From NCBI GenBank assembly GCA_964017185.1, contig OZ024880.1:34686329-34750328 (forward strand): 64,000 bases of DNA, written 5' to 3'. Below, in pieces: positions 1 to 64,000 of the stretch. Within the stretch, counting starts at the first letter, position 1. The number at the start of each line of letters is the position of its first letter. Under the pieces are notes generated by a model that made no database searches, was not told the DNA's origin, and saw only the letters and a program-made list of their open reading frames with translations. Position numbers and translations under genes: made by a program. The stretch is from Rugalucina vietnamica. Lineage: Eukaryota; Mollusca; Bivalvia; Lucinida; Lucinidae.

Positions 1-54
1 TTACTGTACATCTCTGAATCGACTGTACATCAACCCTAATGATTATACTTTGTA

Positions 55-540
55 TGATCTGTGCACGTAGGAAGACATGGAGTTACTATGTAAACGTTTC
101 TAAGGAGACGCCGCGCATTTTCCATAGTGAAATGAGTGGAGAAGAAATTTCCAGATGCTGAATACGGGTTTGTAATTAGTACATACAAATATACTGTAAT
201 ATTGTGTAAAATTTCTGTTTTTGATCTTTGATCTTTGCTGAATATATACGCGTTCGCTCAATAAATGAGTTCCAAAGATGACCATCTTAATTAGAATTCT
301 TCTGTTTGTTGATCGAATTTTTAACCATTGTGATTACATACCTAATAAAGCTTCTAGTATGGTCGATCAGCATGTATGCCTAATTACCCACTGCCATGAA
401 ACATTATGCTACTTGTGCTCACCACCAGCAGTTAAGGGTATTTATATTCTGACAATAGCGTGCAAATTAAATGCAATTTTCTTGACATGCATATTTTAAA
501 TGCTTTACACTAATGAGGAATTCGATATAAATATGTATCG
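55..540. repeat. Left copy of tandem segmental duplication, part 1
   Basis: This block matches 5020-5510 in the same orientation over most of its length. The clearest shared stretches are GTTACTATGTAAA near the start, TGTAAAATTTCTGTTTTT, and a long near-identical run from the CGATCAGCATGTATGCCTA motif to CTTGACATGCATATTTTAAA. No reading frame is kept between the copies, so it looks non-coding. Confidence 0.75.
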
Positions 541-924
541 AGCGTCGTTGGAACGATTACATCTAAATATTCGAACTTCAATAGCTCGGAAGTTGTTTTT
601 ATATTGATACAATGCAATTTAAGGAAAGAGTGCAACATAAGACGGTTTTAATTGGACTATTGTATAGTATTGTAGTAACATAGTAGATAGTATGTGTTTT
701 GATGTAAATGACCTTGAACAAATGAGGCATTGGTGAATGATTAAAATGATTGACAGGTTCTGTCTACTGTATATCATCGAACGCTGTTACATGCATCTTA
801 CTTACGAAACATCAAACACACTCTATCACTGGTTTCCACTATTCTGAAATCGAGGAATCTCAATAAAAACAAGAGTGCAAATGGTCCTTTAAACGCCGAT
901 TTGACGTGGGCCAAGTTCTGTTCT

Positions 925-1155
925 TGTACTTGTGATTCTGCTGAGGGTGATGTTAGGATGCCGTAAAACCGGTTTAAGCCCCCCCCCCCCTTAGAAATTA
1001 TATATTTCTCACCGCTCTAAGGTGGTACTTCTGTAGTGGTTTATTTTTGTTTTATATTTTGATGTGGAATTTGGTGTTATTCATGTTCGTGTTCATATAT
1101 TCGTTTAAGTTCGGGTAACTGAGCCGCCATCTATAGTGAAATAGCTGCTCTATAG
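925..1155 (+). repeat. Penelope-like element 3' tail fragment
   Basis: This is a diverged, 5'-truncated copy of the 3' untranslated tail seen downstream of the Penelope-like reverse transcriptase at 17.9-19.7 kb. The order of shared motifs is a CTGAGGGTGA start, ACCGGTTTAAGCCC, GGTGGTACTTCTGTAGTGG, and GGTAACTGAGCCGCCA followed by AATAGCTGCTC. A C-rich tract of about 12 cytosines interrupts it near 980. It has no coding part. Confidence 0.7.
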
Positions 1156-1159
1156 TGAA

Positions 1160-1440
1160 ATAGCCGAGAAATTAGAAAATCGTAATCGGTTTAGATTCAT
1201 TTTCTAACCAACGTTTAACGTAAATAAAATTAAAACTCTAAGTAGCCCCATTTGGATTATACTAGTCATTGTATCGACTACCCTGTTGAAAGATGCAAAG
1301 TGACAGTAATTCTCTTGAGCTTCACATTGCCAAATCTGTAGGGTCACCAAGAGGATTAAGTAGCGGAAACCGCTGTATGGCCCATCCCACTCTCATTAAT
1401 ATGTTCAGTTCTCTTAAAGGATCTCAGTTTTTATTCACTT
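1160..1440 (+). repeat. Ribozyme-bearing repeat, type A, decayed
   Basis: This copy belongs to the dispersed family also found at 5745-6070, 19985-20395 (minus) and 42727-44390. Shared landmarks are GGTTTAGATTCATTTTCTAACCAA, given here only by position (1188-1212), TGTATCGACTACCCTGTTGAAAG, and the trailer CTCATTAATATGTTC...AAAGGATCTCAG. The hammerhead near its end (1341-1383) keeps both stem I strands (GGGTCA and TGGCCC), but CTGATGA has changed to CCAAGAG, so it should not cleave. Confidence 0.75.
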
Positions 1441-2439
1441 AGCTTAAGATATGTTATCTTCGTAATAGTACTTTATTATTTTGGGTTTCCAAACTCTGGT
1501 TTTAAGATGGGATATAATATTGCACCAGTTCCTGATCATTGCTTATTTTTACCTTTAGCTTTTTTAGCCAGAGGATTTAATAATTCATATGGATCATTAT
1601 TGTCACGTTATTAAACCTCTTATTTTCAAATATTATGTGTTCATTCGTTACGGTACATGGTCAAACTAAATCGAGGGACATTATTTGAATAAATTGTATC
1701 GGACATAAGGCTACATGTATTAAATTAGGTTTGGAAAAAACACCTAATTTTCCTCGGAAGAACTTGTCAAAATGTGTTTTTTTCCGCAGATGGACATGGC
1801 GTTAATGGTAAAATACATGTGAGTATCTATTATACTCCAATTCCATCCTGGCTGTCTGACAATTTCTACAACCACACATTTGCATGTAACCACTGACCAG
1901 ACATTGTCATTACCATACAATGTGACCAGACATATTGGCTCTTTTAGCAAATATACAGCTTCCAATTATGGATATTAATACGTTATCTGGTGAAATAAAA
2001 GCTGAATTTAATGAGAATTGACAAGAAGGTCTTAAAATCTCCAAGACTAAGAATGAGCGATAATAAACACTGACTGTAGATATATCAATTCAAATAAACT
2101 TTTATATGTACATTTACATCACCAAATACGTACTTCCCAAAATATTGACATTTCTCGTCGACCAAACCTTTACATTTGACATTCTAGGAAGTATGGCCAT
2201 AGATCATTCTTACGTCATGTTCTTGCGTCATGAAAAACTAAAAATGACAAGAACTGTAATTGAAACGAACTTAAAAAAAAAACAACCCAGACACCTATTA
2301 AGAAATACAACACGCGTAAAGAACAAGAAGACTTGGTAGCCATACGGTCAACATCAACCGACAAGAAAGGATGACAGAATTAACAGTCAACATGATGATT
2401 AATCACAACAGAACCGTCTTGGAACGGTCAGTAAAATAC
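1441..2439. other. No recognisable gene
   Basis: AT-rich sequence with short unrelated reading frames on both strands. I see no domain, splice-consistent exon or named repeat here. Confidence 0.5.
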
Positions 2440-2895
2440 AGTAAATTTGCCAGAATTTATATTTTACGAATATTCGCGAATTTCCAAAGGATCTAACAAT
2501 TACTTTTATTTGCTATTACTGCAGCTGGTGTTGTGCCGTGTGGCGGCCCTAAAAAGTCTCCCCGTACATCATCCATAGTGCAGATTATATTTTCCTTTTG
2601 ATCCTTTGGGATCAGTGAATATATATGAAGTATTTCAAATTTTTATATGTGAAGAATCATCTTCTTAACGGTATTTTGATTATTTGGCCCCTTTGGGAAT
2701 TTGAGTCTTTGATTTAGACTACACAGATGTAAATTCTTGAAATTGCAGCAAAATGTCTGGCTTTCGCTTCCAGTTTTATAAAGGGTCACTGATGAAGGTT
2801 CATTACCCGAAATTGTACAATATGGCCCATCTTCTAGCTTCGTATTTTTACTGCTTCCAAAGGATCTAACAATTATTTTTATTTATTGCCTCGCG
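2440..2895 (+). repeat. Ribozyme-bearing repeat, type B, with partial tandem copy
   Basis: This repeat has a first unit boundary CCAAAGGATCTAACAATTAC near 2484 and the same boundary again near 2855, about 371 bp apart. That implies parts of two head-to-tail units. It contains the family-wide segment GTGTGGCGGCCCTAAAAAGT and CATCATCCATAGTGCAGATT, and an intact hammerhead fold at 2783-2828. Tandem units with one ribozyme each are the layout expected of a retrozyme, a non-autonomous element copied through circular RNA. Confidence 0.75.
2783..2828 (+). ncRNA. Type I hammerhead ribozyme, core intact
   Basis: The strands fold as stem I GGGTCA (2783-2788) with TGGCCC (2823-2828), six pairs including one U-G. 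The core CTGATGA follows at 2789-2795. Stem II is AGGT and ACCC around the loop TCATT, with three standard pairs plus an A-C at the core end. GAA comes next, then stem III ATTG and CAAT with the two-base loop TA. The residue before the cleavage point is A, so cleavage is predicted between 2822 and 2823. The very short stem III matches metazoan type I hammerheads, which often work as dimers. All invariant core bases are present. Activity is inferred from the fold. Confidence 0.85.
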
Positions 2896-3479
2896 AATTC
2901 AAGATTCGCGATAATAGGAATCTTAATATATCATAAAGACTACAAGAACACTCATCTGCGAATTCAATACTTCGCGAGTAATTCGAAAATAGAAAATTCG
3001 CGACATAAATAACACGCGATTTTTTTTTTCGGTACTGATAGGCTTAACCTGATTCTTTGGGGCCCACTTCCTTTCTGCAGACAGTTTCGCATATCGTTAT
3101 CATTCTGGAAAAATCTACATTTAAAAGAAGGTTTGATGGGGTGAAGGTATAAACCAATAATACATAAAATAATTGATTTTAAGAATTCATTTATTTTCAT
3201 TTTCATCAATATTGATCAGATAAACATTTATGGTTAATAGGAAAAATACCTAGTCGTTTGGAACATATTTCCTTTAATTCAGATAATGGTCAGATTATAT
3301 CAATTTATGTCGTGTTCAGGTAGTGTTCTCCATAATGGAACACATAGTACAAAATTTGAAACGAAGACAATATACCTGATGGTATTCTAGCTCAGTATCC
3401 TTTTGACAGGGTCAAATGGACTATTTATCATGCTTTTATATATATTTACTACAATCGTTTCAGGGCGATTATATAATGC
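2896..3479. other. No recognisable gene; TTCGCGA-rich patch
   Basis: Between about 2885 and 3025 there are several copies of TTCGCGA or CGCGAATT, and another lies at 2470. This is more than neighbouring AT-rich sequence shows. It may be a small foldback relic. Nothing coding is recognised. Confidence 0.4.
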
Positions 3480-4130
3480 GTGGAACACCTACTAGTGGCT
3501 TTCAATTTGCTCATGGGCGAAATGCCTGAATGTTAATTGCCTAAAGGTGTCATTTATTTACCAGACAGATTCATATTTATCGAGTTGCTGAGAATAATTG
3601 CCGTTTATACTTCTTTGTCACAGTGTCATAAATCTGGACATAGTTTAACTCATTAGTTTATTCGTCAAATTCTTAAGTATATTTGTATAACAGTAATATC
3701 TGAAATGTGTCCTTAACTCCTGGGTATTCACGAACGTATGTCTGCTTACTGTTCTCGACAAGTGAACATGATCTAATGTTGATTGTTTTCTTAGCAATTA
3801 ATGCGATGGGATTTGCTGACAGTATCTCGAATTGTGTAGTGCCATTGTATAAAAGACTGAGTATAAATGAAAGCAGATTCAAGACCAAGACCCTCTAGTG
3901 CAAACTTTAAAGGTCACTTTAAGCTGGATCTAAGCTAGATTACAAAACAATGCATAGATGCTGCACCGTTTCATATCGGACCCACATCAGTTTGCCTGAA
4001 CAGTCTATTAGTTAGTTTTGTAAATGGTGTTAGTAACTTTACTTCACGTTTCCTTCCGATTACATTTTACCGCAGTGAATTTCATGTTTTAAATCAGATT
4101 TCTCATGATCTAGAGGTATTACAACATCGA
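3480..4130. repeat. Left copy of tandem segmental duplication, part 2
   Basis: This block aligns in the same orientation with 9125-9800. Both contain CACCTACTAGT, GGTGTCATTTAT, ATAATTGC, TGTCTGCTTACTGTTCTCG and CATGATCTAATGTTGATTG. The copies differ by small indels and many substitutions. No frame is preserved, so the conserved text is not evidence for a protein. Confidence 0.75.
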
Positions 4131-4374
4131 CGTAAGGCACCGTGATGAATATGATATATGGGTACAGGTCATATCCACTGCAACTTCTTTTTTAAATTTA
4201 TTTAGTCTGAATCCGGTTTATAATTGGTCATACAAGCTTATACAAGCTCGCACTGTATTGACTGATTAGAACATATGGTTGCAGCTACTGCATCTCTTGT
4301 GCAAATACTTTCAGCGACAAGTGTACTTTGGTAAAAGTAATTGATATGCATTTCGTGTGCACCATGGTCCAATA

Positions 4375-4480
4375 TTGCACTTTCATGTGGCGGTCATGAA
4401 AAGTATTCCCGTACATCATCCATAGTGCAGATTATATTGTCCTTATTGCACATTTGAACCGCCTATACAATTTATGAAAG
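4375..4480 (+). repeat. Fragment of ribozyme-bearing repeat without the ribozyme
   Basis: This fragment shares GTGGCGGTCATGAAAAGT and CATCATCCATAGTGCAGATT with the repeats at 2530-2600 and 43040-43110. It stops before the hammerhead part. Confidence 0.6.
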
Positions 4481-5019
4481 TGTGGTATAACGGGCTATTT
4501 ATTTATGGACATGTTTTCCCGATGCTCTGACTAATTGCGCCAGATAGTTATCGTATAGGGTCTGCCCACCCGTACAGCCAATGTTATCCAAATTTAGGTG
4601 CAGCGCTATATTACAATAAACATGTACGTTCTATATCGTTCAAGGTATAATGGACCAAATATGCAATGATGTATATGTACAGTCATGTAATTTATCTTAG
4701 GAAGTCCATAGCATTAATTCATCTCTCGGTAAGCGAGATATTTCTTTGTCCATCATCCATTAAAACTAGATCATTAGGTGACCTTTCATTATGTGTAAAT
4801 AATGAGGCAAGTGAATCCTCGTGCAATGAAATGAAGCGCATTCCTAGAATTTATACTATTTCCGGCGTTAGTGATTGGCGATTGCTGTCCAGGTCTTTCG
4901 AAAACGTGTTCGTGTCAACATTGCAAGATATAATAGAACTAGAATTACATATACCCGAATGATATATATTTTTCATGATATTTGCATTCAGCAAGATATC
5001 ACACTGTGATAATTTATAC
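4481..5019. other. No recognisable gene; one unassigned 98-codon frame
   Basis: An open frame runs on + from 4666 to 4962. Its C-terminal half is serine-rich with several cysteines, but I recognise no domain and see no matching frame in the second copy of the duplication. It is probably a chance frame. Confidence 0.3.
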
Positions 5020-5510
5020 TACGTTGGTGTTACTATGTAAAAGTTTCTACAGAGAAGCCGGTCACTTTCCAAAGTGAAATGAATGTAAAACACATTTTCA
5101 GATGTTGAACAAGGGTTTGTAATAAGTACACATAAATATATTGCAAACATTTGTAAAATTTCTGTTTTTGAGCTTTATTGTTTCGTTCAGTGTATGTCCT
5201 CAAACTATTGCCATATTTTTGTTGAATGTGCGTTTGCTATAAATAATGTGTTTTAATAGTGACCATCTTAAACATAAAGTTTTGTTGACCGTATTTTTTC
5301 ATTGTGATTAAAGTTCTAAATAATCTGTAATTACGATCGATCAGCATGTATGCCTAATTACCCACTGACATGAAACATTATGCTACTTGTGCTAAGGGTA
5401 TTTATATTCTGACAATAGCGTGCAAATTAAATGCAATTTTCTTGACATGCATATTTTAAATACTATACACTAATGATGAATTCGATCTAAATCTGTATCG
5501 AGCTATGTTA
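5020..5510. repeat. Right copy of tandem segmental duplication, part 1
   Basis: This is the second copy of 55-540 in direct orientation. The stretch around 5336-5462 is almost identical to 361-484, apart from deletion of a short CACCACCAGCAG-like piece. It marks the start of the second duplicated unit. Confidence 0.75.
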
Positions 5511-5744
5511 GAACGCTTACATCAATCCGAATTTCAATAGGCTCTAGAAAAACAGTACAAAATAAAATGATCCATATTTGTCATAGGCATGTATAATTAT
5601 ATATATGCGTATACTTCAACGAATTCAAGACATGTCGTAGATACTCACACCTTTGTATACTTAAACATTTAATCATTTTGTGCATCCATTTTATTGCAAA
5701 TTATCAAAGAGGATATCAAATACGCAGGCAAATCATTCAACAAA

Positions 5745-6070
5745 ACTGACAAAAGTTTTCCTGTACATCACCCATAGTGTCGATTATATTTTCCTTTTGG
5801 TGCTTTGAGATCAAAGAGGATATTCTGAGAAATCAGAAAATTATTATTGATTTAGATACATTTTCTAACCAACATTTAATATATTCGTCCCCATTTGGAT
5901 AGTATTTGTCTTTGTATCGACCACCCTACTGAAAGGTGCAAAATTGTCTTTGGCTCCATGTCAAATCTAAAGGATCACTGATGAGGCTTAAGTAGCCGAA
6001 ACCATGGTATGGCCCATCCCCATTCTCATTAATATGTTTGCTCATGAAGAAACTCAGTTTTGATTTAATT
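5745..6070 (+). repeat. Ribozyme-bearing repeat, type A
   Basis: A near-complete unit runs from a CTGTACATCACCCATAGTG-like start, through the GATCAAAGAGGATATTCTGAGAAATCAG region, to the trailer after the ribozyme. It carries the intact hammerhead at 5972-6015. I see no protein-coding potential. Confidence 0.75.
5972..6015 (+). ncRNA. Type I hammerhead ribozyme, core intact
   Basis: Stem I is GGATCA (5972-5977) with TGGCCC (6010-6015), where one A-C mismatch weakens the outer half. The core is CTGATGA (5978-5984). Stem II is GGCT and AGCC around TAAGT. GAA is followed by the self-complementary stem III ACCATGGT, and the residue before cleavage is A. Cleavage is predicted between 6009 and 6010. 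Because stem III is palindromic, two molecules could pair there and form a dimeric ribozyme. Confidence 0.82.
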
Positions 6071-6928
6071 TACACAATATTGAAAATTGGTTTGATGAAA
6101 TTTGTTTTACGTGTGTATTGATGACAGGATTTATACGTGAGCTTAAGTCCCGTTTGAACTGCCCTTTGTTGCCAATGGTGGATTTTTTTTTCGGAATTAT
6201 CACTGCCCCGTCAGCTTTCGAAGAAGTAAATCGAACTACAAGTCGGTCATACATGTATATGTCTGATTTGACAATTATAACATATCCAACTTGTTTTGGA
6301 TGTAATTAACATTCATGCAGCGATTAATACGCAATCTCACCACGATCATTAACAGGCTTAATAAACGCCCTGATGCTCACCCTATGCCCAATTATGTTTA
6401 ACGAAAAAGAAGAAAAAAACACCTGCTCTAGGATTCATATATAAAGCGCAAAAATACTATGCGTTATGATATAGATTTCTACGGTTGTGGTACACGTATA
6501 TGTCTTAGGATCTCTTTTTGTCAATTTCCATTTCGTCCTTAGTTCATGACGTGATAAGTAAATCTGACAAACGAAATAACTTTTCGATCGTATATGTATT
6601 TCACGCAGCTGAGAAACACATGGTACGGAATGGGTGACACACAATGCAATTCTGGGCAAAGTAGAGGTGAGAAATTTGAGTTTTCCCCTATAGCGTTTGA
6701 CTGATAGATAAGTGCAGACAGTGGAGGAATTAAACCTTTATTGAATGAAAGTAACATATAATAATAAGTAATTCAGGTTATTTCGTTTTCGCGAACACTT
6801 CAGAAAAATGAACATATAGTACTTCCATCACAATAACATTGAAGTGTTTGCGAAAACGAAATAACCGGGATTTCTTACTTTCTTTCAATAAATGCTCAAT
6901 TTCTGCATTGTCTGCACCTATCAATAAA
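6071..6928. other. No recognisable gene; short inverted repeat at 6777-6865
   Basis: GGTTATTTCGTTTTCGC near 6777 is matched in reverse complement by GCGAAAACGAAATAACC near 6851, around an inner part containing ACACTTCAG and TGAAGTGT. This makes a small foldback of about 90 bp. Nothing coding is recognised. Confidence 0.5.
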
Positions 6929-8275
6929 GCCTAGGTTACATTTGCCCTACGATTAACTTGCGATGATCGTACGATGCCATTTTTTGCATTTTCGTGCGGT
7001 CTCCGCAGGGTGACCCTACGATGCCCTTACGATTCTACGGCTTCCTACGGCTTCCTACGACTTCCTATGGCTTCCTACGATCTCCGTAGCCTCTACGATT
7101 TTGTAGTAGTCTGCACTTTTACAAATTTTAAAAATCGTAAGACCGTAGCCCGTAGACACGTCGTAGGTAGCATCATCGTACGGGCGCCTTACGGAAACCC
7201 TGCGATGATCGTGCGGTCACCGCACGGTTTTATGATAATTTGGGGACTAAAATAATAAGATAATCGTAGACCTTTAGGGTGATCGTGCGGCATCCGTACG
7301 GTTATATCACAAGACACCTAACATCGTACGGCTATCGTAGGGAGACCGCAAGAAATCGTAAGGACTCCGTACGATTTCAACTTAAAGTGTGCGGAGACCC
7401 TTTGATTTCCCTACGATCTCCAAACAGTTCCAACTCAGGACATCGAAGATAGAACAAGAAATCGAACGATGCCCGTATGAATTGTAAACACCTACGTCGT
7501 AGCCCATGATCACATTCGATTTTTAAAAAATCGTAGGGAAATCGCGGACCGAAAAATCGTACAATGATCGGGGCAAATGTAACCTACTAGGCATGACCCC
7601 TTGCGGCCTCCTTACGATCACTGTACTATTTTTGTTCCCAAATTATCATAAAAAAATCGTGCGGTGACCGCTAGATTACCGCAGGGTATCCGTACGGTGC
7701 CCGTATGATGCCCTACGACGTGTCTACGGTCTACGGTCTTACGATTTTAAAATTTGTAATAATGCAGACTATTACAAGATCGTAGAGGCTACGGAGATCG
7801 TAGGAAGTCGTAGAATCGTAGGGACATCGTAAGGTCACCCTGCGGAGGCCGCACGAAAATGCAAAAAATGGCATCGTACGATCATCGCAAGCTAATCGTA
7901 GGCCAAATGTAACCAATGCATCAGTCAGAAGTCCAAGGGACTCCGTACGATACCCACTAACAGTCTGCGGAGACCCTACGACTACCGTGCGGCCTCCTTG
8001 CGTTTTGTATCAAAACGTATAGGGACTCCGTACGGACAACGCACGGGATCCGTACGATATCTACGTACTAACTGCGGAGACATACGACTGTCGTACGATC
8101 GCCTTGCGTTTTTGTATGAGAACGTCGACAAATGGCAGATCAAAAAATCGCACGATGCCCGTATGAATTGTTAACACATACGTCGTAGCCCACGATCTTC
8201 TACGATGTCTAAAAATCGTAGAGAAAACCGCAGACCGAAAAATCGTACGATGATCGGGGCAAATGTAACCTAGGC
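6929..8275. mobile_element. Composite foldback element saturated with CGTA-like motifs
   Basis: The outer ends are inverted repeats: GCCTAGGTTACATTTGCCC at the left and its reverse complement at the right. Within it, about 6929-7250 is mirrored by about 7690-7912, and a further right-type end lies at 7573-7590. The outer element therefore holds at least one more inverted copy. The text consists largely of TCGTACG, CCTACGA, TCGTAGG and CCGTACGG motifs. No transposase is present. Open frames inside simply translate the repeated motif. Confidence 0.8.
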
Positions 8276-8724
8276 TTAAGTAAAGGAAACGCTATAGGTG
8301 AAAATTCGAAAATCTAACCTCAACTTCGGCCTCAATTGTATTGTGTGTCGCCGATCACTGATCGGTTTGTATGTAAACAATACCACGTGATTCTCAAGCC
8401 AGTTATTACTTGAGCATCAGAGCGTTTGGTAGGTGTTGTCAAGAATAAGATTAAAGAAAGAAGTAAAATGACGTCCTTAAAACATGTACATGTTACAGAA
8501 GAAATATTACGAGGCTTAACACATCGTGTAGTCACTTTTGTTTATGCATGTACACTAAGCCATTTGCGCTATATATATCCATACATATTCAATGCCTTAA
8601 AGACGTCCTCTACTTCAGGTAATGTGGTGTTTCATTGTTACCCGTTATAAACTGGCGGAATTCCCTACAAAAAGCCCTATCTTGGTGGTTTTCTGGATAA
8701 TTAGCACCTACCTGGCTGGGGCCA

Positions 8725-8995
8725 GATAAAGTACAATTATCATATGACGTCGCTGTTTGCCAGTGAATAACGTCATGTAATAAAACTTGTTATAACCACA
8801 CGTGTCTTAAACACTTTTGCGAGAATACGTAACGTCATTGACGGCGTCCGTAAAAACAAAATGAATTTTCATTGAAAATATGATCACTTTGAAGACGATA
8901 AATTCCTATTTTAAAAGTAATATGATAAAACGACTCGTGGTCATTTCATATGAAATTTATTAAACTCACGGAATTGACCACTCGTGTAAGACCCT
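8725..8995. mobile_element. Foldback MITE, ACTCGTGGTCATTTCAT family
   Basis: This copy shares TATCATATGACGTCGCTGTTT, described here by position 8738-8758, and ACTCGTGGTCATTTCAT, then CCACTCGTGTAAGA, with 61195-61400. It contains the internal inverted pair CATTTCATATGAAAT and ACTCGTGGTCA against TGACCACTCGT. It is non-coding. Confidence 0.6.
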
Positions 8996-9124
8996 CTATT
9001 TATTATATACATGGTATATATGATTTTGAATACCACCTTTGCGGAAGCCAAATACCACTTAGGGTTCTTATCTGTTTTCTACTCGGGGTCATTAAGGTGT
9101 TTTGAAATTCATGTATGTCTAGAG

Positions 9125-9800
9125 AGACGGTTGTATAGTACCTGGCCCACCTACTAGTCGCTTTGTTTATTTTGCTCATGAGCAATATGCCTCAATGTTA
9201 ATTGTCTAACGGTGTCATTTATGTACCAGAGAGAATCATATTATTGAGTTTCTGATAATAATTGCTGTTCGTACTACATTGTTGTAGTGTCATAAATCTG
9301 GACATAGTAAAAACTCATTATTTTATCCGTCAGCCTCTTAAGTATATTTATATATAACTAATATCTGAAATGTGTCCTTAACTCATGGGAATTCACGAAC
9401 TTATGTCTGCTTACTGTTCTCGACAAGTCAACATGATCTAATGTTGATTGTTTTCTTAACGATTAATCCGATGGGATTTACTGACATTATCTCGCAGTTT
9501 GTAGACTCATAGTTTTATAAGACAGTGTGAATGAATGCAGACTCTAGACCAAGACACTCTAGAGTGCAAAGCTGAATCTAAGCTAGATTACAAAATAATG
9601 TGTGGATTCTATAACCGTCTGATTGCACCCTTTCATATCGGCTCCATATCAGTTTGTCTGAACAGTCTAAATTGACATATTTATTAGTTTGATAAATGGT
9701 TTTGGTACCTTGACTTCATGTTTCCTTCCGACTACATTTACCACAGTGAATTTCATGTTACAGATCAGATTTCTAATGACCTCGAGACATTGAAATATCG
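9125..9800. repeat. Right copy of tandem segmental duplication, part 2
   Basis: This is the second copy of 3480-4130, in direct orientation. Its offset from the left copy is about 5.65 kb. Subtracting the 1.35 kb CGTA foldback element leaves about 4.3 kb, consistent with the foldback element inserting into the right unit after the duplication. Confidence 0.75.
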
Positions 9801-9884
9801 ACGTTAGTTAAGGGCTTAAAGCGAGGCCTAAATGCTCGCCCTTAGTCTGTTGAGATTTAAAAACTTAGATTGGTTCGGTATATA

Positions 9885-11400
9885 AGAGGTTCTGGATGGG
9901 GGGGGGTCCTGGTCTTCACTAATCACTAAAAATTTAGCCATTTATTCACTGTCATTAAAATTTTGGCTTATTCATTAAAATTAGCTCGATTATTCATTAA
10001 AATAATTGAGCCGCATCGTGAGAAAACCGGATTTTTGCCTAGGCGAAAACAAAGGCGCTGATCAGCGCTTTTGTTTTCGCTACTCGGATAGTATAATTCC
10101 TCTTCTACTCATAGCCAAAATTTCAAGTATCTAGCCTGCTCCTGTGACTGTACAGACCGATTTGTGTCGCGTCTGGTTGGAAACCCCGAAGACCGGTTTT
10201 CTCGCGTCGCGGCTCATATGATAATTACTAGTCACGCCTTCTTCGCCCAGCTAATATCCCTAAGCAAATAAAGGCATCCCTTATCTCAAGCCACAAGGAC
10301 TAGTTCCATGATATTAAATTGTAGACTGCTGAGTGCAACCTTGATATAAACATATTGAGAGAAGCATAATTATATACTCTACTAGACCACAAAGCCTCAT
10401 AGAAACTTTCCGAAACAGTATACCAATCTTTTTTCGGAAAACCCCTTTTAAATCTGTTGGGAGTATAATCCCCTCCACCTTAAATACTGAATACGCCTTA
10501 AGTTTTACCCTGAATCTTTCTCCTCAATTATGAATACCAAAGGTTATTTAAGAAAAATGGTAACTTCAGGGGTAAACGTTATAATAAAATACTGTTGCTT
10601 TTATTTAGTAAACTAGTTAGCATAGGAGTACTATGTGATGTATGGATATGTGCTTGTGCCTGATTGTACGATACATTTTATTAATGTCTTAAATACCGAG
10701 CGAGCGAAGCGAGCGAGGAAAAAAATATGTAGCGCCATATAAATTGCCAGATAGATTGCAATTACGTTCTTAGTGCTGCCTTGTTTCTGATTGCAAAAGA
10801 CACTGTAATTATGTTGTCATATAAAATAGCAAGATGATGTCCATCCACAGAAAAAATTATCATTATAAGATTGGAACATACATAATAAGGACAAAGTGGG
10901 ATAATAGAATAAAAAGAAAATACATATACATAAGCAAACAAAACAGTGAAATAGTATCTGGCTCAGTAAACATCCAGAATGATTTATTTTTCTCTGCCTT
11001 CAAATGACACATTTTTTTCAATTGGTCCATGAGGTGAGCCCCAACATGCTTGGCTTCAAGATATGTCTTTCCAAACATTCAAGGATTTCTGAAATACGAA
11101 TACAACATTTGAACTAAATCGGATCTGGGGGCGTCCAGACCCCAGAAAAAAAATGAAATTCTGGAATGTCAGGGAGGCCATATAAGACAATTCCATAGCC
11201 AAATTTTAGCATATTCATTATTCTTTAAAATGTTATTATTCACTATTCATTATATTATTCTGCTATTCATTAAAAATTTACATTTATTCATTACTCTTTA
11301 GAACCTTACTATTCACTAATCATTAAATGTTTTGCTCTTTATTCACTCTCATTAAAAATTTTAGGCCATTATTCATTAATAATTATACCCCATCCAGACC
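9885..11400. mobile_element. TTCATTAAA-saturated element with inverted ends
   Basis: The left end near 9887 reads GGTTCTGGATGGGG and the right end near 11385 reads CCCCATCCAGACCC, an inverted pair. Inside both ends lie dense variants of TATTCATTAAAA and TTATTCACT (9935-10010 and 11205-11380). A GAGCCGC-type MITE sits inside. A short non-coding AT-rich middle follows, with one GAGCGAAGCGAGCGAGG patch near 10700. Confidence 0.6.
10014..10216 (+). mobile_element. GAGCCGC foldback MITE
   Basis: The ends are the inverted pair TGAGCCGCATCGTGAGAAAA and its near complement TTTTCTCGCGTCGCGGCTCA. The inside has GCGAAAACAAAGGCGCTGAT facing CAGCGCTTTTGTTTTCGC, a shortened form of the family's central palindrome. 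The other arm holds the family's GTGACTGTACAG motif and a GGTTTGTGTC-like segment. It is non-autonomous. Confidence 0.8.
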
Positions 11401-11534
11401 CTCATATAAGCCTCGTACCGCGTTTACGGTGCAAGACAGAACAAAACAAAATGGCCTCGACGAACCAAACAATGCAATTTCATCAGTTTTCTAATCCTCA
11501 CGTGATAAACCCGTTTATTTTTGGTCATGGAAAT

Positions 11535-11735
11535 GTACAAGTAGGCAATGATAACGAAAAGGGGCAATCAGAAAGAAATTCCCACTCCAGAAACCGAGGA
11601 GGGACTTTTACTTAGAGAACATATCGTAAGCCAAGTGAGCAGCTATTTCCCAATAGGCGACCACTCAGTTACCTGAAATTAACTTAAACTATGAAAACGT
11701 ACGTGAGGTGCGAACGGCACAAAAATCGACTCCAA
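11535..11735 (-). repeat. Penelope-like element 3' tail fragment
   Basis: The + strand reads ACAAGTAGGCAATGATAACG, then CCCACTCCAGAAACCGAGG, GTAAGCCAAGTGAGCAGCTA and GGCGACCACTCAGTTACC. These are the reverse complement of the 3' tail of the Penelope-like element and in its usual order. Confidence 0.75.
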
Positions 11736-13084
11736 AACATATTTATTATCTGTTTACTATTCATAATGCAATTCCTCACGATATCGACCTAATAAAAGGG
11801 TTTCATCAATAGTCCCTTTATTGAGTACTGACCATATAAAGGCTACATCTACTGACAGCATATAGACCGCACTGTAAACAAGCGCGCTTGGGAAGTCAAT
11901 GCTTTCAAGTATTCAGGTATACGTTCCAGTCTGATTAATCGTCGATTCGAGTGTTCTTCTGTCGTCTACAGGCTGGTTCAATGTCTGCAGTAGATTTGTC
12001 AACTATCTGAATTTCTTATCTTCGCGTTTAACATTCTATGTCTTGTATTACTTCTTGTGTGATGTTTTGTAGGATTTATCTGTCGTGTTACGCTTACGGC
12101 CATTTTGATAATTTCATTTGTCTTTCTATGTTTAATGTGGTTGTTATCGCGCTTGTGTGGTTGACGTTTTTTATTTGTTGCTGACTTTGAACTCCTACTA
12201 GCACCGTTACGACTTCCGGATTGTGTGGCATTGTTACTAATAGATGTATACGCCTTCATGTTAGTTAAATAATATTCTTGTTTTAGATCACCCGAAGGCT
12301 CACAAGGTCAGATAATAGGATGGGACTGGAAACCACCGTCCATTTGAAAAAAAAGATAATCAGTGTTGTAAACACTCCAGTTCCTACAACAATGATCGAA
12401 TCTTCTTCATTATCGCAGGTAACGATAATAAATCATAATATGCCAAAAGAATTTGAATTTCTACCATATCCGATCAGAGACTGGAGTTAGCTGCCCTTGG
12501 GTGTTTGAAAATATCTGTTAAATGTTGTCAACCCTTTAGTCCCTTTACTTTTGATCGGAACTTTATCATTTGTTGCAGTAAGAAGAACAAATATTAGATC
12601 TCGGATGAGTTCCAAATTTGGCCAAATCTCATGGAAACAGCACTTGAGTGTTTGAAAAATAAATATCAACATATGTTGATTCTCATGTGAGCGATCGTTG
12701 CCCTTGGAACTACTCGTTATTATATGTTTTGGTTCGTGAATCTAGGCATTTGCAACTTTGTACGTATTATGATGAAATGACACAAGTCATTTAAAAAATG
12801 GTTGCCAACCTTGATCCTGTTAAGCGCAAGCATTTATAAATGGTTTTCGCCGTGTTTTATGGTCTATGCATTTCGCAGCTTTATTAGATTTGCTAGTCTG
12901 ACTTCTAACGCGAGAAATGAATGTTTACCACAGAGCTATCGGTATCAATAATGCCGAAAAGCATTTTCTAAATATTATCGCAGATACTTTGAAATAATTT
13001 CCAAATTAACTGTTTAACTTAAAAAAAATAAATAAATAAATAAAAAAAAATAATAAAAAACTGTTTAACTTAAATAAAAATGAA
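11736..13084. other. No recognisable gene
   Basis: AT-rich sequence. A basic, serine/asparagine-rich frame on - (11999-12259) has no recognisable domain. A reading frame on - at 12487-12672 is likewise unassigned. An A-rich AATAAATAAATAAA tract lies near 13025. Confidence 0.45.
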
Positions 13085-13150
13085 AATGAGATCCTTTGAG
13101 AGCAGCGAACATATTAATGAGAAATGGGGTGCCCCATACCATAGTATGTT
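13085..13150 (-). repeat. Truncated ribozyme-bearing repeat
   Basis: Only the trailer downstream of the hammerhead is present, reading on - as CTCATTAATATGTTCGCTGC and AAAGGATCTCA. The break falls inside the ribozyme's stem III, next to the GGTATGG cleavage region. Confidence 0.6.
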
Positions 13151-13339
13151 TTTGTGTGAGGGCCTTTCAGAACAAGAACTTTAAGGTTACTTAGTTAACA
13201 AACTTTCATTATGGAATGATTTTCTCATCAGTTCAGAAAAATCATTTAACGTTTCAAACGTAAAGGGTATAATTTTAATGAGATGCAAGTGTTTGCACGC
13301 TTAGGTTTTAGTCCGTTCATGGTTAAAACTATGCTTCCT

Positions 13340-13860
13340 TCTTTAATTACAAGCCGGTGAATCGAGCGTCAGACTGTATGACGGCCTCGGCTTTAGTTGA
13401 TTTGGCCGGGAGCTTTATTTCTATTTCTTGGCCTACGGGGTTTCAACTAGCGTTTTACGTTTGTACCAGATTTTCGGTGATGCTGATTGGCTTTAAAGGG
13501 ATCTCCAACTGTTGTATTATGTGAGTTCACGTTTTTGATTCGTCAATTTATTTGTTTGTCCGTGATGATTCATTGACTAGTTAAAGATTCACTACGAGGT
13601 CCGAACAAGTAACTGAATTTTAGGAACCAATTCAGAAATTGAGGGTAAAGGCTAGGCCTCCCCAGAAAGTTTATGTTACTGATCATTCCGAGGCGATACT
13701 TCAGTATTGGTTCTAATTGTATTTTTGCGCTGTTTGCCCCTCATGTACGTTTTCGTGTATTTAGTTTAGTCCGGGAAATAGCTTCTCACTCGGCTAACCA
13801 TATGTTCTATTTGTATTAGTACCTGATTGTAAATTTAGTGTGTTTTTTTTTTTGACACAT
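13340..13860 (+). repeat. Penelope-like element 3' region, diverged
   Basis: This is an older copy in + orientation. It includes the end of the coding region and the tail: GAGCGTCAGACTGTATGACG corresponds to the sequence after the reverse transcriptase at 18.27 kb, and GGTGATGCTGATTGGCT-like text, CATTGACTAGTTAAAGATTC and TTACTGATCATTCCGAGGCG follow in the expected order. It lacks an open frame. Confidence 0.65.
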
Positions 13861-14675
13861 CTGTTACTTCCTGATTTTCCCGACCATTGCTTACGTTACA
13901 TAAATATTCAAGTTACAACCCAATACGCACAGTTTTGGTACTGACGTAGGAATCAAAAGTACGAAAATTTGCAACAGTTTAAATTTTTGCTTAGTCGCCG
14001 AAAGTGACGCGAGCCACCATAATTTGGGGTCGAAAATGAATTGAAAAATAGGAAACTATGTTGAGATTTGTCCATCATAATGTTCCTATATAATCATATG
14101 AATTTAACATGTAATTAGCAATTGAACATGAGCATAGAATTACATGTAGCTTGACATTCATGTTTTCAAAGTTTGCGATTTTTGAAAATAGGCAGAAAAT
14201 CTCTGATATTGTTAATATTCGGATGTATACTTGCAATAATATGTGCACATTATCATCAGTAACTTGACCAGCACTGAAATCCATTTTCTTCAAAAATACT
14301 ATTTTCTCAATTTTATTCCCCAAAACAGTGAAGTGAATGAAAATTATTTGACACACCATGAAGCATAAACCCATGGTATAATACATATTTAAACATCATT
14401 TCAGTCATAACAATACTTAATTAATAAGCAAATGTTAATTTACAAGTGAAAATTTGAAAATTTGGCTCAATGTTAAGTATGAAGCCAAGTCTATGATGAC
14501 GTGAGGTATACTTAAACATCGATGAATTGGAATGTGTCGTCCTTAATGATTATAAAAACAACTACCCATAGCATTAGAACTACCTAGGTAGGTTTGGTTC
14601 CGTCCCGACTTCTGAAAAATTGTTGACTTTGACATTAAGCCTTAAAAGGCAAACACACTTACGAAATAATGTACA

Positions 14676-14849
14676 TGTATGAAGACAAATGATGAACATT
14701 TAAATACATTACATATACATGTATATAAAATAACAATGGAGGATTATAAATGAATTACATGAATTTAAAATAACTAAAGGATGAAGTTATTAGAAAAGTA
14801 ATAACGTACATGTATTTATTAAAGTAATTACATGCAGAAACCACATTTA
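14676..14849. repeat. Direct repeat flanking a MITE, left copy
   Basis: About 175 bp starting TATGAAGACAAATGATGAAC is repeated at 15089-15264, on the other side of the MITE at 14850-15088. Both end close to CGCAGAAACMACATTTA-like text. Confidence 0.75.
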
Positions 14850-15088
14850 CATCAGGAAAACATGTCCGTGAAATGTATACCGCCTTGAACCCCACTTTTA
14901 ATAGTAAAAATGGGGTATGCAGGGGTATACCCTTTTTCCTTATTCTTGCTCCAAAACAAAGATTGTGGGTACTAGTTAGAACCGCTTTGAGCAAAAATAA
15001 GAAAAATAGCAAAAATTTTATACCGGAAATTTTAATTTTTTACAACTTAAAAAATCTCTGTTTATTGCATGGGCGAGTATTCGTAATG
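14850..15088 (+). mobile_element. CATCAGG foldback MITE
   Basis: The left end is CATCAGGAAAACATGTCCGT and the right end is GCATGGGCGAGTATTCGTAATG (15065-15088). They form imperfect inverted repeats, since the family's right end reads CATTACGAAAACATGCCCAT in reverse. Inside are the family marks CCCCACTTTTA, TGGGGTATGCAGGGGTATAC and GTGGGTACTAGTTAGAACCG. The second half of the central palindrome is deleted. Confidence 0.85.
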
Positions 15089-15264
15089 TATGAAGACAAA
15101 TGATGAACATTTAAATAATATAAATTACATATACATGTATATGAAATAACAATGAAGGATTATAAATGAATTACATGCATTTAAAATGACTATTAAAAGG
15201 GTGAAGTTATTAGAAAAGTAATAACGTTTTTACTAAAGTAATTAAACGCAGAAACAACATTTAG
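15089..15264. repeat. Direct repeat flanking a MITE, right copy
   Basis: This is the second copy of 14676-14849. At about 175 bp it is far too long for a transposition target duplication, so a local tandem duplication or unequal exchange is more likely. Confidence 0.75.
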
Positions 15265-16206
15265 TTTTACACGTCTTACCTGTCTGTATCCAATGTCTGG
15301 TTTCAAGAACGGTAACCCAAATATCACAAAGCAATTCAATAACAGTACAAATATTTTCAAAACTGTTTTATGCATGGTTCGCAGTTACAACAAGTGTATC
15401 TCTTTCTTACTTAATCTAAACGCTTTTGCTTTTATTTTTCCAAGCAAAAATAACAGGAAAAATGTGTTCGTATATTTTCAGTATGAGATAAAAATTATTT
15501 CTTTAATATTTTAGTATTAATATTCAATGTTTCAAAATTTCAAAAACCGGAAGTACTGTATTCTTAGATCCGAAAGTACGTATTTTATAATTCTAAAATT
15601 CAATTTCTAATGTTCTATTATAGGCTCCAAAAACAGCTGTAGGAGTTTCAGAAAATTGTGAATGTAATTAGACGACTCCGTTCGTGCTATAGATTCATTA
15701 CAACTACTGTCAGTTATTAATTTTCTTTAATAATCGTGACAGCTCTCCTTCCCCTCAATAAATTGTGACTAAAATAATCGTTCAATAAATTAATTAATTA
15801 ATGTCCTACACTGAATATAACTTCACAGTATTATTGGATTTTTTCTATTTGTATTTAAAGTTTATCCTTTAAGGCTCTCCGATACTAATATTCTGATTTC
15901 GTAGACCAGATATGACAAATTATTTCTCACAGTCCAGTCCAGAATTTAGTAATACGTGGAAATTTAATGACTCGTTTGGCTCTATATTCACCAGAAAATG
16001 ATTTTTCTCGAATCCCTGAAGATCGCCTACTGTTCTTTCATGTAATGGAGGTAACCCGACAGATATTTATGTTTTAATAGTTCTCATTTCAATACTTTGC
16101 CTCGTCATGGGGAAACGCAACAACACGTCTCACATGGATTGAATCATTGGTATTTTCAGCAAAGTCTAGCTTGCCCAATGCTTGCTTAACATACGATCAT
16201 TTCTTA
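15265..16206. other. No recognisable gene
   Basis: AT-rich intergenic-looking sequence with no domain, repeat family or exon structure that I recognise. Confidence 0.5.
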
Positions 16207-16446
16207 AATGAGCCACTGCACAAGAAAAACAACAATTTGCATATGCGAAAACAAAGACGCAGATCAGCTTCGCAGTAACTGCGAAGCTGATCAGCGCCTT
16301 TGTTTTCGCTACAGGTATAGTACAATCCCCCATCTTCTTAAATCCTAAGTTTCAAGCTGCTGGTCTGATTCAATGATTTTACAGGCCGGTTTGTGTTGGA
16401 CCTGGTCAGAACCCAAATTGTTGGTTTTCTCTCGCACATGCTCAAA
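16207..16446 (+). mobile_element. GAGCCGC foldback MITE
   Basis: The central palindrome is complete: GCGAAAACAAAGACGCAGAT, then CAGCTTCGCAGTAACTGCGA and AGCTGATCAGCGCC. It is followed by GGCCGGTTTGTGTTGGACC and GGTTTTCTC. The outer end GAGCCACTGCACAAG has decayed. Confidence 0.8.
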
Positions 16447-17035
16447 ACTGACTGCATCTATGGCTTATTGTCACTTACTATAGACCCACGACGTAGCAGC
16501 TAGAGCTTATTGGAGTCTTAGATGCTGGAATGCAATAACAATAGATTGTCAGGTGACAAGCTTTTTTACAGATAGTGTTATGATCAATTTTCGCAATGCC
16601 TAACGTAATACAGAGGCGTGGTTAATTAATTGGTTACCCAATAATAACTGTGAATGCAGTTTGGCAATTTTATGTGCACACGATACATATAACTTTTACG
16701 ACACCTACAAAGTTTACTACACAGTTAATGTACAGGTCCGGGGAACATTAAAACTTTCTTCTTTTTGTCTGCTGATTCCATTTGTTCTTGGGGTTTTTTT
16801 TTATCGATATTTCCATCGGCTCAGAAGATGTGTGACCATATGTAAATAGCAGCATGATGTTCATGCGAGAGTAGTCACCCTTGGTGAAAAAAAATGAAAA
16901 CAAAATAATTCACTTATTTGAAATTGATACAGTAAGTTGTGTAAATGATTACGAATTGCATTGAATGATACAATATTTGTTTTATTTGTTTGTTCTGATG
17001 ATATTCCCAACTTTCTATGGTCTATGAAAAAACAA

Positions 17036-17190
17036 GCAGGTGAAAGTAGGCAATGATCAGGAAATGGCGCAATCAGAAAGACATTCCCACTTCGAAAACC
17101 AAGCTGGGAAAAAATAAATAAACAATCATGTATTTATACTAAGAAAACATTTTGTAAGCCAAATGGGCAGCTATTTTCATGTTGATATTT
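17036..17190 (-). repeat. Penelope-like element tail fragment
   Basis: The + strand reads AAGTAGGCAATGATCAGGAA, GGCGCAATCAGAAAGACATT, and then GTAAGCCAAATGGGCAGCTA. This is a 5'-truncated tail, ending where the GGTGGCCACTCAG part would start. Confidence 0.75.
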
Positions 17191-17236
17191 GTGTCCAGAA
17201 AATGTTATTTCGCTTCATATTTCAGGTGTAATAATC

Positions 17237-17285
17237 TACATCATCAGGTTCACATGTCCATGAAAAGTATACCCCCTTGAAAAAA
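17237..17285 (+). mobile_element. CATCAGG MITE end, left bracket of the Penelope copy
   Basis: CATCAGGTTCACATGTCC is followed by CATGAAAAGTATACCCCCTTGAA. It faces the inverted counterpart at 19743-19908. Both share the variant CATGAAAAGTWTACCCCC, in place of the CGTGAAATGTATACCCCC more usual in the family. Confidence 0.7.
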
Positions 17286-17287
17286 AG

Positions 17288-17640
17288 GTACAAGCAGGCA
17301 AAGACCAGGAAAAGGCGCAATCAGAAAAAGATTCCCACTCCAAAAACCGAGGTGGGAAAAAAACAAACTAACAATCAGGTACTTATACCATGAAACAATC
17401 GTAAGCCGAATGGGCAGCTATTTTCCCAATAGGTGGCCACTCAGTTACCTTAACTTAACTAAAAACATGAAAACACACACAAGGCGCCAACAGCACAAAA
17501 AATTTTTAAACACCAAGACATAAAACAAAAAGAACCACCACAGAAGTATCGACTTGGAACGATCAGTAACACAAAGTTACTGGCGGGCTTAAACCGATTT
17601 TACATGGCCATAACCTCACCCTCATCTTCTGTAGTGGTTC
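17288..17640 (-). repeat. Penelope-like element 3' tail, well preserved
   Basis: The + strand runs from GGTACAAGCAGGCAAAGACC through GGTGGCCACTCAGTTACC and AAGTATCGACTTGGAACG to TACTGGCGGGCTTAAACCG and a CTTCTGTAGTGGTTC end. This is the longest clean copy of the tail in this region, and it lies just downstream of the reverse transcriptase copy on the - strand. Confidence 0.8.
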
Positions 17641-17879
17641 TGATATACACACATATAAACAAGCAATAAGGAAATCATGTTAAGAGATATAAAATATAGG
17701 AACCAACGTATAACATGTATAACGGAAATCAGGGTGACCAGCTATTGAAGGTAAGGTGGTCACAGTGCTAGCTTGGACTCAACAAATAAAATGCAGAGGG
17801 CTAAGTGAACAGCCAAAAATGATATTCGGGTGGCCACAAAGTCATACAACAAAAACTCATTATTGAAATAACTTGGATA

Positions 17880-18255
17880 AATATGAACCACCACAGAAGT
17901 ATCGCCTTGGAACGATCAGTAACACATAGTTACTGGCGGGCTTAAACCGGTTTTACATGGCCATAACCTCACCCTCAGCTTCCGCAGTGGTTCATAACAT
18001 TTAGTTAGTTATTCGGTCCTCGTGGTGAATCTCTAACTAGTCAATGAATCATCAAGAACAAACAAATAAATCATGATAAACATCCTGATGAATCAAAAAC
18101 CAGGACTCACAGACTGAGTAAGCTGCCCGACGATGGAGATCCCTGGGCGCCGAATAACCTACTAACTCCGGAGCAAAAGAAAAACACCAGTTGGACCCCG
18201 GTGGGCCAAGCAACAGACAAGAAGCTCCGGCCCCAACCAACTAAAATGAATAGCT
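17880..18255 (-). repeat. Untranslated 3' region of the Penelope-like element
   Basis: Downstream (on -) of the coding part, 18010-18255 holds CATTGACTAGTTAGAGATTC-like text, a TCATGATAAAC motif and the GATGGAGATCCCTGGGCGCC stretch. Then 17880-18000 repeats the TACTGGCGGGCTTAAACCGG tail segment. The same order occurs at 31190-31660, which shows that this tail belongs to the element. Confidence 0.75.
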
Positions 18256-18745
18256 TTATGTCGGGGCCATCATAGAGTCTGACGCCCGACCCACCGGCGT
18301 GCAATTAAAGAAGGCAGCATAGTTATCAACCATGATTGGGTTAAAAACTAAGCATGCAGACTGTCGCATAACATTCAAGTTATAACCTATACGTTTGTAA
18401 CGTGTTATGATTTTTCTGAACTGAAAAGAAAAATCATTAATTCCTTTAAGTTTCTTAAATTTGTAAACCAAGTCACCATAAAATTCAGGTTCCGAAAGGC
18501 CCTCACTTAAAAGCGTCTTTAACCCAACATTATATTTGGAAATCAATTCATAGTGTCTACGATAAAATTTAGAAAATGTTTTTCGAAGTTTATGATACCG
18601 ATAGCCCTGTTGGAGAAGTTTTGCGGTTAAACATTTATTTCGAGCGTTGAAGTCTGTAACATGATTGCAGACTCTAGCAAACCTAATAAGTTGCGAAATG
18701 TATACACCATAAGAAGCACGACGAGGAACGTCACCATCCAATAAA
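18256..18745 (-). pseudogene. Penelope-like element, C-terminal part of the reverse transcriptase protein
   Basis: This 161-codon frame continues the protein encoded at 18899-19745. Marks include VPRRASYGVYISQLIRFARV, GYRYHKLRKTFSKFYRRHYE, FYGDLVYKFKKLKG and RYKRIGYNLNVMRQSACLV, a region I recognise from Penelope-like proteins common in bivalve genomes. It is shifted by one frame from the upstream part. The upstream frame reads on to a TGA near 18740, next to FPFIGW, where the expected continuation would enter LDGDVPRR. A small indel in the TTTTCCTTTTATTGG text is the likely cause. I see no GIY-YIG endonuclease signature in this short tail. Confidence 0.8.
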
Positions 18746-18898
18746 AGGAAAATTTACTATATCAAAATCAAAGTCATCGCGCTTATCATAAATTTTAGAA
18801 GACACAAATCCATTTGCAACAGAAAGATGTAGATCTAAAAAGGGGGCTTCATTATCTGAGATATTGGCTTTGTTCAACTGAAGTTCAGGTGGATAAAT

Positions 18899-19745
18899 TT
18901 AATTGACCATACCTTCAAAATAAGGGTTGTCAATGTTCAATAGGTCATCGAGGTACCTAGATGTGGAATTAAAAGCCTCGATAACATCAGCTTGATTATC
19001 ATGGTTAAGAGAATCCATGAAATCTCTTTCGTAGCAGTATAAAAATAAATCAGCTACGAGAGGTGCGCAATTTGTACCCATCGGAATTCCAACAATTTGT
19101 CTGTATAACTTGGTCCCAAATCTAATATAAATATTATCAAGGAGATAGGATAAGGCGTCGCATACATTCTGACATGACCAAAGTGTATACCGACTTTGGT
19201 CAGAGGAAGTGAAAAAAGCCTTTCTGTCATTACATGCCAAATAAAGTGAACCATAGTTTTTTAATGCCCTTTTGAAGGTCCACTCTATCAAATCCAGAAG
19301 TTTTTCTTTAATTAGATTATGTGGTAATGTTGTATACAGAGTAGAAAAATCATATGTGGACAAGCTTGTCGCACGGAACCCTCTACACTTCAATTTACTG
19401 AGCACCTTACCAGAATTTTTAATTGACCAAAACCAATTTTTATTTGAAGTTTCATACACTGTCTCACAGTATCTTATAACATGAGATTTGATAGCAGTAA
19501 GACAGGAAGTTAATAATTTAGAAAGTTCAGTGGTAGTACAAGAGCTAGAATTTGCAATAAATCTAGCTTTGTATGGTCTTTTGTGAAGCTTAGGTAACCA
19601 ATACATCGTAGGAAGTTTGTCTTGGCCTTCATTGACACAAACAGAAAACTTAACAGGTAAATCGTTTAAGTGGGCATTAACTACAGACACCTCATCAGTA
19701 TCTGTCTCCAGATAAGCCCTGGTACCATCAAGCTCCTGTTTTAAG
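18899..19745 (-). pseudogene. Penelope-like element reverse transcriptase, broken
   Basis: This is the reverse transcriptase of a Penelope-like retroelement. Counting from the apparent start codon at 19849, the visible motifs are WLPKLHKRPYKARFIANSSS (residues 84-103), TYDFSTLYTTLPH (166-178, with the first catalytic Asp), GIPMGTNCAPLVADL (254-268) and YLDDLL (299-304, catalytic pair). The KLHK motif and GTNCAP variant separate Penelope-like enzymes from LINE enzymes. The first 27 or more residues of the open frame come from the adjoining MITE, so the true N-terminus is missing. A TAA at 18899-18901 cuts the frame between MVN and IYPPELQLNK, where a glutamine CAA is likely ancestral. An open but frameshifted remainder follows. 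The copy cannot make a full enzyme. Confidence 0.9.
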
Positions 19746-19908
19746 GTGTTAACCCCACTTTCATATAGAGGTGGTTCTAACGAGTACCCACAACCTATGT
19801 TTGGTGCAAAATAAGAAAATAGGTATACCCCTGTAAACCCCAGTTTCACTATATAAAAGTGGGGTTCATGGGGGTAAACTTTTCATGGACATATTTTCCT
19901 GATGTAAT
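19743..19908 (-). mobile_element. CATCAGG MITE end, right bracket of the Penelope copy
   Basis: Read on -, this gives CATCAGGAAAATATGTCCAT, AACCCCACTTTTATATAGTG, ACAGGGGTATACCTATTTTC and GTGGGTACTCGTTAGAACC, then a jump to the reverse transcriptase frame. Together with 17237-17285 it brackets about 2.5 kb that holds the Penelope copy and its tail. Confidence 0.8.
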
Positions 19909-19984
19909 AAAGCTAGGATAATCAAGAGTGAAAAAGTGTGAGAAATTATAATGTGTATATGGCTAAGCTTTAAGTACTGGTACC

Positions 19985-20400
19985 GTCAGTATGAAACAAA
20001 TAAAAATAAAACTGAGGTCCTTTATAAGAGCAGTGAGTATATTAATTAGAAAAGGGATGGGCCACACCCTGGTTTCGGCTACTTAAGCCTCTTCAGTGAC
20101 CCTTTTTAGATTGGCAAAATGGAGCCAAAGAGAAATAAAATATACAGATCTGATATTGTAATTGTGCAACTTTCAACAGGATAGTAGATACATGAACAAA
20201 CGGTACTTTTTATCCAAACAGAGCAAAATATATAAAACGTTGGTTAAAATGAATATAAATCAATAATGAATAACCTGCACTATGGATGTTGTACGGGGAG
20301 TCTTTTAGGGCAGCCACACGGCACAACACCAATTGCAGTAATAGCAAATAAAAACAAAACTGAGATGCTTAAGAGAAGCGAACATATTAATGAGAAAGAA
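19985..20400 (-). repeat. Ribozyme-bearing repeat, type A, more than one unit
   Basis: Read on -, the trailer CTCATTAATATGTTCGCTTC and GCATCTCAG occurs near 20395-20355. A full unit body with CTCCCCGTACAACATCCATA follows, then the hammerhead (20102-20059) and the trailer again (about 20050-20005, with CAGTTTTATTTTTATTTG). Two trailers around one ribozyme indicate head-to-tail units. Confidence 0.8.
20059..20102 (-). ncRNA. Type I hammerhead fold with a probable inactivating base
   Basis: On -, stem I is GGGTCA with TGGCCC, the core is CTGAAGA (allowed, since the fifth base is free), stem II is GGCT and AGCC around TAAGT, then GAA and stem III ACC and GGT around AG. The residue before the cleavage point (plus-strand position 20065) is G. 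Hammerheads need A, C or U there, so cleavage is doubtful although the fold is complete. Confidence 0.8.
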
Positions 20401-20624
20401 ACCGCATTCTGCCTTCGTTTGTTTGTTTGATCATAACTATTTTTAAATGATTTTCTTACTTACTTTCAGATTTTGAAATCTATTTCGTTTATCTTTATTT
20501 CCTTTCTCTTTTTATCAAATTTGATGTACTTTTAATATAAATTTTATTTTAGTGACAAATGATTTTAAGACTTTGCCTAAATAATCATTTAAAATGTAAA
20601 TAAAGCAAAATGTTTTCAAAGGAC
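20401..20624. other. No recognisable gene
   Basis: AT-rich stretch. Nothing recognised. Confidence 0.4.
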
Positions 20625-20735
20625 TCGTCGTAAAACTAGAAGTGTTTAAAAGGTTCCAAATTAAGCACGTGTTTGAATAAAACCCACAGCAATAACCCGA
20701 CTTGGCCTAAAAGTGTTTTATGACGAGTCGTTATA
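20625..20735. mobile_element. Small inverted repeat element
   Basis: GACTCGTCGTAAAAC at the left faces GTTTTATGACGAGTC at the right, about 110 bp apart, with AAGTGTTTAAAAG and AAAAGTGTTTTAT inside. This is a short foldback MITE relic. Confidence 0.6.
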
Positions 20736-22824
20736 GAACATACTACATAAATGAACTTCTAAACTATAGAAATATTTTTTTTTCTTTATTTTTTACATGG
20801 TTAATGTTTTTTGTCTCGTACTTAAAATCGTTCTGACTCCTTTTATCACGTTCGAAATCTTGTTTATACCGATCGAGATTTTGAGAATATAAGGGATACA
20901 TTTCTCGCGCACTAAGGACAAAAATTTAAAAAGTGTCTTAAATTTTTAAACAAGAACATCGCTGCGCAGCAAATTGAAATACAACCATGAATGAACTTCA
21001 ATACCCTCCATGCGATCATTAGATTAACTGCCTTTAACCAGATAGCAATTCATCAGCTTAAAGCTTTGGAAATTATCCGATTCATCCTTCCCCATCTGGG
21101 AAAGTTCCTCATTGCTCTAACATGTTACAAACCTGACCAGCACATTTTGGTATTTTAACAGTAAGTCCGTGTTTATAGAACAGTATATAAGTAAGTAAGT
21201 TTATTAAAGTGTCACATATAAACTTTGCAAGCACATAACAATTTATACAATAAAACGGTTGATATCCAGCCAATTATTGGCTTATGAGACACTGTTTTAT
21301 ACATAAGATACATTTTATAATATTTTCATAATAATATATAAAAACAATATATGTACAGGCTTATGAAAAGCTAAAATCTACTTTAAAACAGAATACATGT
21401 ATCACAGATTTACAAATTGTGCATCAAACAATTCGTATGAATCATTTGGGAACATTTTTAAAACATGTTTAAAAGTACTAAACAAAATGTCTTTAAATCA
21501 TAAAAGTTTGCAAATCAACTTAATTGTTTATTAAAGTAATGATAATAAAGTATTGATTTTCATAAAAGACGTTTGCTGCTTAGTACAAACACCAGTAGAC
21601 CTAAAGGAGCTATACAGTATGTTAACTACATGACCTTTTAAATTTGAGTGAATTTTTGTTTCGGTAACACAATGCCCGTTGGCTTAAAGCAAAGTATACA
21701 AACGTTTTAAGGTTATGGCAAACTAGCACATGCCTTAACAGAGGAATCCCGAGGAAATTGAAACTGGCATTTTTGGTCATTTGTTACCGTTTTCATCCTA
21801 AGTTTGGCTTAAAGATACTTAATTCGTGATTTCACTATTTCTTCTACATTAAGCACATCTTCATGTCTAAATGCGGAATTTCTAATGACAGATTTAGTCC
21901 TATATGACTGCATTGCTATGGCTTGAATTTCTTAAACACTTACTTCTTATGTACATTGACATTTTGACAGCCTGTAATGGACTTCAATCACAAATAAAAC
22001 AATGTATTCCGACAATGGTGAAGATTTAAAGGTTGATATTCAATTCCCTTTAATTCCCTTAAGATTGATATGCACCGAGCTGGTTTTCATTTTGTTTTAT
22101 GGTGGGAGTGTTGAAGTTTATCTCCGTCACGAATATACGTAGTTGGTTTTCACCGTTTCTATCAGATTCAAGAGCGAGCTTCAAGTCGTATTTTGTCCAT
22201 TAATATGATGAACTATATATTTTGTATATAAGATTTTATATTGATCAATACATGTTTATTGTGTTTATGCACTACTGCTATAAATTTCTTACGGTCATAT
22301 CTGAGGGTTTGGAGTTTGTAAAACTTTAGAAGGGCCCCCGCCTACTGAGGCCTAAATGAATAGATGGGCTGCTTGAACCTACAGGCAAAGCTTATACGCC
22401 ACTGACTGACCATCTGACTTCTGGTAAACCACTCAGGTCTGAGCCTCAGGTTAAGCATCAATTCAAACAAACAAACAAACAAACACACATCCAAACAAAA
22501 AAAAACTTAAAAAGACATTGATGATAGAAACTTATCGCAGAAAACCTCGCCAAATTATCATGACTGGTTCCAGAGATAACTTGATTTGAAATTTGGAATT
22601 TCATCTCATGAATATTCATTTGTTAAAGAATGATGTCTTAAAAGAACAAAGAAAAGTTTGACCATCTCCAAAACAAACAGCTTCAACAAACAACCTCTAA
22701 TTAGTCAGCAATGCAACTTTTTGTTTCAGTTTCAAACATTACAAAAAAATGTCCTTGCAATGCATAGATTTTTCAGCTGTAAAAAATGAAACTATTCATA
22801 AGAAAACAAAATAAGGTTTGATCC
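20736..22824. other. No recognisable gene; possible LINE 3' end near 21190-21320
   Basis: Around 21185 an AAGTAAGTAAGTTTATTAAAG sequence leads into CAATTATTGGCTTATGAGAC. It resembles the 3' tail style of non-LTR elements (compare AATAAGCCATTCTACC near 55440) but is too diverged to assign. A CAAA-repeat tract lies at 22465-22500. No exon is recognised. Confidence 0.4.
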
Positions 22825-23030
22825 TTTGGGAGCAATACAAACATTTAAAGGGAGATAGTGTGGACTATATTGCGCAATTTCAGGTAATGAACCCTCGTCA
22901 GAAGCCCTTTTTAAACCGGCAACGAAAGCCAGAGTAGTGTTATGCAATTTCGAAAATTTACACAAGAAGTCAAAATCAAAGACAGATCCTAAACGGGGTC
23001 AAATAATTTATACTCGATATTTTTAATATG
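22825..23030 (-). repeat. Ribozyme-bearing repeat, type B
   Basis: On -, the body contains TTTGACCCCGTTTAGGATCT and CTCTGGCTTTCGTTGCCGG-like text, followed by the hammerhead at 22862-22907 and a GATCCTTTGGGAGC-related trailer. Compare 2640-2890 and 47205-47445. Confidence 0.75.
22862..22907 (-). ncRNA. Type I hammerhead ribozyme, core intact
   Basis: On -, stem I is GGGCTT with TAGTCC (five pairs including one G-U; the innermost U-U is unpaired). The core is CTGACGA. Stem II is GGGT and ACCT around TCATT. GAA is followed by stem III ATTG and CAAT around CG. A precedes the cleavage site, predicted between plus-strand positions 22868 and 22867. All invariant core bases are present, but the weak innermost stem I pair may lower activity. 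Confidence 0.8.
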
Positions 23031-23037
23031 TTTGTTC

Positions 23038-23113
23038 AAAACATTTGAATACACGCTAGACCCGCCTTGCCGAGGAGTATACGGGGGTATACATTACACG
23101 AACCTGTTGTCAT
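23038..23113 (-). mobile_element. CATCAGG MITE remnant
   Basis: ACACGCTAGACCCGCCTTGCCGAGG, then GGGGGTATACATTACACGAA and CATGATG, match the palindrome and one end of the family with large internal deletion. Confidence 0.55.
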
Positions 23114-23586
23114 GATGCTTCTGATGACCATTTAAGTGATTTTGTTTCATCAAGGTGCGTTGCGCATCACTAAAATATGACCGATTTCTGTTGTAAAGAT
23201 TTACAGGTAAGGATGTTGAAGGGGTCGTTATTTTTGTGCATATTTCAATGAAATTTTTCACATATTAAGCAAGATTTAGTATGACACAAAAATCATGTTG
23301 ATATCTACGAGCCGTATCCTCATTAAAATTACGGCCTTAGTGCGAGAACGTTTTTGATCGCCCCTCGTATGTTGCTGGGCTGTTAATCGATGCATTCTAC
23401 ACATCTGACTGTGCGTTCATTTTATCTTGATGCAAAAATGTGTTTGATCTAGCGAGCGTTTTAATCATATATTTTGTTTCTATATATATTTATTTCCATT
23501 CTTGTTCCCGACAGAATTAGCTTGCTACTTCGACACCCTACGGATTCCGTTCTGTACTATCTATAGAATAAACTAGGGACCGGTTT

Positions 23587-23867
23587 CATTACGAAAACAT
23601 GCCTATGCAATAATATAGAATTTTCTGAAATTGAAAAAATTGAAAATTTTCAGTAGAAAAAATTTGATATTTTTCTTATTTTTGCTCAAAACATAGATTG
23701 TGGATACACGTTAGAACCGCCTCGCCGTGGCGGTTCTAACAAGTACCCACGATTTATGTTTTGGAGCAAAAATAAGAAAATTATGTATACCCCTTTATAC
23801 CCCAGTTTTGCTATATAAAAGTGGGGTTTAAGGGGGGTATATATAACACGGACATGTTTTCCTGATG
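23587..23867 (-). mobile_element. CATCAGG foldback MITE, full length
   Basis: It runs from CATTACGAAAACATGCC to GGACATGTTTTCCTGATG. The central palindrome GTTAGAACCGCCTCGCCGTG and GGCGGTTCTAAC is present, flanked by CAAAACATAGATTGTGGATA and its mirror. It is non-coding, although short frames read through it. Confidence 0.85.
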
Positions 23868-24475
23868 TTATCCCACGCATATCATGATGTTAATTTAGAA
23901 TCGGAAACATAACATGCTGAATTTCTCTTTCATTGAAAATATAGAATCCGACGGATTCATGCCTCTAGTTGATTTGTCTGCTGAAAAAGATGAATGAAAA
24001 TATGAATACAAACAACTTTGCTGAAAAATCTTACGGACGATTAGACTGGATATGATTATACACAAGCGCCATTAAGCACAGAAATGTAATTTATTTTATT
24101 AAACAGAATTGATTTCAAACCATTTAGTCTGGCTGTCATGCTTTTATTTAACATGATGTATTGAAAATTTCACTTGAATTCAAAGCTAATTTTACATAAA
24201 ATGTTTTGAATCGGAAATTTTTCCTTGAGCAATGTCAGTCTTTGGCATATATGCGTCAACCTTTGAAATCTGTACAAATGTTGTCGACAGGTAGCGTTGT
24301 ACGCACAGAGCTTTCACCTTTGGCCAAAGGGTTATAGACATCTTGTAATTACATTGCCTTTTGTCGCCTTTAGGCTGAGACCATTTGATTTTTATAGGGG
24401 GTGGGTTTAAGATTTCCATATAAAGTTCTAAGACCGAATTCTGTCTAAAATAATACATGTATGTATCAGGGCTGG
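23868..24475. other. No recognisable gene
   Basis: AT-rich. A 99-codon frame on - at 24192-24491 has no domain that I recognise. Confidence 0.45.
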
Positions 24476-25216
24476 AGTCAAATACTTTCAAAAGTATTCA
24501 AATACACTACAGTTACTTTAAGTGATGAATGATTACAATAACATTACAATTACCAGACCATAAGAAATGTAATGATTACAATTACAATTATTTAGAAAAG
24601 TAATGATTACAATTACAATTACTTTTCAAATAGAATGTTGGACGACGACATACGCTGGCTCATGGTTATTCTATATATTAAATTACATGTAGAGAATCGA
24701 GGTGGTGTAGTGATAGAGCATCAGACTCCGAATCGAGAGGTTCTGGGTTCGATCCCCATTGGCGATCCCCATTGGCAGAACATTTTAGGTTGCTTTGGAT
24801 TTCAGAGGACTTTTCATGTAGTAGTTTTTTTGTTAAATGTGACCTCCTAGGCACTTGAAATCTTGGATTAAGCTGTTCACAGAGATTACAAAAATGAGTA
24901 CTTTCAACAACAGACAGGGACATAAGATCTCCAGCAATGAACAGTACTAGGGCATCAGTCAGCTGAATTTGTCTTTGATCATTTTGTGAATACTTTGGTT
25001 TAGTCTCGACATAGTCGTCAATTCATCATGTGTGTCAAAAAGTTTGATGTGGAATCTGTCCTCCCCGATATCCATGATGCACAGTGCTTGCATTTGGCTT
25101 TAAATTTCCAGTTGTGTAATGAGGAATTTCAAAATGGCTTAAAATTGGTGCAGCCCGATGCAGTGCAGCCATTTCAAATTGAGCGGAATGAGTGCCTTGA
25201 TACAAATTAACATTCA
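24476..25216 (-). pseudogene. hAT/ZBED transposase relic
   Basis: On -, one frame reads WKFKAKCKHCASWISG and then TSNFLTHMMN before a TGA near 25027. This matches a BED zinc finger (Cys-x2-Cys followed by His). After frame changes, 24800-24960 reads DALVLFIAGDLMSLSVVEST, then FCNLCEQLNPRFQVPRRSHL and TKKLLHE. This is the well-known hAT transposase stretch in which a Ser-Val-Val-Glu motif is followed by Leu-Asn-Pro-Arg and Pro-x-Arg. The CAGGGCTGGAGTCAAATAC sequence near 24469 could be a hAT terminal end. The coding remnant is short and multiply frameshifted, and a SINE interrupts it. Assignment to hAT is firm for the motif, weaker for the end. Confidence 0.7.
24692..24795 (+). repeat. tRNA-derived SINE head
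   Basis: GAGGTGGTGTAGTGATAGAG resembles an A box and GGTTCTGGGTTCGATCCCC contains a perfect B box, the two internal RNA polymerase III promoter parts. The anticodon stem does not pair properly (CAGAC has no partner), so this is a SINE head, not a working tRNA gene. A doubled GGCGATCCCCATTGGC-like motif follows. Confidence 0.7.
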
Positions 25217-25417
25217 CATCTCACTATAGCAGGTAAACTGTTATTTAAAAACTAGCTGTTTCAAAACTTTACGTTTCTTTTTGTACTGAGTATAGTTTGA
25301 CAGTACAGTAACTCCAGTTTCTCAAACGGTTTTCATGTTAAACGTTATTCATGTTAAACGTTGGTATCTATGTTTATTATTTTTCTTAATATGATTTCTC
25401 TTATTTCTTGTATATCA

Positions 25418-25785
25418 CTGAACCACTGCGGAAGCTGAGGGTGAGGTTATGGCCATGTAAAATCGGTTTAAGCCCGCCAGTAACTTTGTGTTACTGATCG
25501 TTCCAAGTCGATACTTCTGTGGTGGTTCTTTTTGTTTTATGTCTTGGTGTTTAAAAACTTTTTTGTGCTGTTGGCGCCTTATGTATGTTTTCATAATTTT
25601 AGTTAAGTTAAGGTAACTGAGTGGCCACCTATTGGGAAAATAGCTGCTCATTCGGCTTACGATATGTTTCATGGTATAAGTACCTGATTGTTAGTTTGGT
25701 TTTTTCCCACCTCGGTTTTTGGAGTGGGAATCTTTTTCTGATTGCGCCTTTTCCTGATCTTTGCCTACTTGTACCTTTTTGTCTA
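25418..25785 (+). repeat. Penelope-like element 3' tail, well preserved
   Basis: A + orientation copy runs from a GAACCACTGCGGAAGCTGAG start through CCGCCAGTAACTTTGTGTTA, TTACTGATCGTTCCAAGTCG, GTGGCCACCTATTGGGAAAA and CGGCTTACGATATG to CCTGATCTTTGCCTACTTGT. It is close to the copy at 17288-17640 in reverse. Confidence 0.8.
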
Positions 25786-25789
25786 TGGC

Positions 25790-26436
25790 TGTTCCTCGCA
25801 ATACTTTGTTTCATATGTCAAAAAGGACTTGGCTTGAGCATGTCAAAAATTTAATATCCTTTCCCTTTCAAGTAAGTTTTTTTTTTATAATCATGCCTTC
25901 CGTCTGCAGCCTGGAAGCCCAAATGTAAGGGCCCCATGCGTCTCCAGTTACGCAAACATGTCCCCTAGTTCCACAAACGCAATCATATAAGTTAATTTCA
26001 CATACACAGAAGTGAATCAATTTCTTTTTTTTGTGAATGAAATGATTGTAAAGAACTATGATAAGGTGCATCTTAGTGTAATACACTTCCGTTCTGCCTA
26101 ACACCTAAACAAATCAATGGATCGTGTTCGAAGAACAACGTTAGTACCATGCAATAGAAATGTCGTCCCGTACGAAGAAAACGAAAGTAATCGAAAAGGG
26201 TTTACAAATATGATCTATTCGCTTAAAATGTTACCTCGTGAATGCAGCTTTTACAAAAGATGTAGGTTATTGCTGATTTGACTTTTGCACAAGCCCTAGG
26301 CGCACATACTTATTACATACATTTCAAGTATTAAAAGCGTGCAGTGATAGTTTTCGTCTAACGGGCGTCCAAAACACAATCAGCATATGTTCCGATTATC
26401 TGATCAACGTTTTGTCAAAAATTCAAAATACATGTT
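25790..26436. other. No recognisable gene
   Basis: AT-rich sequence with unassigned short frames only. Confidence 0.45.
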
Positions 26437-26629
26437 GTTGCCTCGCTGAGGCGGTTCTAACGAGTACCCACAATCTATGTTTTGAAGCAAAAGCAAGAAA
26501 ATAGGTATACCCCTGCATACCCTAGTTTCTTTTCTGATTGCGCCTTTTCCTGATCGTTGCCTACTTGTACCTTTCTATATAAAATTAGGGTTTAAGGGGT
26601 ATTCTTTTTAAGGATATGTTGTCCTGATG
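26437..26629 (-). mobile_element. CATCAGG MITE with an inserted Penelope end
   Basis: The copy starts in the central palindrome (CCTCGCTGAGGCGGTTCTAA) and ends GATATGTTGTCCTGATG. Between CCCTAGTTT and CTATATAAAA lies 26527-26574, which is not MITE sequence. It is the last 46-48 bp of the Penelope tail (CTGATTGCGCCTTTTCCTGA and TTGCCTACTTGTACC). This shows a very short 5'-truncated insertion and fixes the tail's 3' end. Confidence 0.8.
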
Positions 26630-26901
26630 GGGAAATTTTACCTTTCTGCAAGGGTACAGTTTATGATTCTTGTACTTTGACGCTATCATTTGTTAGCGAC
26701 ACATGTTTCACAGTTCAAATAACGCGTGCCTTCAATGACGTGAAGTCATTTGATTATGTGTTTGAACAGTTTCAATTTAATAATGAAGTAGAAATTTAAT
26801 CTGGAAATGATAATATTTGTTTTGGATTATATGGAATTATAAAATAGTTTGGCCTGTCTTTCAAACTATGGTTACATCGGAGCCAGAAGATGAATGCGAC
26901 A

Positions 26902-27163
26902 CATCCGGGAAACTTGTCCATGAAATAAGTACCCCCTTAAATCCCACTATTATTTTGTAAAATTGTCGTATACACGGGTATACTATTTCTTTTGTGTTAT
27001 TTTTGATCCAACGCATAAATTGAAAGTACTCGTTAGGACCGACTCTAACGTGCACCCGACAATCTATGTGTTAAGCAAAAATATGGAAAGTATAAAAAGC
27101 TGAAAATTTTCAATTTTACAGCTTTAAAATTTCTGTTAATTACATGGGCGTGCTTTCATAATG
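26902..27163 (+). mobile_element. CATCAGG foldback MITE
   Basis: CATCCGGGAAACTTGTCC starts it and CATGGGCGTGCTTTCATAATG ends it. The central part GTACTCGTTAGGACCGACTC is a decayed palindrome. Confidence 0.8.
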
Positions 27164-28291
27164 AGAATTATGGAAAGAGCAATGATCGGTTGTACGTCGA
27201 TTATTAATTATACGTGCATATACATGTATGCATATTAAATTTTCGATGCATACTGTTTTACACAAAATAAACTTTGCGTTGTATTGGTCAGTCCATCAAT
27301 ATCATGCCATTTGTTAAAAAGTGAGTTTTCGACAAGAAATTGTGCATTATTTTTTGAATCGCATCGTCCAATTCTTTTCATTTCTTTCAAAATTGATAGC
27401 CATTTTACAAAACAAATACAGGCCTTATGACGGGGTCCATTTCACCAGGGGATAGACGAGATTACTTGTATACTGACGGACTTTAATAACACAACATTCT
27501 TCATTGGTTATCATTTGCTTAAAACTGTCTCAAAGTTGAACTGAAACATAAAATAAACATAATATACTGCATCGTAACACCATACATACTGTTTGTCTAT
27601 AAAAAAAATCGTTCGCTAAATTCTTTGCTAAAGCAACTTTCTTCAATGTCATCGAGATGTATTTGTTTCTGAAGAAAACCTAACGGTGGCTACGAGAAAA
27701 TGGATTTTGTGAGATCAAAACATCTCCGGTGATGGCTAATAACCTAAAGCACAAGAAAAAGCAAAATAAACATTGGTGCTTTCTTTCAATGTCGTTTAAG
27801 GCGCTAGCGTTTTTCGCTGACGTCGAAACGCAAAGTGTTCAAAACATTCGATTACAGCACCAAACGTTATGATAGTTTTACATAAGTCCCGTGCCTGTAC
27901 GTATAATCGTGTTCGAAAAAATTTGAATTTGTTTCAATTTTACTAGCAAAAATTAAGTTTTCTCGATAAACGTTAAATTGACGTAATTACCGCGTTTTAA
28001 ATGCTAATGAAAGCCAACCACCGGCATTTGTTTGGATACTGATGTTTCTTTCAAGAAATCATGTTGGTTTTGAAGAAATGTTTTCTTCCTCATTTACCTA
28101 TGATGCCATTTATGTTGAATTTTGGGTAACGCTTGAATTCATACTGTATGGTGTTAATCAAGGTCACTGGCACTAACGTTAAGCAGACTTATTGTACTTT
28201 TCAGCTCAACAAATAATAATCGGAAACTCCTGTATTCGATAATACAAGTGTTACGTTTTACAGTCCGTGAGTATAGATGGTATTTGGTAAT
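27164..28291. other. No recognisable gene
   Basis: AT-rich sequence. No exon, domain or family recognised. Confidence 0.5.
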
Positions 28292-28580
28292 ACATGAGTA
28301 TTACATGTCCGTGTAATTTATACCTCCTTACAGCCCACTTTTATACATATAAAAACAGGGGTATACAGGGGTATATATTTTTCATATTTTTGCTTAAAAG
28401 CATATATAGTGGGTACTCGTTCAAACCGCCTCGGCGCGACAGTTCTAACACGTACCCACAATTAATGTCTGAGCAAAAATATTAAAAACGTCCTACAAAA
28501 CTGAAACCAAAAAGGTTTTTTAATGAAACCAACCTTTACAGCTAAAAAAAATCTATGTACTACATGGGCATATTTCGTAA
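28292..28580 (+). mobile_element. CATCAGG foldback MITE
   Basis: The palindrome GTTCAAACCGCCTCGGCGCG with GTTCTAACACGTACCCACAA is present. The left end, ACATGAGTATTACATGTCCG, is diverged. The right end CATGGGCATATTTCGTAA is recognisable. Confidence 0.75.
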
Positions 28581-30532
28581 AGGGATATCAATAAGCTTGA
28601 AAACTAACACATTCTGACTTTGATCCTTTTTATGCAAACGCTGAATTAAACCCTTCTTGCTATTACATTTTTGTCTTGTAGTATTAAACAACTCATATTT
28701 TTGCAGGTCCCATTCACGTTATAAATGTTTGTCATTTAAACATCTCAGCAGATCACTTTCAGCGGAAGTTTCATTTCCGCCCAATGTTTTCTATCACATG
28801 CCGAGAAATTCTACGCAACTAGTGGGCAAGTGTCGGACAAAGTGTTGAAATCATATAAACCTTGACATGGGAAATCCTGTTTTTTGTGAACGTGAAGGAA
28901 ACAGCTATAGATCTGATAAGCGCATTTATTTAAGATTCATAGATAATAGTACAGTCATTCTACTCCGTAAATCCAGAATCGCAAGCTTGTAGTATTTTTT
29001 GTGACTGTACAGTCCGTTTCGTGTAAGGCCTGGCCAAAACTCCTACAGGAAGGTTTTCAATTGGCGTGTCCCAGATAATGCGTGACTTGGAATTTTCACA
29101 GGAAATGGTTATACATGTTTGGCAAAGCAAGTAATTAATTTTCTTGATCCCCTATTGATCTGATGAGAATTGACGATATATTGGATAAAGACAAATGAAA
29201 AGATGATCTGAATAATTCAAATTTCGATTTATTTCAACATTGATTCACTTAAAAGAGAAAACTGATAAATGCCATCAGAAGTTGGGCATTTTCTAAACAA
29301 TGGAGTGGAAATCAATTGCAGTGGAATGGACATAATTTCAATGTTGAGGTGGACTTCTTAAAGGCCTAAGTCAGCCGCCGGCTGGCAGGAGATTAATACC
29401 TTTATTGAGACAGCTAATACAGGTAGAGATGTGCTACTGTGCAGCTACTGTCATATTTATTGCCTTATTGATAATCCTCTATACACTACCTGTTTCAATA
29501 AAGTTCAATAAAATTTATCCCAGATATGGGCATAGGTATTTATGGTTATCTACTTTACAAGCGAGCATATACCAGTTATCCCATAGGTAGCAGCCACAGT
29601 CAATCTAATTGATTATTGGATTTTAGGTGCTGCTGGAGATGTTAACACTTTGGTGTCTGAACAAATACTGAGATAACCTACCTGTCTTTGATAGTCCACC
29701 TTGGCCTTTAATTTACATAGTTGTTGAAAGTAATATATTTCATCGTATATCGTTTTAAAACAAAATGAGTATACAGCTGTAGCTCTGCACAAAATCTTAT
29801 GGTCGAGGAATTTCTTATGACATAGATATTTGAAGTACATTTATGAATGAAAGTTGAAAGGAGAATGTCTTTGTAAATTGGTCAGTTTTATGATTTCAAG
29901 GTATTCATTATTTGTATTTTAAGGTGTCTCGATACCGTTTTTTGTTGATTAATAAACCTATAACTTAAGACAGCATATTAAAATATACATGTAGGTGGAA
30001 TGCTACCAAAAAAGCAAAAACAAATGTAGGGGTATCCATTTTTTTTAAAGTTACCGATTTTCAAAAACCAGAAAAATAGACTTTTTGAAATATTTTCAAT
30101 TTCCTGTTTCACGGAATAGATCTAAAATATGTCAGAGAAATGTGTTTTAAACTGTAAATGTATTCACAAACTACTGGCCAAATTACATAAACAGTTTTTT
30201 TATATATATTTTTGAACACATTTGTATACTTAGAATGACCAAACAGTAATTTTTGAAAAGGGAAATGATTATCAAATAACATAATGGATAAATTGATATG
30301 TCTTTCCACGCTTTTTAAGTTGCTATTAAGTATTTTCAAACACCCACCTCTAACAAATATGCAAATCCTGTCATATAATCAAACCTCGTAAAACGTTTTT
30401 CAAAAATAATTTTAAAGCGTGTGATGTATGGCTGTTTAGATTAGAAAATTAAATCCTCAGACTCAGTCGGTATTGAAAGGGAAATAATATTTTTTCTTTA
30501 GATTCAAGTTAAGCTTTAAAAATATTTCTATT
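28581..30532. other. No recognisable gene; faint MITE relic near 28990-29070
   Basis: GTGACTGTACAGTCCG and GGCCTGGCCAAAAC near 29001 match the inner arm of the GAGCCGC MITE. Otherwise this is AT-rich, unassigned sequence. Confidence 0.45.
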
Positions 30533-30718
30533 ATATGAGCCTGTGCATAAGAAAACATACAATTTGAGTTCCGATCAGGTCCAACACAAACCGGGCTGTG
30601 CAGCTATAGAAGATTGCTAGAAGCTTGAAATCTAGGATTTAGAAAGAAGAGGGATTATACTATATGTTGAGCGAAAACAAAGGCGCTGATCAGATGTGCA
30701 GTTACTGCACAGTAACGG
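30533..30718 (-). mobile_element. GAGCCGC foldback MITE, partial
   Basis: GAGCCTGTGCATAAGAAAAC, then TCCGATCAGGTCCAACACAA, and the palindrome half GCGAAAACAAAGGCGCTGAT with GCAGTTACTGCACAG. The copy stops inside the palindrome. Confidence 0.75.
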
Positions 30719-30762
30719 GGTAATCGTCATTGTAAAATAAGTGAAGGGCATCACTCCAAAAC

Positions 30763-31060
30763 TTGCTTCTTCTATTGAAATCATATGCAATTTTCGTCCA
30801 ATTTTCGTATTATTTTAATAACAATACGTATATGTAAATGAACATGTAGGCAACGATCAGGAAAATGCACAGTTTAATTATTATTAATGCTTTAAAATCA
30901 AAAAGAACAAAGCAAGTTAGTTCGATTCATTTTTATTTTTCCATTCTTCTTGCTTCTTCTATTGAAATCATATGCAATTTTTGTCCACCATCATTTTCAT
31001 AACAATACGTATATGTAAAGGTACAAGTAGGCAACGATCAGGAAAGTGCGCAGTCACAAA
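30763..31060. repeat. Direct repeat, about 185 bp apart, carrying Penelope ends
   Basis: GCTTCTTCTATTGAAATCAT begins both halves (near 30763 and 30950). Both continue through AACAATACGTATATGTAAA into a Penelope tail end (ATGTAGGCAACGATCAGGAA and CAAGTAGGCAACGATCAGGA). The second leads into a longer copy. This suggests duplication after insertion. Confidence 0.7.
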
Positions 31061-31855
31061 AAGATTCCCACTCCAGGGGAAAAACTTAATTGACAATCAG
31101 ATACCATGTAAGCCGAATGAGCAGCTATTTTCTCAATAGGTGGCCACTCAGTTACTAAACTTAACTAAAAATATGAAAACATACATAAGGCGCCAACAGC
31201 ACAAAAAATTAAACATAAGACATAAAACAATAAGACCCACCACAGAAGTATCGCCTTCGAACGATCAGTAATATAAAATTACTGGCGGGCTTAAATCAAT
31301 TTTATAGGTACCTAAACTCACCCTCGGCGTCTGCAGTGATTCACAACATTTAGTTAGTTCTTCAGTCCTCGTGATGAATCTCTAACTAGTCAATAAATAA
31401 TCTTGGATAAACAAATAAATCATGATAAACACCATGATGAATCGAAAACGGGGACTCACATATTGATTAAGCTGCCCGACGATGGAGATCCCTAGGTGCC
31501 AAATAACTAACTAACTCCGGAGCAAAAGAAAAATACCGGTTGAACCCCGATGGGCCAATCAACAGACAAGAAACTCCGGCCCCAACCAACTAAAATGTAT
31601 AGCTGTATGTTGGGGCCATCATAAAGTCTGACGCCCGACCCACCGGCCGGCAATTAAAGAAGGCAGCGTGTTATCAACCATGATTGGGTTAAAAACTAAG
31701 CATGCAGACTGTCGCATAACATTTAAGTTATATCCTATACGTCTGTAACGTGTAATGATTTTTCTGAATTGAAAAGAAAAATCATTCCTTCCTGTAAGTT
31801 TCTTTTTGCAACCAAGTCACCGTAACATTCTGGTTCCGAAAGCTTAAAAAACAGC
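31017..31855 (-). repeat. Second Penelope-like copy, 5'-truncated
   Basis: On the + strand this goes from GGTACAAGTAGGCAACGATC through the tail, the GATGGAGATCCCTAGGTGCC block and the coding end. ATTGGGTTAAAAACTAAGCA and GACTGTCGCATAACATT equal the same positions of the first copy at 18337-18376. The copy ends near 31850, where it meets a MITE relic, and the reverse transcriptase core is absent. It contains indels relative to the first copy. Confidence 0.85.
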
Positions 31856-32032
31856 CTAATGCAATATACAGATTTTTTTTCCAACTGCAGAAATTGTATC
31901 TTTGTATCATTTGAAGGGTGTGTTATTATTAATATTTGATGAAAAATTGTATATCCATGTACATTCTAGCTCTACAGGATGACAGTGGTGTATAAGGGGC
32001 CATACATTACACTGGCATGATATCTTGATGAT
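31856..32032 (-). mobile_element. CATCAGG MITE relic next to the second Penelope copy
   Basis: GCCTAATGCAATATACAGAT resembles the family end and AAGGGGCCATACATTACACT with GGCATGATATCTTGATG the other end. The palindrome is lost. Confidence 0.5.
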
Positions 32033-32079
32033 AACTACATGCTGTCTACAGCTGGTAATGCAATTTTATTGAAAGGTAC

Positions 32080-32145
32080 AATTAGGCAATGATCAGGAAA
32101 ATGCGCAGTCAGAAAGAAATTCTCACTTCAAAAAACCGAAGTATT
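32080..32145 (-). repeat. Penelope tail fragment
   Basis: GGTACAATTAGGCAATGATC, GCGCAGTCAGAAAGAAATTC and TCAAAAAACCGAAG match the last part of the tail. Confidence 0.7.
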
Positions 32146-32504
32146 ACCATTCTCCAAAATCCGAAATATTACTACTGCCATATTATTACTATTGAGTCAA
32201 CTAGAATGTTATCCCATGTTTTATATATGGCCAACAAGCTTTAGAACGCTGACAAAGCTCATCATGGTATTCAACAGACAATTAAAAATACAAAACACTT
32301 TTAATGCAACAATCGATCACAATCATATTTTGTAGCCATCTCTGACAGAATAATGTCCTCTATAACCTTTGATATGAGCGTTCAATACACCTATTGAGTA
32401 GGTGTGTATAAAGTCTGTTTTGGAGTGAAACCCTTCACTTGTTTTAAAATGACGATTGCCACAATGTGATTGTTGTAAAATGCCAAGTTGCATTTAAGCC
32501 ACCG

Positions 32505-32720
32505 CATGGGAAAACCAACAATCTGCATAGGCGAAAACAAGGCGCAGATCAGCTTCGCAGTAATTGCGAAGCTGACCAGCGCCTTTCTTTTCGCTACATG
32601 ATTAGTACAATTCCTCTACTTTCTAAAACCAAAATTTCCAGCCTCTATCCATCTTCTGTGACTGTACAGCCCGGTTTGTGTCAGACCTGGTCGGAACCAA
32701 AATTGTCAGAACCCTTAATA
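32505..32720 (+). mobile_element. GAGCCGC foldback MITE
   Basis: The palindrome GCGCAGATCAGCTTCGCAGT with ATTGCGAAGCTGACCAGCGC is present, followed by the arm GTGACTGTACAGCCCGG and GACCTGGTCGGAACC. It lies head to head with the next copy. Confidence 0.8.
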
Positions 32721-32756
32721 CCACCGACGCGAACGTCTCTTAACTCAGAAAACATA

Positions 32757-32995
32757 TGAGCCGCCTCGTGGGAAAACCAACAATGTGGTTTCCGAACAGG
32801 TCCGACACAAACCGACCTGTACAGCAACAGAAGCAGGCTAGAAGCTTGAAATGTTGGAGTTAAGTAGAGGAGGAAGTGTACTATCCGAGTAGCGAAAACA
32901 AAGGCGCTGATCAGCTTCGCGGTTACCGCGAAGCTGATCTGCGCCTTTGTTTTCGCCTATGCAGATTGTTGGTTTTCCCATGGGGCGGCTCATAT
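32757..32995 (-). mobile_element. GAGCCGC foldback MITE, full length
   Basis: The ends are TGAGCCGCCTCGTGGGAAAA and its inverse TTTTCCCATGGGGCGGCTCA. The palindrome GCTGATCAGCTTCGCGGTTA with CCGCGAAGCTGATCTGCGCC is near perfect. It is inverted relative to 32505-32720, so the pair forms one inverted repeat of about 490 bp. Confidence 0.85.
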
Positions 32996-33268
32996 ATAGC
33001 CCAGATAAGTCTTTCTGGTCCTTTGGGAACATTCAAACTAATTCATTTAAGATATTTTGAAAATCGAACACTACTTAAGCCAATGGTGATACTAATTTAA
33101 TAGACGTACTTGTAAAACAATAGCTAGCTATATAATCATGGAAATTATAGGCAACGGAAAGTAAGAGTTTGTATGAGCCCAAATTGTTCATACGAAATTT
33201 AAAGGTCTTTAACATGACGGATAACCTTAGCCTTGCCCAAGAGCTAAACATCTGAGAAATCGTCTTTT

Positions 33269-33475
33269 CATCAGGAAAACAGGTCCGTGAAATGTATACC
33301 CCCTTCAACCCTACATTTATATAGAAAAACTGCGAGGAAGCTCTAACTGGTACCCACGATCTATGTTTTGAACAAAAATAAGAATAATTTCAAAATTGTT
33401 CTAATGGAATTTTCGATTTTTACAGCAGAAAACACAAACAACTCTGTATATTGCATGGGCAAGTTCACTAAAATC
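33269..33475 (+). mobile_element. CATCAGG foldback MITE
   Basis: CATCAGGAAAACAGGTCCGT at the start and GCATGGGCAAGTTCAC near the end. The internal palindrome is partly deleted (GAGGAAGCTCTAACTGGTAC). Confidence 0.8.
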
Positions 33476-33899
33476 ATACATGTACGAGTATCAATTTTAA
33501 ATGACCTTTGAAAGACTCTGTGAAATGAACAAAATCTTATGACAATTTACGTATATATGTTATAATTTTTTTAAAAAAAATGAGTATGTCTTTCTGCTAG
33601 GAGAAAGAATACTCATGCATTTATAAAACGTAAATGGCAAAAGCTCCCTCATTGCTATGGCATTGAATGCCCTCATTGCTATGGCACTGAATGAAGTTCT
33701 TTAGCTTTCCATTAGGACACCGCCCTCGAATAGAAACTTAAAGATTCGTCTTTCAGAGAATATCCTTTTATATACATATGACATACACTGAAAGCTTATC
33801 TGAATTGTGTGCAAATATTGTTACATTTTCTCACTTTTTCACAATTCTAATGTGTAATTCTACCGTCTTGTTCTGTTCCATCTTTGGAATCAGTTTCAT

Positions 33900-34155
33900 C
33901 ATTACGAAAACACGCCCATGCAATATACAGAGATTTTTTTCATTTGTAAAAATTGAAAATTTCCTTGGAAAAAAGTTGATATTGTTTCTTATTTTTGCTC
34001 AAAACATATGTTGTGGGTACACGTTAGAACCTCCTCGGCCTCCATCTATGTTTAAAGCAAAAATAAGAAAAATAGGTATACCCCTGCATACCCCTGTTTT
34101 TCTATATAAAGTGGGTTTAAGGGGGTATATATTGCACGGACATGTTTTCCTGATG
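33900..34155 (-). mobile_element. CATCAGG foldback MITE
   Basis: CATTACGAAAACACGCCCAT at the left, GGACATGTTTTCCTGATG at the right. The second palindrome arm is missing next to ACCTCCTCGGCC. It is inverted relative to 33269-33475. Confidence 0.85.
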
Positions 34156-34305
34156 TTATCATTATTTCCTCTCGCGAATTCCTCTCGGGAAATAGCTGCC
34201 ACGCCCTGTTTTAAACTAAAATCTCTAAAATCAGATTTTGACGCACAGTTATTTAAATTGGTCGTTCGTCTCTCACGAATGAGAAAGACCATCATTATTT
34301 CTTGA

Positions 34306-34630
34306 TTAGATTCGTGTGTGTTGGTAAGTTCTTTGATGGCTGACTAGGCCAGTTCTAGCTTTTAACTGTCGGTTGCAAGTAGAGCAAGTCAATGTCATGG
34401 TATCATCTGGTGGCCCATCGGTATTGGCTTTGCATTCTCTACGCTTTCTTTCAGCTTCACATATTCTCTTTTCTTTCACATAGAGCTGCTCCTCTGTTGA
34501 TTTTACCTCGCCATTTTGATCGCTCTTGTGCCGTCTTTTCCCAAGTACCCGTTTGTATTTCGAAATCCAGAGATACTTTAAGTGTGTCTTTGTAGCGTTT
34601 CTACTGTCCACCCTGAGAGCGCTTTCCCTC
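34306..34630 (-). pseudogene. LINE protein C-terminus with zinc finger, relic
   Basis: On -, one frame reads RYKDTLKVSLDFEIQTGTWE and then AQERSKWRGKINRGA near 34600-34500. A second frame continues with RICEAERKRRECKA and ends TCSTCNRQLKARTGLVSHQR before a histidine and stop. This is the conserved tail of a non-LTR reverse transcriptase polyprotein found in many invertebrates: a short helical region, a basic arginine-rich stretch, then a final CxxC...H finger. The upstream reverse transcriptase is missing, and one frameshift near 34480-34500 separates the two parts. It is a different LINE type from the one at 55.8-58.9 kb. Confidence 0.75.
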
Positions 34631-34635
34631 CTGTA

Positions 34636-34745
34636 TTTTATATTACTGACCGTTCAAAGGCAATGCTTCTGTTGTGTTTCTTTTCCAATGTCTTCGTGTC
34701 GAGAATGTTTTGCTGTTTTGCATGAAACCAAAATACACTCCTACT
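34636..34745 (+). repeat. Penelope tail fragment, diverged
   Basis: TTACTGACCGTTCAAAGGCA, ATGCTTCTGTTGTG and CCAATGTCTTCGTGTC match the tail in + orientation and abut the LINE remnant. Confidence 0.6.
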
Positions 34746-36057
34746 AAACTGCACAAATTAAAGGCAAGCCATCGAATTGCATCTCAGCTTAATTTTTTTA
34801 AATTGATAAAAACTAACATTTACGAATGATCAAAAATAGCACATTAAGCCTGCAAAATACCACACAATAAAGAGATGCTATATAAATTGTGATGATAATA
34901 TAGGATGATCTTTAATTAAACTATCAAAGATTTCTTTAATAATACTTGTGATATTTCATTCTATTTTTCCGTATGACCTATATGATGGTTGAAATATTAC
35001 AGTTCTAGTAGTTGGGCCTCGTTCTAGAAAGTGTGTCTTGTCTACGAATGAATCGTTGCAACAAAATTATTTGCAAATTATCTGTTCAACAACTAAGATT
35101 TACTATAGCTATATCGTTACACAAACAAAACCAACACACAGTCATGATTCTTATTTCAATGGCAAATAATAGAATAGTGAAACACATTTGCCGTAAACAC
35201 ATCTAGCAATAGAAACGCTAATAAAATGGCCCGAAATTTGCCTTTTAATATCAAGGTAGTTGGTCTCTTTGAAAACTCATATTACAGCTTAATAAAACTT
35301 TTAATGAATCAAAACGAAAACAAATAAGGCATCATGATAAAAAAATAAGATAAAAAAATTGTACACGCTTCTGAAGCCTTGCCATAGAACCAAATGTTTC
35401 ATAGGGACATGAAGGTTTCGCCGCAAATGCAGACACGTAAATTCGAATTGTCTATTCCTACCGCCTCTTGTAGCTCATCTGAGTCGTCAGGCTGATAAAA
35501 TAAGCTTGTAGTATAGGCATACACTAGCGCATGTTCCTTCGTCTGTTCTCCTATAAACCGCATGGCCAATCAAAGCCAAATTTATCATTGTATCAGTCTT
35601 CATAATTCTCATGGGCACCTGTATCATTATCATAAACTTTAAAAAAAAAATTTTTTAAAGTTTTATCGACGATCTTTAGAAAAAGTGTTAAATACATGTG
35701 TATAAAATTAGAATTTAAACTCTCCTGCTTAGATGGATGTTGGAGCCCGAGTAATATTAAGACCTGAGGTAGAAAAATTGAATAATGGTTATAAAATTGT
35801 AAAATGAGTAAACTTTCCTTTATCATTTAAAAAGATTATCAATCGATATAAAAATGGCTTTGACTGCAAGTGACACAACGGACAGCATGCTTAGCGTTAA
35901 AACGGGACAATGTAAAATGCCTTGCATTCCTCTTTAATTGTACGTCTGTGTGTCAGACCCCAGACTCTATGACGGTCACAATTTAAAGCTGTCTTACAGA
36001 CGGGATGGACCTGGCCACGAGTTCTCATTCTTGCCTGGGTATGAATTTCAGTTTAAA
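34746..36057. other. No recognisable gene
   Basis: AT-rich. Around 35950-36010, CAGACCCCAGACTCTATGACGG faintly recalls the Penelope coding end but is too short to assign. Confidence 0.45.
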
Positions 36058-36630
36058 AAGATACAAGTAGGCCATTACGAAAACATGTCCGTGTAATGTA
36101 TTCCCCCTCGAACCCCACTTTTTATAGAAAAAACTGGGGTTTGCAGGGGTATACCTATTTTCTTATTTTTGATCCAAAACATAGATTGTGGGTACTCGAC
36201 GAGGCGGTTCTAACGTGTACCTACAATCTATATTTTAAGCAAAAATAAGAAAATTATCAAAAGTTTTCAGCTAAAAAAATTATCAAAAGTTTTCAGCTAA
36301 AAATTTTCAATCTTTCAAGCTCAAAAATATATGTTTATTGCATGGGCAAGTTTTCGTAATGCAATAACCAGGAAGTGACACAGTCAGAAAAAAAATCCCA
36401 CTCCAAAATCCGAGGCGGGCAAAAAATAAATTGGCAATTAGGTACCCACACTAAGAAAACATATCCTGAGCCGAGTGAGCAGCTATTTTCCAATAGGTGG
36501 ACACTCAGTTACCCAAACCTAACTAAAATATGAAACTGCGCATAAGATGCAAACATCACAAAATCAACACCATGACATAAAACAATAAGAATCGCAACAG
36601 AATTATCGCCTTGGAACAATCAGTAATATA
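36058..36630 (-). repeat. Penelope tail split by a MITE
   Basis: GATACAAGTAGGC (36060-36072) is followed by the MITE at 36073-36361, and the tail resumes as CAATAACCAGGAAGTGACAC, AATAGGTGGACACTCAGTTA, and AATTATCGCCTTGGAACAAT. Joined across the MITE, this equals the usual ACAAGTAGGCAATGATCAGG start. Confidence 0.8.
36073..36361 (+). mobile_element. CATCAGG foldback MITE, inserted in a Penelope tail
   Basis: Both outer ends read CATTACG in inverted orientation (CATTACGAAAACATGTCCGT and GGGCAAGTTTTCGTAATG). The central part holds GTGGGTACTCGACGAGGCGG, a palindrome with one arm shortened. Its insertion shows the MITE was active after the Penelope copy. Confidence 0.85.
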
Positions 36631-37012
36631 AATTTGATTGAACAATCTACGTGCGTTCTTATTTAAAACAAGACTAAAACTCTGCTCGAAATTCAACGAT
36701 TGTACCAAATATGAATGTCAAATTGCTTACAGTTTAGTTCGACTATTCGAATGTTTTGTTGGGAATGCGACATTTGTTTCGTGTGAACGGGGGTTAAATG
36801 TACTTTAGTATTATATATTTGAAGTATATAATGCATAATGTTCTCTCAACATCCGAGAGAAGTGCAATATTGCACGGATAATCTTCCGTAATTGTTCGTA
36901 TGAATGTTTTGTCACTGGAAAAGGGTAGTATGGCCACGGTCGTCCCACTTTACCGAATAGTGCTTTATTGTCCTCTATAAAACACATACCACGTTGAAAT
37001 GATCGACGTAAA
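36631..37012. other. No recognisable gene
   Basis: Nothing recognised in this AT-rich stretch. Confidence 0.4.
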
Positions 37013-37224
37013 CATCAGGAAAACATGTCCGTAAAATGTATACCCCAGTAAACCCCACTTTTATATAGCAAAAGAGGGCTTTGCAGGGCGAGGCGGTTCT
37101 AACTGGTACCCACAATCTATGTTTTGAGCAAAAATAAGAAAATTAACAAATAATGTCTACTGAATATTTTCAAGTTTTAGAACCTAATAAATCTCTGTAT
37201 GTAGATGGGCGAGCTTTCGTAATG
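37013..37224 (+). mobile_element. CATCAGG foldback MITE, internal deletion
   Basis: CATCAGGAAAACATGTCCGT to GATGGGCGAGCTTTCGTAATG. One palindrome arm is lost (GGGCGAGGCGGTTCTAACTG). GATCGACGTAAA occurs just outside both sides. Confidence 0.8.
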
Positions 37225-37395
37225 ACATCGAAAAGATCGACGTAAATGTGACATCAGATTTTTTGCTTTGACTTAACCCATATTTGACGAATGGATATTC
37301 CCATCATTATCAATTGGGTGAGTCCACTTTCATTGTTAGGGATGTTAGGAGTGATTTTTGATTTTTTATCTCATTTTTCGATGAAATTCCCCCAA

Positions 37396-37462
37396 GCAAA
37401 CAGAATAGCCCCAGATGGGACGCCGCGTTTTGCGGCGTCACATCTGGGGCTATTCTGTTTGC
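37396..37462. repeat. Near-perfect 31 bp hairpin
   Basis: The arm GCAAACAGAATAGCCCCAGA continuing to GCCGC (37396-37426) pairs with 37432-37462 around the loop GTTTT, with one mismatch (G in TGGGACG against T in TGTGACG). It is GC-richer than its surroundings. It could be a small foldback MITE or a transcribed hairpin. A pre-miRNA usually has more bulges, and I see no other sign of one. Confidence 0.85.
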
Positions 37463-37874
37463 CTATGTCCCATTAAAGGGACGCCGGTCTTAAATGAGTT
37501 AAGCTTGCTGCGCCGTGTATCGAATTCATTCAGTTTCGTAACGTCCCAATGCTGTTTTCTTTACTTTTGCTGTAAGTGATAAAGATAATAAGACGCTGAT
37601 TGATTCAAATGAATATCGCAGAGCCAGACATATAAAAGTTAATACTGTATTTAGGCTTAATAAAGCATGTAAGAGCACTAAAAGATAAGGAAAATGTCAG
37701 AGACATAAAACGTGGAATAAAGCATCACGGTTTTGCGTGGTCTAATTTAACGTGGGTTATATTGAATGCATTTCAGTTCCATGCAAACCTTATGAATACT
37801 AGAACATGCAATTGTACTGGAACATGTTCATGTGTACACCATGTTCTTACGTGCGAATGTATTTGAAATAACAA

Positions 37875-37965
37875 GGTACAAGTAGGCAATGATCAGGAAA
37901 AGGCGCAGTCAGAAAGATATTCCCACTCCAAAGACCGAGGTGGTAAAAAACTAAATTCACAATTT
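37875..37965 (-). repeat. Penelope tail fragment
   Basis: GGTACAAGTAGGCAATGATC, GGAAAAGGCGCAGTCAGAAA and CCAAAGACCGAGGTGG; the final 90 bp of the tail only. Confidence 0.8.
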
Positions 37966-38973
37966 AATTCGCTACGCCCATATGACCTGTTACTTTTTTT
38001 TCTTTCCTTATTCTCTAAGATAGCACTATTTGTGATTTGCTGACAACTTGAAGTCTAAGGCAAGGGATGGAAAACTCTATATGACATGTAGTTATCAGTA
38101 TTAAACGAATGAAAAATCGACAAGGTCTAGAAGGTGGACTATATCGAAGTTACGTAGGGTGTATGTCCTTTATTACTTGGAAATGATTTTCGGAAATATT
38201 CTGTACCCTGAGACAAACAGTTAATAAAGCAAGTGTTGGGCGTTTGATTGTTTTAGGGCATGAGTAGTATACCCAACAAGAAAAAAAAATGAAACGCAAT
38301 GGTGAGATTTTTTCGTTAAGTTCTTCAAAAATCGATCAAATTCAAAATCTCATAGAATGGCTATTTCAAATTAAATCTTGCTAAAATTCACGTTGAGATA
38401 CATGAAGATGTGTTCTATACCATTGTAAGACAAAGCATTTCCGCATCCAGCGAGCATCTCTAGGACGAGATTATTCAAAGGTACCATAAACAGAAAATTT
38501 TGGGTACGTGTTTCAATTGTAAGGTGCAAAAACGATACATTTTGCATTAATTTAGAAGCTTGTGAAGTTGAAGAATGCCTTTTGTCTATAAGAGACTCTT
38601 ATTTGATCAGTCTTGACCGTAACCGCTCAAAAACATAAAATATTTTATCGTTTAAACGGTTTATCTCCAGTATGCATTTGCGTTTAAAATGTGGTTAAAC
38701 AATAGCTTTTCAACCTTAAGAGCCCGTGTGTGAACAAAATGAGGATAAAGGGTGGAAAAAAGTACGTGTCTGAGGTCCATGAGGTGTACTCAAAAGGTTC
38801 CAAAATCTTTAAGCTTTATAAAGTATATACCCAAGTGAGGGTGAAAAACGGTGCAATTGACAAACATTGGACCCCCGTCTGATAGATGGACAATTTTTGA
38901 AGCACAGTGTTGGCCCGTTGTTTTAAAGGTGTATGCAATGCATGGCCACATAGGTCTCTTTGAAATGGTATAA

Positions 38974-38977
<4 letters not shown>
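37966..38977. other. No recognisable gene
   Basis: AT-rich sequence without repeats or coding signs I can name. Confidence 0.5.

Positions 38978-39025
<48 letters not shown>
38978..39025. repeat. Poly-T run of about 48 bases
   Basis: An uninterrupted T tract followed by GTTTTTG and a second T run. Its length may be unreliable in any assembly. It could be the tail of a reverse-transcribed insertion on -, but no element is seen beside it. Confidence 0.9.
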
Positions 39026-39026
<1 letters not shown>

Positions 39027-39045
39027 TTTTTGTTTTTTTTTATTG

Positions 39046-39814
39046 TATGTTTACAGTAAAGTGAATTAATATTGAATAAATGTCTTTAGCTGTTTCAATT
39101 CGCTCCTCAAATCTTGAGCATGTTTAATCATAACTTCTATATTAAAGTATAAATAGGCAGAGACAGATATTATTAAATCGGGATATCCATGCAGATGATT
39201 GTTTACTTGAGTAGTCTTATCGTATCAGATGTTATTTTTATTTATGAAATTTCAAGTCAAACATATTTTACTTCTGATAGTTACTTTCATTTAAATTCAA
39301 TAAACCTATCATAATGAAAGGGTATTTCAATAATGAATAAGTCTTTGCTAAAACCCGCTGATACATGACGAAGTTCTTTTATGGTTTATAAAGATGAAGT
39401 CATTGATCGAGTTACGTAAACAGATTGCTTATCTTTTTAATGCATGAAGCATACACGTGTATGATTTTTTCATGATTCGCGACTGTACTCTGTGAAGAAC
39501 CACTTATTTGAGTTTCAGCTATTACAGTATCTACAATGTTACGTCAAACGTGATCTGGATTATACATACTGTAAGTGTATACATGCAGGTATTTCCGTGT
39601 ACTATGTAGACAGCCGTACATCTATATTATATATTAAAACTGATGTACAAGGGATTTGATTTGTTTCGAGTTTTACCATTCAACATGCATGTAGATTGTG
39701 GGTACTCGTTAGGGTCGCTTCGTTCCTGGACGCTGTTTACTTATCCAGTTTTACGTGTACTCTCGGTGCATGTAAGGGCCACCTGGAATGTAAATAAACC
39801 GGCTAGTAGTACAG
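39046..39814. other. No recognisable gene; MITE fragment near 39685-39720
   Basis: GATTGTGGGTACTCGTTAGG at 39690-39709 is the centre of the CATCAGG family. The rest is unassigned. Confidence 0.45.
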
Positions 39815-40077
39815 CTGTGTTCACTTATTGACATACCCCTGCAATATTCAGAAATAGATTGACAATTCTTGTTTATTGAACAATCGTCACTGGCAAGAAA
39901 TGGATTATATAGTAAATATTTACCTTAATACTTACATGTAGCAAAGTACATGTATATAACAAATTCATCCAGTTATCCGTTTCTTGCCAGTGACGATTGT
40001 TCAAAAACAAGGAGAGTTGTCAATTTATTTATGAAGATTGCAGGGGTATAGCAATTACTGAACGCAGCTGTAGAGTA
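39815..40077. mobile_element. CAGSTGCGTTCA foldback MITE
   Basis: It has long inverted arms. The left arm holds CAGCTGTGTTCACTTATTGA, TTGAACAATCGTCACTGGCA and AGAAATGG; the right arm is the reverse complement, ending TACTGAACGCAGCTG. TA flanks both ends (GTA before, TAG after), consistent with a TA target duplication. Only the short middle around 39920-39960 is unpaired. Confidence 0.8.
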
Positions 40078-40383
40078 TGGTAGATCTGTAGGCTAACACT
40101 TTGTTCTTATTTTGTATTTCTTGTTTTGAAAATATAAATGGAACGTTTCATTCAGTTATAGTTATTTTTGTATCCCAAACATACAGCATTGTGGCGTTTT
40201 AAGAGTACCAATGCTGTTGATATCAAGAACGAATCGAATCTCTTATACATGCACAGTTTAAAAGCAACTAAGCATGCTAAAAATAAAATATCACTTCTGC
40301 GAAAAAAGGAAATGCTTTTGACACAAAGCTGGTAACATTAAAAGAAATCAGTTGAATACTCTCTTCTGGCGTACCTAAGTAAT

Positions 40384-40470
40384 GAGCCGCGTCATGAGAA
40401 AATCGGATTTTTGACTGATCGTAAAACAAAGGCGCAGATCAGCTGTGCAGTAACTGCACAGCTGATAAGA
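40384..40470 (+). mobile_element. GAGCCGC MITE, truncated
   Basis: GAGCCGCGTCATGAGAAAAT to the palindrome CAGCTGTGCAGTAACTGCAC, AGCTGAT. It is cut off at the junction with a Penelope tail. Confidence 0.75.
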
Positions 40471-40482
40471 GGGAACTTCTCT

Positions 40483-40583
40483 CTGATTGGGCCATTTCCT
40501 GATCATTGTCTACCTTTGCCTTTTCATTTTTTAGTAAAGTTTTCGGGGTTGCTTAGTGGCCGCCCATTGGAAAATAGCTGCTC
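40483..40583 (+). repeat. Penelope tail fragment
   Basis: CTCTGATTGGGCCATTTCCT, GATCATTGTCTACC and, further on, TTGCTTAGTGGCCGCCCATT and GGAAAATAGCTGCTCAC. The internal order is rearranged relative to intact tails. Confidence 0.6.
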
Positions 40584-40830
40584 ACAGAGATTTTCAGCTG
40601 TAAAAATTGAAAATTTCAGACAAAGGATTTTGATATTTTCTTGATTTTGCTCAAAACATAGAATGTGAATGCACGTCCTCTCCGAAGCGGTTCTAACGAG
40701 TATCCAAAATCTATGTTTAAGATATAAATTAAGAAAAAATAGGTATACCCCTGTATGCCCCATTTTTACTATTACACAAAAGTGATGCATAAGGGGCTAT
40801 TCGTTGCATGGACACGTTTGCATGATGATG
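40584..40830 (-). mobile_element. CATCAGG MITE adjoining exon 1 of the C1GALT1-like gene
   Basis: The copy runs from AGAGATTTTCAGCTGTAAAA through GTATCCAAAATCTATG and GGTATACCCCTGTATGCCCC to GCATGGACACGTTTGCATGATG. Its end lies 25 bp before the predicted acceptor boundary at 40855/40856, so the branch point of the upstream intron would fall in or next to the MITE. Confidence 0.75.
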
Positions 40831-40860
40831 CGACTTTCTGTCGATTTCTTTTCAGAGCCG

Positions 40861-41029
40861 ATGATGATGTTTTATGTACGAAAAAAGAGTCTCATTTTAT
40901 GCGTAACCATGCTATCAACTGTGCTGTGTGGTATTGTAGCCTACATCTACGTTTTTACCATTTACATTGGTACCAACAATAACAACGTTCTTCGTTTGCA
41001 ATTTCAACGGAAGATAAAGATGGTATCTG
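40861..41029 (+). CDS. C1GALT1-like: Core 1 beta-1,3-galactosyltransferase-like, exon 1
   Basis: This exon encodes the N-terminus of a type II Golgi membrane glycosyltransferase. The predicted start is the first of three ATGs (40861-40869), right after a TTTCTTTTCAG acceptor (ending 40855). The open frame extends further upstream but only through MITE sequence, so I reject that extension. Residues 1-9 (MMMFYVRKK) are the short basic cytoplasmic tail and about 10-36 (LILCVTMLSTVLCGIVAYIY and on) a membrane anchor. Residues 37-56 begin the lumenal stem, with asparagines at 39-42. The exon ends after 56 codons plus one base, at TCTG before the donor GTAAGC. That phase matches the acceptor at 45533. 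The enzyme family adds galactose to GalNAc on serine or threonine (T antigen). Confidence 0.8.
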
Positions 41030-41287
41030 GTAAGCCTTTGACGTACAATCTACGGTGTGTTTATTTTCCAAAATGCAGTTTATTCCGTTATATTTAGAAA
41101 CACTTCTTTAAAATTGGGCAACGCATTCAATTTCTCTTGTATTTACTAAATTCTAATGTATTCAAATACATGTAATAAAGCCTAATAATCATAACAATGG
41201 TCCAGTGCATTTATAGTAAATATAATGTAAACTATTGCATGTGAAAAAACAAAAACAACATTTGAGTTTGAGCATGCTCATATCAAC

Positions 41288-41590
41288 GCAAAAAAGATAG
41301 TGAGTTATACCTAGGTTTCGGCTTCATATCCTTATCATTTAACCGGTCACACTGGAAGCCAATTAGCCACAAGTTTAATTTAGTTTTGTTTGTTTTAGCA
41401 ATGATTTTTGAGAGCTATACTGTCATGATTAATTGATTTTGTAATGAAATTGCATGTTCTTCATTAGCTTCCTCGTGAATTTGAATTTACGACTAAAAAG
41501 GGTTAATTGCACGCATTGCTTAATATGACCCAACTTCTGTTGTGTTACTGATAAGGCTTTAGTAGCCGAACACCCGTATTTTAGTTTCTT
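41288..41590. repeat. Two decayed hammerhead repeats in opposite orientation
   Basis: At about 41309-41360 on - and 41542-41590 on +, the GTAGCCGAA-type core and stem text are recognisable. On +, CTGATAA replaces CTGATGA, changing an essential G. On -, the core reads ATGATAA. Both should be dead. They lie in intron 1 of the C1GALT1-like gene. Confidence 0.6.
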
Positions 41591-41671
41591 TTCTAACCGA
41601 TTCATTCTGTACCGCGTGTCTTACACTTTTACTGCTACGCCTCTCAAAAATCAATATATCACTGCAAAGCA

Positions 41672-41673
41672 CA

Positions 41674-41737
<64 letters not shown>

Positions 41738-41759
41738 GTTGTTGTTGTTGTTGTTGTTG
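41672..41759. repeat. (ATT)n followed by (GTT)n microsatellite
   Basis: About 22 ATT units run into about 7 GTT units. A poly-leucine frame read through it is an artefact. Confidence 0.95.
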
Positions 41760-41818
41760 ATTAATGTACCTTTTAAAGATGATATTTATAGATACAGCTG
41801 TATATGCGTATATTATAT

Positions 41819-41965
41819 CAACTGCGTTCAGTTATTTATATAGCCCTGCAATATTTGGAAATAAATTAACAGCCCCTCTTGTTTTTGAACAATCGTCACT
41901 GGCAAGAAATCGACAACTGGAGGAATTTGTTTAATTTAATTTGTTATGTATAATATAATTTACTC
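41819..41965 (+). mobile_element. CAGSTGCGTTCA foldback element, left arm
   Basis: CAACTGCGTTCAGTTATTTA, then GAACAATCGTCACTGGCAAG and GACAACTGGAGG. The matching right arm is at 44385-44532, 2.4 kb away in inverted orientation. Between them lie ribozyme repeats and a mariner-type insertion. Confidence 0.7.
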
Positions 41966-42726
41966 TCTATATAAAACTTCAAAATCCTGTGATCCTGTGA
42001 TGTTGTATGTTTATAAATTGATTACATAATGTATGACGCACAATTTTTAACAAAACAAATCGCTGGTATTCGAGTTTCAAAGATTCCACAAAAATTCATG
42101 GTCAATGGTTTGTAATTTTATTTGTTATTTATGAAAGAATAACCATATATACTAAGGCTGAAAATGTGTTTTCTTTATGAGTGCCATTTACAAAGTTACA
42201 ACCTGTTTTCGTTCAATGTGCATTTTAGAATTTTACGGTAAAGTGGTTGTTACAATTTATAACTAAACACGTCAGTATTATTGTGCAAGAAAATGTACAA
42301 CGAAACCTTGCTAATGGGTTCCTTCATCAGGTAAGTGTTTCTTAAAGCACTGTGGAGTCACCTCTGGCATTGAATTCTGCCAATACGCGGGTTGGAATTT
42401 CATCATACAGTTTCATGATTCGTTTTCTCTGCACAAAATACCATAGGGGGGCTTGAAATTCCACATAGAAGTTTTTTTATTGTTCGGCTATCTCTCATAG
42501 CACATCTTCATGATGTATAAGGTTAAAGTCAAGAGAATAAATCACAAACACATTCAAGGACAGACGCTCTTCTAATATCAAGGATGTGTTGTGCGGATTT
42601 AGGATTAATACAAAGAATATTTCCTTGCATAGATACTAATTCTTTTTGCATCATCGATTGGCATATTAATTTCCATGACTCAAACCCCATAGTAGACGTT
42701 TCGATCAGCGGCACAAGATCTGGAAG
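41966..42726. other. Intron 1, no recognisable feature
   Basis: AT-rich intron sequence with no coding or repeat identity that I can assign. Confidence 0.45.
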
Positions 42727-42930
42727 TTGTGAATATTTTCCTTTCGGCCCTTTGAGATCAGCGAGGGTATTCTGAGAAATCAGAAATTCATTGTCGGTTT
42801 AGATTCATTTTCTAACCAATTTTTTATGTATTTGGCTCTGTTTGGGTAATATTAGTCTTTGTATCGACTATCCTTTTGAAAGTTGCAAAATTACAGTATT
42901 TATCTTTGGCTCCATTTTGCCAAATCGAAA

Positions 42931-42974
42931 GGGTCACTGAAGAGGCTTGAGTAGCCGAAACCGCGGTATGGCCT
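42931..42974 (+). ncRNA. Type I hammerhead ribozyme, core intact
   Basis: Stem I is GGGTCA (42931-42936) with TGGCCT, six pairs counting wobbles. The core is CTGAAGA. Stem II is GGCT and AGCC around TGAGT. GAA is followed by stem III ACC and GGT around GC, then A before the predicted cleavage between 42968 and 42969. It sits on the sense strand of the C1GALT1-like intron 1, so pre-mRNA could carry an active self-cleaving unit. Confidence 0.85.
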
Positions 42975-43110
42975 ATCTTTTTTCTCATTAATATGCTCAT
43001 TGCTCTTAAAGGATCTCAGTTTTATTTTATTTGCTATTACTGCAGCTGGTGTTGTGCTGTGTGGCGGCCCCAAAAAGTCTCCCCGTACATCATCCATAGT
43101 GCAGATTATA

Positions 43111-44086
43111 CGAGGGGTGATCGGAAAGTACGTATAAAAATGTTGCCATTGCTTTATCTTTTGTTATTTCGAGATGAAATTTCATCAAATAATGCAGCAA
43201 TATATCTGTAGTTATTCCGTTACAATGACGCATGCATAATACGCACACGTGCGTTGCAGCTGTCGTTATGGAAACACCACCTAACGTTATGCGGCGCAAC
43301 GTAACTTCGAAGTTTTATTCTTATTTAAAAATACTTCTTAGTTCAAGGTATTGTAGCACCCGTTTTGATTGCGTATACCCACATTTTATTTAATACTTAT
43401 TAACTGCAACGTACACGGCTTATGTTTGTTAAGCTACGAGGATGTTTATCGAGTGGATTTGTCTGTAGAGTCTTGCAAATACGGACTGTGTCAAATAGAT
43501 AAAACTGTTAAGATTTTCGAAAATGTTGCATTTTCGGGAAGTCATTTTTAAAAGTATATATTTACTGCAAGCTCGAAACATATCTATTTCTTGACATTGT
43601 CCCTACTAGTTATAGTTTATGACAGTCTTTTATCATTTCGTTAAACATCGGCCAGAAAACAAGGTATTGAATTTAAGTTTACAAAATGAAATCGACGTTC
43701 TTGGATATTTTACGCTAACCTATTGAATTCAATATCACCGTATTAGTAGATAAAGCATCAGAATGCCATATGTTTTCGAAAAATGGACAGTTAATGTTAG
43801 AAAATTATTTTCCATTAAAAATGTCGACAAACTTTCCCAACCCACCGATCCCCCCCCCCCCCCCCAATACACTAACAAAGTCAAACCAGGGGTACAGGCG
43901 CGCCGGGTCACGTGAAGTGACGTCATTAAGCTGTCTCGTGCATAAAGGTCTGACGTCATTGTTTCAAAATGACAATGTCATTAAATTACAAAATGATCAA
44001 TGTTTATTACTACAAAATTTCATATCAATCGGTTTACGCAAACTTATTTTACAGCATTTTTATACGTACTTTCCGATCAGCCCTCG
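43111..44086. mobile_element. Non-autonomous mariner-type element
   Basis: The ends are 25 bp inverted repeats: CGAGGGGTGATCGGAAAGTA CGTAT at the left and the reverse complement with one change (CGAGGGCTGATC...) at the right. TA flanks both sides (43109-43110 and 44087-44088). The interrupted repeat reads GATTATATTTTCC in intact copies, so TA was duplicated on insertion. The CGAGGG...CGGAAAGTA end and TA duplication are typical of mariner-like elements. The 976 bp inside hold no transposase frame, only a C16 tract and short unassigned frames, so this is an internally replaced or deleted derivative. Confidence 0.85.
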
Positions 44087-44282
44087 TATTTTCCCTTCGG
44101 TCCTTTGAGATCAGCGAGGGTATTCTGAGAAATCAGAAATTCATTATCGGTTTAGATTCATTTTCTAACCAATGTTATATGTATTTGGCTCTGTTTGGAT
44201 AAATTAGTCTTTGTATCGACTATCCTTTTGAAAGTTGCAAAATTACAGTATTTATCTTTGGCTCCATTTTGCCAAATCGAAA

Positions 44283-44326
44283 GTGTTACTGAAGAGGCTT
44301 GAGTAGCCGAAACCGCGGTATGGCCC
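44283..44326 (+). ncRNA. Type I hammerhead fold, weakened stem I
   Basis: The core CTGAAGA, stem II GGCT and AGCC, GAA, stem III ACC-GC-GGT and the A before the cleavage site (44320/44321) are all intact. Stem I is GTGTTA with TGGCCC, where one U-C mismatch and two G-U pairs reduce stability. Confidence 0.75.
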
Positions 44327-44384
44327 ATCCTTTTTCTCATTAATATGCTCATTGCTCTTAAAGGGTCTCAGTTTTATTTTATAA

Positions 44385-44532
44385 CCTCATACTGAACAAA
44401 TTATATATAAACAAATGCCTCCAGTTGTTCATTTTTTTACCAGTGAGAATTGTTCAAAAACAAAAAGATTTGTCAATTTATTTGTGAATATTGCATGGTG
44501 TATATTTATAACTGAACGCAGCTGTATATCAT
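44385..44532 (-). mobile_element. CAGSTGCGTTCA foldback element, right arm
   Basis: GCCTCCAGTTGTTCA, CCAGTGAGAATTGTTCAAAA and ACTGAACGCAGCTG mirror the left arm at 41819-41965, including the extra inner CAACTGGAGG part. Confidence 0.7.
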
Positions 44533-44829
44533 TGACTAAGGACTTTTTAAATTTGTGCTGAAAAATTTTACATACAATACATTTATCTTCCTTTAAAATT
44601 TTCATCTATATTCCGGGACGTACCATTATATCCGTAAATTGACTAGTCTACAGCCGTCAGTGACAGTGAACGGTAAAGGCGACAATAGTCGTCGGTGGCA
44701 TGAATAGAAACTAAGATTAAAGGAAGTAAGTTTTATAGCAATTTTGTGATGTTTTGTGTTGTACTTCCTTTCCCGCCTGGTGTCTGAGTGTGAATTTAAA
44801 AATTGTACAATACTTGTGCCTTCGTTTCT

Positions 44830-45210
44830 TATTTTACTGTTATTTGCTGTTACTACGGCTTATTTTGTGCCCTACGGCAGCCTTTAAAAGTCTCCCCGTA
44901 CATTATCAATAGTGCAAATTATGTTTTCGTTTTGTTCCTTTGTGAGTAGGGGAAGATATTGTGAGAAATCAGAGATTTCTTAGCCGATTAGATTCATTTC
45001 CTTTAAGGTTCAAAATATTTGACTCCATTTGTATAATACATGTCTTTGTATAAAATATTCTATTTGAATTTGCAAAACAACGTAATTCTCTCTGGTTCTA
45101 TATTGCCGGCTGAAAAGTGTCACTGATGATAAGTCGAAACCGCGTTATTAGTAATAGGCCGTTAATATTTTTCAAAACTCTTAAAGGAGCTTAGTTTTTA
45201 TTTTTATGTT
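44830..45210 (+). repeat. Ribozyme-bearing repeat, type A, decayed
   Basis: It has CTGTTACTACGGCTTATTTTG and CTCCCCGTACATTATCAATA-like starts, then the body. The hammerhead region at 45117-45160 keeps GTGTCA, CTGATGA and CGAAACCGCG, but stem II has collapsed to TAAGT, so it cannot fold. Confidence 0.7.
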
Positions 45211-45224
45211 CACATGATCTAAAC

Positions 45225-45507
45225 TTCAGTTTTCCTACGTCGGTAGCACGGATTTTATATTTCTGATCGTTCAAAGGTGATACTTCTGCTGTGGTTCTAA
45301 TTGTTTCATGTCTGCTGTTTGCACCTTATGTGCGTTTTAATATTTTAGTTAGGTTAGGGCAACTGAGTGGTCACCGTTTAGGAATAAGCTGCACACTCAG
45401 TTTACGGTATGTTTTCTTTGTATAAGTACCTTATTTTCCCACCTTGTTTTTTGGGGTGGGATTTTCTTTCAGATTGCTCTATCTGATCAATGCATACTTG
45501 TACTTTT
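45225..45507 (+). repeat. Penelope tail adjoining exon 2 of the C1GALT1-like gene
   Basis: GATTTTATATTTCTGATCGTTC, given by position 45252-45273, then GGTGATACTTCTGCTGTGG, GAGTGGTCACCGTTTAGG, CTCAGTTTACGGTATG and the terminal TCTGATCAATGCATACTTGT. The tail ends 26 bp before the splice acceptor boundary of exon 2. Confidence 0.8.
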
Positions 45508-45532
45508 TTTCTCAGAAACATTTTTCTTTCAG

Positions 45533-46179
45533 TTCCTGATCAGGAGACGAAGCGTGTTCGAGTACTGTGTTGGATTATGACGTGCCCAAAGAACCTTAAA
45601 CTCAAAGCGATGGTTGTAAAATCTACATGGGGAAAGAGATGTGACATATTATTATTCATGAGTTCTGTACGAAATGACTCGTTTCCAACGGTTGGTTTAA
45701 ATGTATCGGAAGGGCGCGAACATTTGACTGCTAAAACTATGTTATCGTTACAATATCTTCATAAATATTATTACGACAAGGCTGATTGGTTCTTGAAAGC
45801 TGACGATGATACTTACGTCATCGTGGAAAACTTACGTCATTTCCTGTCAGAACAAAACGCCTCTGAACCTATTTATTTCGGCCACCATTTCAAATCATTC
45901 ATTAAGCCAGGGTTCATGAGTGGAGGAGCGGGATATTGCTTAAGCAAAGAAGCACTGAGACGCTTTGGTCAACGCGCCAAGAAAAATATTTCATGCCGTA
46001 TAGATGGAGGTCATGAAGACCAAGAAATAGGAAAATGTATGATGTACCTCGGTGTAAGAGCCGGGAACTCCACAGACAGCTTAGGACGGAACAGATTTCA
46101 TTGTCTTGATCCCGCGTCACACCTGCTGGGGAAGTATCCCAAGTGGTATTATAGTTGGGATGACCAGGGAGGTAGGGAG
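45533..46179 (+). CDS. C1GALT1-like: Core 1 beta-1,3-galactosyltransferase-like, exon 2 (catalytic domain)
   Basis: The exon starts after TTTCTTTCAG (45532) and completes the split codon from exon 1. Residues 57-272 form the catalytic part: RVRVLCWIMTCPKN (64-77), STWGKRCDILLFMSS (87-101), WFLKADDDTYVIVENLRHFL (142-161) with the metal-binding DDD at 147-149, GGAGYCLSKEALRRFG (187-202) and HEDQEIGKCMMYLGV (217-231). They match the C1GALT1 family in order and spacing. I place the donor after GGGAG at 46179 (GTATGT follows), because only this phase joins exon 3 in frame. The frame otherwise runs on through intron to a TAA at 46249-46251. The nearby GTAGGG at 46172 gives the wrong phase. Confidence 0.9.
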
Positions 46180-47204
46180 GTATGTACGATTCTTGTAACG
46201 ACAACTGAGAAAATAATTGTAGTGGGTTATATAAATTTTCTGTGGAATTAATACTAATGGTGATCGAGATGTCAAATTTTCCTGATTATACATGTAAATA
46301 TTTGAACAGTCGCACCTCATGATTGTTTTACGATTTGTGAATGTATTGCGGTAATCAAAATTTAACGGACCGAAGTTTTATTCATATAAAATTCAAAACA
46401 GAATGTTTTGCATGCTTCATAGACACCCCCAAACCACCATATAAATGAGTATAAATCGTTAGGGTTTAATATGGTTTCATCCATTATTGCAACAAAGGTA
46501 AATAGCGGTAACTAACTAATCAGTTTTGATGTACACTAGCACTTTGCAGACGATATGTCGCATTATACAAAGCATAAAACGCGGATGGGTCAATTATATA
46601 TGTTTATAATGGTTTCAATCCTCAGGGATTGCTTGCAATCAGTTTGCATTTTCGTATCTCTCACTACCATATGGGAATTTCTTTCTGATTGCGCCTTTTC
46701 CTGATCATTACCTACATGTACCTGTCCCTTTCATATTATTTTTAAAGATTTAAATAACTGCATATAATAATTCCGATCATAGTGACAACAAATGTCTGAA
46801 TTCACTGAAAAACCTTATACATGTACATAACTGGAATTTCGCTCAACATGATAATGTGTTATTCGCCAAATGTATATATTTATATATAACAACATAGCCA
46901 TCATCACAAGTATCATTTGTTGCATATTGCAGAAACCGATGACATGTGCATCAGGGTTGGGCAATGCATTAAACAAATGTCAATGCCTAGCTGTTTCTCA
47001 ACTTAATGCTAATGCAAATACAAAGCATATGTTTTGGCATAAGAACATTGTGTAATGCTTTACTTTTGCATATTTTGAATATGAATTAGCATTAGATTTG
47101 GGCATTAGCAACAAAACATTTTTCTATGATGTACATATATTCTCTAGAATAATAAACCAGGAGCAAGTGAACAAACAGTTTAGTACATATTGTTATATGA
47201 GAAA
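46180..47204. other. Intron 2, first part
   Basis: AT-rich intron. A 45 bp Penelope tail end (TTTCTGATTGCGCCTTTTCC, 46680-46722, + orientation) and an AT-rich repeat with internal GCATTAG motifs near 46950-47115 are the only recognisable items. Confidence 0.5.
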
Positions 47205-47445
47205 TTATATGTTAAGAAACATATTCTTAACAATATTTTACTATTTGACCTCGATTAGGAATTTGTCTTTGATTTAGTCTACCCTTGTGTAAATTCTAAA
47301 AATTCCAGCAGAACTATCTGGCTTTCGTGGCCGATATATTAAGGTCAATGATAAGGGTTCATTACCCGAAATTGCAAAATATGGCTCATTCTTTCTCCCT
47401 TTGAATGTTTTCTCTGCCTCCAAAGAATCTGATTTATATTTTTAT
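47205..47445 (+). repeat. Ribozyme-bearing repeat, type B, decayed
   Basis: TTTGATTTAGTCTACCCTTG, CTGGCTTTCGTGGCC and, at 47341-47387, AAGGTCA-ATGATAA-GGGT-TCATT-ACCC-GAAATTGCAAAATA-TGGCTC. The core has lost the essential C and one G (ATGATAA), so it is inactive. It lies in intron 2 of the C1GALT1-like gene. Confidence 0.7.
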
Positions 47446-48084
47446 ATCTATATTTTATTTGTTTGTTTTCCTTTGGCTATTACCAAGCAGTAGTGTCACA
47501 AATAAAATCTTCCGGGATCCTTTGGATATAATAAATGTACTGCTTATGTCCATGGGAATTTTTTTTAGTGCAAAATTTGTATTTTGCTTAAATAGATAGC
47601 TTTTTTTTAAAAAACGAGCTCGAAAATAAATATTGCAAGGAATTTTGGATGTTGGCATTAACCAGTATGCTTTAATCTGTGGATTTTCTGAAAAAAAAAA
47701 TGGCATACATTCGTAATGCAAAAATGTTACATGGATTTAAGCAGGACAAACCTTATATCATTTGTGTACTCCGTAATTCCAAAACATTAGGAATTCACTT
47801 GAAAACTGGACGGGTATCCTGATACTTATGGTTTGCCTCAAAATGTGGGCTAAAGTTTGGGTATTTTACATTGTGATATACATGTATGTGAAATAGTGCA
47901 GTACTCCTTTAATATCTTGAGCAGTGTGTAATGTGTGCGCTGCCCAAACAAAAGTATCAACGCTTGAAAGTGTATCGTATATTTTTAATAAATTTTTACA
48001 TATTTATGGAGTTGTTGTCACTGCTTTTGTTGTTAGTGGTGGCGTTTGCGGGGTTACTTGTTTAGCTGTACTGATAACTTATCC
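47446..48084. other. Intron 2, no recognisable feature
   Basis: AT-rich. Short unassigned frames only. Confidence 0.4.
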
Positions 48085-48376
48085 CATCAGGAAAACATGT
48101 CCGTGCAATGAATACCCCCTTAAACTCCACTTTTATATTGTAAAACTGGGGTATGCAGGGGTATACCTTTTTTTCTTATTTTTGCTAAAAACACATATAT
48201 TGTGGGTACTCGTTAGAACCGCCTCGCCGAGGCGGTTCTAACGCGTACCCACAATATATGTGTTTTTAGCAAAAATAAGAAAAAGTATCAAAAGTTTTCC
48301 AGTAAAAATTTTCAAATTGTAAAATTGTTACAACTAAAGAAAAATCTATGTATTACATGGGCATGTTTTCGTCATG
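48085..48376 (+). mobile_element. CATCAGG foldback MITE, best copy, adjoining exon 3
   Basis: It runs from CATCAGGAAAACATGTCCGT to CATGGGCATGTTTTCGTCATG. The central palindrome is perfect: CACATATATTGTGGGTACTC, GTTAGAACCGCCTCG and then the exact inverse CGAGGCGGTTCTAACGCGTACCC with a single change. The near-perfect hairpin suggests a young copy. It ends 20 bp before exon 3. Confidence 0.9.
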
Positions 48377-48396
48377 CACTGTTCTGTCTGTTACAG

Positions 48397-48501
48397 GGAC
48401 AGGAAAGTATAAGTACCAACGCTATTTCCTTCCACTATGTGTCGCCGGAGATGATGAGGATATTGGAGATGTTCATGTATCATATTAAGGTGTCAACATA
48501 G
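48397..48501 (+). CDS. C1GALT1-like: Core 1 beta-1,3-galactosyltransferase-like, exon 3
   Basis: This short last exon follows GTTCTGTCTGTTACAG (48396). It reads GQESISTNAISFHYVSPEMM and then RILEMFMYHIKVST before TAG (48499-48501). AISFHYVSPEMM is the strongly conserved end of C1GALT1 proteins (usual form S-N-x-A-I-S-F-H-Y-V). The frame joins exon 2 at phase 0 and gives 306 residues in all, against 363 in the human enzyme. The usual GPxCCS sequence before this motif is replaced by GQESIS, so a conserved cysteine pair is absent, and the protein ends right after YHI. A second AG two codons further in could also serve as acceptor. An AATAAA lies at 48835. Confidence 0.85.
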   Translation, partial: GQESISTNAISFHYVSPEMMRILEMFMYHIKVST

Positions 48502-48551
48502 TGACTTTCTCATCTGCCAGTAAATTGTGTCCGATAAGAGACATGCGGAAG

Positions 48552-48803
48552 AAATGCCCATGCAATCAAAAAACCAGAGATTTTTTCAGCTGTAAAACAT
48601 AAAATTCCATTTGGAACTAAACAAATTATATTTTTAATTAATTTGCTCGAACCATTGACTGTGGGTACACTTTATACATGTAGCAGCCTCACTAAGGCGA
48701 CTCTAACGGGATCAGATAAAAAGGATAACCCCTCTGCACCTTAGTTTTACTAAAGAATTGCTCGTTTTCATGCGGTATCTATGTCACGAACATGTTATGG
48801 TTA
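48552..48803 (-). mobile_element. CATCAGG MITE, decayed
   Basis: GAAATGCCCATGCAATC, CAGAGATTTTTTCAGCTGTA, the broken palindrome GACTGTGGGTACACTTT with CTAAGGCGACTCTAACGGG, and ACGAACATGTTATGG. It overlaps the likely 3' untranslated region of the C1GALT1-like gene. Confidence 0.65.
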
Positions 48804-48935
48804 AACATGATAAGCTTTAAAGGTAAAAAGATAAAATAAACTGTACGTGAATGGCGCTCTTTTATTTAAAACGTTAAAACATTAACAAAGCGTTTAACAA
48901 TACTTAATAAGTAGTGATGTTTTGAATAATGCAAC

Positions 48936-49145
48936 AACAGGAAAATGTCCGTGAGATGTATAAACCCTTATGCCCACTTTTATTAGCGCATCCGAGCCGA
49001 AGGCTCACATATGAGCTTTTAGTATACCAATGCTCGGGCGTCCGTCGCCGTTCATTACATTCAAACATCTCCCCTGAAACCACTTGGCCAATTAAAGCCA
49101 CTCTTCATGTGGAGTATCCATAGGAAGGCGGAACTATTATTTGCA
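48936..49145 (+). repeat. MITE end fused to a GAGCCGAAGGCTC repeat
   Basis: ACAGGAAAATGTCCGTGAG and GCCCACTTTTATTAGCG are a CATCAGG MITE end. At 48993 the sequence switches to GAGCCGAAGGCTCACATATG, GGCGTCCGTCGCCGTTC and TCAAACATCTCCCC, a repeat motif I recognise from bivalve genomes. Confidence 0.6.
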
Positions 49146-49175
49146 TAAATGGTCTAGGTCACATAAATTACCAAG

Positions 49176-49535
49176 ATGGTTGCTGATGTTTTCAACATTT
49201 TTCAACCTGGCGCGTCGGCTGCTGTTGTCGATACGTTACTTTCAATAGCAAAAGCAAAAACTGCAGATACATGTAAGCATATGAAACGTGTAACTATGCA
49301 CTCAGAAACTGTTGGTGGAAGTAAGCATAAAAATGAGACAAACCAACCTATATTGGAAGTTTCGTCATCAATCACTGAGATCAATAAGCATTTCCCCAAG
49401 GCAGAAATTGCCTTTTCTAGCACTACTGCACACATCCCCATCAAAAGTCACTTAAAAAGGCATTTAAAAAATCCATTAAATTTAACAGCATTTTCAAAGA
49501 TTCTCCCCATGAAAATCTTGTTAAAAGAACATTAA
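49176..49535 (+). CDS. Unrecognised 119-codon open frame
   Basis: It begins MVADVFNIFQPGASAAVVDT and runs into the CCATTAA-saturated repeat, which supplies its last 30-40 residues. I recognise no domain, signal peptide or membrane segment. Its first two thirds have mixed composition and could be a fragment of a real or transposon gene. The repeat-derived end makes a functional protein unlikely. Confidence 0.2.
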   Translation: MVADVFNIFQPGASAAVVDTLLSIAKAKTADTCKHMKRVTMHSETVGGSKHKNETNQPILEVSSSITEINKHFPKAEIAFSSTTAHIPIKSHLKRHLKNPLNLTAFSKILPMKILLKEH

Positions 49536-52290
49536 AATACCCCATTAAAATGCTATACATTAAGAGTCATTAAAATAGCATCAAAATGCCATTAGGTTAA
49601 CAGCATTGTTAAATTGCCATTACTTTTATGACCATTAAAATCTGTTAAATTCATGCCTTAAAAAATCACTCCAATTAAAGTAAAGGCACCTTTAAAATAT
49701 TTAATGGTAGCCATCAGCATTAAAAACTTCTTAAAAGGCTCTTAATGTATAGCATTTTAATGGGGCCGTTAATTTTCCACAGGTCATTTTAAAAGCAAAT
49801 TAAAGACACTTAAACTCATATTTTAATGACAAAATAATGAGCCTTAAATATCCATTAAATATCAGCCATTAAAATCTATGCCAATTTAATGGTGCTGTTA
49901 CTTTTTCAGGAGACACATTTTAAAGGTATTTTCATTACAATTAAAATGCTAAAATTTGTTAATAAATGTAGGTTTAAAGACCATTAATTAACCCTTAATA
50001 TTTTAATGGCCCCCATTAAAATGCTATACATTAAGAGGCGTTTAATGATATTTTAAAGACATTGTATTTAATGGCCACCTTAAGTTAATGGTAGAACTTG
50101 ATTCTGTATGCCATTAATTTGACAGCATAAGCGCCCATTAATTTGACAGCATAAGCGCCCATTAATTTTTAATGAGCAACACCATTAATAATTTAATGGT
50201 AAATGGCCACCTTAAGTTAATGGTAGAACTTGATTTCTGTATGCCATTCATTTGACGGCACAAAGATCCCATTAATTTTTGATGAGCAATACCATTAATA
50301 CTTAAATGGTAAACATCTATTTTGTATCCATTAACTTAACAGGTAATCAAGCCTATTAACTTAATGGTTATTAAATTGATGGCCCATTTTGTTAATGGTG
50401 ATTTGGTCTGCCCTCGATTTGACAACAAACAGCGCCTATTAACTTAATGATGAACTATACCTTTAACAAGTTAATGGCTTCGTTCAGTTTTAATGGTGTT
50501 ATTTGACTTCTTATATTTATGCCTAGGTCACACTAGCGCTTACGGATGCCGCGGATAGTTGCGAATACTGTACGTAGCGATCCGCAGAATTTTGTAGGCG
50601 GGGCTAACGGTTCTTAATGAATTTATTACTTTTAAATGCGAATAAATACGAGTAGTTCAGGAAAGATACGGATACGTTCGTAGATAGTTACGGATAATTT
50701 CGAATACATACGATTAAGATACTTGACTACATACATTTCGATACCATCTGTTACGTTTAGATACAGACTTACACCTTCAGGTACGTAATGTTGCGTTTTC
50801 TTGCGTATGTAAGGGTGAAATCTGATGCAAGAAAACGCAGGTTTTGGTCAAACTACAGTCACACTAGCACATCCGGATGCTGCGGACGCTGCGGACTGGC
50901 CTTTCGTATCTATCCGTCATATCCGTTACAATTCGTATCTTTTCCGTATATGTCCGTATCTTAACGTATTGTATATGCAAGTCCGATTCCATCCGCGCCC
51001 AAATTTTGAAAAAAGTCAAAAATTTGGCACGGATGAAACATCCGTAACAATACGTAATGACATGTAACTGAAGGCATTGATTCGAATCTTTCCGTATCTT
51101 AACCGTAACACAAACGTATCTATACCGTAAATGAACGCATCAACCCACAATCAAGCATTGGCTGCCGACAGATACGACACGAGTGCACAGCACGAGTGGA
51201 AATTTTTATGTTTTCAACTCACGAGATGAAATATACATGTACCGGTCTTGGTATTCACCGAAAAGAAAAATCTTTTTATTTTATACAATACATGGGCATT
51301 TTCCAAGTCACAAAGGCAGGCCTTGAAAAAAAAAAATGAAAACACAAAAAAATTTGGTACCGCATTATTCCTTACGTTCTAACTAAGAAAATGAATACCC
51401 ACACTTTATGTTTTCGTTCATAAATGATAGAGTTATAGGCGTTTGAAGTTCTGATGTGAGACACATTTAATGACGTCAAGTAAATTGAAACGTCAGAAGT
51501 AATCCAAAATCTACAGTGAAGATATAGGCTGATATTAGTCACTAGTGACCTTGAGATCTGATATCAGTGAAATTTCATATCAATGAAAATACCAATTTTA
51601 TCAAGTTTTGATATGCATTGGTTTTCACAGTAAAGTATAAAATAAATACCTATTTTTTACTGACAATTGCGGAAAATTGCGACTATAGTTACTTTCACAT
51701 ACGGATTAATAATGTTTGTTACTGACTGGTACCTTCGAATAAAGTCTTTTTACGTTGAAATACTAACATGTTCACATTTGTGGCGTGATGCAGTGGTGCC
51801 ACCGGTTATGTGACACAGGCGAACCGTAACATTACGTGTTCGTACCTGAACGTATTAAATTGTATCGAAAAGTATCTAAACGACAAAGACCGCAACCGAA
51901 CGAAACAACACGTATGGAACAGTATCGATCCGCAACAAATGCTTGATCGCGGAATGATACATTTAGATACGTTTTTATACCGATTAGATACGGACAGTTT
52001 CGAAAAAAATGCCTTCAGTTACGTACCATTACCTATCATTACCGATCGTTCATCCGCGCATGAATTTTTGACAGTTTGCCCGCGGATCTTCCGCGCACTG
52101 AGGATACGATACGTACAGTTACGGACATTACGGATAAGATACGAATCGTTACGGATAGGACGGGCAGATACGTTACACCTATCCGCAGCGTCCGCAGCGT
52201 TCGTAAGCCCTAGTGTGACCTAGGCATAACTGAGTAACATTTTTGTTTACCATTAATTAAACAGCAAATGGTACCCATTGACTTTTGCAT
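49430..52290. mobile_element. CCATTAA-saturated region, interrupted
   Basis: From 49430 to 50516, CCATTAA, TTAATGG and TTTTAATG variants recur every 10-30 bp. The same style resumes at 52230-52290 after the foldback element at 50517-52229. Within it, GCCATTAATTTGACAGCATA-like text repeats (50109-50170), and a unit with GGCCACCTTAAGTTAATGGT occurs twice (near 50071 and 50205). It resembles 59930-60665 in reverse orientation. No coding sequence is seen. Confidence 0.65.
50517..52229. mobile_element. Foldback element saturated with TACGGAT-like motifs
   Basis: The ends are inverted repeats: TTATGCCTAGGTCACACTAG at the left and its reverse complement at the right, followed inward by GCTTACG and a TGCGGA-rich block. 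A third copy of the end (GTCACACTAGCACATCCGGA) lies inside near 50866, so it is nested. The ends' flanking text is rich in GATACG, CCGTATC and TTACGGAT. A middle part (about 51200-51800) is plain AT-rich sequence. A 137-codon frame at 51810-52223 is motif translation. Confidence 0.75.
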
Positions 52291-52789
52291 GAACAGACCA
52301 AGATTCACCCTAGATAAGCCCCCACCCCACCCCCACCCCCCAAAAAGTCTTGTTTCCAGAAACATTTAAATAATCCATGGCTTTTCAACGTATGGACATT
52401 TTAGGCATTTTCCATGTTTTCCAGAGCCAACGGAATCCCTGAAAATTGCTTTATAATCTTTCATGAATTTGCTTTGTATGATAATGTATCTTCCATTTGA
52501 AAATCTAACAGACTTTTTTTTTTAAAGAAACATTTCCTTGAACATTCATCAACATAACAGAACGCATATAAAGAAATACTTAGAAACAACTAGGGTACAT
52601 GCACATGTACCAATGTCCTGTAAATGCTCACCTGACATGTTTGAACTGCAAGTAAAAATAAAAGCAGAAAACATAACTGAGTGCATAATGAGAAAACCAA
52701 TGTCTTGCACATGCAATAAGAGCTGTCGCAGGCCTGGTTTGTCTCTAGAAGTAATAAAATTTAATCGCATAAAAGGGTAACATTATAAG
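52291..52789. other. No recognisable gene
   Basis: A short CACCCCACCCCCACCCCCCAAAA tract lies near 52320. The remainder is unassigned. Confidence 0.4.
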
Positions 52790-53235
52790 TAAAATGTTAA
52801 TGTCCATGACCTCGACCTCAAGGTCACTGAGTTGGGTTGAGATGGTATAGCGTAACAAGAGGAATAGTGTCCGTGGCCTTGTCCTCAAGGTTACTGAGGT
52901 GGGTCGGGACGGTACAGCATAAAATTTCAAACCAAAATGTTACACAGACATCGTATAGATCCATCCACAAGTTCAAGAGATAATAGACTTCTATTCTAAA
53001 AACTTTAACCAAAAACTTGAACATAAAATTTCTAAGTCTGTGACCTTGACCGCAAGGTCAGGATGGTGCAGTATAAAACTTCAGACTAATATCTAACAAT
53101 AGGCAAATTATAAACTAAGTCCATCCACATGTTCGAGAGATGCAGACTTCTCAAAACTTTAACCAAAAAATTTAGCATTTGAGCAATGCGGACGCCAACG
53201 CCGGGTGAGTGCAATAACTCTTCCTGTACTTTCGT
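52790..53235. repeat. Tandem TGACCTTGACC-type repeat
   Basis: CATGACCTCGACCTCAAGGT, GTGGCCTTGTCCTCAAGGTT and GTGACCTTGACCGCAAGGTC start three successive related units (about 52801, 52870, 53039). Each continues with a GGTGGGT or GATGGT and a TAAAACTTCA-like part. The end, GCGGACGCCAACGCCGGGTG and CAATAACTCTTCCTGTACTT, is a repeat motif I recognise from bivalves. Confidence 0.65.
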
Positions 53236-53243
53236 ACAGCCGA

Positions 53244-53432
53244 GCTAAAACAAAGGTACATATCAGCTTCGCAGATCAGCGCTTTTGTTTTCACTACAGG
53301 TATAATAAATTCTTCTATGAACTAAATCCAAAATTTCCGGTTTCTAGCCATGTTATGTCGCTGCACAGTCTGTATTGAGTCAGACCTGGTCTGAAACCAC
53401 AGCATTGGTTTTCTCATGACGTTGATCATATG
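53244..53432 (+). mobile_element. GAGCCGC MITE, partial
   Basis: CAGATCAGCGCTTTTGTTTTC, then CCGGTTTCTAGCCATGTTATG, GTCAGACCTGGTCTGAAACC and GGTTTTCTCATGACG. The left terminal repeat is missing. Confidence 0.7.
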
Positions 53433-54027
53433 GACATTAATTTAAGAAGTAAACAACCAAAAACTTTAAGGATTCCACTCAACATATTTACAGCATATGA
53501 AACCAGCACAGTGGTCCTGTTATGGCTTACTTGATGCACCTACATTATCATCCAGTCATTTTTGACCACTGGCCCCACTCCCCCCCAACCCCTACGGGGC
53601 ATAGCTGGGCAGACTTTTATATATCAAAGCGCTGCTAAAAGCCCTGCCCCATGGGGAAGGCTTGGTCAAAACCCAGCTCTTTGCCATGCCCTACCTACTC
53701 TCCTTACAACATCAACAAAGATTTTTACTACACTAAGATTTTAGAGTGTTAGGCCGAACTGATAAGGGTCAAATCCCTATGGGGCCGAACACATTTTCAA
53801 ATTTTAAGAATATTTATACTGCGAGAGCAAACCTACATCTCCCTTTGAACAGTAACCATATAACGTATATCTCCAACACTTATTTGTTCAGCTAAAGAAC
53901 TAGCCACGGTTTCCGCATGACAAACATCACTGGCTTAATTCTGACAAGAAACATCTTTAAAAAGATAATTGTCGAAGATTAATATCTATTCTGCAATAGG
54001 GTACAGGATGCAGTAGAGAGACAGACT

Positions 54028-54063
<36 letters not shown>

Positions 54064-54959
54064 GTGTGACATTTGCAGAGCCAACTCCAGACATGACTGA
54101 GAGGAAATGCTTTTCAAATGTCCTTACGGCGAGAGTCCTTAAGAGTCGCTGGACCGAAACGACTCGTTCTGTTGAGCAGAGCCTTTGATCCGAACACGCC
54201 TATATTTAATGGAGAAAACTCCGAACGCATCTTATCTACGATGGCCTGCATGGATCATAAAATTTCAAAATCCACAGATTTTAGATAAAAATCATTTTAA
54301 TTTTTCTTTGTAAAAGCTTTCGTCACACTAAAAGCGATTAACGTGAATAACAATAAGAACCAATGATGGCTTGTATAGTAAAAAAACATCATCTTAAAGT
54401 ACTTTTTAAAGAGATGCAGTTTGTTGCCTTTTTCATCTTCCATATGGTAAAAACCCGGATGCAGGTCAAAAATGATCTGAGATGTCTTCGACAAAAAAGG
54501 GTGAATCCATTTATTTACTTTATTTTAAAATTTTTGACAGTTGCACTTGATTGGGGTTTGACAGGTAAAGGTTTCTTGTCATTTCGACACTTAAAAGTTT
54601 AGTTTCCGCCTGCAAAGGTGCACCCCATGAGTAGAGTATAAACAGATCGATCATAAGACAACAGCACACATTCAGCAAATGGTATAGTTGTTGACTACAA
54701 TAGCAGGTAGTTGGTACAAGTTTTTACAACAGACAAAGTCGGACGGGAATGTCAATTTTGTTCACCAGAGGATAATTTTGGTTTCTAAACAGTGGGAGTG
54801 GGATTAGTCCCATTTAATCGTAACATGTAACAATTATCAAGAACTGCTACATGTTTGTTATGATCAAATGAATTACATTGAATGTGTTCTGCACAAAGAC
54901 ATGTACATGTATACATTCTAATTTGAGCCAGTTATTTTTGTTCTTTTTTCTCCTTGCTT
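53433..54959. other. No recognisable gene; (ACAG)n at 54019-54064
   Basis: The tetranucleotide tract ACAG runs for about 11 units. The rest is AT-rich with unassigned frames only. Confidence 0.5.
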
Positions 54960-54961
54960 TG

Positions 54962-55145
54962 TATTAGAGAGCGCTGAGGCTCAGTGCTAGAGCATAAGTG
55001 TCTGGAGAAGAGTCCTGGGGTCGAACTCCCTAATGCCATATTGTCCTTGAGCAAGTCAATTTATGCTCGCAAAGTTCAGGTCAACTAACCAGGAAGCGGT
55101 GGCTCCTTCCCAATATAATTGAAAAATTGTTGACCGGGACATAAA
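54962..55145 (+). repeat. tRNA-derived SINE
   Basis: AGGCTCAGTGCTAGAGCATA is an A-box-like start and CCTGGGGTCGAACTCCC a B box with one change. The body includes TGTCCTTGAGCAAGTCAATT and AACCAGGAAGCGGTGGCTCC, and the end has AAATTGTTGACCGGGACATA. A related tail occurs near 14605-14650. It is not a functional tRNA. Confidence 0.65.
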
Positions 55146-55163
55146 GCATATATATTTGAGACT

Positions 55164-55384
55164 TCGCGCGAGAAAACTAACAATCTGTGTTTCTGACACA
55201 AACCGAACTGTATGTGCAGCCACAAAAAATTGTTAGAGGGTTGATATTTTGGATTTAAAACGAGGAGAAATTGTACTGTCTATGGATTGAAAAGAACGGC
55301 GCTGATCAGCTGCGCAATTATTGCGCAGCTGATCAATATTTGTTTTCACATAAACAAATCATTGTTTTTCTGATTCAGTGGCTC
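55164..55384 (-). mobile_element. GAGCCGC foldback MITE
   Basis: CGCGCGAGAAAACTAAC starts it; the palindrome GCTGATCAGCTGCGCAATTA with TTGCGCAGCTGATCA is perfect; the end TTTTTCTGATTCAGTGGCTC is decayed. It abuts the 3' end of the LINE. Confidence 0.75.
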
Positions 55385-55389
55385 ATTTT

Positions 55390-55839
55390 TATATTTATTT
55401 ATTTATTTATACAATATTTTAAGAGGTCTACACTTTTAGCTAATAAGCCATTCTACCAAGTGGCCCTCTATAACATAGTAAAACAATTAACATATCATAC
55501 AATAATATACAAATTTACATTATGTCACTAAAATGCATTAAGATTTAAGATAGACAAAATCTCTAAAACTGTTTGCATTTTGATGTGTCTTAAAACAATA
55601 ACACTGTTGATTTCTGCAGAGGATGCAATAAAACATGACAAGTAAATTATGAACTTAAAAGCTAGCGTTATATAGCTCCATAATAAAATAATGTAATAAT
55701 GTTTTGAACATTTTAAAGTTTATAATTTTTAAAACATGCTTTTAAAATTAAAACGTCTTAAGCTTTGAGTATAGTTGCATATAGATATACAGGACAGATG
55801 TATGAAAATATAAGTACATTGTAATAACTGATGAATATA
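55390..55839 (-). repeat. LINE 3' untranslated region
   Basis: This AT-rich sequence follows the stop codon of the reverse transcriptase on - and is probably its 3' untranslated region. ATTTATTTATTTATTTATAC near 55395-55415 may be the end. I cannot fix the exact boundary. Confidence 0.55.
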
Positions 55840-57655
55840 TCAAATATAGTTTCTGAGATAACTCTTGAACTCATTTAAGGAGCCTGCTGTTCTCAAATTT
55901 AGTGGTAACAAGTTCCATAGTTTTGAAGCAGAATAAGAAAATGAGCGATCAAAAAGCGCAGACCGTGACCTAGGGATTGACAAAAGGCCATTTTCGGACG
56001 ATCTTAAGCACCGTGAATGCGTTTGTGAAATCGGTTTTAACAAGTTAGTTATGTATGTTGGTGTCAAATTATTAAGCGCTTTATATGCTAATATCGCTTT
56101 GTTATACATTAATCGTTTTGGTATTGATTGCCAACTTAATTGGTCGAACATATCTAGAGATGGTGTCATAAAAACGGCTTTTAAAATAATACGTGCTGCT
56201 CGTTTTTGAAGCTTAGAAAGACGTTCAATATTAGGACCGGATGTTGTGCCCCAAGTATTACTACCATAGTCTATAAGAGGCAGGATATAAGCCTGATAAA
56301 ATATTTTTTGTACATCTTGTGGTACATATGCTGATATGTGTTTAAGTAGCGATATTTTAGATGACAAAATCGAACACAGGTTATCTATTTGCGGTGTCCA
56401 AGAGAGGTTTTCATCTATGATTATCCCTAAAAGTTTTTGTTTTGAGACTTGTTTAATACTTGTGCCCTCTACATGTAGTTCTAGATGTTCCATGGCATCT
56501 AACCTATGTTTTGCTTTAAGTAACATATATGTTGTTTTGTCAAGGTTTATAGGTAACTTATTTCGTTTGCTCCAATTTATTATTTCTAAAAAGTCAGCTG
56601 AAATTTCTTCGTTAATCTTGTTTGTATCTGAGCTACTCGTGTGTACTGTTGTGTCATCCGCAAATAAGTCACAGTAGCAGTGCTTTAGGAAGAGAGGTAA
56701 ATCATTTACGAAGAGGAGGAAAAGTGTTGGTCCCAGAATCGATCCCTGTGGGACGCCAGATTTAATATTTGCAAAAAATGTCATTCCTCTGTCATACTGT
56801 ATAGATTGTTTTCGCGATTCAAGATATGATGTAAACCAACGAAGTGATGTATTATTTAATTTATATGCAGCAAGTTTCTTTATTAGTATTTTATGATCCA
56901 CTAAGTCGAAAGCTTTCCTAAAATCAATGAACATTGATCCAATTGTATCACCTTTGTCTATGTCTGCCATCCATTGGTCAATGAGTTTGATAAGTGCGGT
57001 TTGGCAACTATGTTTCTGCCGAAAACCCGACTGACTTTCATGGATGATATTATATTTATTCATGTATGCCATCAGATGTTTATTTACGTGTTTTTCAAAT
57101 ATCTTGGATAATGTAGGCAGAATCGATATTGGCCTATAATTACATGGGTCGGATTTACTGCCACTTTTGTGGATAGGGTATACTTTAGCAAGTTTTAGTC
57201 TGTCGGGGAATTTTCCGGTAGCTATACTTTTGTTAATAAGAGAAGATATGCTATCTGATAATACATTAGCGGCCGACTTTATTATTCTAGGTCCTATGCC
57301 GTCTAATCCAATAGCTTTGTTAGAATCTAAATTCATAAGTGAGATTGCCACTTGCTCTCGGGTGATATAAGGAATTTTGAAATATATATCAACTGGTATT
57401 TTATCGTTTACAAAAGTTGTTAGTTTTGACAAATCAGGGCCAACATTATCGGGATTATCGCTGCCAAATTTATCTGAGATTGTAGAAAAATATTCATTTA
57501 GTTTGCTTGCTACATCTTCTGAGGATGTATGTCGTTCATTATCTACGATAATTTCTTCAGGCAGATTACTGCTGGAGCTTTTATCCTTGTTATTGATTTT
57601 ACGGAAATGTTGCCACATTGCCCGTGTGTCTTTTGATTGTGTGACTGAATCTGAA
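55840..57655 (-). pseudogene. Non-LTR retrotransposon reverse transcriptase
   Basis: This long open frame encodes the reverse transcriptase half of the ORF2 protein. Counting from the internal Met at 57618, the motifs are NYRPISILPTLSKIFEKHV (160-178), FIDFRKAFDLVDH (230-242, first catalytic Asp), SGVPQGSILGPTLF (287-300) and FADDTT (319-324, catalytic pair). They are followed by the thumb and the usual C-terminal GSLNEFKSYLRNYI. Their arrangement fits the jockey/CR1/L2 group of LINEs. The frame is intact to its stop. Upstream it joins the linker at 57599-57991 only after a one-base shift in an A6 run (57654-57659 on +), so one T on the coding strand is extra or missing. It may be old damage or a homopolymer error. 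Confidence 0.9.
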
Positions 57656-57991
57656 AAAATGTTTGCGTTTAGCTTTTCTTATCAAAGATTTTGTCATGTT
57701 TCGGTATTTTCTATATTCAGACCATAAATGATTCCGTTTACAAGCGTCGCGTTTTCTTCTTACATTGGAAATTTCATCATTGTACCATTCGGGTAATTTT
57801 TTGGATTTTACGCGCTTAGTTTTATACGGTGCGTGGTGATCTAAGTTCTTTAAAAAGATAGTATACCATACTGTAAGATCGTCATTTATATCTGATTGCA
57901 GATCAACGCTGAAATTTCTGAGGTCTGCCGCAAGGTCTTTGATGAACTCATCCTCGTTAAACGTTTTAAAAGATCGATATGTAGTGGTCAT
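57654..57991 (-). pseudogene. LINE linker between endonuclease and reverse transcriptase
   Basis: About 110 codons beginning MTTTYRSFKTFNEDEFIKDL, with LPEWYNDEISNVRRKRDACK and SEYRKYRNMTKSLIRKAKRK. This is the normal connecting region of such LINE proteins. It is out of frame with the endonuclease because of a T10 run on + at 58000-58009, and out of frame with the reverse transcriptase at the A6 run. Both shifts sit in homopolymers. Confidence 0.85.
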
Positions 57992-58935
57992 ATGGTCTGT
58001 TTTTTTTTTACTTTATTATTAATTTTCCTTGAAAAGCATACTGGTAAATGATCGCTCACTGAATAGTGTGATACAAAGCTTTCAAGAATATTTTCCGGAC
58101 GTGATGTATAAACGTGATCAATAATAGTTGAGCTTGTCTCTGTAACTCGTGTCGGTTGAGATATAAGTTGCGATAAATCAAAAAGTTCAATTAAGTTCAG
58201 CCATTTTCTATTTGTGTTTGTAAGTTGATCCAAATTGAAATCGCCCATTACAATAATCTCGAGGCCCGTAGTCTGCGCTATTGATAGTTCTTCCTCAAAC
58301 AGATCTATCCACTCAGATTTGGAGGTAGGAGGTCGATAAAGAGTACAAGTTAAAAATGGTTTTGAGTTTGGTAAAGCCAATTCAACCCAAAGGGTCTCAA
58401 TGTTAGAAATTTCAATTTCACGTCGACGGTTGCAATTTAAGGAATTGCGATAATAAAGAACAACACCTCCTCCTGCTTTATTCTGTGTGTCGGATCTGTC
58501 TTTACGTATAAGATCAAAGCCAGTTACAGCCAACTGATCATCAGGAACGGAATCTGTCAAAAATGTTTCGCACATGCCGAATATATCGGGACTATGTTCA
58601 TGTGCCATAGTTATGCGTTATTCATCGATTTTTGGGACTAGATGATGAACATTCAAATTACAAAAGTGAAGACCTTTTGATTTAAATGTTAATTCGGTAG
58701 GTTGGTCTAATTCCGTCTCTAATAACGGGTTGATGCAACCATAATTACTCTGGTTCTTAATCTCATGTTCAGGTGTACATACTGTTACATTATCATCATA
58801 TCGACTTTGTAGGATGTCAGAAACACTTGCTTGATTTGGCTCAGTGACGAGAATTTCTGCGTCATCATTATGAGAAAGACATGTAAACCTGTTTGCATAA
58901 CATTCTTTCCCAAATAGTGATTTTTTGGTAAGCAA
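57988..58935 (-). pseudogene. LINE apurinic-type endonuclease domain
   Basis: This is the DNA-nicking endonuclease of the same element. From the Met at 58608, motifs are MGDFNLDQL (121-129), TIIDHVYTS (161-169) and SVSDHLPVCF (183-192), the metal- and phosphate-binding signatures of this nuclease family. The domain's start lies upstream of an in-frame TAA (58618-58620): GLHFCNLNVHHLVPKIDE precedes the stop and RITMAHEHSPDIFGMCETFL follows it. Further upstream the frame continues to 58935 with a non-conserved leader. The stop plus two homopolymer frameshifts make the copy non-functional as written. Confidence 0.88.
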
Positions 58936-58977
58936 AGGGCTGAATCGAATAGTACTATCTGTGCTGCCGACAAATAA

Positions 58978-58999
58978 AATATATATATATATATATATT
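58978..58999. repeat. (TA)n tract between LINE and SINE
   Basis: About ten TA units, next to a T-rich stretch. It may be part of the SINE tail, which on - ends with an A-rich and TA-rich segment. Confidence 0.85.
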
Positions 59000-59218
59000 T
59001 TATTTTTTTTGATTCCGTTTTACGTCCCTTTCAAGATTATTTCAGCTCATATGAGACGGGCCAATCAGTAGGTGGGGCGAAAACGGGAGAACCCCGAGAA
59101 AAACCACCTGGCACACCTGCAAGCATAACTTGGCTTGTCTCACATGTGGTCAGAGCGGGGCTCAAACCCGCACCAGTGATTAAGAAACAGCGCTCTTAAC
59201 CGCTCTGCCACGGGGGCC
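59000..59218 (-). repeat. tRNA-derived SINE
   Basis: On -, the head reads GGCCCCCGTGGCAGAGCGGT, TAAGAGCGCTG and GGTGCGGGTTTGAGCCCCGC, giving A and B boxes like those of a serine or leucine tRNA. The body contains GTGCCAGGTGGTTTTTCTCG and GGGTTCTCCCGTTTTCGCCC. It ends in GGACGTAAAACGGAATC with an A-rich tail. The head is well conserved, so this may be a fairly young copy. Confidence 0.8.
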
Positions 59219-59224
59219 GCCTAT

Positions 59225-59335
59225 AAAAGTTATGTCCTTTGGAAGCAGTAAAAACATTCAAAAGTATGAGTGTGGGCCATATTGCGCAATTTCAGGCACT
59301 GAACCCTCATCTGTAGTGACCCTTAGTCAGTTGTA
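59225..59335 (-). repeat. Ribozyme-bearing repeat fragment, type B
   Basis: On -, the hammerhead at 59274-59322 has stem I GGGTCA with TGGCCC, stem II GGGT...GCCT and stem III ATTG-CG-CAAT intact. The core reads CT-ACA-GATGA, with three extra bases, which should stop cleavage. A TGCTTCCAAAGGACA trailer follows. Confidence 0.75.
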
Positions 59336-59720
59336 CACCTGCTGTCGACAGCATACATTGACAACAGTACAGTAAATGATACTAGCAATTTGGCTGTCAA
59401 CCGATACACAATACAGCAGTCAATATAATTGACAGTATATTTTGCATGTATGGTATATGACTAACTTGGTTGACAGCACCGGTAGTGTAATTTAACTTAA
59501 CCCAGTGATAATTTAGGGTGATTTGCGTCCGGATCAACACTGAATCCAATACAAGTTTGTAAAAGAGGTGAAACGTGAATCAATTTTGTTGTCTTTAATT
59601 TTCACACTTTCCATGATTATTTCTGCTGTTTATCATGTTTATCAATTGACTGAATTTATATCTCAACAAAATTCTCATAAAAGTAAATAAAATGACAGCA
59701 ATGACGAGGATCCGATCCCA
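59336..59720. other. No recognisable gene; TGACAG-rich patch
   Basis: Around 59335-59480 variants of GACAGCA and TTGACAG recur (GTCGACAGCATACATTGACA). Nothing coding is recognised. Confidence 0.4.
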
Positions 59721-59724
59721 ATCA

Positions 59725-59875
59725 TAAACAAAGATTCATCCCTGAAACCCAAACGGGGGAAATAACTAAACTAACAAATAGTGAAGGTACACTTAGAACA
59801 CGTGGTGAACTGAGGGAGGAGCTATTTCTCTAAAGATACAGACTCAGCTACCTTAACCAAACCAATTGTTATGTG
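59725..59875 (-). repeat. Penelope tail fragment, diverged
   Basis: CCCAAACGGGGGAAATAACT, ACACGTGGTGAACTGAGGG, GGAGCTATTTC and GACTCAGCTACCTTAACC keep the tail's order. Confidence 0.55.
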
Positions 59876-59929
59876 TACATACATAATGAAATGGCATTAC
59901 TGAAACAGACATGATAATAACTTTCTACA

Positions 59930-60665
59930 AGAATTAATTAGTTTTTATGGCCATGAAAGTTTGAAAATAAACTGGGCCATTATTTTAAATGTCATTAATG
60001 TTTTTACCATTAAATTAATTCCCTTTAATTTGCCATGAAAACAACTTTCTACAATAATTAACTAGATTTTATGGCCATGAAAGTTGAACATCAGCTGGGC
60101 CATTATTTTCAACATCATTAATTTTTTTCACCATTAAATTAATTCCCTTTAATTTGCCATGAAAACAGCTTTCTACAATAATTAACTAGATTTTTATGGC
60201 CATGAAAGTTTGAACATCAACTGTGCCATTATTTTAAATGCCATTAACTTTTCACCATTAAATTAATCCCAGTAAATTTGCCATGAAAACAACTTTCTTT
60301 AAGAATTAACTAGTTTTTCATGGCCATGAAAGTTTAAATATCGTCTGGGATAGTATTGTCCATTACTTTAATGGTACTCACCATTAAATTAACCACCTTT
60401 AATGTGCCATTAAAACAGTTCTATGCAAGAATTAACTGACTTTTAATGGCCTTGAAAGTTTCAACATTGCTGGGGGACAGTTTTGTTCATTAGTTTAATG
60501 GCATCTGCACATTAATGTCATGCTATTTTAATGGTGTAGCAAAATCCCATTAAAAATAATTAAACAAGAATTAATGGCAAAAATTAATGGGTTTAGTCAC
60601 TTTCATGTCATTTTAATGGTAAATTAATGCCTTTTTAATGGCAAATGAATACAGTAGTGTAGCAT
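59930..60665. repeat. Minisatellite of about 119 bp units, CCATTAA-rich
   Basis: ATGGCCATGAAAGTT starts successive units near 59948, 60071, 60198 and 60321, with a more diverged ATGGCCTTGAAAGTT near 60445. Each unit contains ACCATTAAATTAATYCC and TTTGCCATGAAAACA. After 60480 the units fade into irregular TTAATGG motifs, like those at 49.4-50.5 kb. Confidence 0.8.
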
Positions 60666-61194
60666 CCCCATAGAAAGTGTATATCAGCGAGCATAGTTGC
60701 AATGTATAAGATGGCTAATACTGTGAATGAATATATACAAGAACTGACAGTTATAATACCTGAAAATTACGAAGAAATACTGGTAAAAGGAAACCCAGCA
60801 AAATCACTCTCAGCAGTACTCGAAGACAATATACAAACCTTTTTATAGTGGCCTCACAACATGATTACAATATGAAATTTCAATAAGCAAGAAGCGGAAT
60901 GTTGTCAGGTACCCTCTGTCTGAAAAAACGTGCCCCAAATATAACTGGACATTAAACCTGATAACATGGTTTTTCAGAATGTTTTGTAGCATGTGACCTG
61001 AAAGTAGGTAGATACAGGAAACTTGTAGAGTTAAAAAGGGTAGAATACGATTCAATGTCATTTTTCAAAGGCCAAATCTCAGGTGAGTGTTCCCAGGACC
61101 ATTGTTCGCTGGTTTAAGAGTACTAGTAGTTGATATCAAGAACAAATTTCGTATACATGCGCTCCAGTTTAAAACAATCAAACGACACAATTAT
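60666..61194. other. No recognisable gene
   Basis: AT-rich; unassigned. Confidence 0.4.
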
Positions 61195-61400
61195 GCTATG
61201 ATAAGATTTATCATATAACGTCGCTGTTTTCCAGTGTTTATAACAACACTGTTAATTCTCAGTGAAAAAATATCCACTAAATCCTATTTTAGAAGTCATA
61301 TGGTAAAGTCACTCGTGGTCATTTCATAAGAAATTAATTAAACTTGCAGAAGGCTCGTTTAATAAATTTCACATGAAAATACCACTCGTGTAAGATCCTC
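61195..61400. mobile_element. Foldback MITE, ACTCGTGGTCATTTCAT family
   Basis: TATCATATAACGTCGCTGTT, CACTCGTGGTCATTTCATAA and ACCACTCGTGTAAGATCC match 8725-8995. Confidence 0.6.
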
Positions 61401-61509
61401 AGTCTATATCTCACTTTAGCGAAAAAAGGAGACGCTATTGACACAAATAAAATTGGTCATATATAAAGAAATCAGTTGAATACTTTCTTATGGAATCGAA
61501 CGGATTTAT

Positions 61510-61925
61510 AAAAAAGGCACAAGTAGACAATGGTCAGTAAATGTCGCAATCAGAAAGAAATTCCCACTCCAAAAACCGAGGTGGGAAAAAACTAAATGGA
61601 CAATTAGGTATTTATACTTAGAAAATATATCGTAAGCCGAGTGAGCAGCTATTTCCCAACAGAAGGCAACTCAGTAGCCCAAACTTAACTGGTTAAAACA
61701 GCACAAACTTGACTCTAAAACATAAAACGAATAGAACCACAGCCGAAGTATTGCTTATAAACGATCAATAATATAAAATTACGTGTGTGTGTGGGGGGGG
61801 AGGGGGGATTAAATCGATTTTACAGGGCCCTTACCTCACCCTCATCTTCTGCAGTGGTTCACATGTGGTCAGTAGTTCGGTCCTCGTGATAAATCTCTAA
61901 CTAGTCAATGAACAACTTTAGCGAA
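61510..61925 (-). repeat. Penelope 3' tail with part of its inner untranslated region
   Basis: GGCACAAGTAGACAATGGTC, CACTCCAAAAACCGAGGTGG, CGTAAGCCGAGTGAGCAGCT and CTTCTGCAGTGGTTC are the tail. AGTTCGGTCCTCGTGATAAA and CTCTAACTAGTCAATGAA extend beyond it into the element, as at 18010 and 31345. A GTGTGTGTGGGGGGGG run is inserted near 61785. Confidence 0.8.
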
Positions 61926-61934
61926 CGTCAACAA

Positions 61935-62440
61935 ATGAGCCACGCCATGCAAAAACCACATTTGCATATACAAGGCGCAGATCAGGGGTTAGTAACTCAA
62001 AGGCATCGTAAGTTCCCCTATTTATGACAAGCTTACGATGGTCTTAAGATGACCATATTAAAATTTACGTGATTGCTATTCTACTTACTCTAAGCGATCG
62101 TAACTTTTATGAAACTAAAATTACGATGCTGTTAAGTTGGTTGTCACCGTAACTTAAGGTCGTTTTCAGTTATTCACCATAATCCCTGAAAGATACTTAC
62201 ATGTAAGTTGGTCGTAAATTGATCTTAAGCTTAAGATGGCTTTGGGTTACAAACCCCAGCTTCGAGTAACTGCGAAACTGATCAGCGCATTCGTTTTCGC
62301 TGCACGGATCATAGTACAACTCCTCGTATTTCTAAATCTGAAATATCCAGCCTCTAGCCATCTTCTGTGCTTCTACAGCTTGGTGTGTGTCGGACCTGTT
62401 CGAAAACCACATTGCTGTTTCTTGTGACGCGACTCAAGTA
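61935..62440 (+). mobile_element. GAGCCGC MITE split by another MITE
   Basis: TGAGCCACGCCATGCAAAAA, CAAGGCGCAGATCAG (61970-61985) precede the insert. CAGCTTCGAGTAACTGCGAA, CTGATCAGCGCATTCGTTTTCG and CTTGTGACGCGACTCA follow it. Confidence 0.8.
61986..62256. mobile_element. GGGTTWGTAAC MITE with CAG target duplication
   Basis: The ends GGGTTAGTAACTCAAAGGCA and GCTTTGGGTTACAAACCC are inverted repeats. The bases CAG flank both sides (61983-61985 and 62257-62259), and the host MITE normally reads GATCAGCTTCG, so three bases were duplicated. Inside are many CTTAAG and TTACGAT motifs. A three-base duplication and G-rich ends point to the PIF/Harbinger group, with moderate certainty. Confidence 0.75.
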
Positions 62441-62519
62441 GATTCAACCAATCTGAGTCTGGTACGTGCTATAATCCTGAGAGCTGGAACGGAAGAAATA
62501 TCACACTAGGATAACAATA

Positions 62520-62715
62520 CAGGTGCGTTCACTTATAAATACACACCTGCGATATTCAAAAATAAATTAACAACTTTTCTTGTTTTTGAACAATCGTATA
62601 TAAAAAAAATTATCCAGTTGTCTATTTCTTGTCAGTGACGATTGTTCAAAAACAAGAAAAGTTGTCAATTTATTTTTGAATATCGCAGGGGTACATTAAT
62701 AAGTGAACGCACCTG
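62520..62715. mobile_element. CAGSTGCGTTCA foldback MITE, near-perfect
   Basis: Arms of about 80 bp: CAGGTGCGTTCACTTATAAA, CTGCGATATTCAAAAATAAA and TTGTTTTTGAACAATCG face their reverse complements. TA lies outside both ends, the likely target duplication. The middle is only about 30 bp, so the RNA or single strand would fold into a long hairpin. Confidence 0.85.
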
Positions 62716-63055
62716 TATTTGTTTAATGTTTTCTATATTTTTTCCTAGTTTTTTAAATAGGGCTTCATGTAAACGAGTCTTTTATCCAAAATATTTTATC
62801 CCGATTTAAACTGCAAAATGTTTTAGACAGTAGTAAATTGTATTGTTAAAGCATAAGACCATAAGTTCACACAACATTGGCGTTTTTTAAGTTATACATG
62901 TGAAGTATACCCGTAATACACATTAACAACATATTCAACTTGCACATTAACTCATAAAAGCAATACTGATATCGATATTAAGTTTGTTTTGATTCAATAG
63001 AACGAAATTTTGAGAATTTTAGCACATGCTCAAGTAATGAATGCCACAAATATAC
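62716..63055. other. No recognisable gene
   Basis: AT-rich; unassigned. Confidence 0.4.
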
Positions 63056-63293
63056 ATTGAGCCGCGACGCGAGAAAACCGGTCTTCGGGTTTCCGACCAG
63101 GTCCGACATAAACCGGTCTGTATAGTCACAGAAAAAGGCTAGAAGCTTAAAACATTGGCTATAAGTAGAAGAGGAATTTTACTATCCGAGTAGCGAAAAC
63201 AAAGGCGCTGATCAGCTGTGCAGCTACTGCACAACTGATCTGCACCTTTGTTTTCGCATATGCAAAAATCCGGCTTTCTCACGATGCGGCTCA
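63056..63293 (-). mobile_element. GAGCCGC foldback MITE, full length
   Basis: TGAGCCGCGACGCGAGAAAA and TTTCTCACGATGCGGCTCA are the ends. The palindrome GCTGATCAGCTGTGCAGCTA with CTGCACAACTGATCTGCACC is well preserved. Together with 10014-10216 it defines the family. Confidence 0.85.
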
Positions 63294-63572
63294 ATTATAA
63301 ATTATTTGTTTTTCTTTTATGAAACGTTTGTCACTTGCAATATTATTTGGTTGAGCTTGAAAAAAAAAAGTTACAAGTAGGCAATGAAACCCTATATTTG
63401 GCTAGAATGCACTTATTACAAAAGACATATACTGTACAAAATCTGCTGCATTGACACGAACGTCCGTTTTACGCAAGGTAGGAACTTTTTGGATATTATT
63501 ATTTATGGAAAAATATTCAAACGTATACAGCCCTTCTTGGCATTTCACTGACATTATCCTACATCCATATTG

Positions 63573-63917
63573 TCAAATAATTATACATGTACAACAACAA
63601 TGTCTGTTTTTCTTTCGCTTTTCTTCAAGAAGACTCGACCTTTCGCAACTATTACTGTTGTAAGTTAAACTCGACTGGTATTGCACTGTTTTATCTTTGA
63701 CTTCCCGTTTATTAGACGCTATCCGCTCAAGTCTGTCAGCATAAAAATGCATCGGATTAATCCAGTTTCGTAACAACCACTTTCTTTTATAAGTCATCAC
63801 CTGTAGCACCTTTCTGGACTGGTCGCCAACTGTAACACTGTCGTTGATTTGGTATTTGTAATGCAGAGAATTTACATCATGGAATTTGTTTAAACTGTTC
63901 CCACACAGGTCTTCATC
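63573..63917 (-). CDS. Possible terminal exon of an unknown gene
   Basis: On -, a TTTGTTTTTCTAAG acceptor (ending at 63918) precedes an open frame of about 114 codons. It reads DEDLCGNSLNKFHDVNSLHY, YQINDSVTVGDQSRKVLQVM, TYKRKWLLRNWINPMHFYAD and ends with a basic stretch and a Cys cluster (RHCCCTCIII). Unlike most frames in the window, it has balanced composition and no repeat identity. I recognise no family. A partner exon would lie beyond position 64000 or in unassigned sequence. It could also be chance. Confidence 0.3.
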   Translation of the reverse strand, partial: DEDLCGNSLNKFHDVNSLHYKYQINDSVTVGDQSRKVLQVMTYKRKWLLRNWINPMHFYADRLERIASNKREVKDKTVQYQSSLTYNSNSCERSSLLEEKRKKNRHCCCTCIII

Positions 63918-64000
63918 CTTAGAAAAACAAATAAATAATAAAATGAGAAATACATGTATATAAAATATAAACAAGAGGACCAATTGTCTTGTAAACGCTC

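What the first reader, a model, noticed from the sequence alone, without database searches (positions are those of the whole stretch)
1160..59335. Type I hammerhead ribozymes in a dispersed, tandem, retrozyme-like repeat family
At least nine repeat copies across the window carry a hammerhead fold of the same design: six-pair stem I (GGGTCA with TGGCCC), CTGANGA, a four-pair stem II, GAA, a tiny 3-4 bp stem III with a two-base loop, then the cleavage site. Cores are intact at 2783, 5972, 22862 (minus), 42931 and 44283. Decayed versions occur at 1341, 20059 (minus), 45117, 47341 and 59274 (minus). The units are about 374 bp, occur head to tail and have no coding capacity. This matches what is known of metazoan retrozymes and of hammerheads in Penelope-like elements.
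Basis: partly seen in the sequence, partly recalled or inferred. Interest (0 to 1): 0.9.

Follow-up and report, generated by a model that had tools for sequence, protein, structure and literature searches.

The report
Hammerhead retrozymes sharing a Penelope-like tag
These are thousands of small non-coding mobile elements whose RNA carries a self-cutting ribozyme; most studied copies begin at one internal point, next to a short stretch identical to one in a larger Penelope-like transposon of the same genome, which is therefore the likely machine that copies them.

Summary
The hammerheads are real. Pairing covaries, and two core patterns match 18,270 genome places, none for the reversed controls. 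This is a metazoan-type non-LTR retrozyme family with two subfamilies (374 and 378 nt), like those described in mussel.

New here: (1) 79 of 121 alignments end at one internal site (unit 57-71) while starts are spread, which fits 5'-truncated reverse transcription from a template joined across the ribozyme cleavage site. (2) Stem III is mostly palindromic, and two units fold together as a double hammerhead. (3) Thirteen curated insertions are near-blunt. (4) 18-19 nt beyond the fixed end lies a 41-nt block identical to one 17 nt beyond the 3' end of an abundant, young, Naiad-like Penelope element that lacks a hammerhead; a truncated copy lies at about 17282-19765. The 24 block occurrences read in 20 chosen places lay in one element or the other.

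Most likely the Penelope enzyme mobilises the retrozymes. A shared promoter is not excluded.

The parts
1166..1430 (+). Retrozyme A copy, decayed hammerhead 1341-1386
   Evidence: unit 182 to 54; model R1 37.9 bits
2482..2884 (+). Retrozyme B copy, longer than one unit, ends at the fixed 3' site; hammerhead 2783-2831, 41-nt block 2530-2570 (exact)
   Evidence: unit 32 to 62; R1 64.9 bits; block
4386..4457 (+). Retrozyme fragment, unit 93-163
5751..6071 (+). Retrozyme A copy ending at the fixed 3' site; hammerhead 5972-6018
   Evidence: unit 106 to 65; R1 66.9 bits
13072..13145 (-). Short retrozyme A copy ending at the fixed 3' site
   Evidence: unit 366 to 65
19998..20397 (-). Retrozyme A copy in two aligned pieces; hammerhead 20056-20102 with G at the cleavage position; block 20290-20327 (92% over 39 nt)
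22821..23005 (-). Retrozyme B copy; hammerhead 22859-22907
   Evidence: unit 233 to 42; R1 54.8 bits
41542..41590 (+).
   Evidence: R1 26.5 bits, E 2e-5
42733..43110 (+). Retrozyme A copy of one unit that does not end at the fixed site; hammerhead 42931-42977 with all pairs; block 43051-43091 (95%)
   Evidence: unit 141 to 143; R1 69.6 bits
44087..44394 (+). Retrozyme A copy; hammerhead 44283-44329
   Evidence: unit 142 to 75; R1 66.3 bits
44832..45156 (+). Old retrozyme copy with a hammerhead remnant 45122-45156 lacking stem II
   Evidence: R1 17.3 bits, E 0.011
47208..47442 (+). Retrozyme B copy; decayed hammerhead 47342-47390
   Evidence: unit 198 to 58; R1 48.4 bits
59222..59324 (-). Retrozyme B copy; decayed hammerhead 59271-59322
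   Evidence: unit 337 to 54; R1 46.1 bits
17282..19765 (-). 5'-truncated copy of the Naiad-like Penelope element (candidate partner), ending at its 3' end; the 5' boundary is an estimate by eye; the 41-nt block is not in this truncated copy
   Evidence: frames; sequence; 3' end mapped; genome copies
18214..18281 (-). SECIS element at the end of the Penelope RT frame
   Evidence: Rfam RF00031, 37.4 bits against 35

Best explanation
A non-autonomous, non-coding retrotransposon family of the metazoan retrozyme kind (subfamilies A, 374 nt, and B, 378 nt). Inferred: a transcript is cut by its type I hammerheads, which probably work best as paired (double) hammerheads because stem III is a palindrome, and units are joined into circles or stay uncut as multimers. 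Shown from the genome: copying starts at one fixed point, 62-65 nt past the cleavage site, after a U-rich tail; it runs back across the joined cleavage site, sometimes more than once round, and stops at varied points, leaving 5'-truncated copies of a fraction of a unit to about three units, inserted nearly blunt in the cases that could be checked. Inferred from shared sequence: the enzyme is that of a Naiad-like Penelope element that recognises a 41-nt block 17-19 nt beyond the start point. The Penelope element presents this block in head-to-tail tandem transcripts; the retrozyme presents it in a circle made possible by the hammerhead.
For: Hammerhead: covariation, genome counts against reversed controls. 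Paired form: centre of stem III self-complementary in 67 of 74 A and 27 of 33 B motifs, cofold minimum equals the double hammerhead in 4 of 4 typed variants. Fixed start: 50 of 78 A and 29 of 43 B alignments end at unit 57-71, expected 3.1 and 1.7. Joined template: 51 of 55 exact B places on chromosome 1 run exactly across the cleavage site; 26 of 79 copies longer than one unit; units within an array more alike than the best other locus in 13 of 18 arrays, one tie, four against. Partner: 41-nt identity at nearly the same spacing; block 7377 places against 0 for the reversed control, 17 retrozyme and 7 Penelope contexts in 24 occurrences read; similar near-blunt insertions; young, abundant, tandem Penelope family.
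Against: No RNA data. 42 of 121 alignments end elsewhere. Four of 18 arrays do not favour a single template. Three of 9 tail-chosen terminal copies begin within about 8 nt of the cleavage site, as run-off of cut linear RNA would. The RNA fold around the block is not better than with shuffled flanks by enclosing pairs (P 0.18-0.44) and only partly by energy (P 0.09 A, 0.30 B, 0.025 Penelope), so the block may act as DNA. Apparent chimeras proved to be mostly nested insertions. The Penelope RT was named from motifs recalled by eye: no Pfam, NCBIfam or PDB sequence match to it, GIY-YIG below its cut-off, and the structure job did not finish.
Confidence: 0.6

Rival explanations
1. The shared 41-nt block is a DNA promoter (or other transcription signal) that both families need, and retrozymes are reverse transcribed by another enzyme such as a LINE.
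For: The block lies just inside the 5' end of the Penelope unit, where a downstream promoter could sit (L100); RNA pairing around it is not significant; an endonuclease-RT LINE is present in the window.
Against: The spacing from the 3' end to the block is kept (17, 18, 18-19 nt) although the spacer sequence differs, which a promoter does not require; insertions are near-blunt, whereas target duplications are usual for such LINEs (recalled, not measured here; one search gave no usable LINE copies).
Confidence: 0.22
2. The template is an uncut or partly cut multimeric transcript of a genomic array, not a circle; the hammerhead plays no part in copying, as reported in vitro for PAc.
For: Arrays exist to be transcribed; PAc insertion did not need hammerhead cleavage (PMC11167929); crossing the cleavage site fits uncut RNA as well as circles.
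Against: Many copies are single and not in arrays (34 of 53 have no neighbour at 350-400 nt); array units mostly resemble each other best; the hammerhead pairs covary, so it is kept for something.
Confidence: 0.3
3. A satellite repeat spread by unequal exchange or gene conversion, with hammerheads as passengers.
For: Tandem units with high identity within arrays.
Against: Dispersed copies with one preferred 3' end and variable 5' ends, insertions with matching empty sites, inverted pieces as in twin priming (L044, L066).
Confidence: 0.03

Closest known systems
Metazoan non-LTR retrozymes, in particular of the mussel Mytilus galloprovincialis (PMC7229834; results parts 1-2, discussion and passages read)
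   Same: Non-coding units of ~350-390 nt with type I hammerheads, two sequence families, thousands of copies, dispersed and tandem, Penelope elements in the same genome
   Different: Here stem III is palindromic; the fixed internal 3' end, near-blunt insertion and the block shared with a Penelope element were not in the parts read; that paper speaks of target duplications larger than 4 bp when present. Whether this genome is a mussel is unknown.
Amphibian retrozymes (axolotl, newt; PMC7229834)
   Same: Weak stem III with a palindrome; hammerheads that act as dimers
   Different: Other sequences; loop interactions reported there were not tested here
Naiad-type Penelope-like elements (definition recalled; the original paper was not found in the library)
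   Same: N-terminal GIY-YIG-like frame, RT frame, in-frame TGA codons, SECIS, tandem copies
   Different: The link of such an element with retrozymes is not known to me
PAc, Poseidon of Anolis carolinensis (PMC11167929; main text read)
   Same: Reverse transcription starts inside the RNA, with needed RNA on the 3' side of the start; AT-rich targets; tandem copies
   Different: PAc carries its own hammerhead; the Penelope element here has none found
SINE-LINE pairs that share a 3' tail (recalled)
   Same: A non-autonomous element borrows a recognition sequence of an autonomous one
   Different: The shared block lies beyond the copied 3' end, so it is available only in a circular or tandem (or longer) template

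Membership tests
Metazoan non-LTR retrozyme | Type I hammerhead | tested here: met
   alignment, covariation, model
Metazoan non-LTR retrozyme | Small non-coding unit (~170-400 nt), dispersed and in tandem | tested here: met
   374/378-nt units; spacing of listed places; no frame of 110 aa or more listed inside the window's retrozyme copies apart from frames of neighbouring DNA overlapping their edges
Metazoan non-LTR retrozyme | Spread by reverse transcription | tested here: met
   preferred 3' end, 5' truncation, empty sites, inversions
Metazoan non-LTR retrozyme | Target duplications longer than 4 bp when present | tested here: not met
   no general signal in 74 copies; 13 curated empty sites at -6 to +5 nt; the published wording makes the feature optional
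Metazoan non-LTR retrozyme | Circular RNA in tissues | not testable with these tools
   no RNA data
Metazoan non-LTR retrozyme | Self-cleavage | not testable with these tools
   needs in vitro transcription
Naiad-type Penelope-like element (partner) | N-terminal GIY-YIG and Penelope-type RT | tested here: inconclusive
   Pfam GIY-YIG 17.0 bits against 22.6; RT by recalled motifs only; structure job unfinished
Naiad-type Penelope-like element (partner) | Selenoprotein signs | tested here: met
   SECIS in the window and 4 of 5 loci; TGA at two frame breaks in 4 of 4 loci printed
Penelope-like element with hammerhead | Hammerhead inside the Penelope element | tested here: not met
   no match in 9 loci nor in L089+L085, which by coordinates cover the unit between them; no core pattern in L089

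The most novel reading that the evidence does not exclude
Retrozymes are parasites of a hammerhead-less Naiad-type Penelope element. Its reverse transcriptase starts copying upstream of its RNA recognition block, so the block must lie downstream of the start point. The Penelope element meets this with head-to-tail tandem copies; the retrozyme meets it with a ribozyme-made circle. That would explain why Penelope elements occur in tandem and why animal retrozymes keep hammerheads.
Probability: 0.45. Interest if true: 0.82.

Novelty: new variant of a known kind. Interest (0 to 1): 0.66.

Why it matters
Which enzyme spreads animal retrozymes, and what the genomic hammerhead is for, are open questions; the 2020 paper calls Penelope elements a strong candidate because both carry hammerheads, occur in tandem and co-exist. 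Here one genome gives a concrete partner, a start site, a short candidate recognition block and an insertion signature, so both questions could be tested with one RNA and one protein.

Tried and rejected
Template-switch chimeras: eight loci first seemed to join a Penelope 3' end to a retrozyme (L003, L005, L015, L055, L066, L068, L070, L076; one search counted seven adjacencies, six in one orientation). Flank comparison showed L055, L066, L068 and L070 to be Penelope insertions inside retrozymes, and retrozyme pieces on both sides suggest the same for L003. L005, L015 and L076 stay unexplained. The argument was dropped.

Target motif: several empty sites read CTT^C or CTTT^G, but the first non-T base after the tail over 79 copies gives no sharp motif (which then stopped with a script error). 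Dropped as a claim.

Hairpin around the block: the same fold appears in A, B and the Penelope element, but shuffled flanks give as many enclosing pairs often enough. Kept only as a suggestion.

Target duplications: none in general. L060 gave conflicting paralogue alignments (near-blunt, -73/-78) and was set aside, as were L016, L068_1168, window_1166, window_47208 and rows that matched their own locus.

Partner by 3'-tail similarity: none recognised in the held sequences. LINE as a control for target duplications: no usable copies. A 26-nt piece of the block has no exact match in viral contigs, where records of this or a near genome may be left out. PDB sequence searches of the two Penelope frames gave only weak unrelated rows. 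The structure job was not finished at eight collecting calls, so no fold search was run. The explicit energy of the dimer came back as an error value; only the cofold minimum is used. Two of five planned windows of the cleavage-site step test were answered.
Full report
Observation. The hammerhead motif is present and not by chance. The core pattern occurs 12 times against 2.72 expected, six of them this family. Flanks were read, and 42 motifs chosen from the window and fetched loci were aligned (110 motifs were held). On the 36 distinct rows the type I fold pairs in 93.7% of cells (shuffled 86.3%; slid by 1-3 columns at most 50.5%), with 37 both-side changes against 14.6 shuffled. Two other measures, pairs with a both-side change (4 against 4.1) and further pair types (13 against 14.2), do not exceed shuffles. 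Changes on both sides include C-G to U-A in stem I, G-C to A-U and C-G to G-C in stem II, and C-G to U-A in stem III. A model built from this alignment finds 11 places in the window, six of them training members. Rfam's hammerhead models do not pass.

Scale. Core patterns of subfamilies A (up to 2 mismatches) and B (up to 1) match 10,166 and 8,104 places, with none for the reversed controls. Units of 374 nt (A, from L060) and 378 nt (B, from L021) are 68% alike overall. No two units in the window are adjacent; elsewhere 19 of 53 listed chromosome-1 places of a B pattern have a neighbour at 350-400 nt.

Stem III. Its commonest forms are palindromes (ACCGCGGT, ACCATGGT, ATTGTACAAT, ATTGCGCAAT). 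The whole segment is palindromic in 55 of 74 A and 23 of 33 B motifs, and its centre is self-complementary in 67 and 27, with all four self-complementary dinucleotides in use. Folding two units together gives the double hammerhead as the minimum for 4 of 4 typed variants, while the single-unit minima are other folds. This resembles the amphibian hammerheads described in PMC7229834.

Fixed start of copying. Aligned to a tripled unit, 50 of 78 A and 29 of 43 B alignments of 60 nt or more end at unit position 57-71 (expected 3.1 and 1.7 if uniform), while starts are spread over the unit; 26 of the 79 with that end are longer than one unit (three overlapping loci and alignments near locus ends were left out, and a few alignments are cut by the ends of the reference). 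So most copies begin, in the sense of reverse transcription, after the tail TTTTATTTTTATTT, 62-65 nt past the cleavage site, and run back a variable distance. These loci were chosen because they hold a hammerhead, which biases lengths. Two samples avoid this. Of 55 exact matches to B positions +1 to +40 listed on chromosome 1, 51 are also exact across the cleavage site, and the whole counts do not fall across it (982 and 1094 places). Of 20 places chosen by the A tail, 11 continue into another unit and 9 are terminal; of the 9, 6 cross the cleavage site and 3 begin within about 8 nt of it (read by eye; L125 and L126 are identical). Hence the usual template is joined at the ribozyme cleavage site, a circle or a multimer, with perhaps a minority of cut linear RNAs. 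Units within an array are more alike than the best other held locus in 13 of 18 arrays, with one tie and four the other way, which favours one template copied round.

Insertion. There is no general target duplication (74 copies, one above the 99th percentile for flanks of 60 and 40 nt). Thirteen insertions with a usable paralogous empty site have offsets between -6 and +5 nt, often with a few bases that could belong to either side (L010, L019, L021, L028, L037, L038, L040, L052 twice, L062, L067, L069, L075). Five Penelope insertions give -10 to +3, one of them -17 against another paralogue. Inverted pieces like those of twin priming occur (L044, L066, L116).

Partner. The RT frames at 18256-19882 (minus) belong to a family of which the genome search scored 122 matches of 78,237 first-look candidates, at 97-100% identity over the matched part, some in tandem at about 4.22-4.28 kb. 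Its copies hold an N-terminal frame with a sub-threshold GIY-YIG match (17.0 against 22.6 bits), TGA at two frame breaks (a further stop upstream was not examined), a 640-aa RT frame and, in the window and 4 of 5 loci searched, a SECIS. These fit the Naiad type of Penelope-like element, a definition recalled. No hammerhead was found in it. Its copies end sharply at ...TTGTACCTTTTT. At a tandem junction (L089), 17 nt after that end, starts GTTGTGCCGTGTGGCGGCCCTAAAAAGTCTCCCCGTACATC, identical over 41 nt to retrozyme A unit 84-124 and over 40 nt to B unit 81-120, which start 18 and 18-19 nt after the usual retrozyme 3' ends. Between A and B the first 100 columns after the start site are 92-100% alike, against 40-72% elsewhere. 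The block has 7377 places genome-wide with up to 2 mismatches, none for the reversed control. In 20 places picked from the exact matches of that list (not at random; some were picked for Penelope-like position or odd spacing) it occurs 24 times, 17 in retrozymes and 7 in Penelope context. The Penelope 5' context matches 636 places and the tandem junction 462 (different patterns and mismatch limits, so the ratio is rough). A 970-nt tandem derivative (L108) keeps the first 110 nt counted from the block and the 3' region while the coding part is lost.

Interpretation. Identical block, nearly equal spacing, similar insertion signature and great abundance make the Penelope enzyme the likely mobiliser. 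In PAc, reverse transcription also starts internally, with needed RNA on the 3' side (PMC11167929, main text). A cut linear retrozyme unit would allow only a product of about 65 nt, whereas a circle gives start site, block and full length in 374 nt; this is inference. That the block is a promoter remains open, since RNA pairing around it is not significant. My earlier evidence from apparent chimeras was wrong and is withdrawn.

Literature. Searches of the held open-access library listed no paper whose title or shown abstract start reports a block shared by retrozymes and Penelope elements or a fixed internal start in retrozymes; the full texts were not all read, and papers outside the library, including Cervera 2014 and Lunse 2017, were not seen. 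PMC4918200, PMC7761336 and PMC3846280 were seen as passages; the first mentions 15-bp target duplications for Nematostella repeats, the last short target duplications for rotifer Penelope elements, both unlike the near-blunt insertions here.

Verdict. A known kind of element, with a new and directly testable link to its copying machine.

Noticed in passing
window 18214-18281 (minus) and L080, L085, L086, L088: SECIS at the end of a Penelope RT frame, with TGA codons at frame breaks: a selenoprotein-coding, young, high-copy retroelement.
   Followed up: partly
L108 (G000:C1:23149700-23151100): 970-nt tandem non-autonomous derivative of the Penelope element that keeps the 41-nt block and the 3' region.
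   Followed up: partly
L003, L055, L066, L068, L070: Penelope copies inserted inside retrozymes; in L003 and L070 at nearly the same retrozyme position, about unit 263-267.
   Followed up: partly
window 17242-19922 and repeats D2/D3: A MITE-like repeat beginning CATCAGG and ending CCTGATG that seems to surround the Penelope copy.
   Followed up: no
window 55840-58617 (minus): Endonuclease-RT LINE in several overlapping frames.
   Followed up: no
window 45487-46251 (plus): Fringe/galactosyltransferase-like coding frame.
   Followed up: no
window 59910-60467: Tandem array of 4.5 copies of a 124-bp unit.
   Followed up: no
window 62519-62716: Long hairpin scoring below threshold against plant microRNA models; probably a palindromic mobile element.
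   Followed up: no
window about 59222 (minus side): A tRNA-like SINE start (GGCGGCCCCCGTGGCAGAGCGG...) directly abuts the end of the retrozyme B copy.
   Followed up: no
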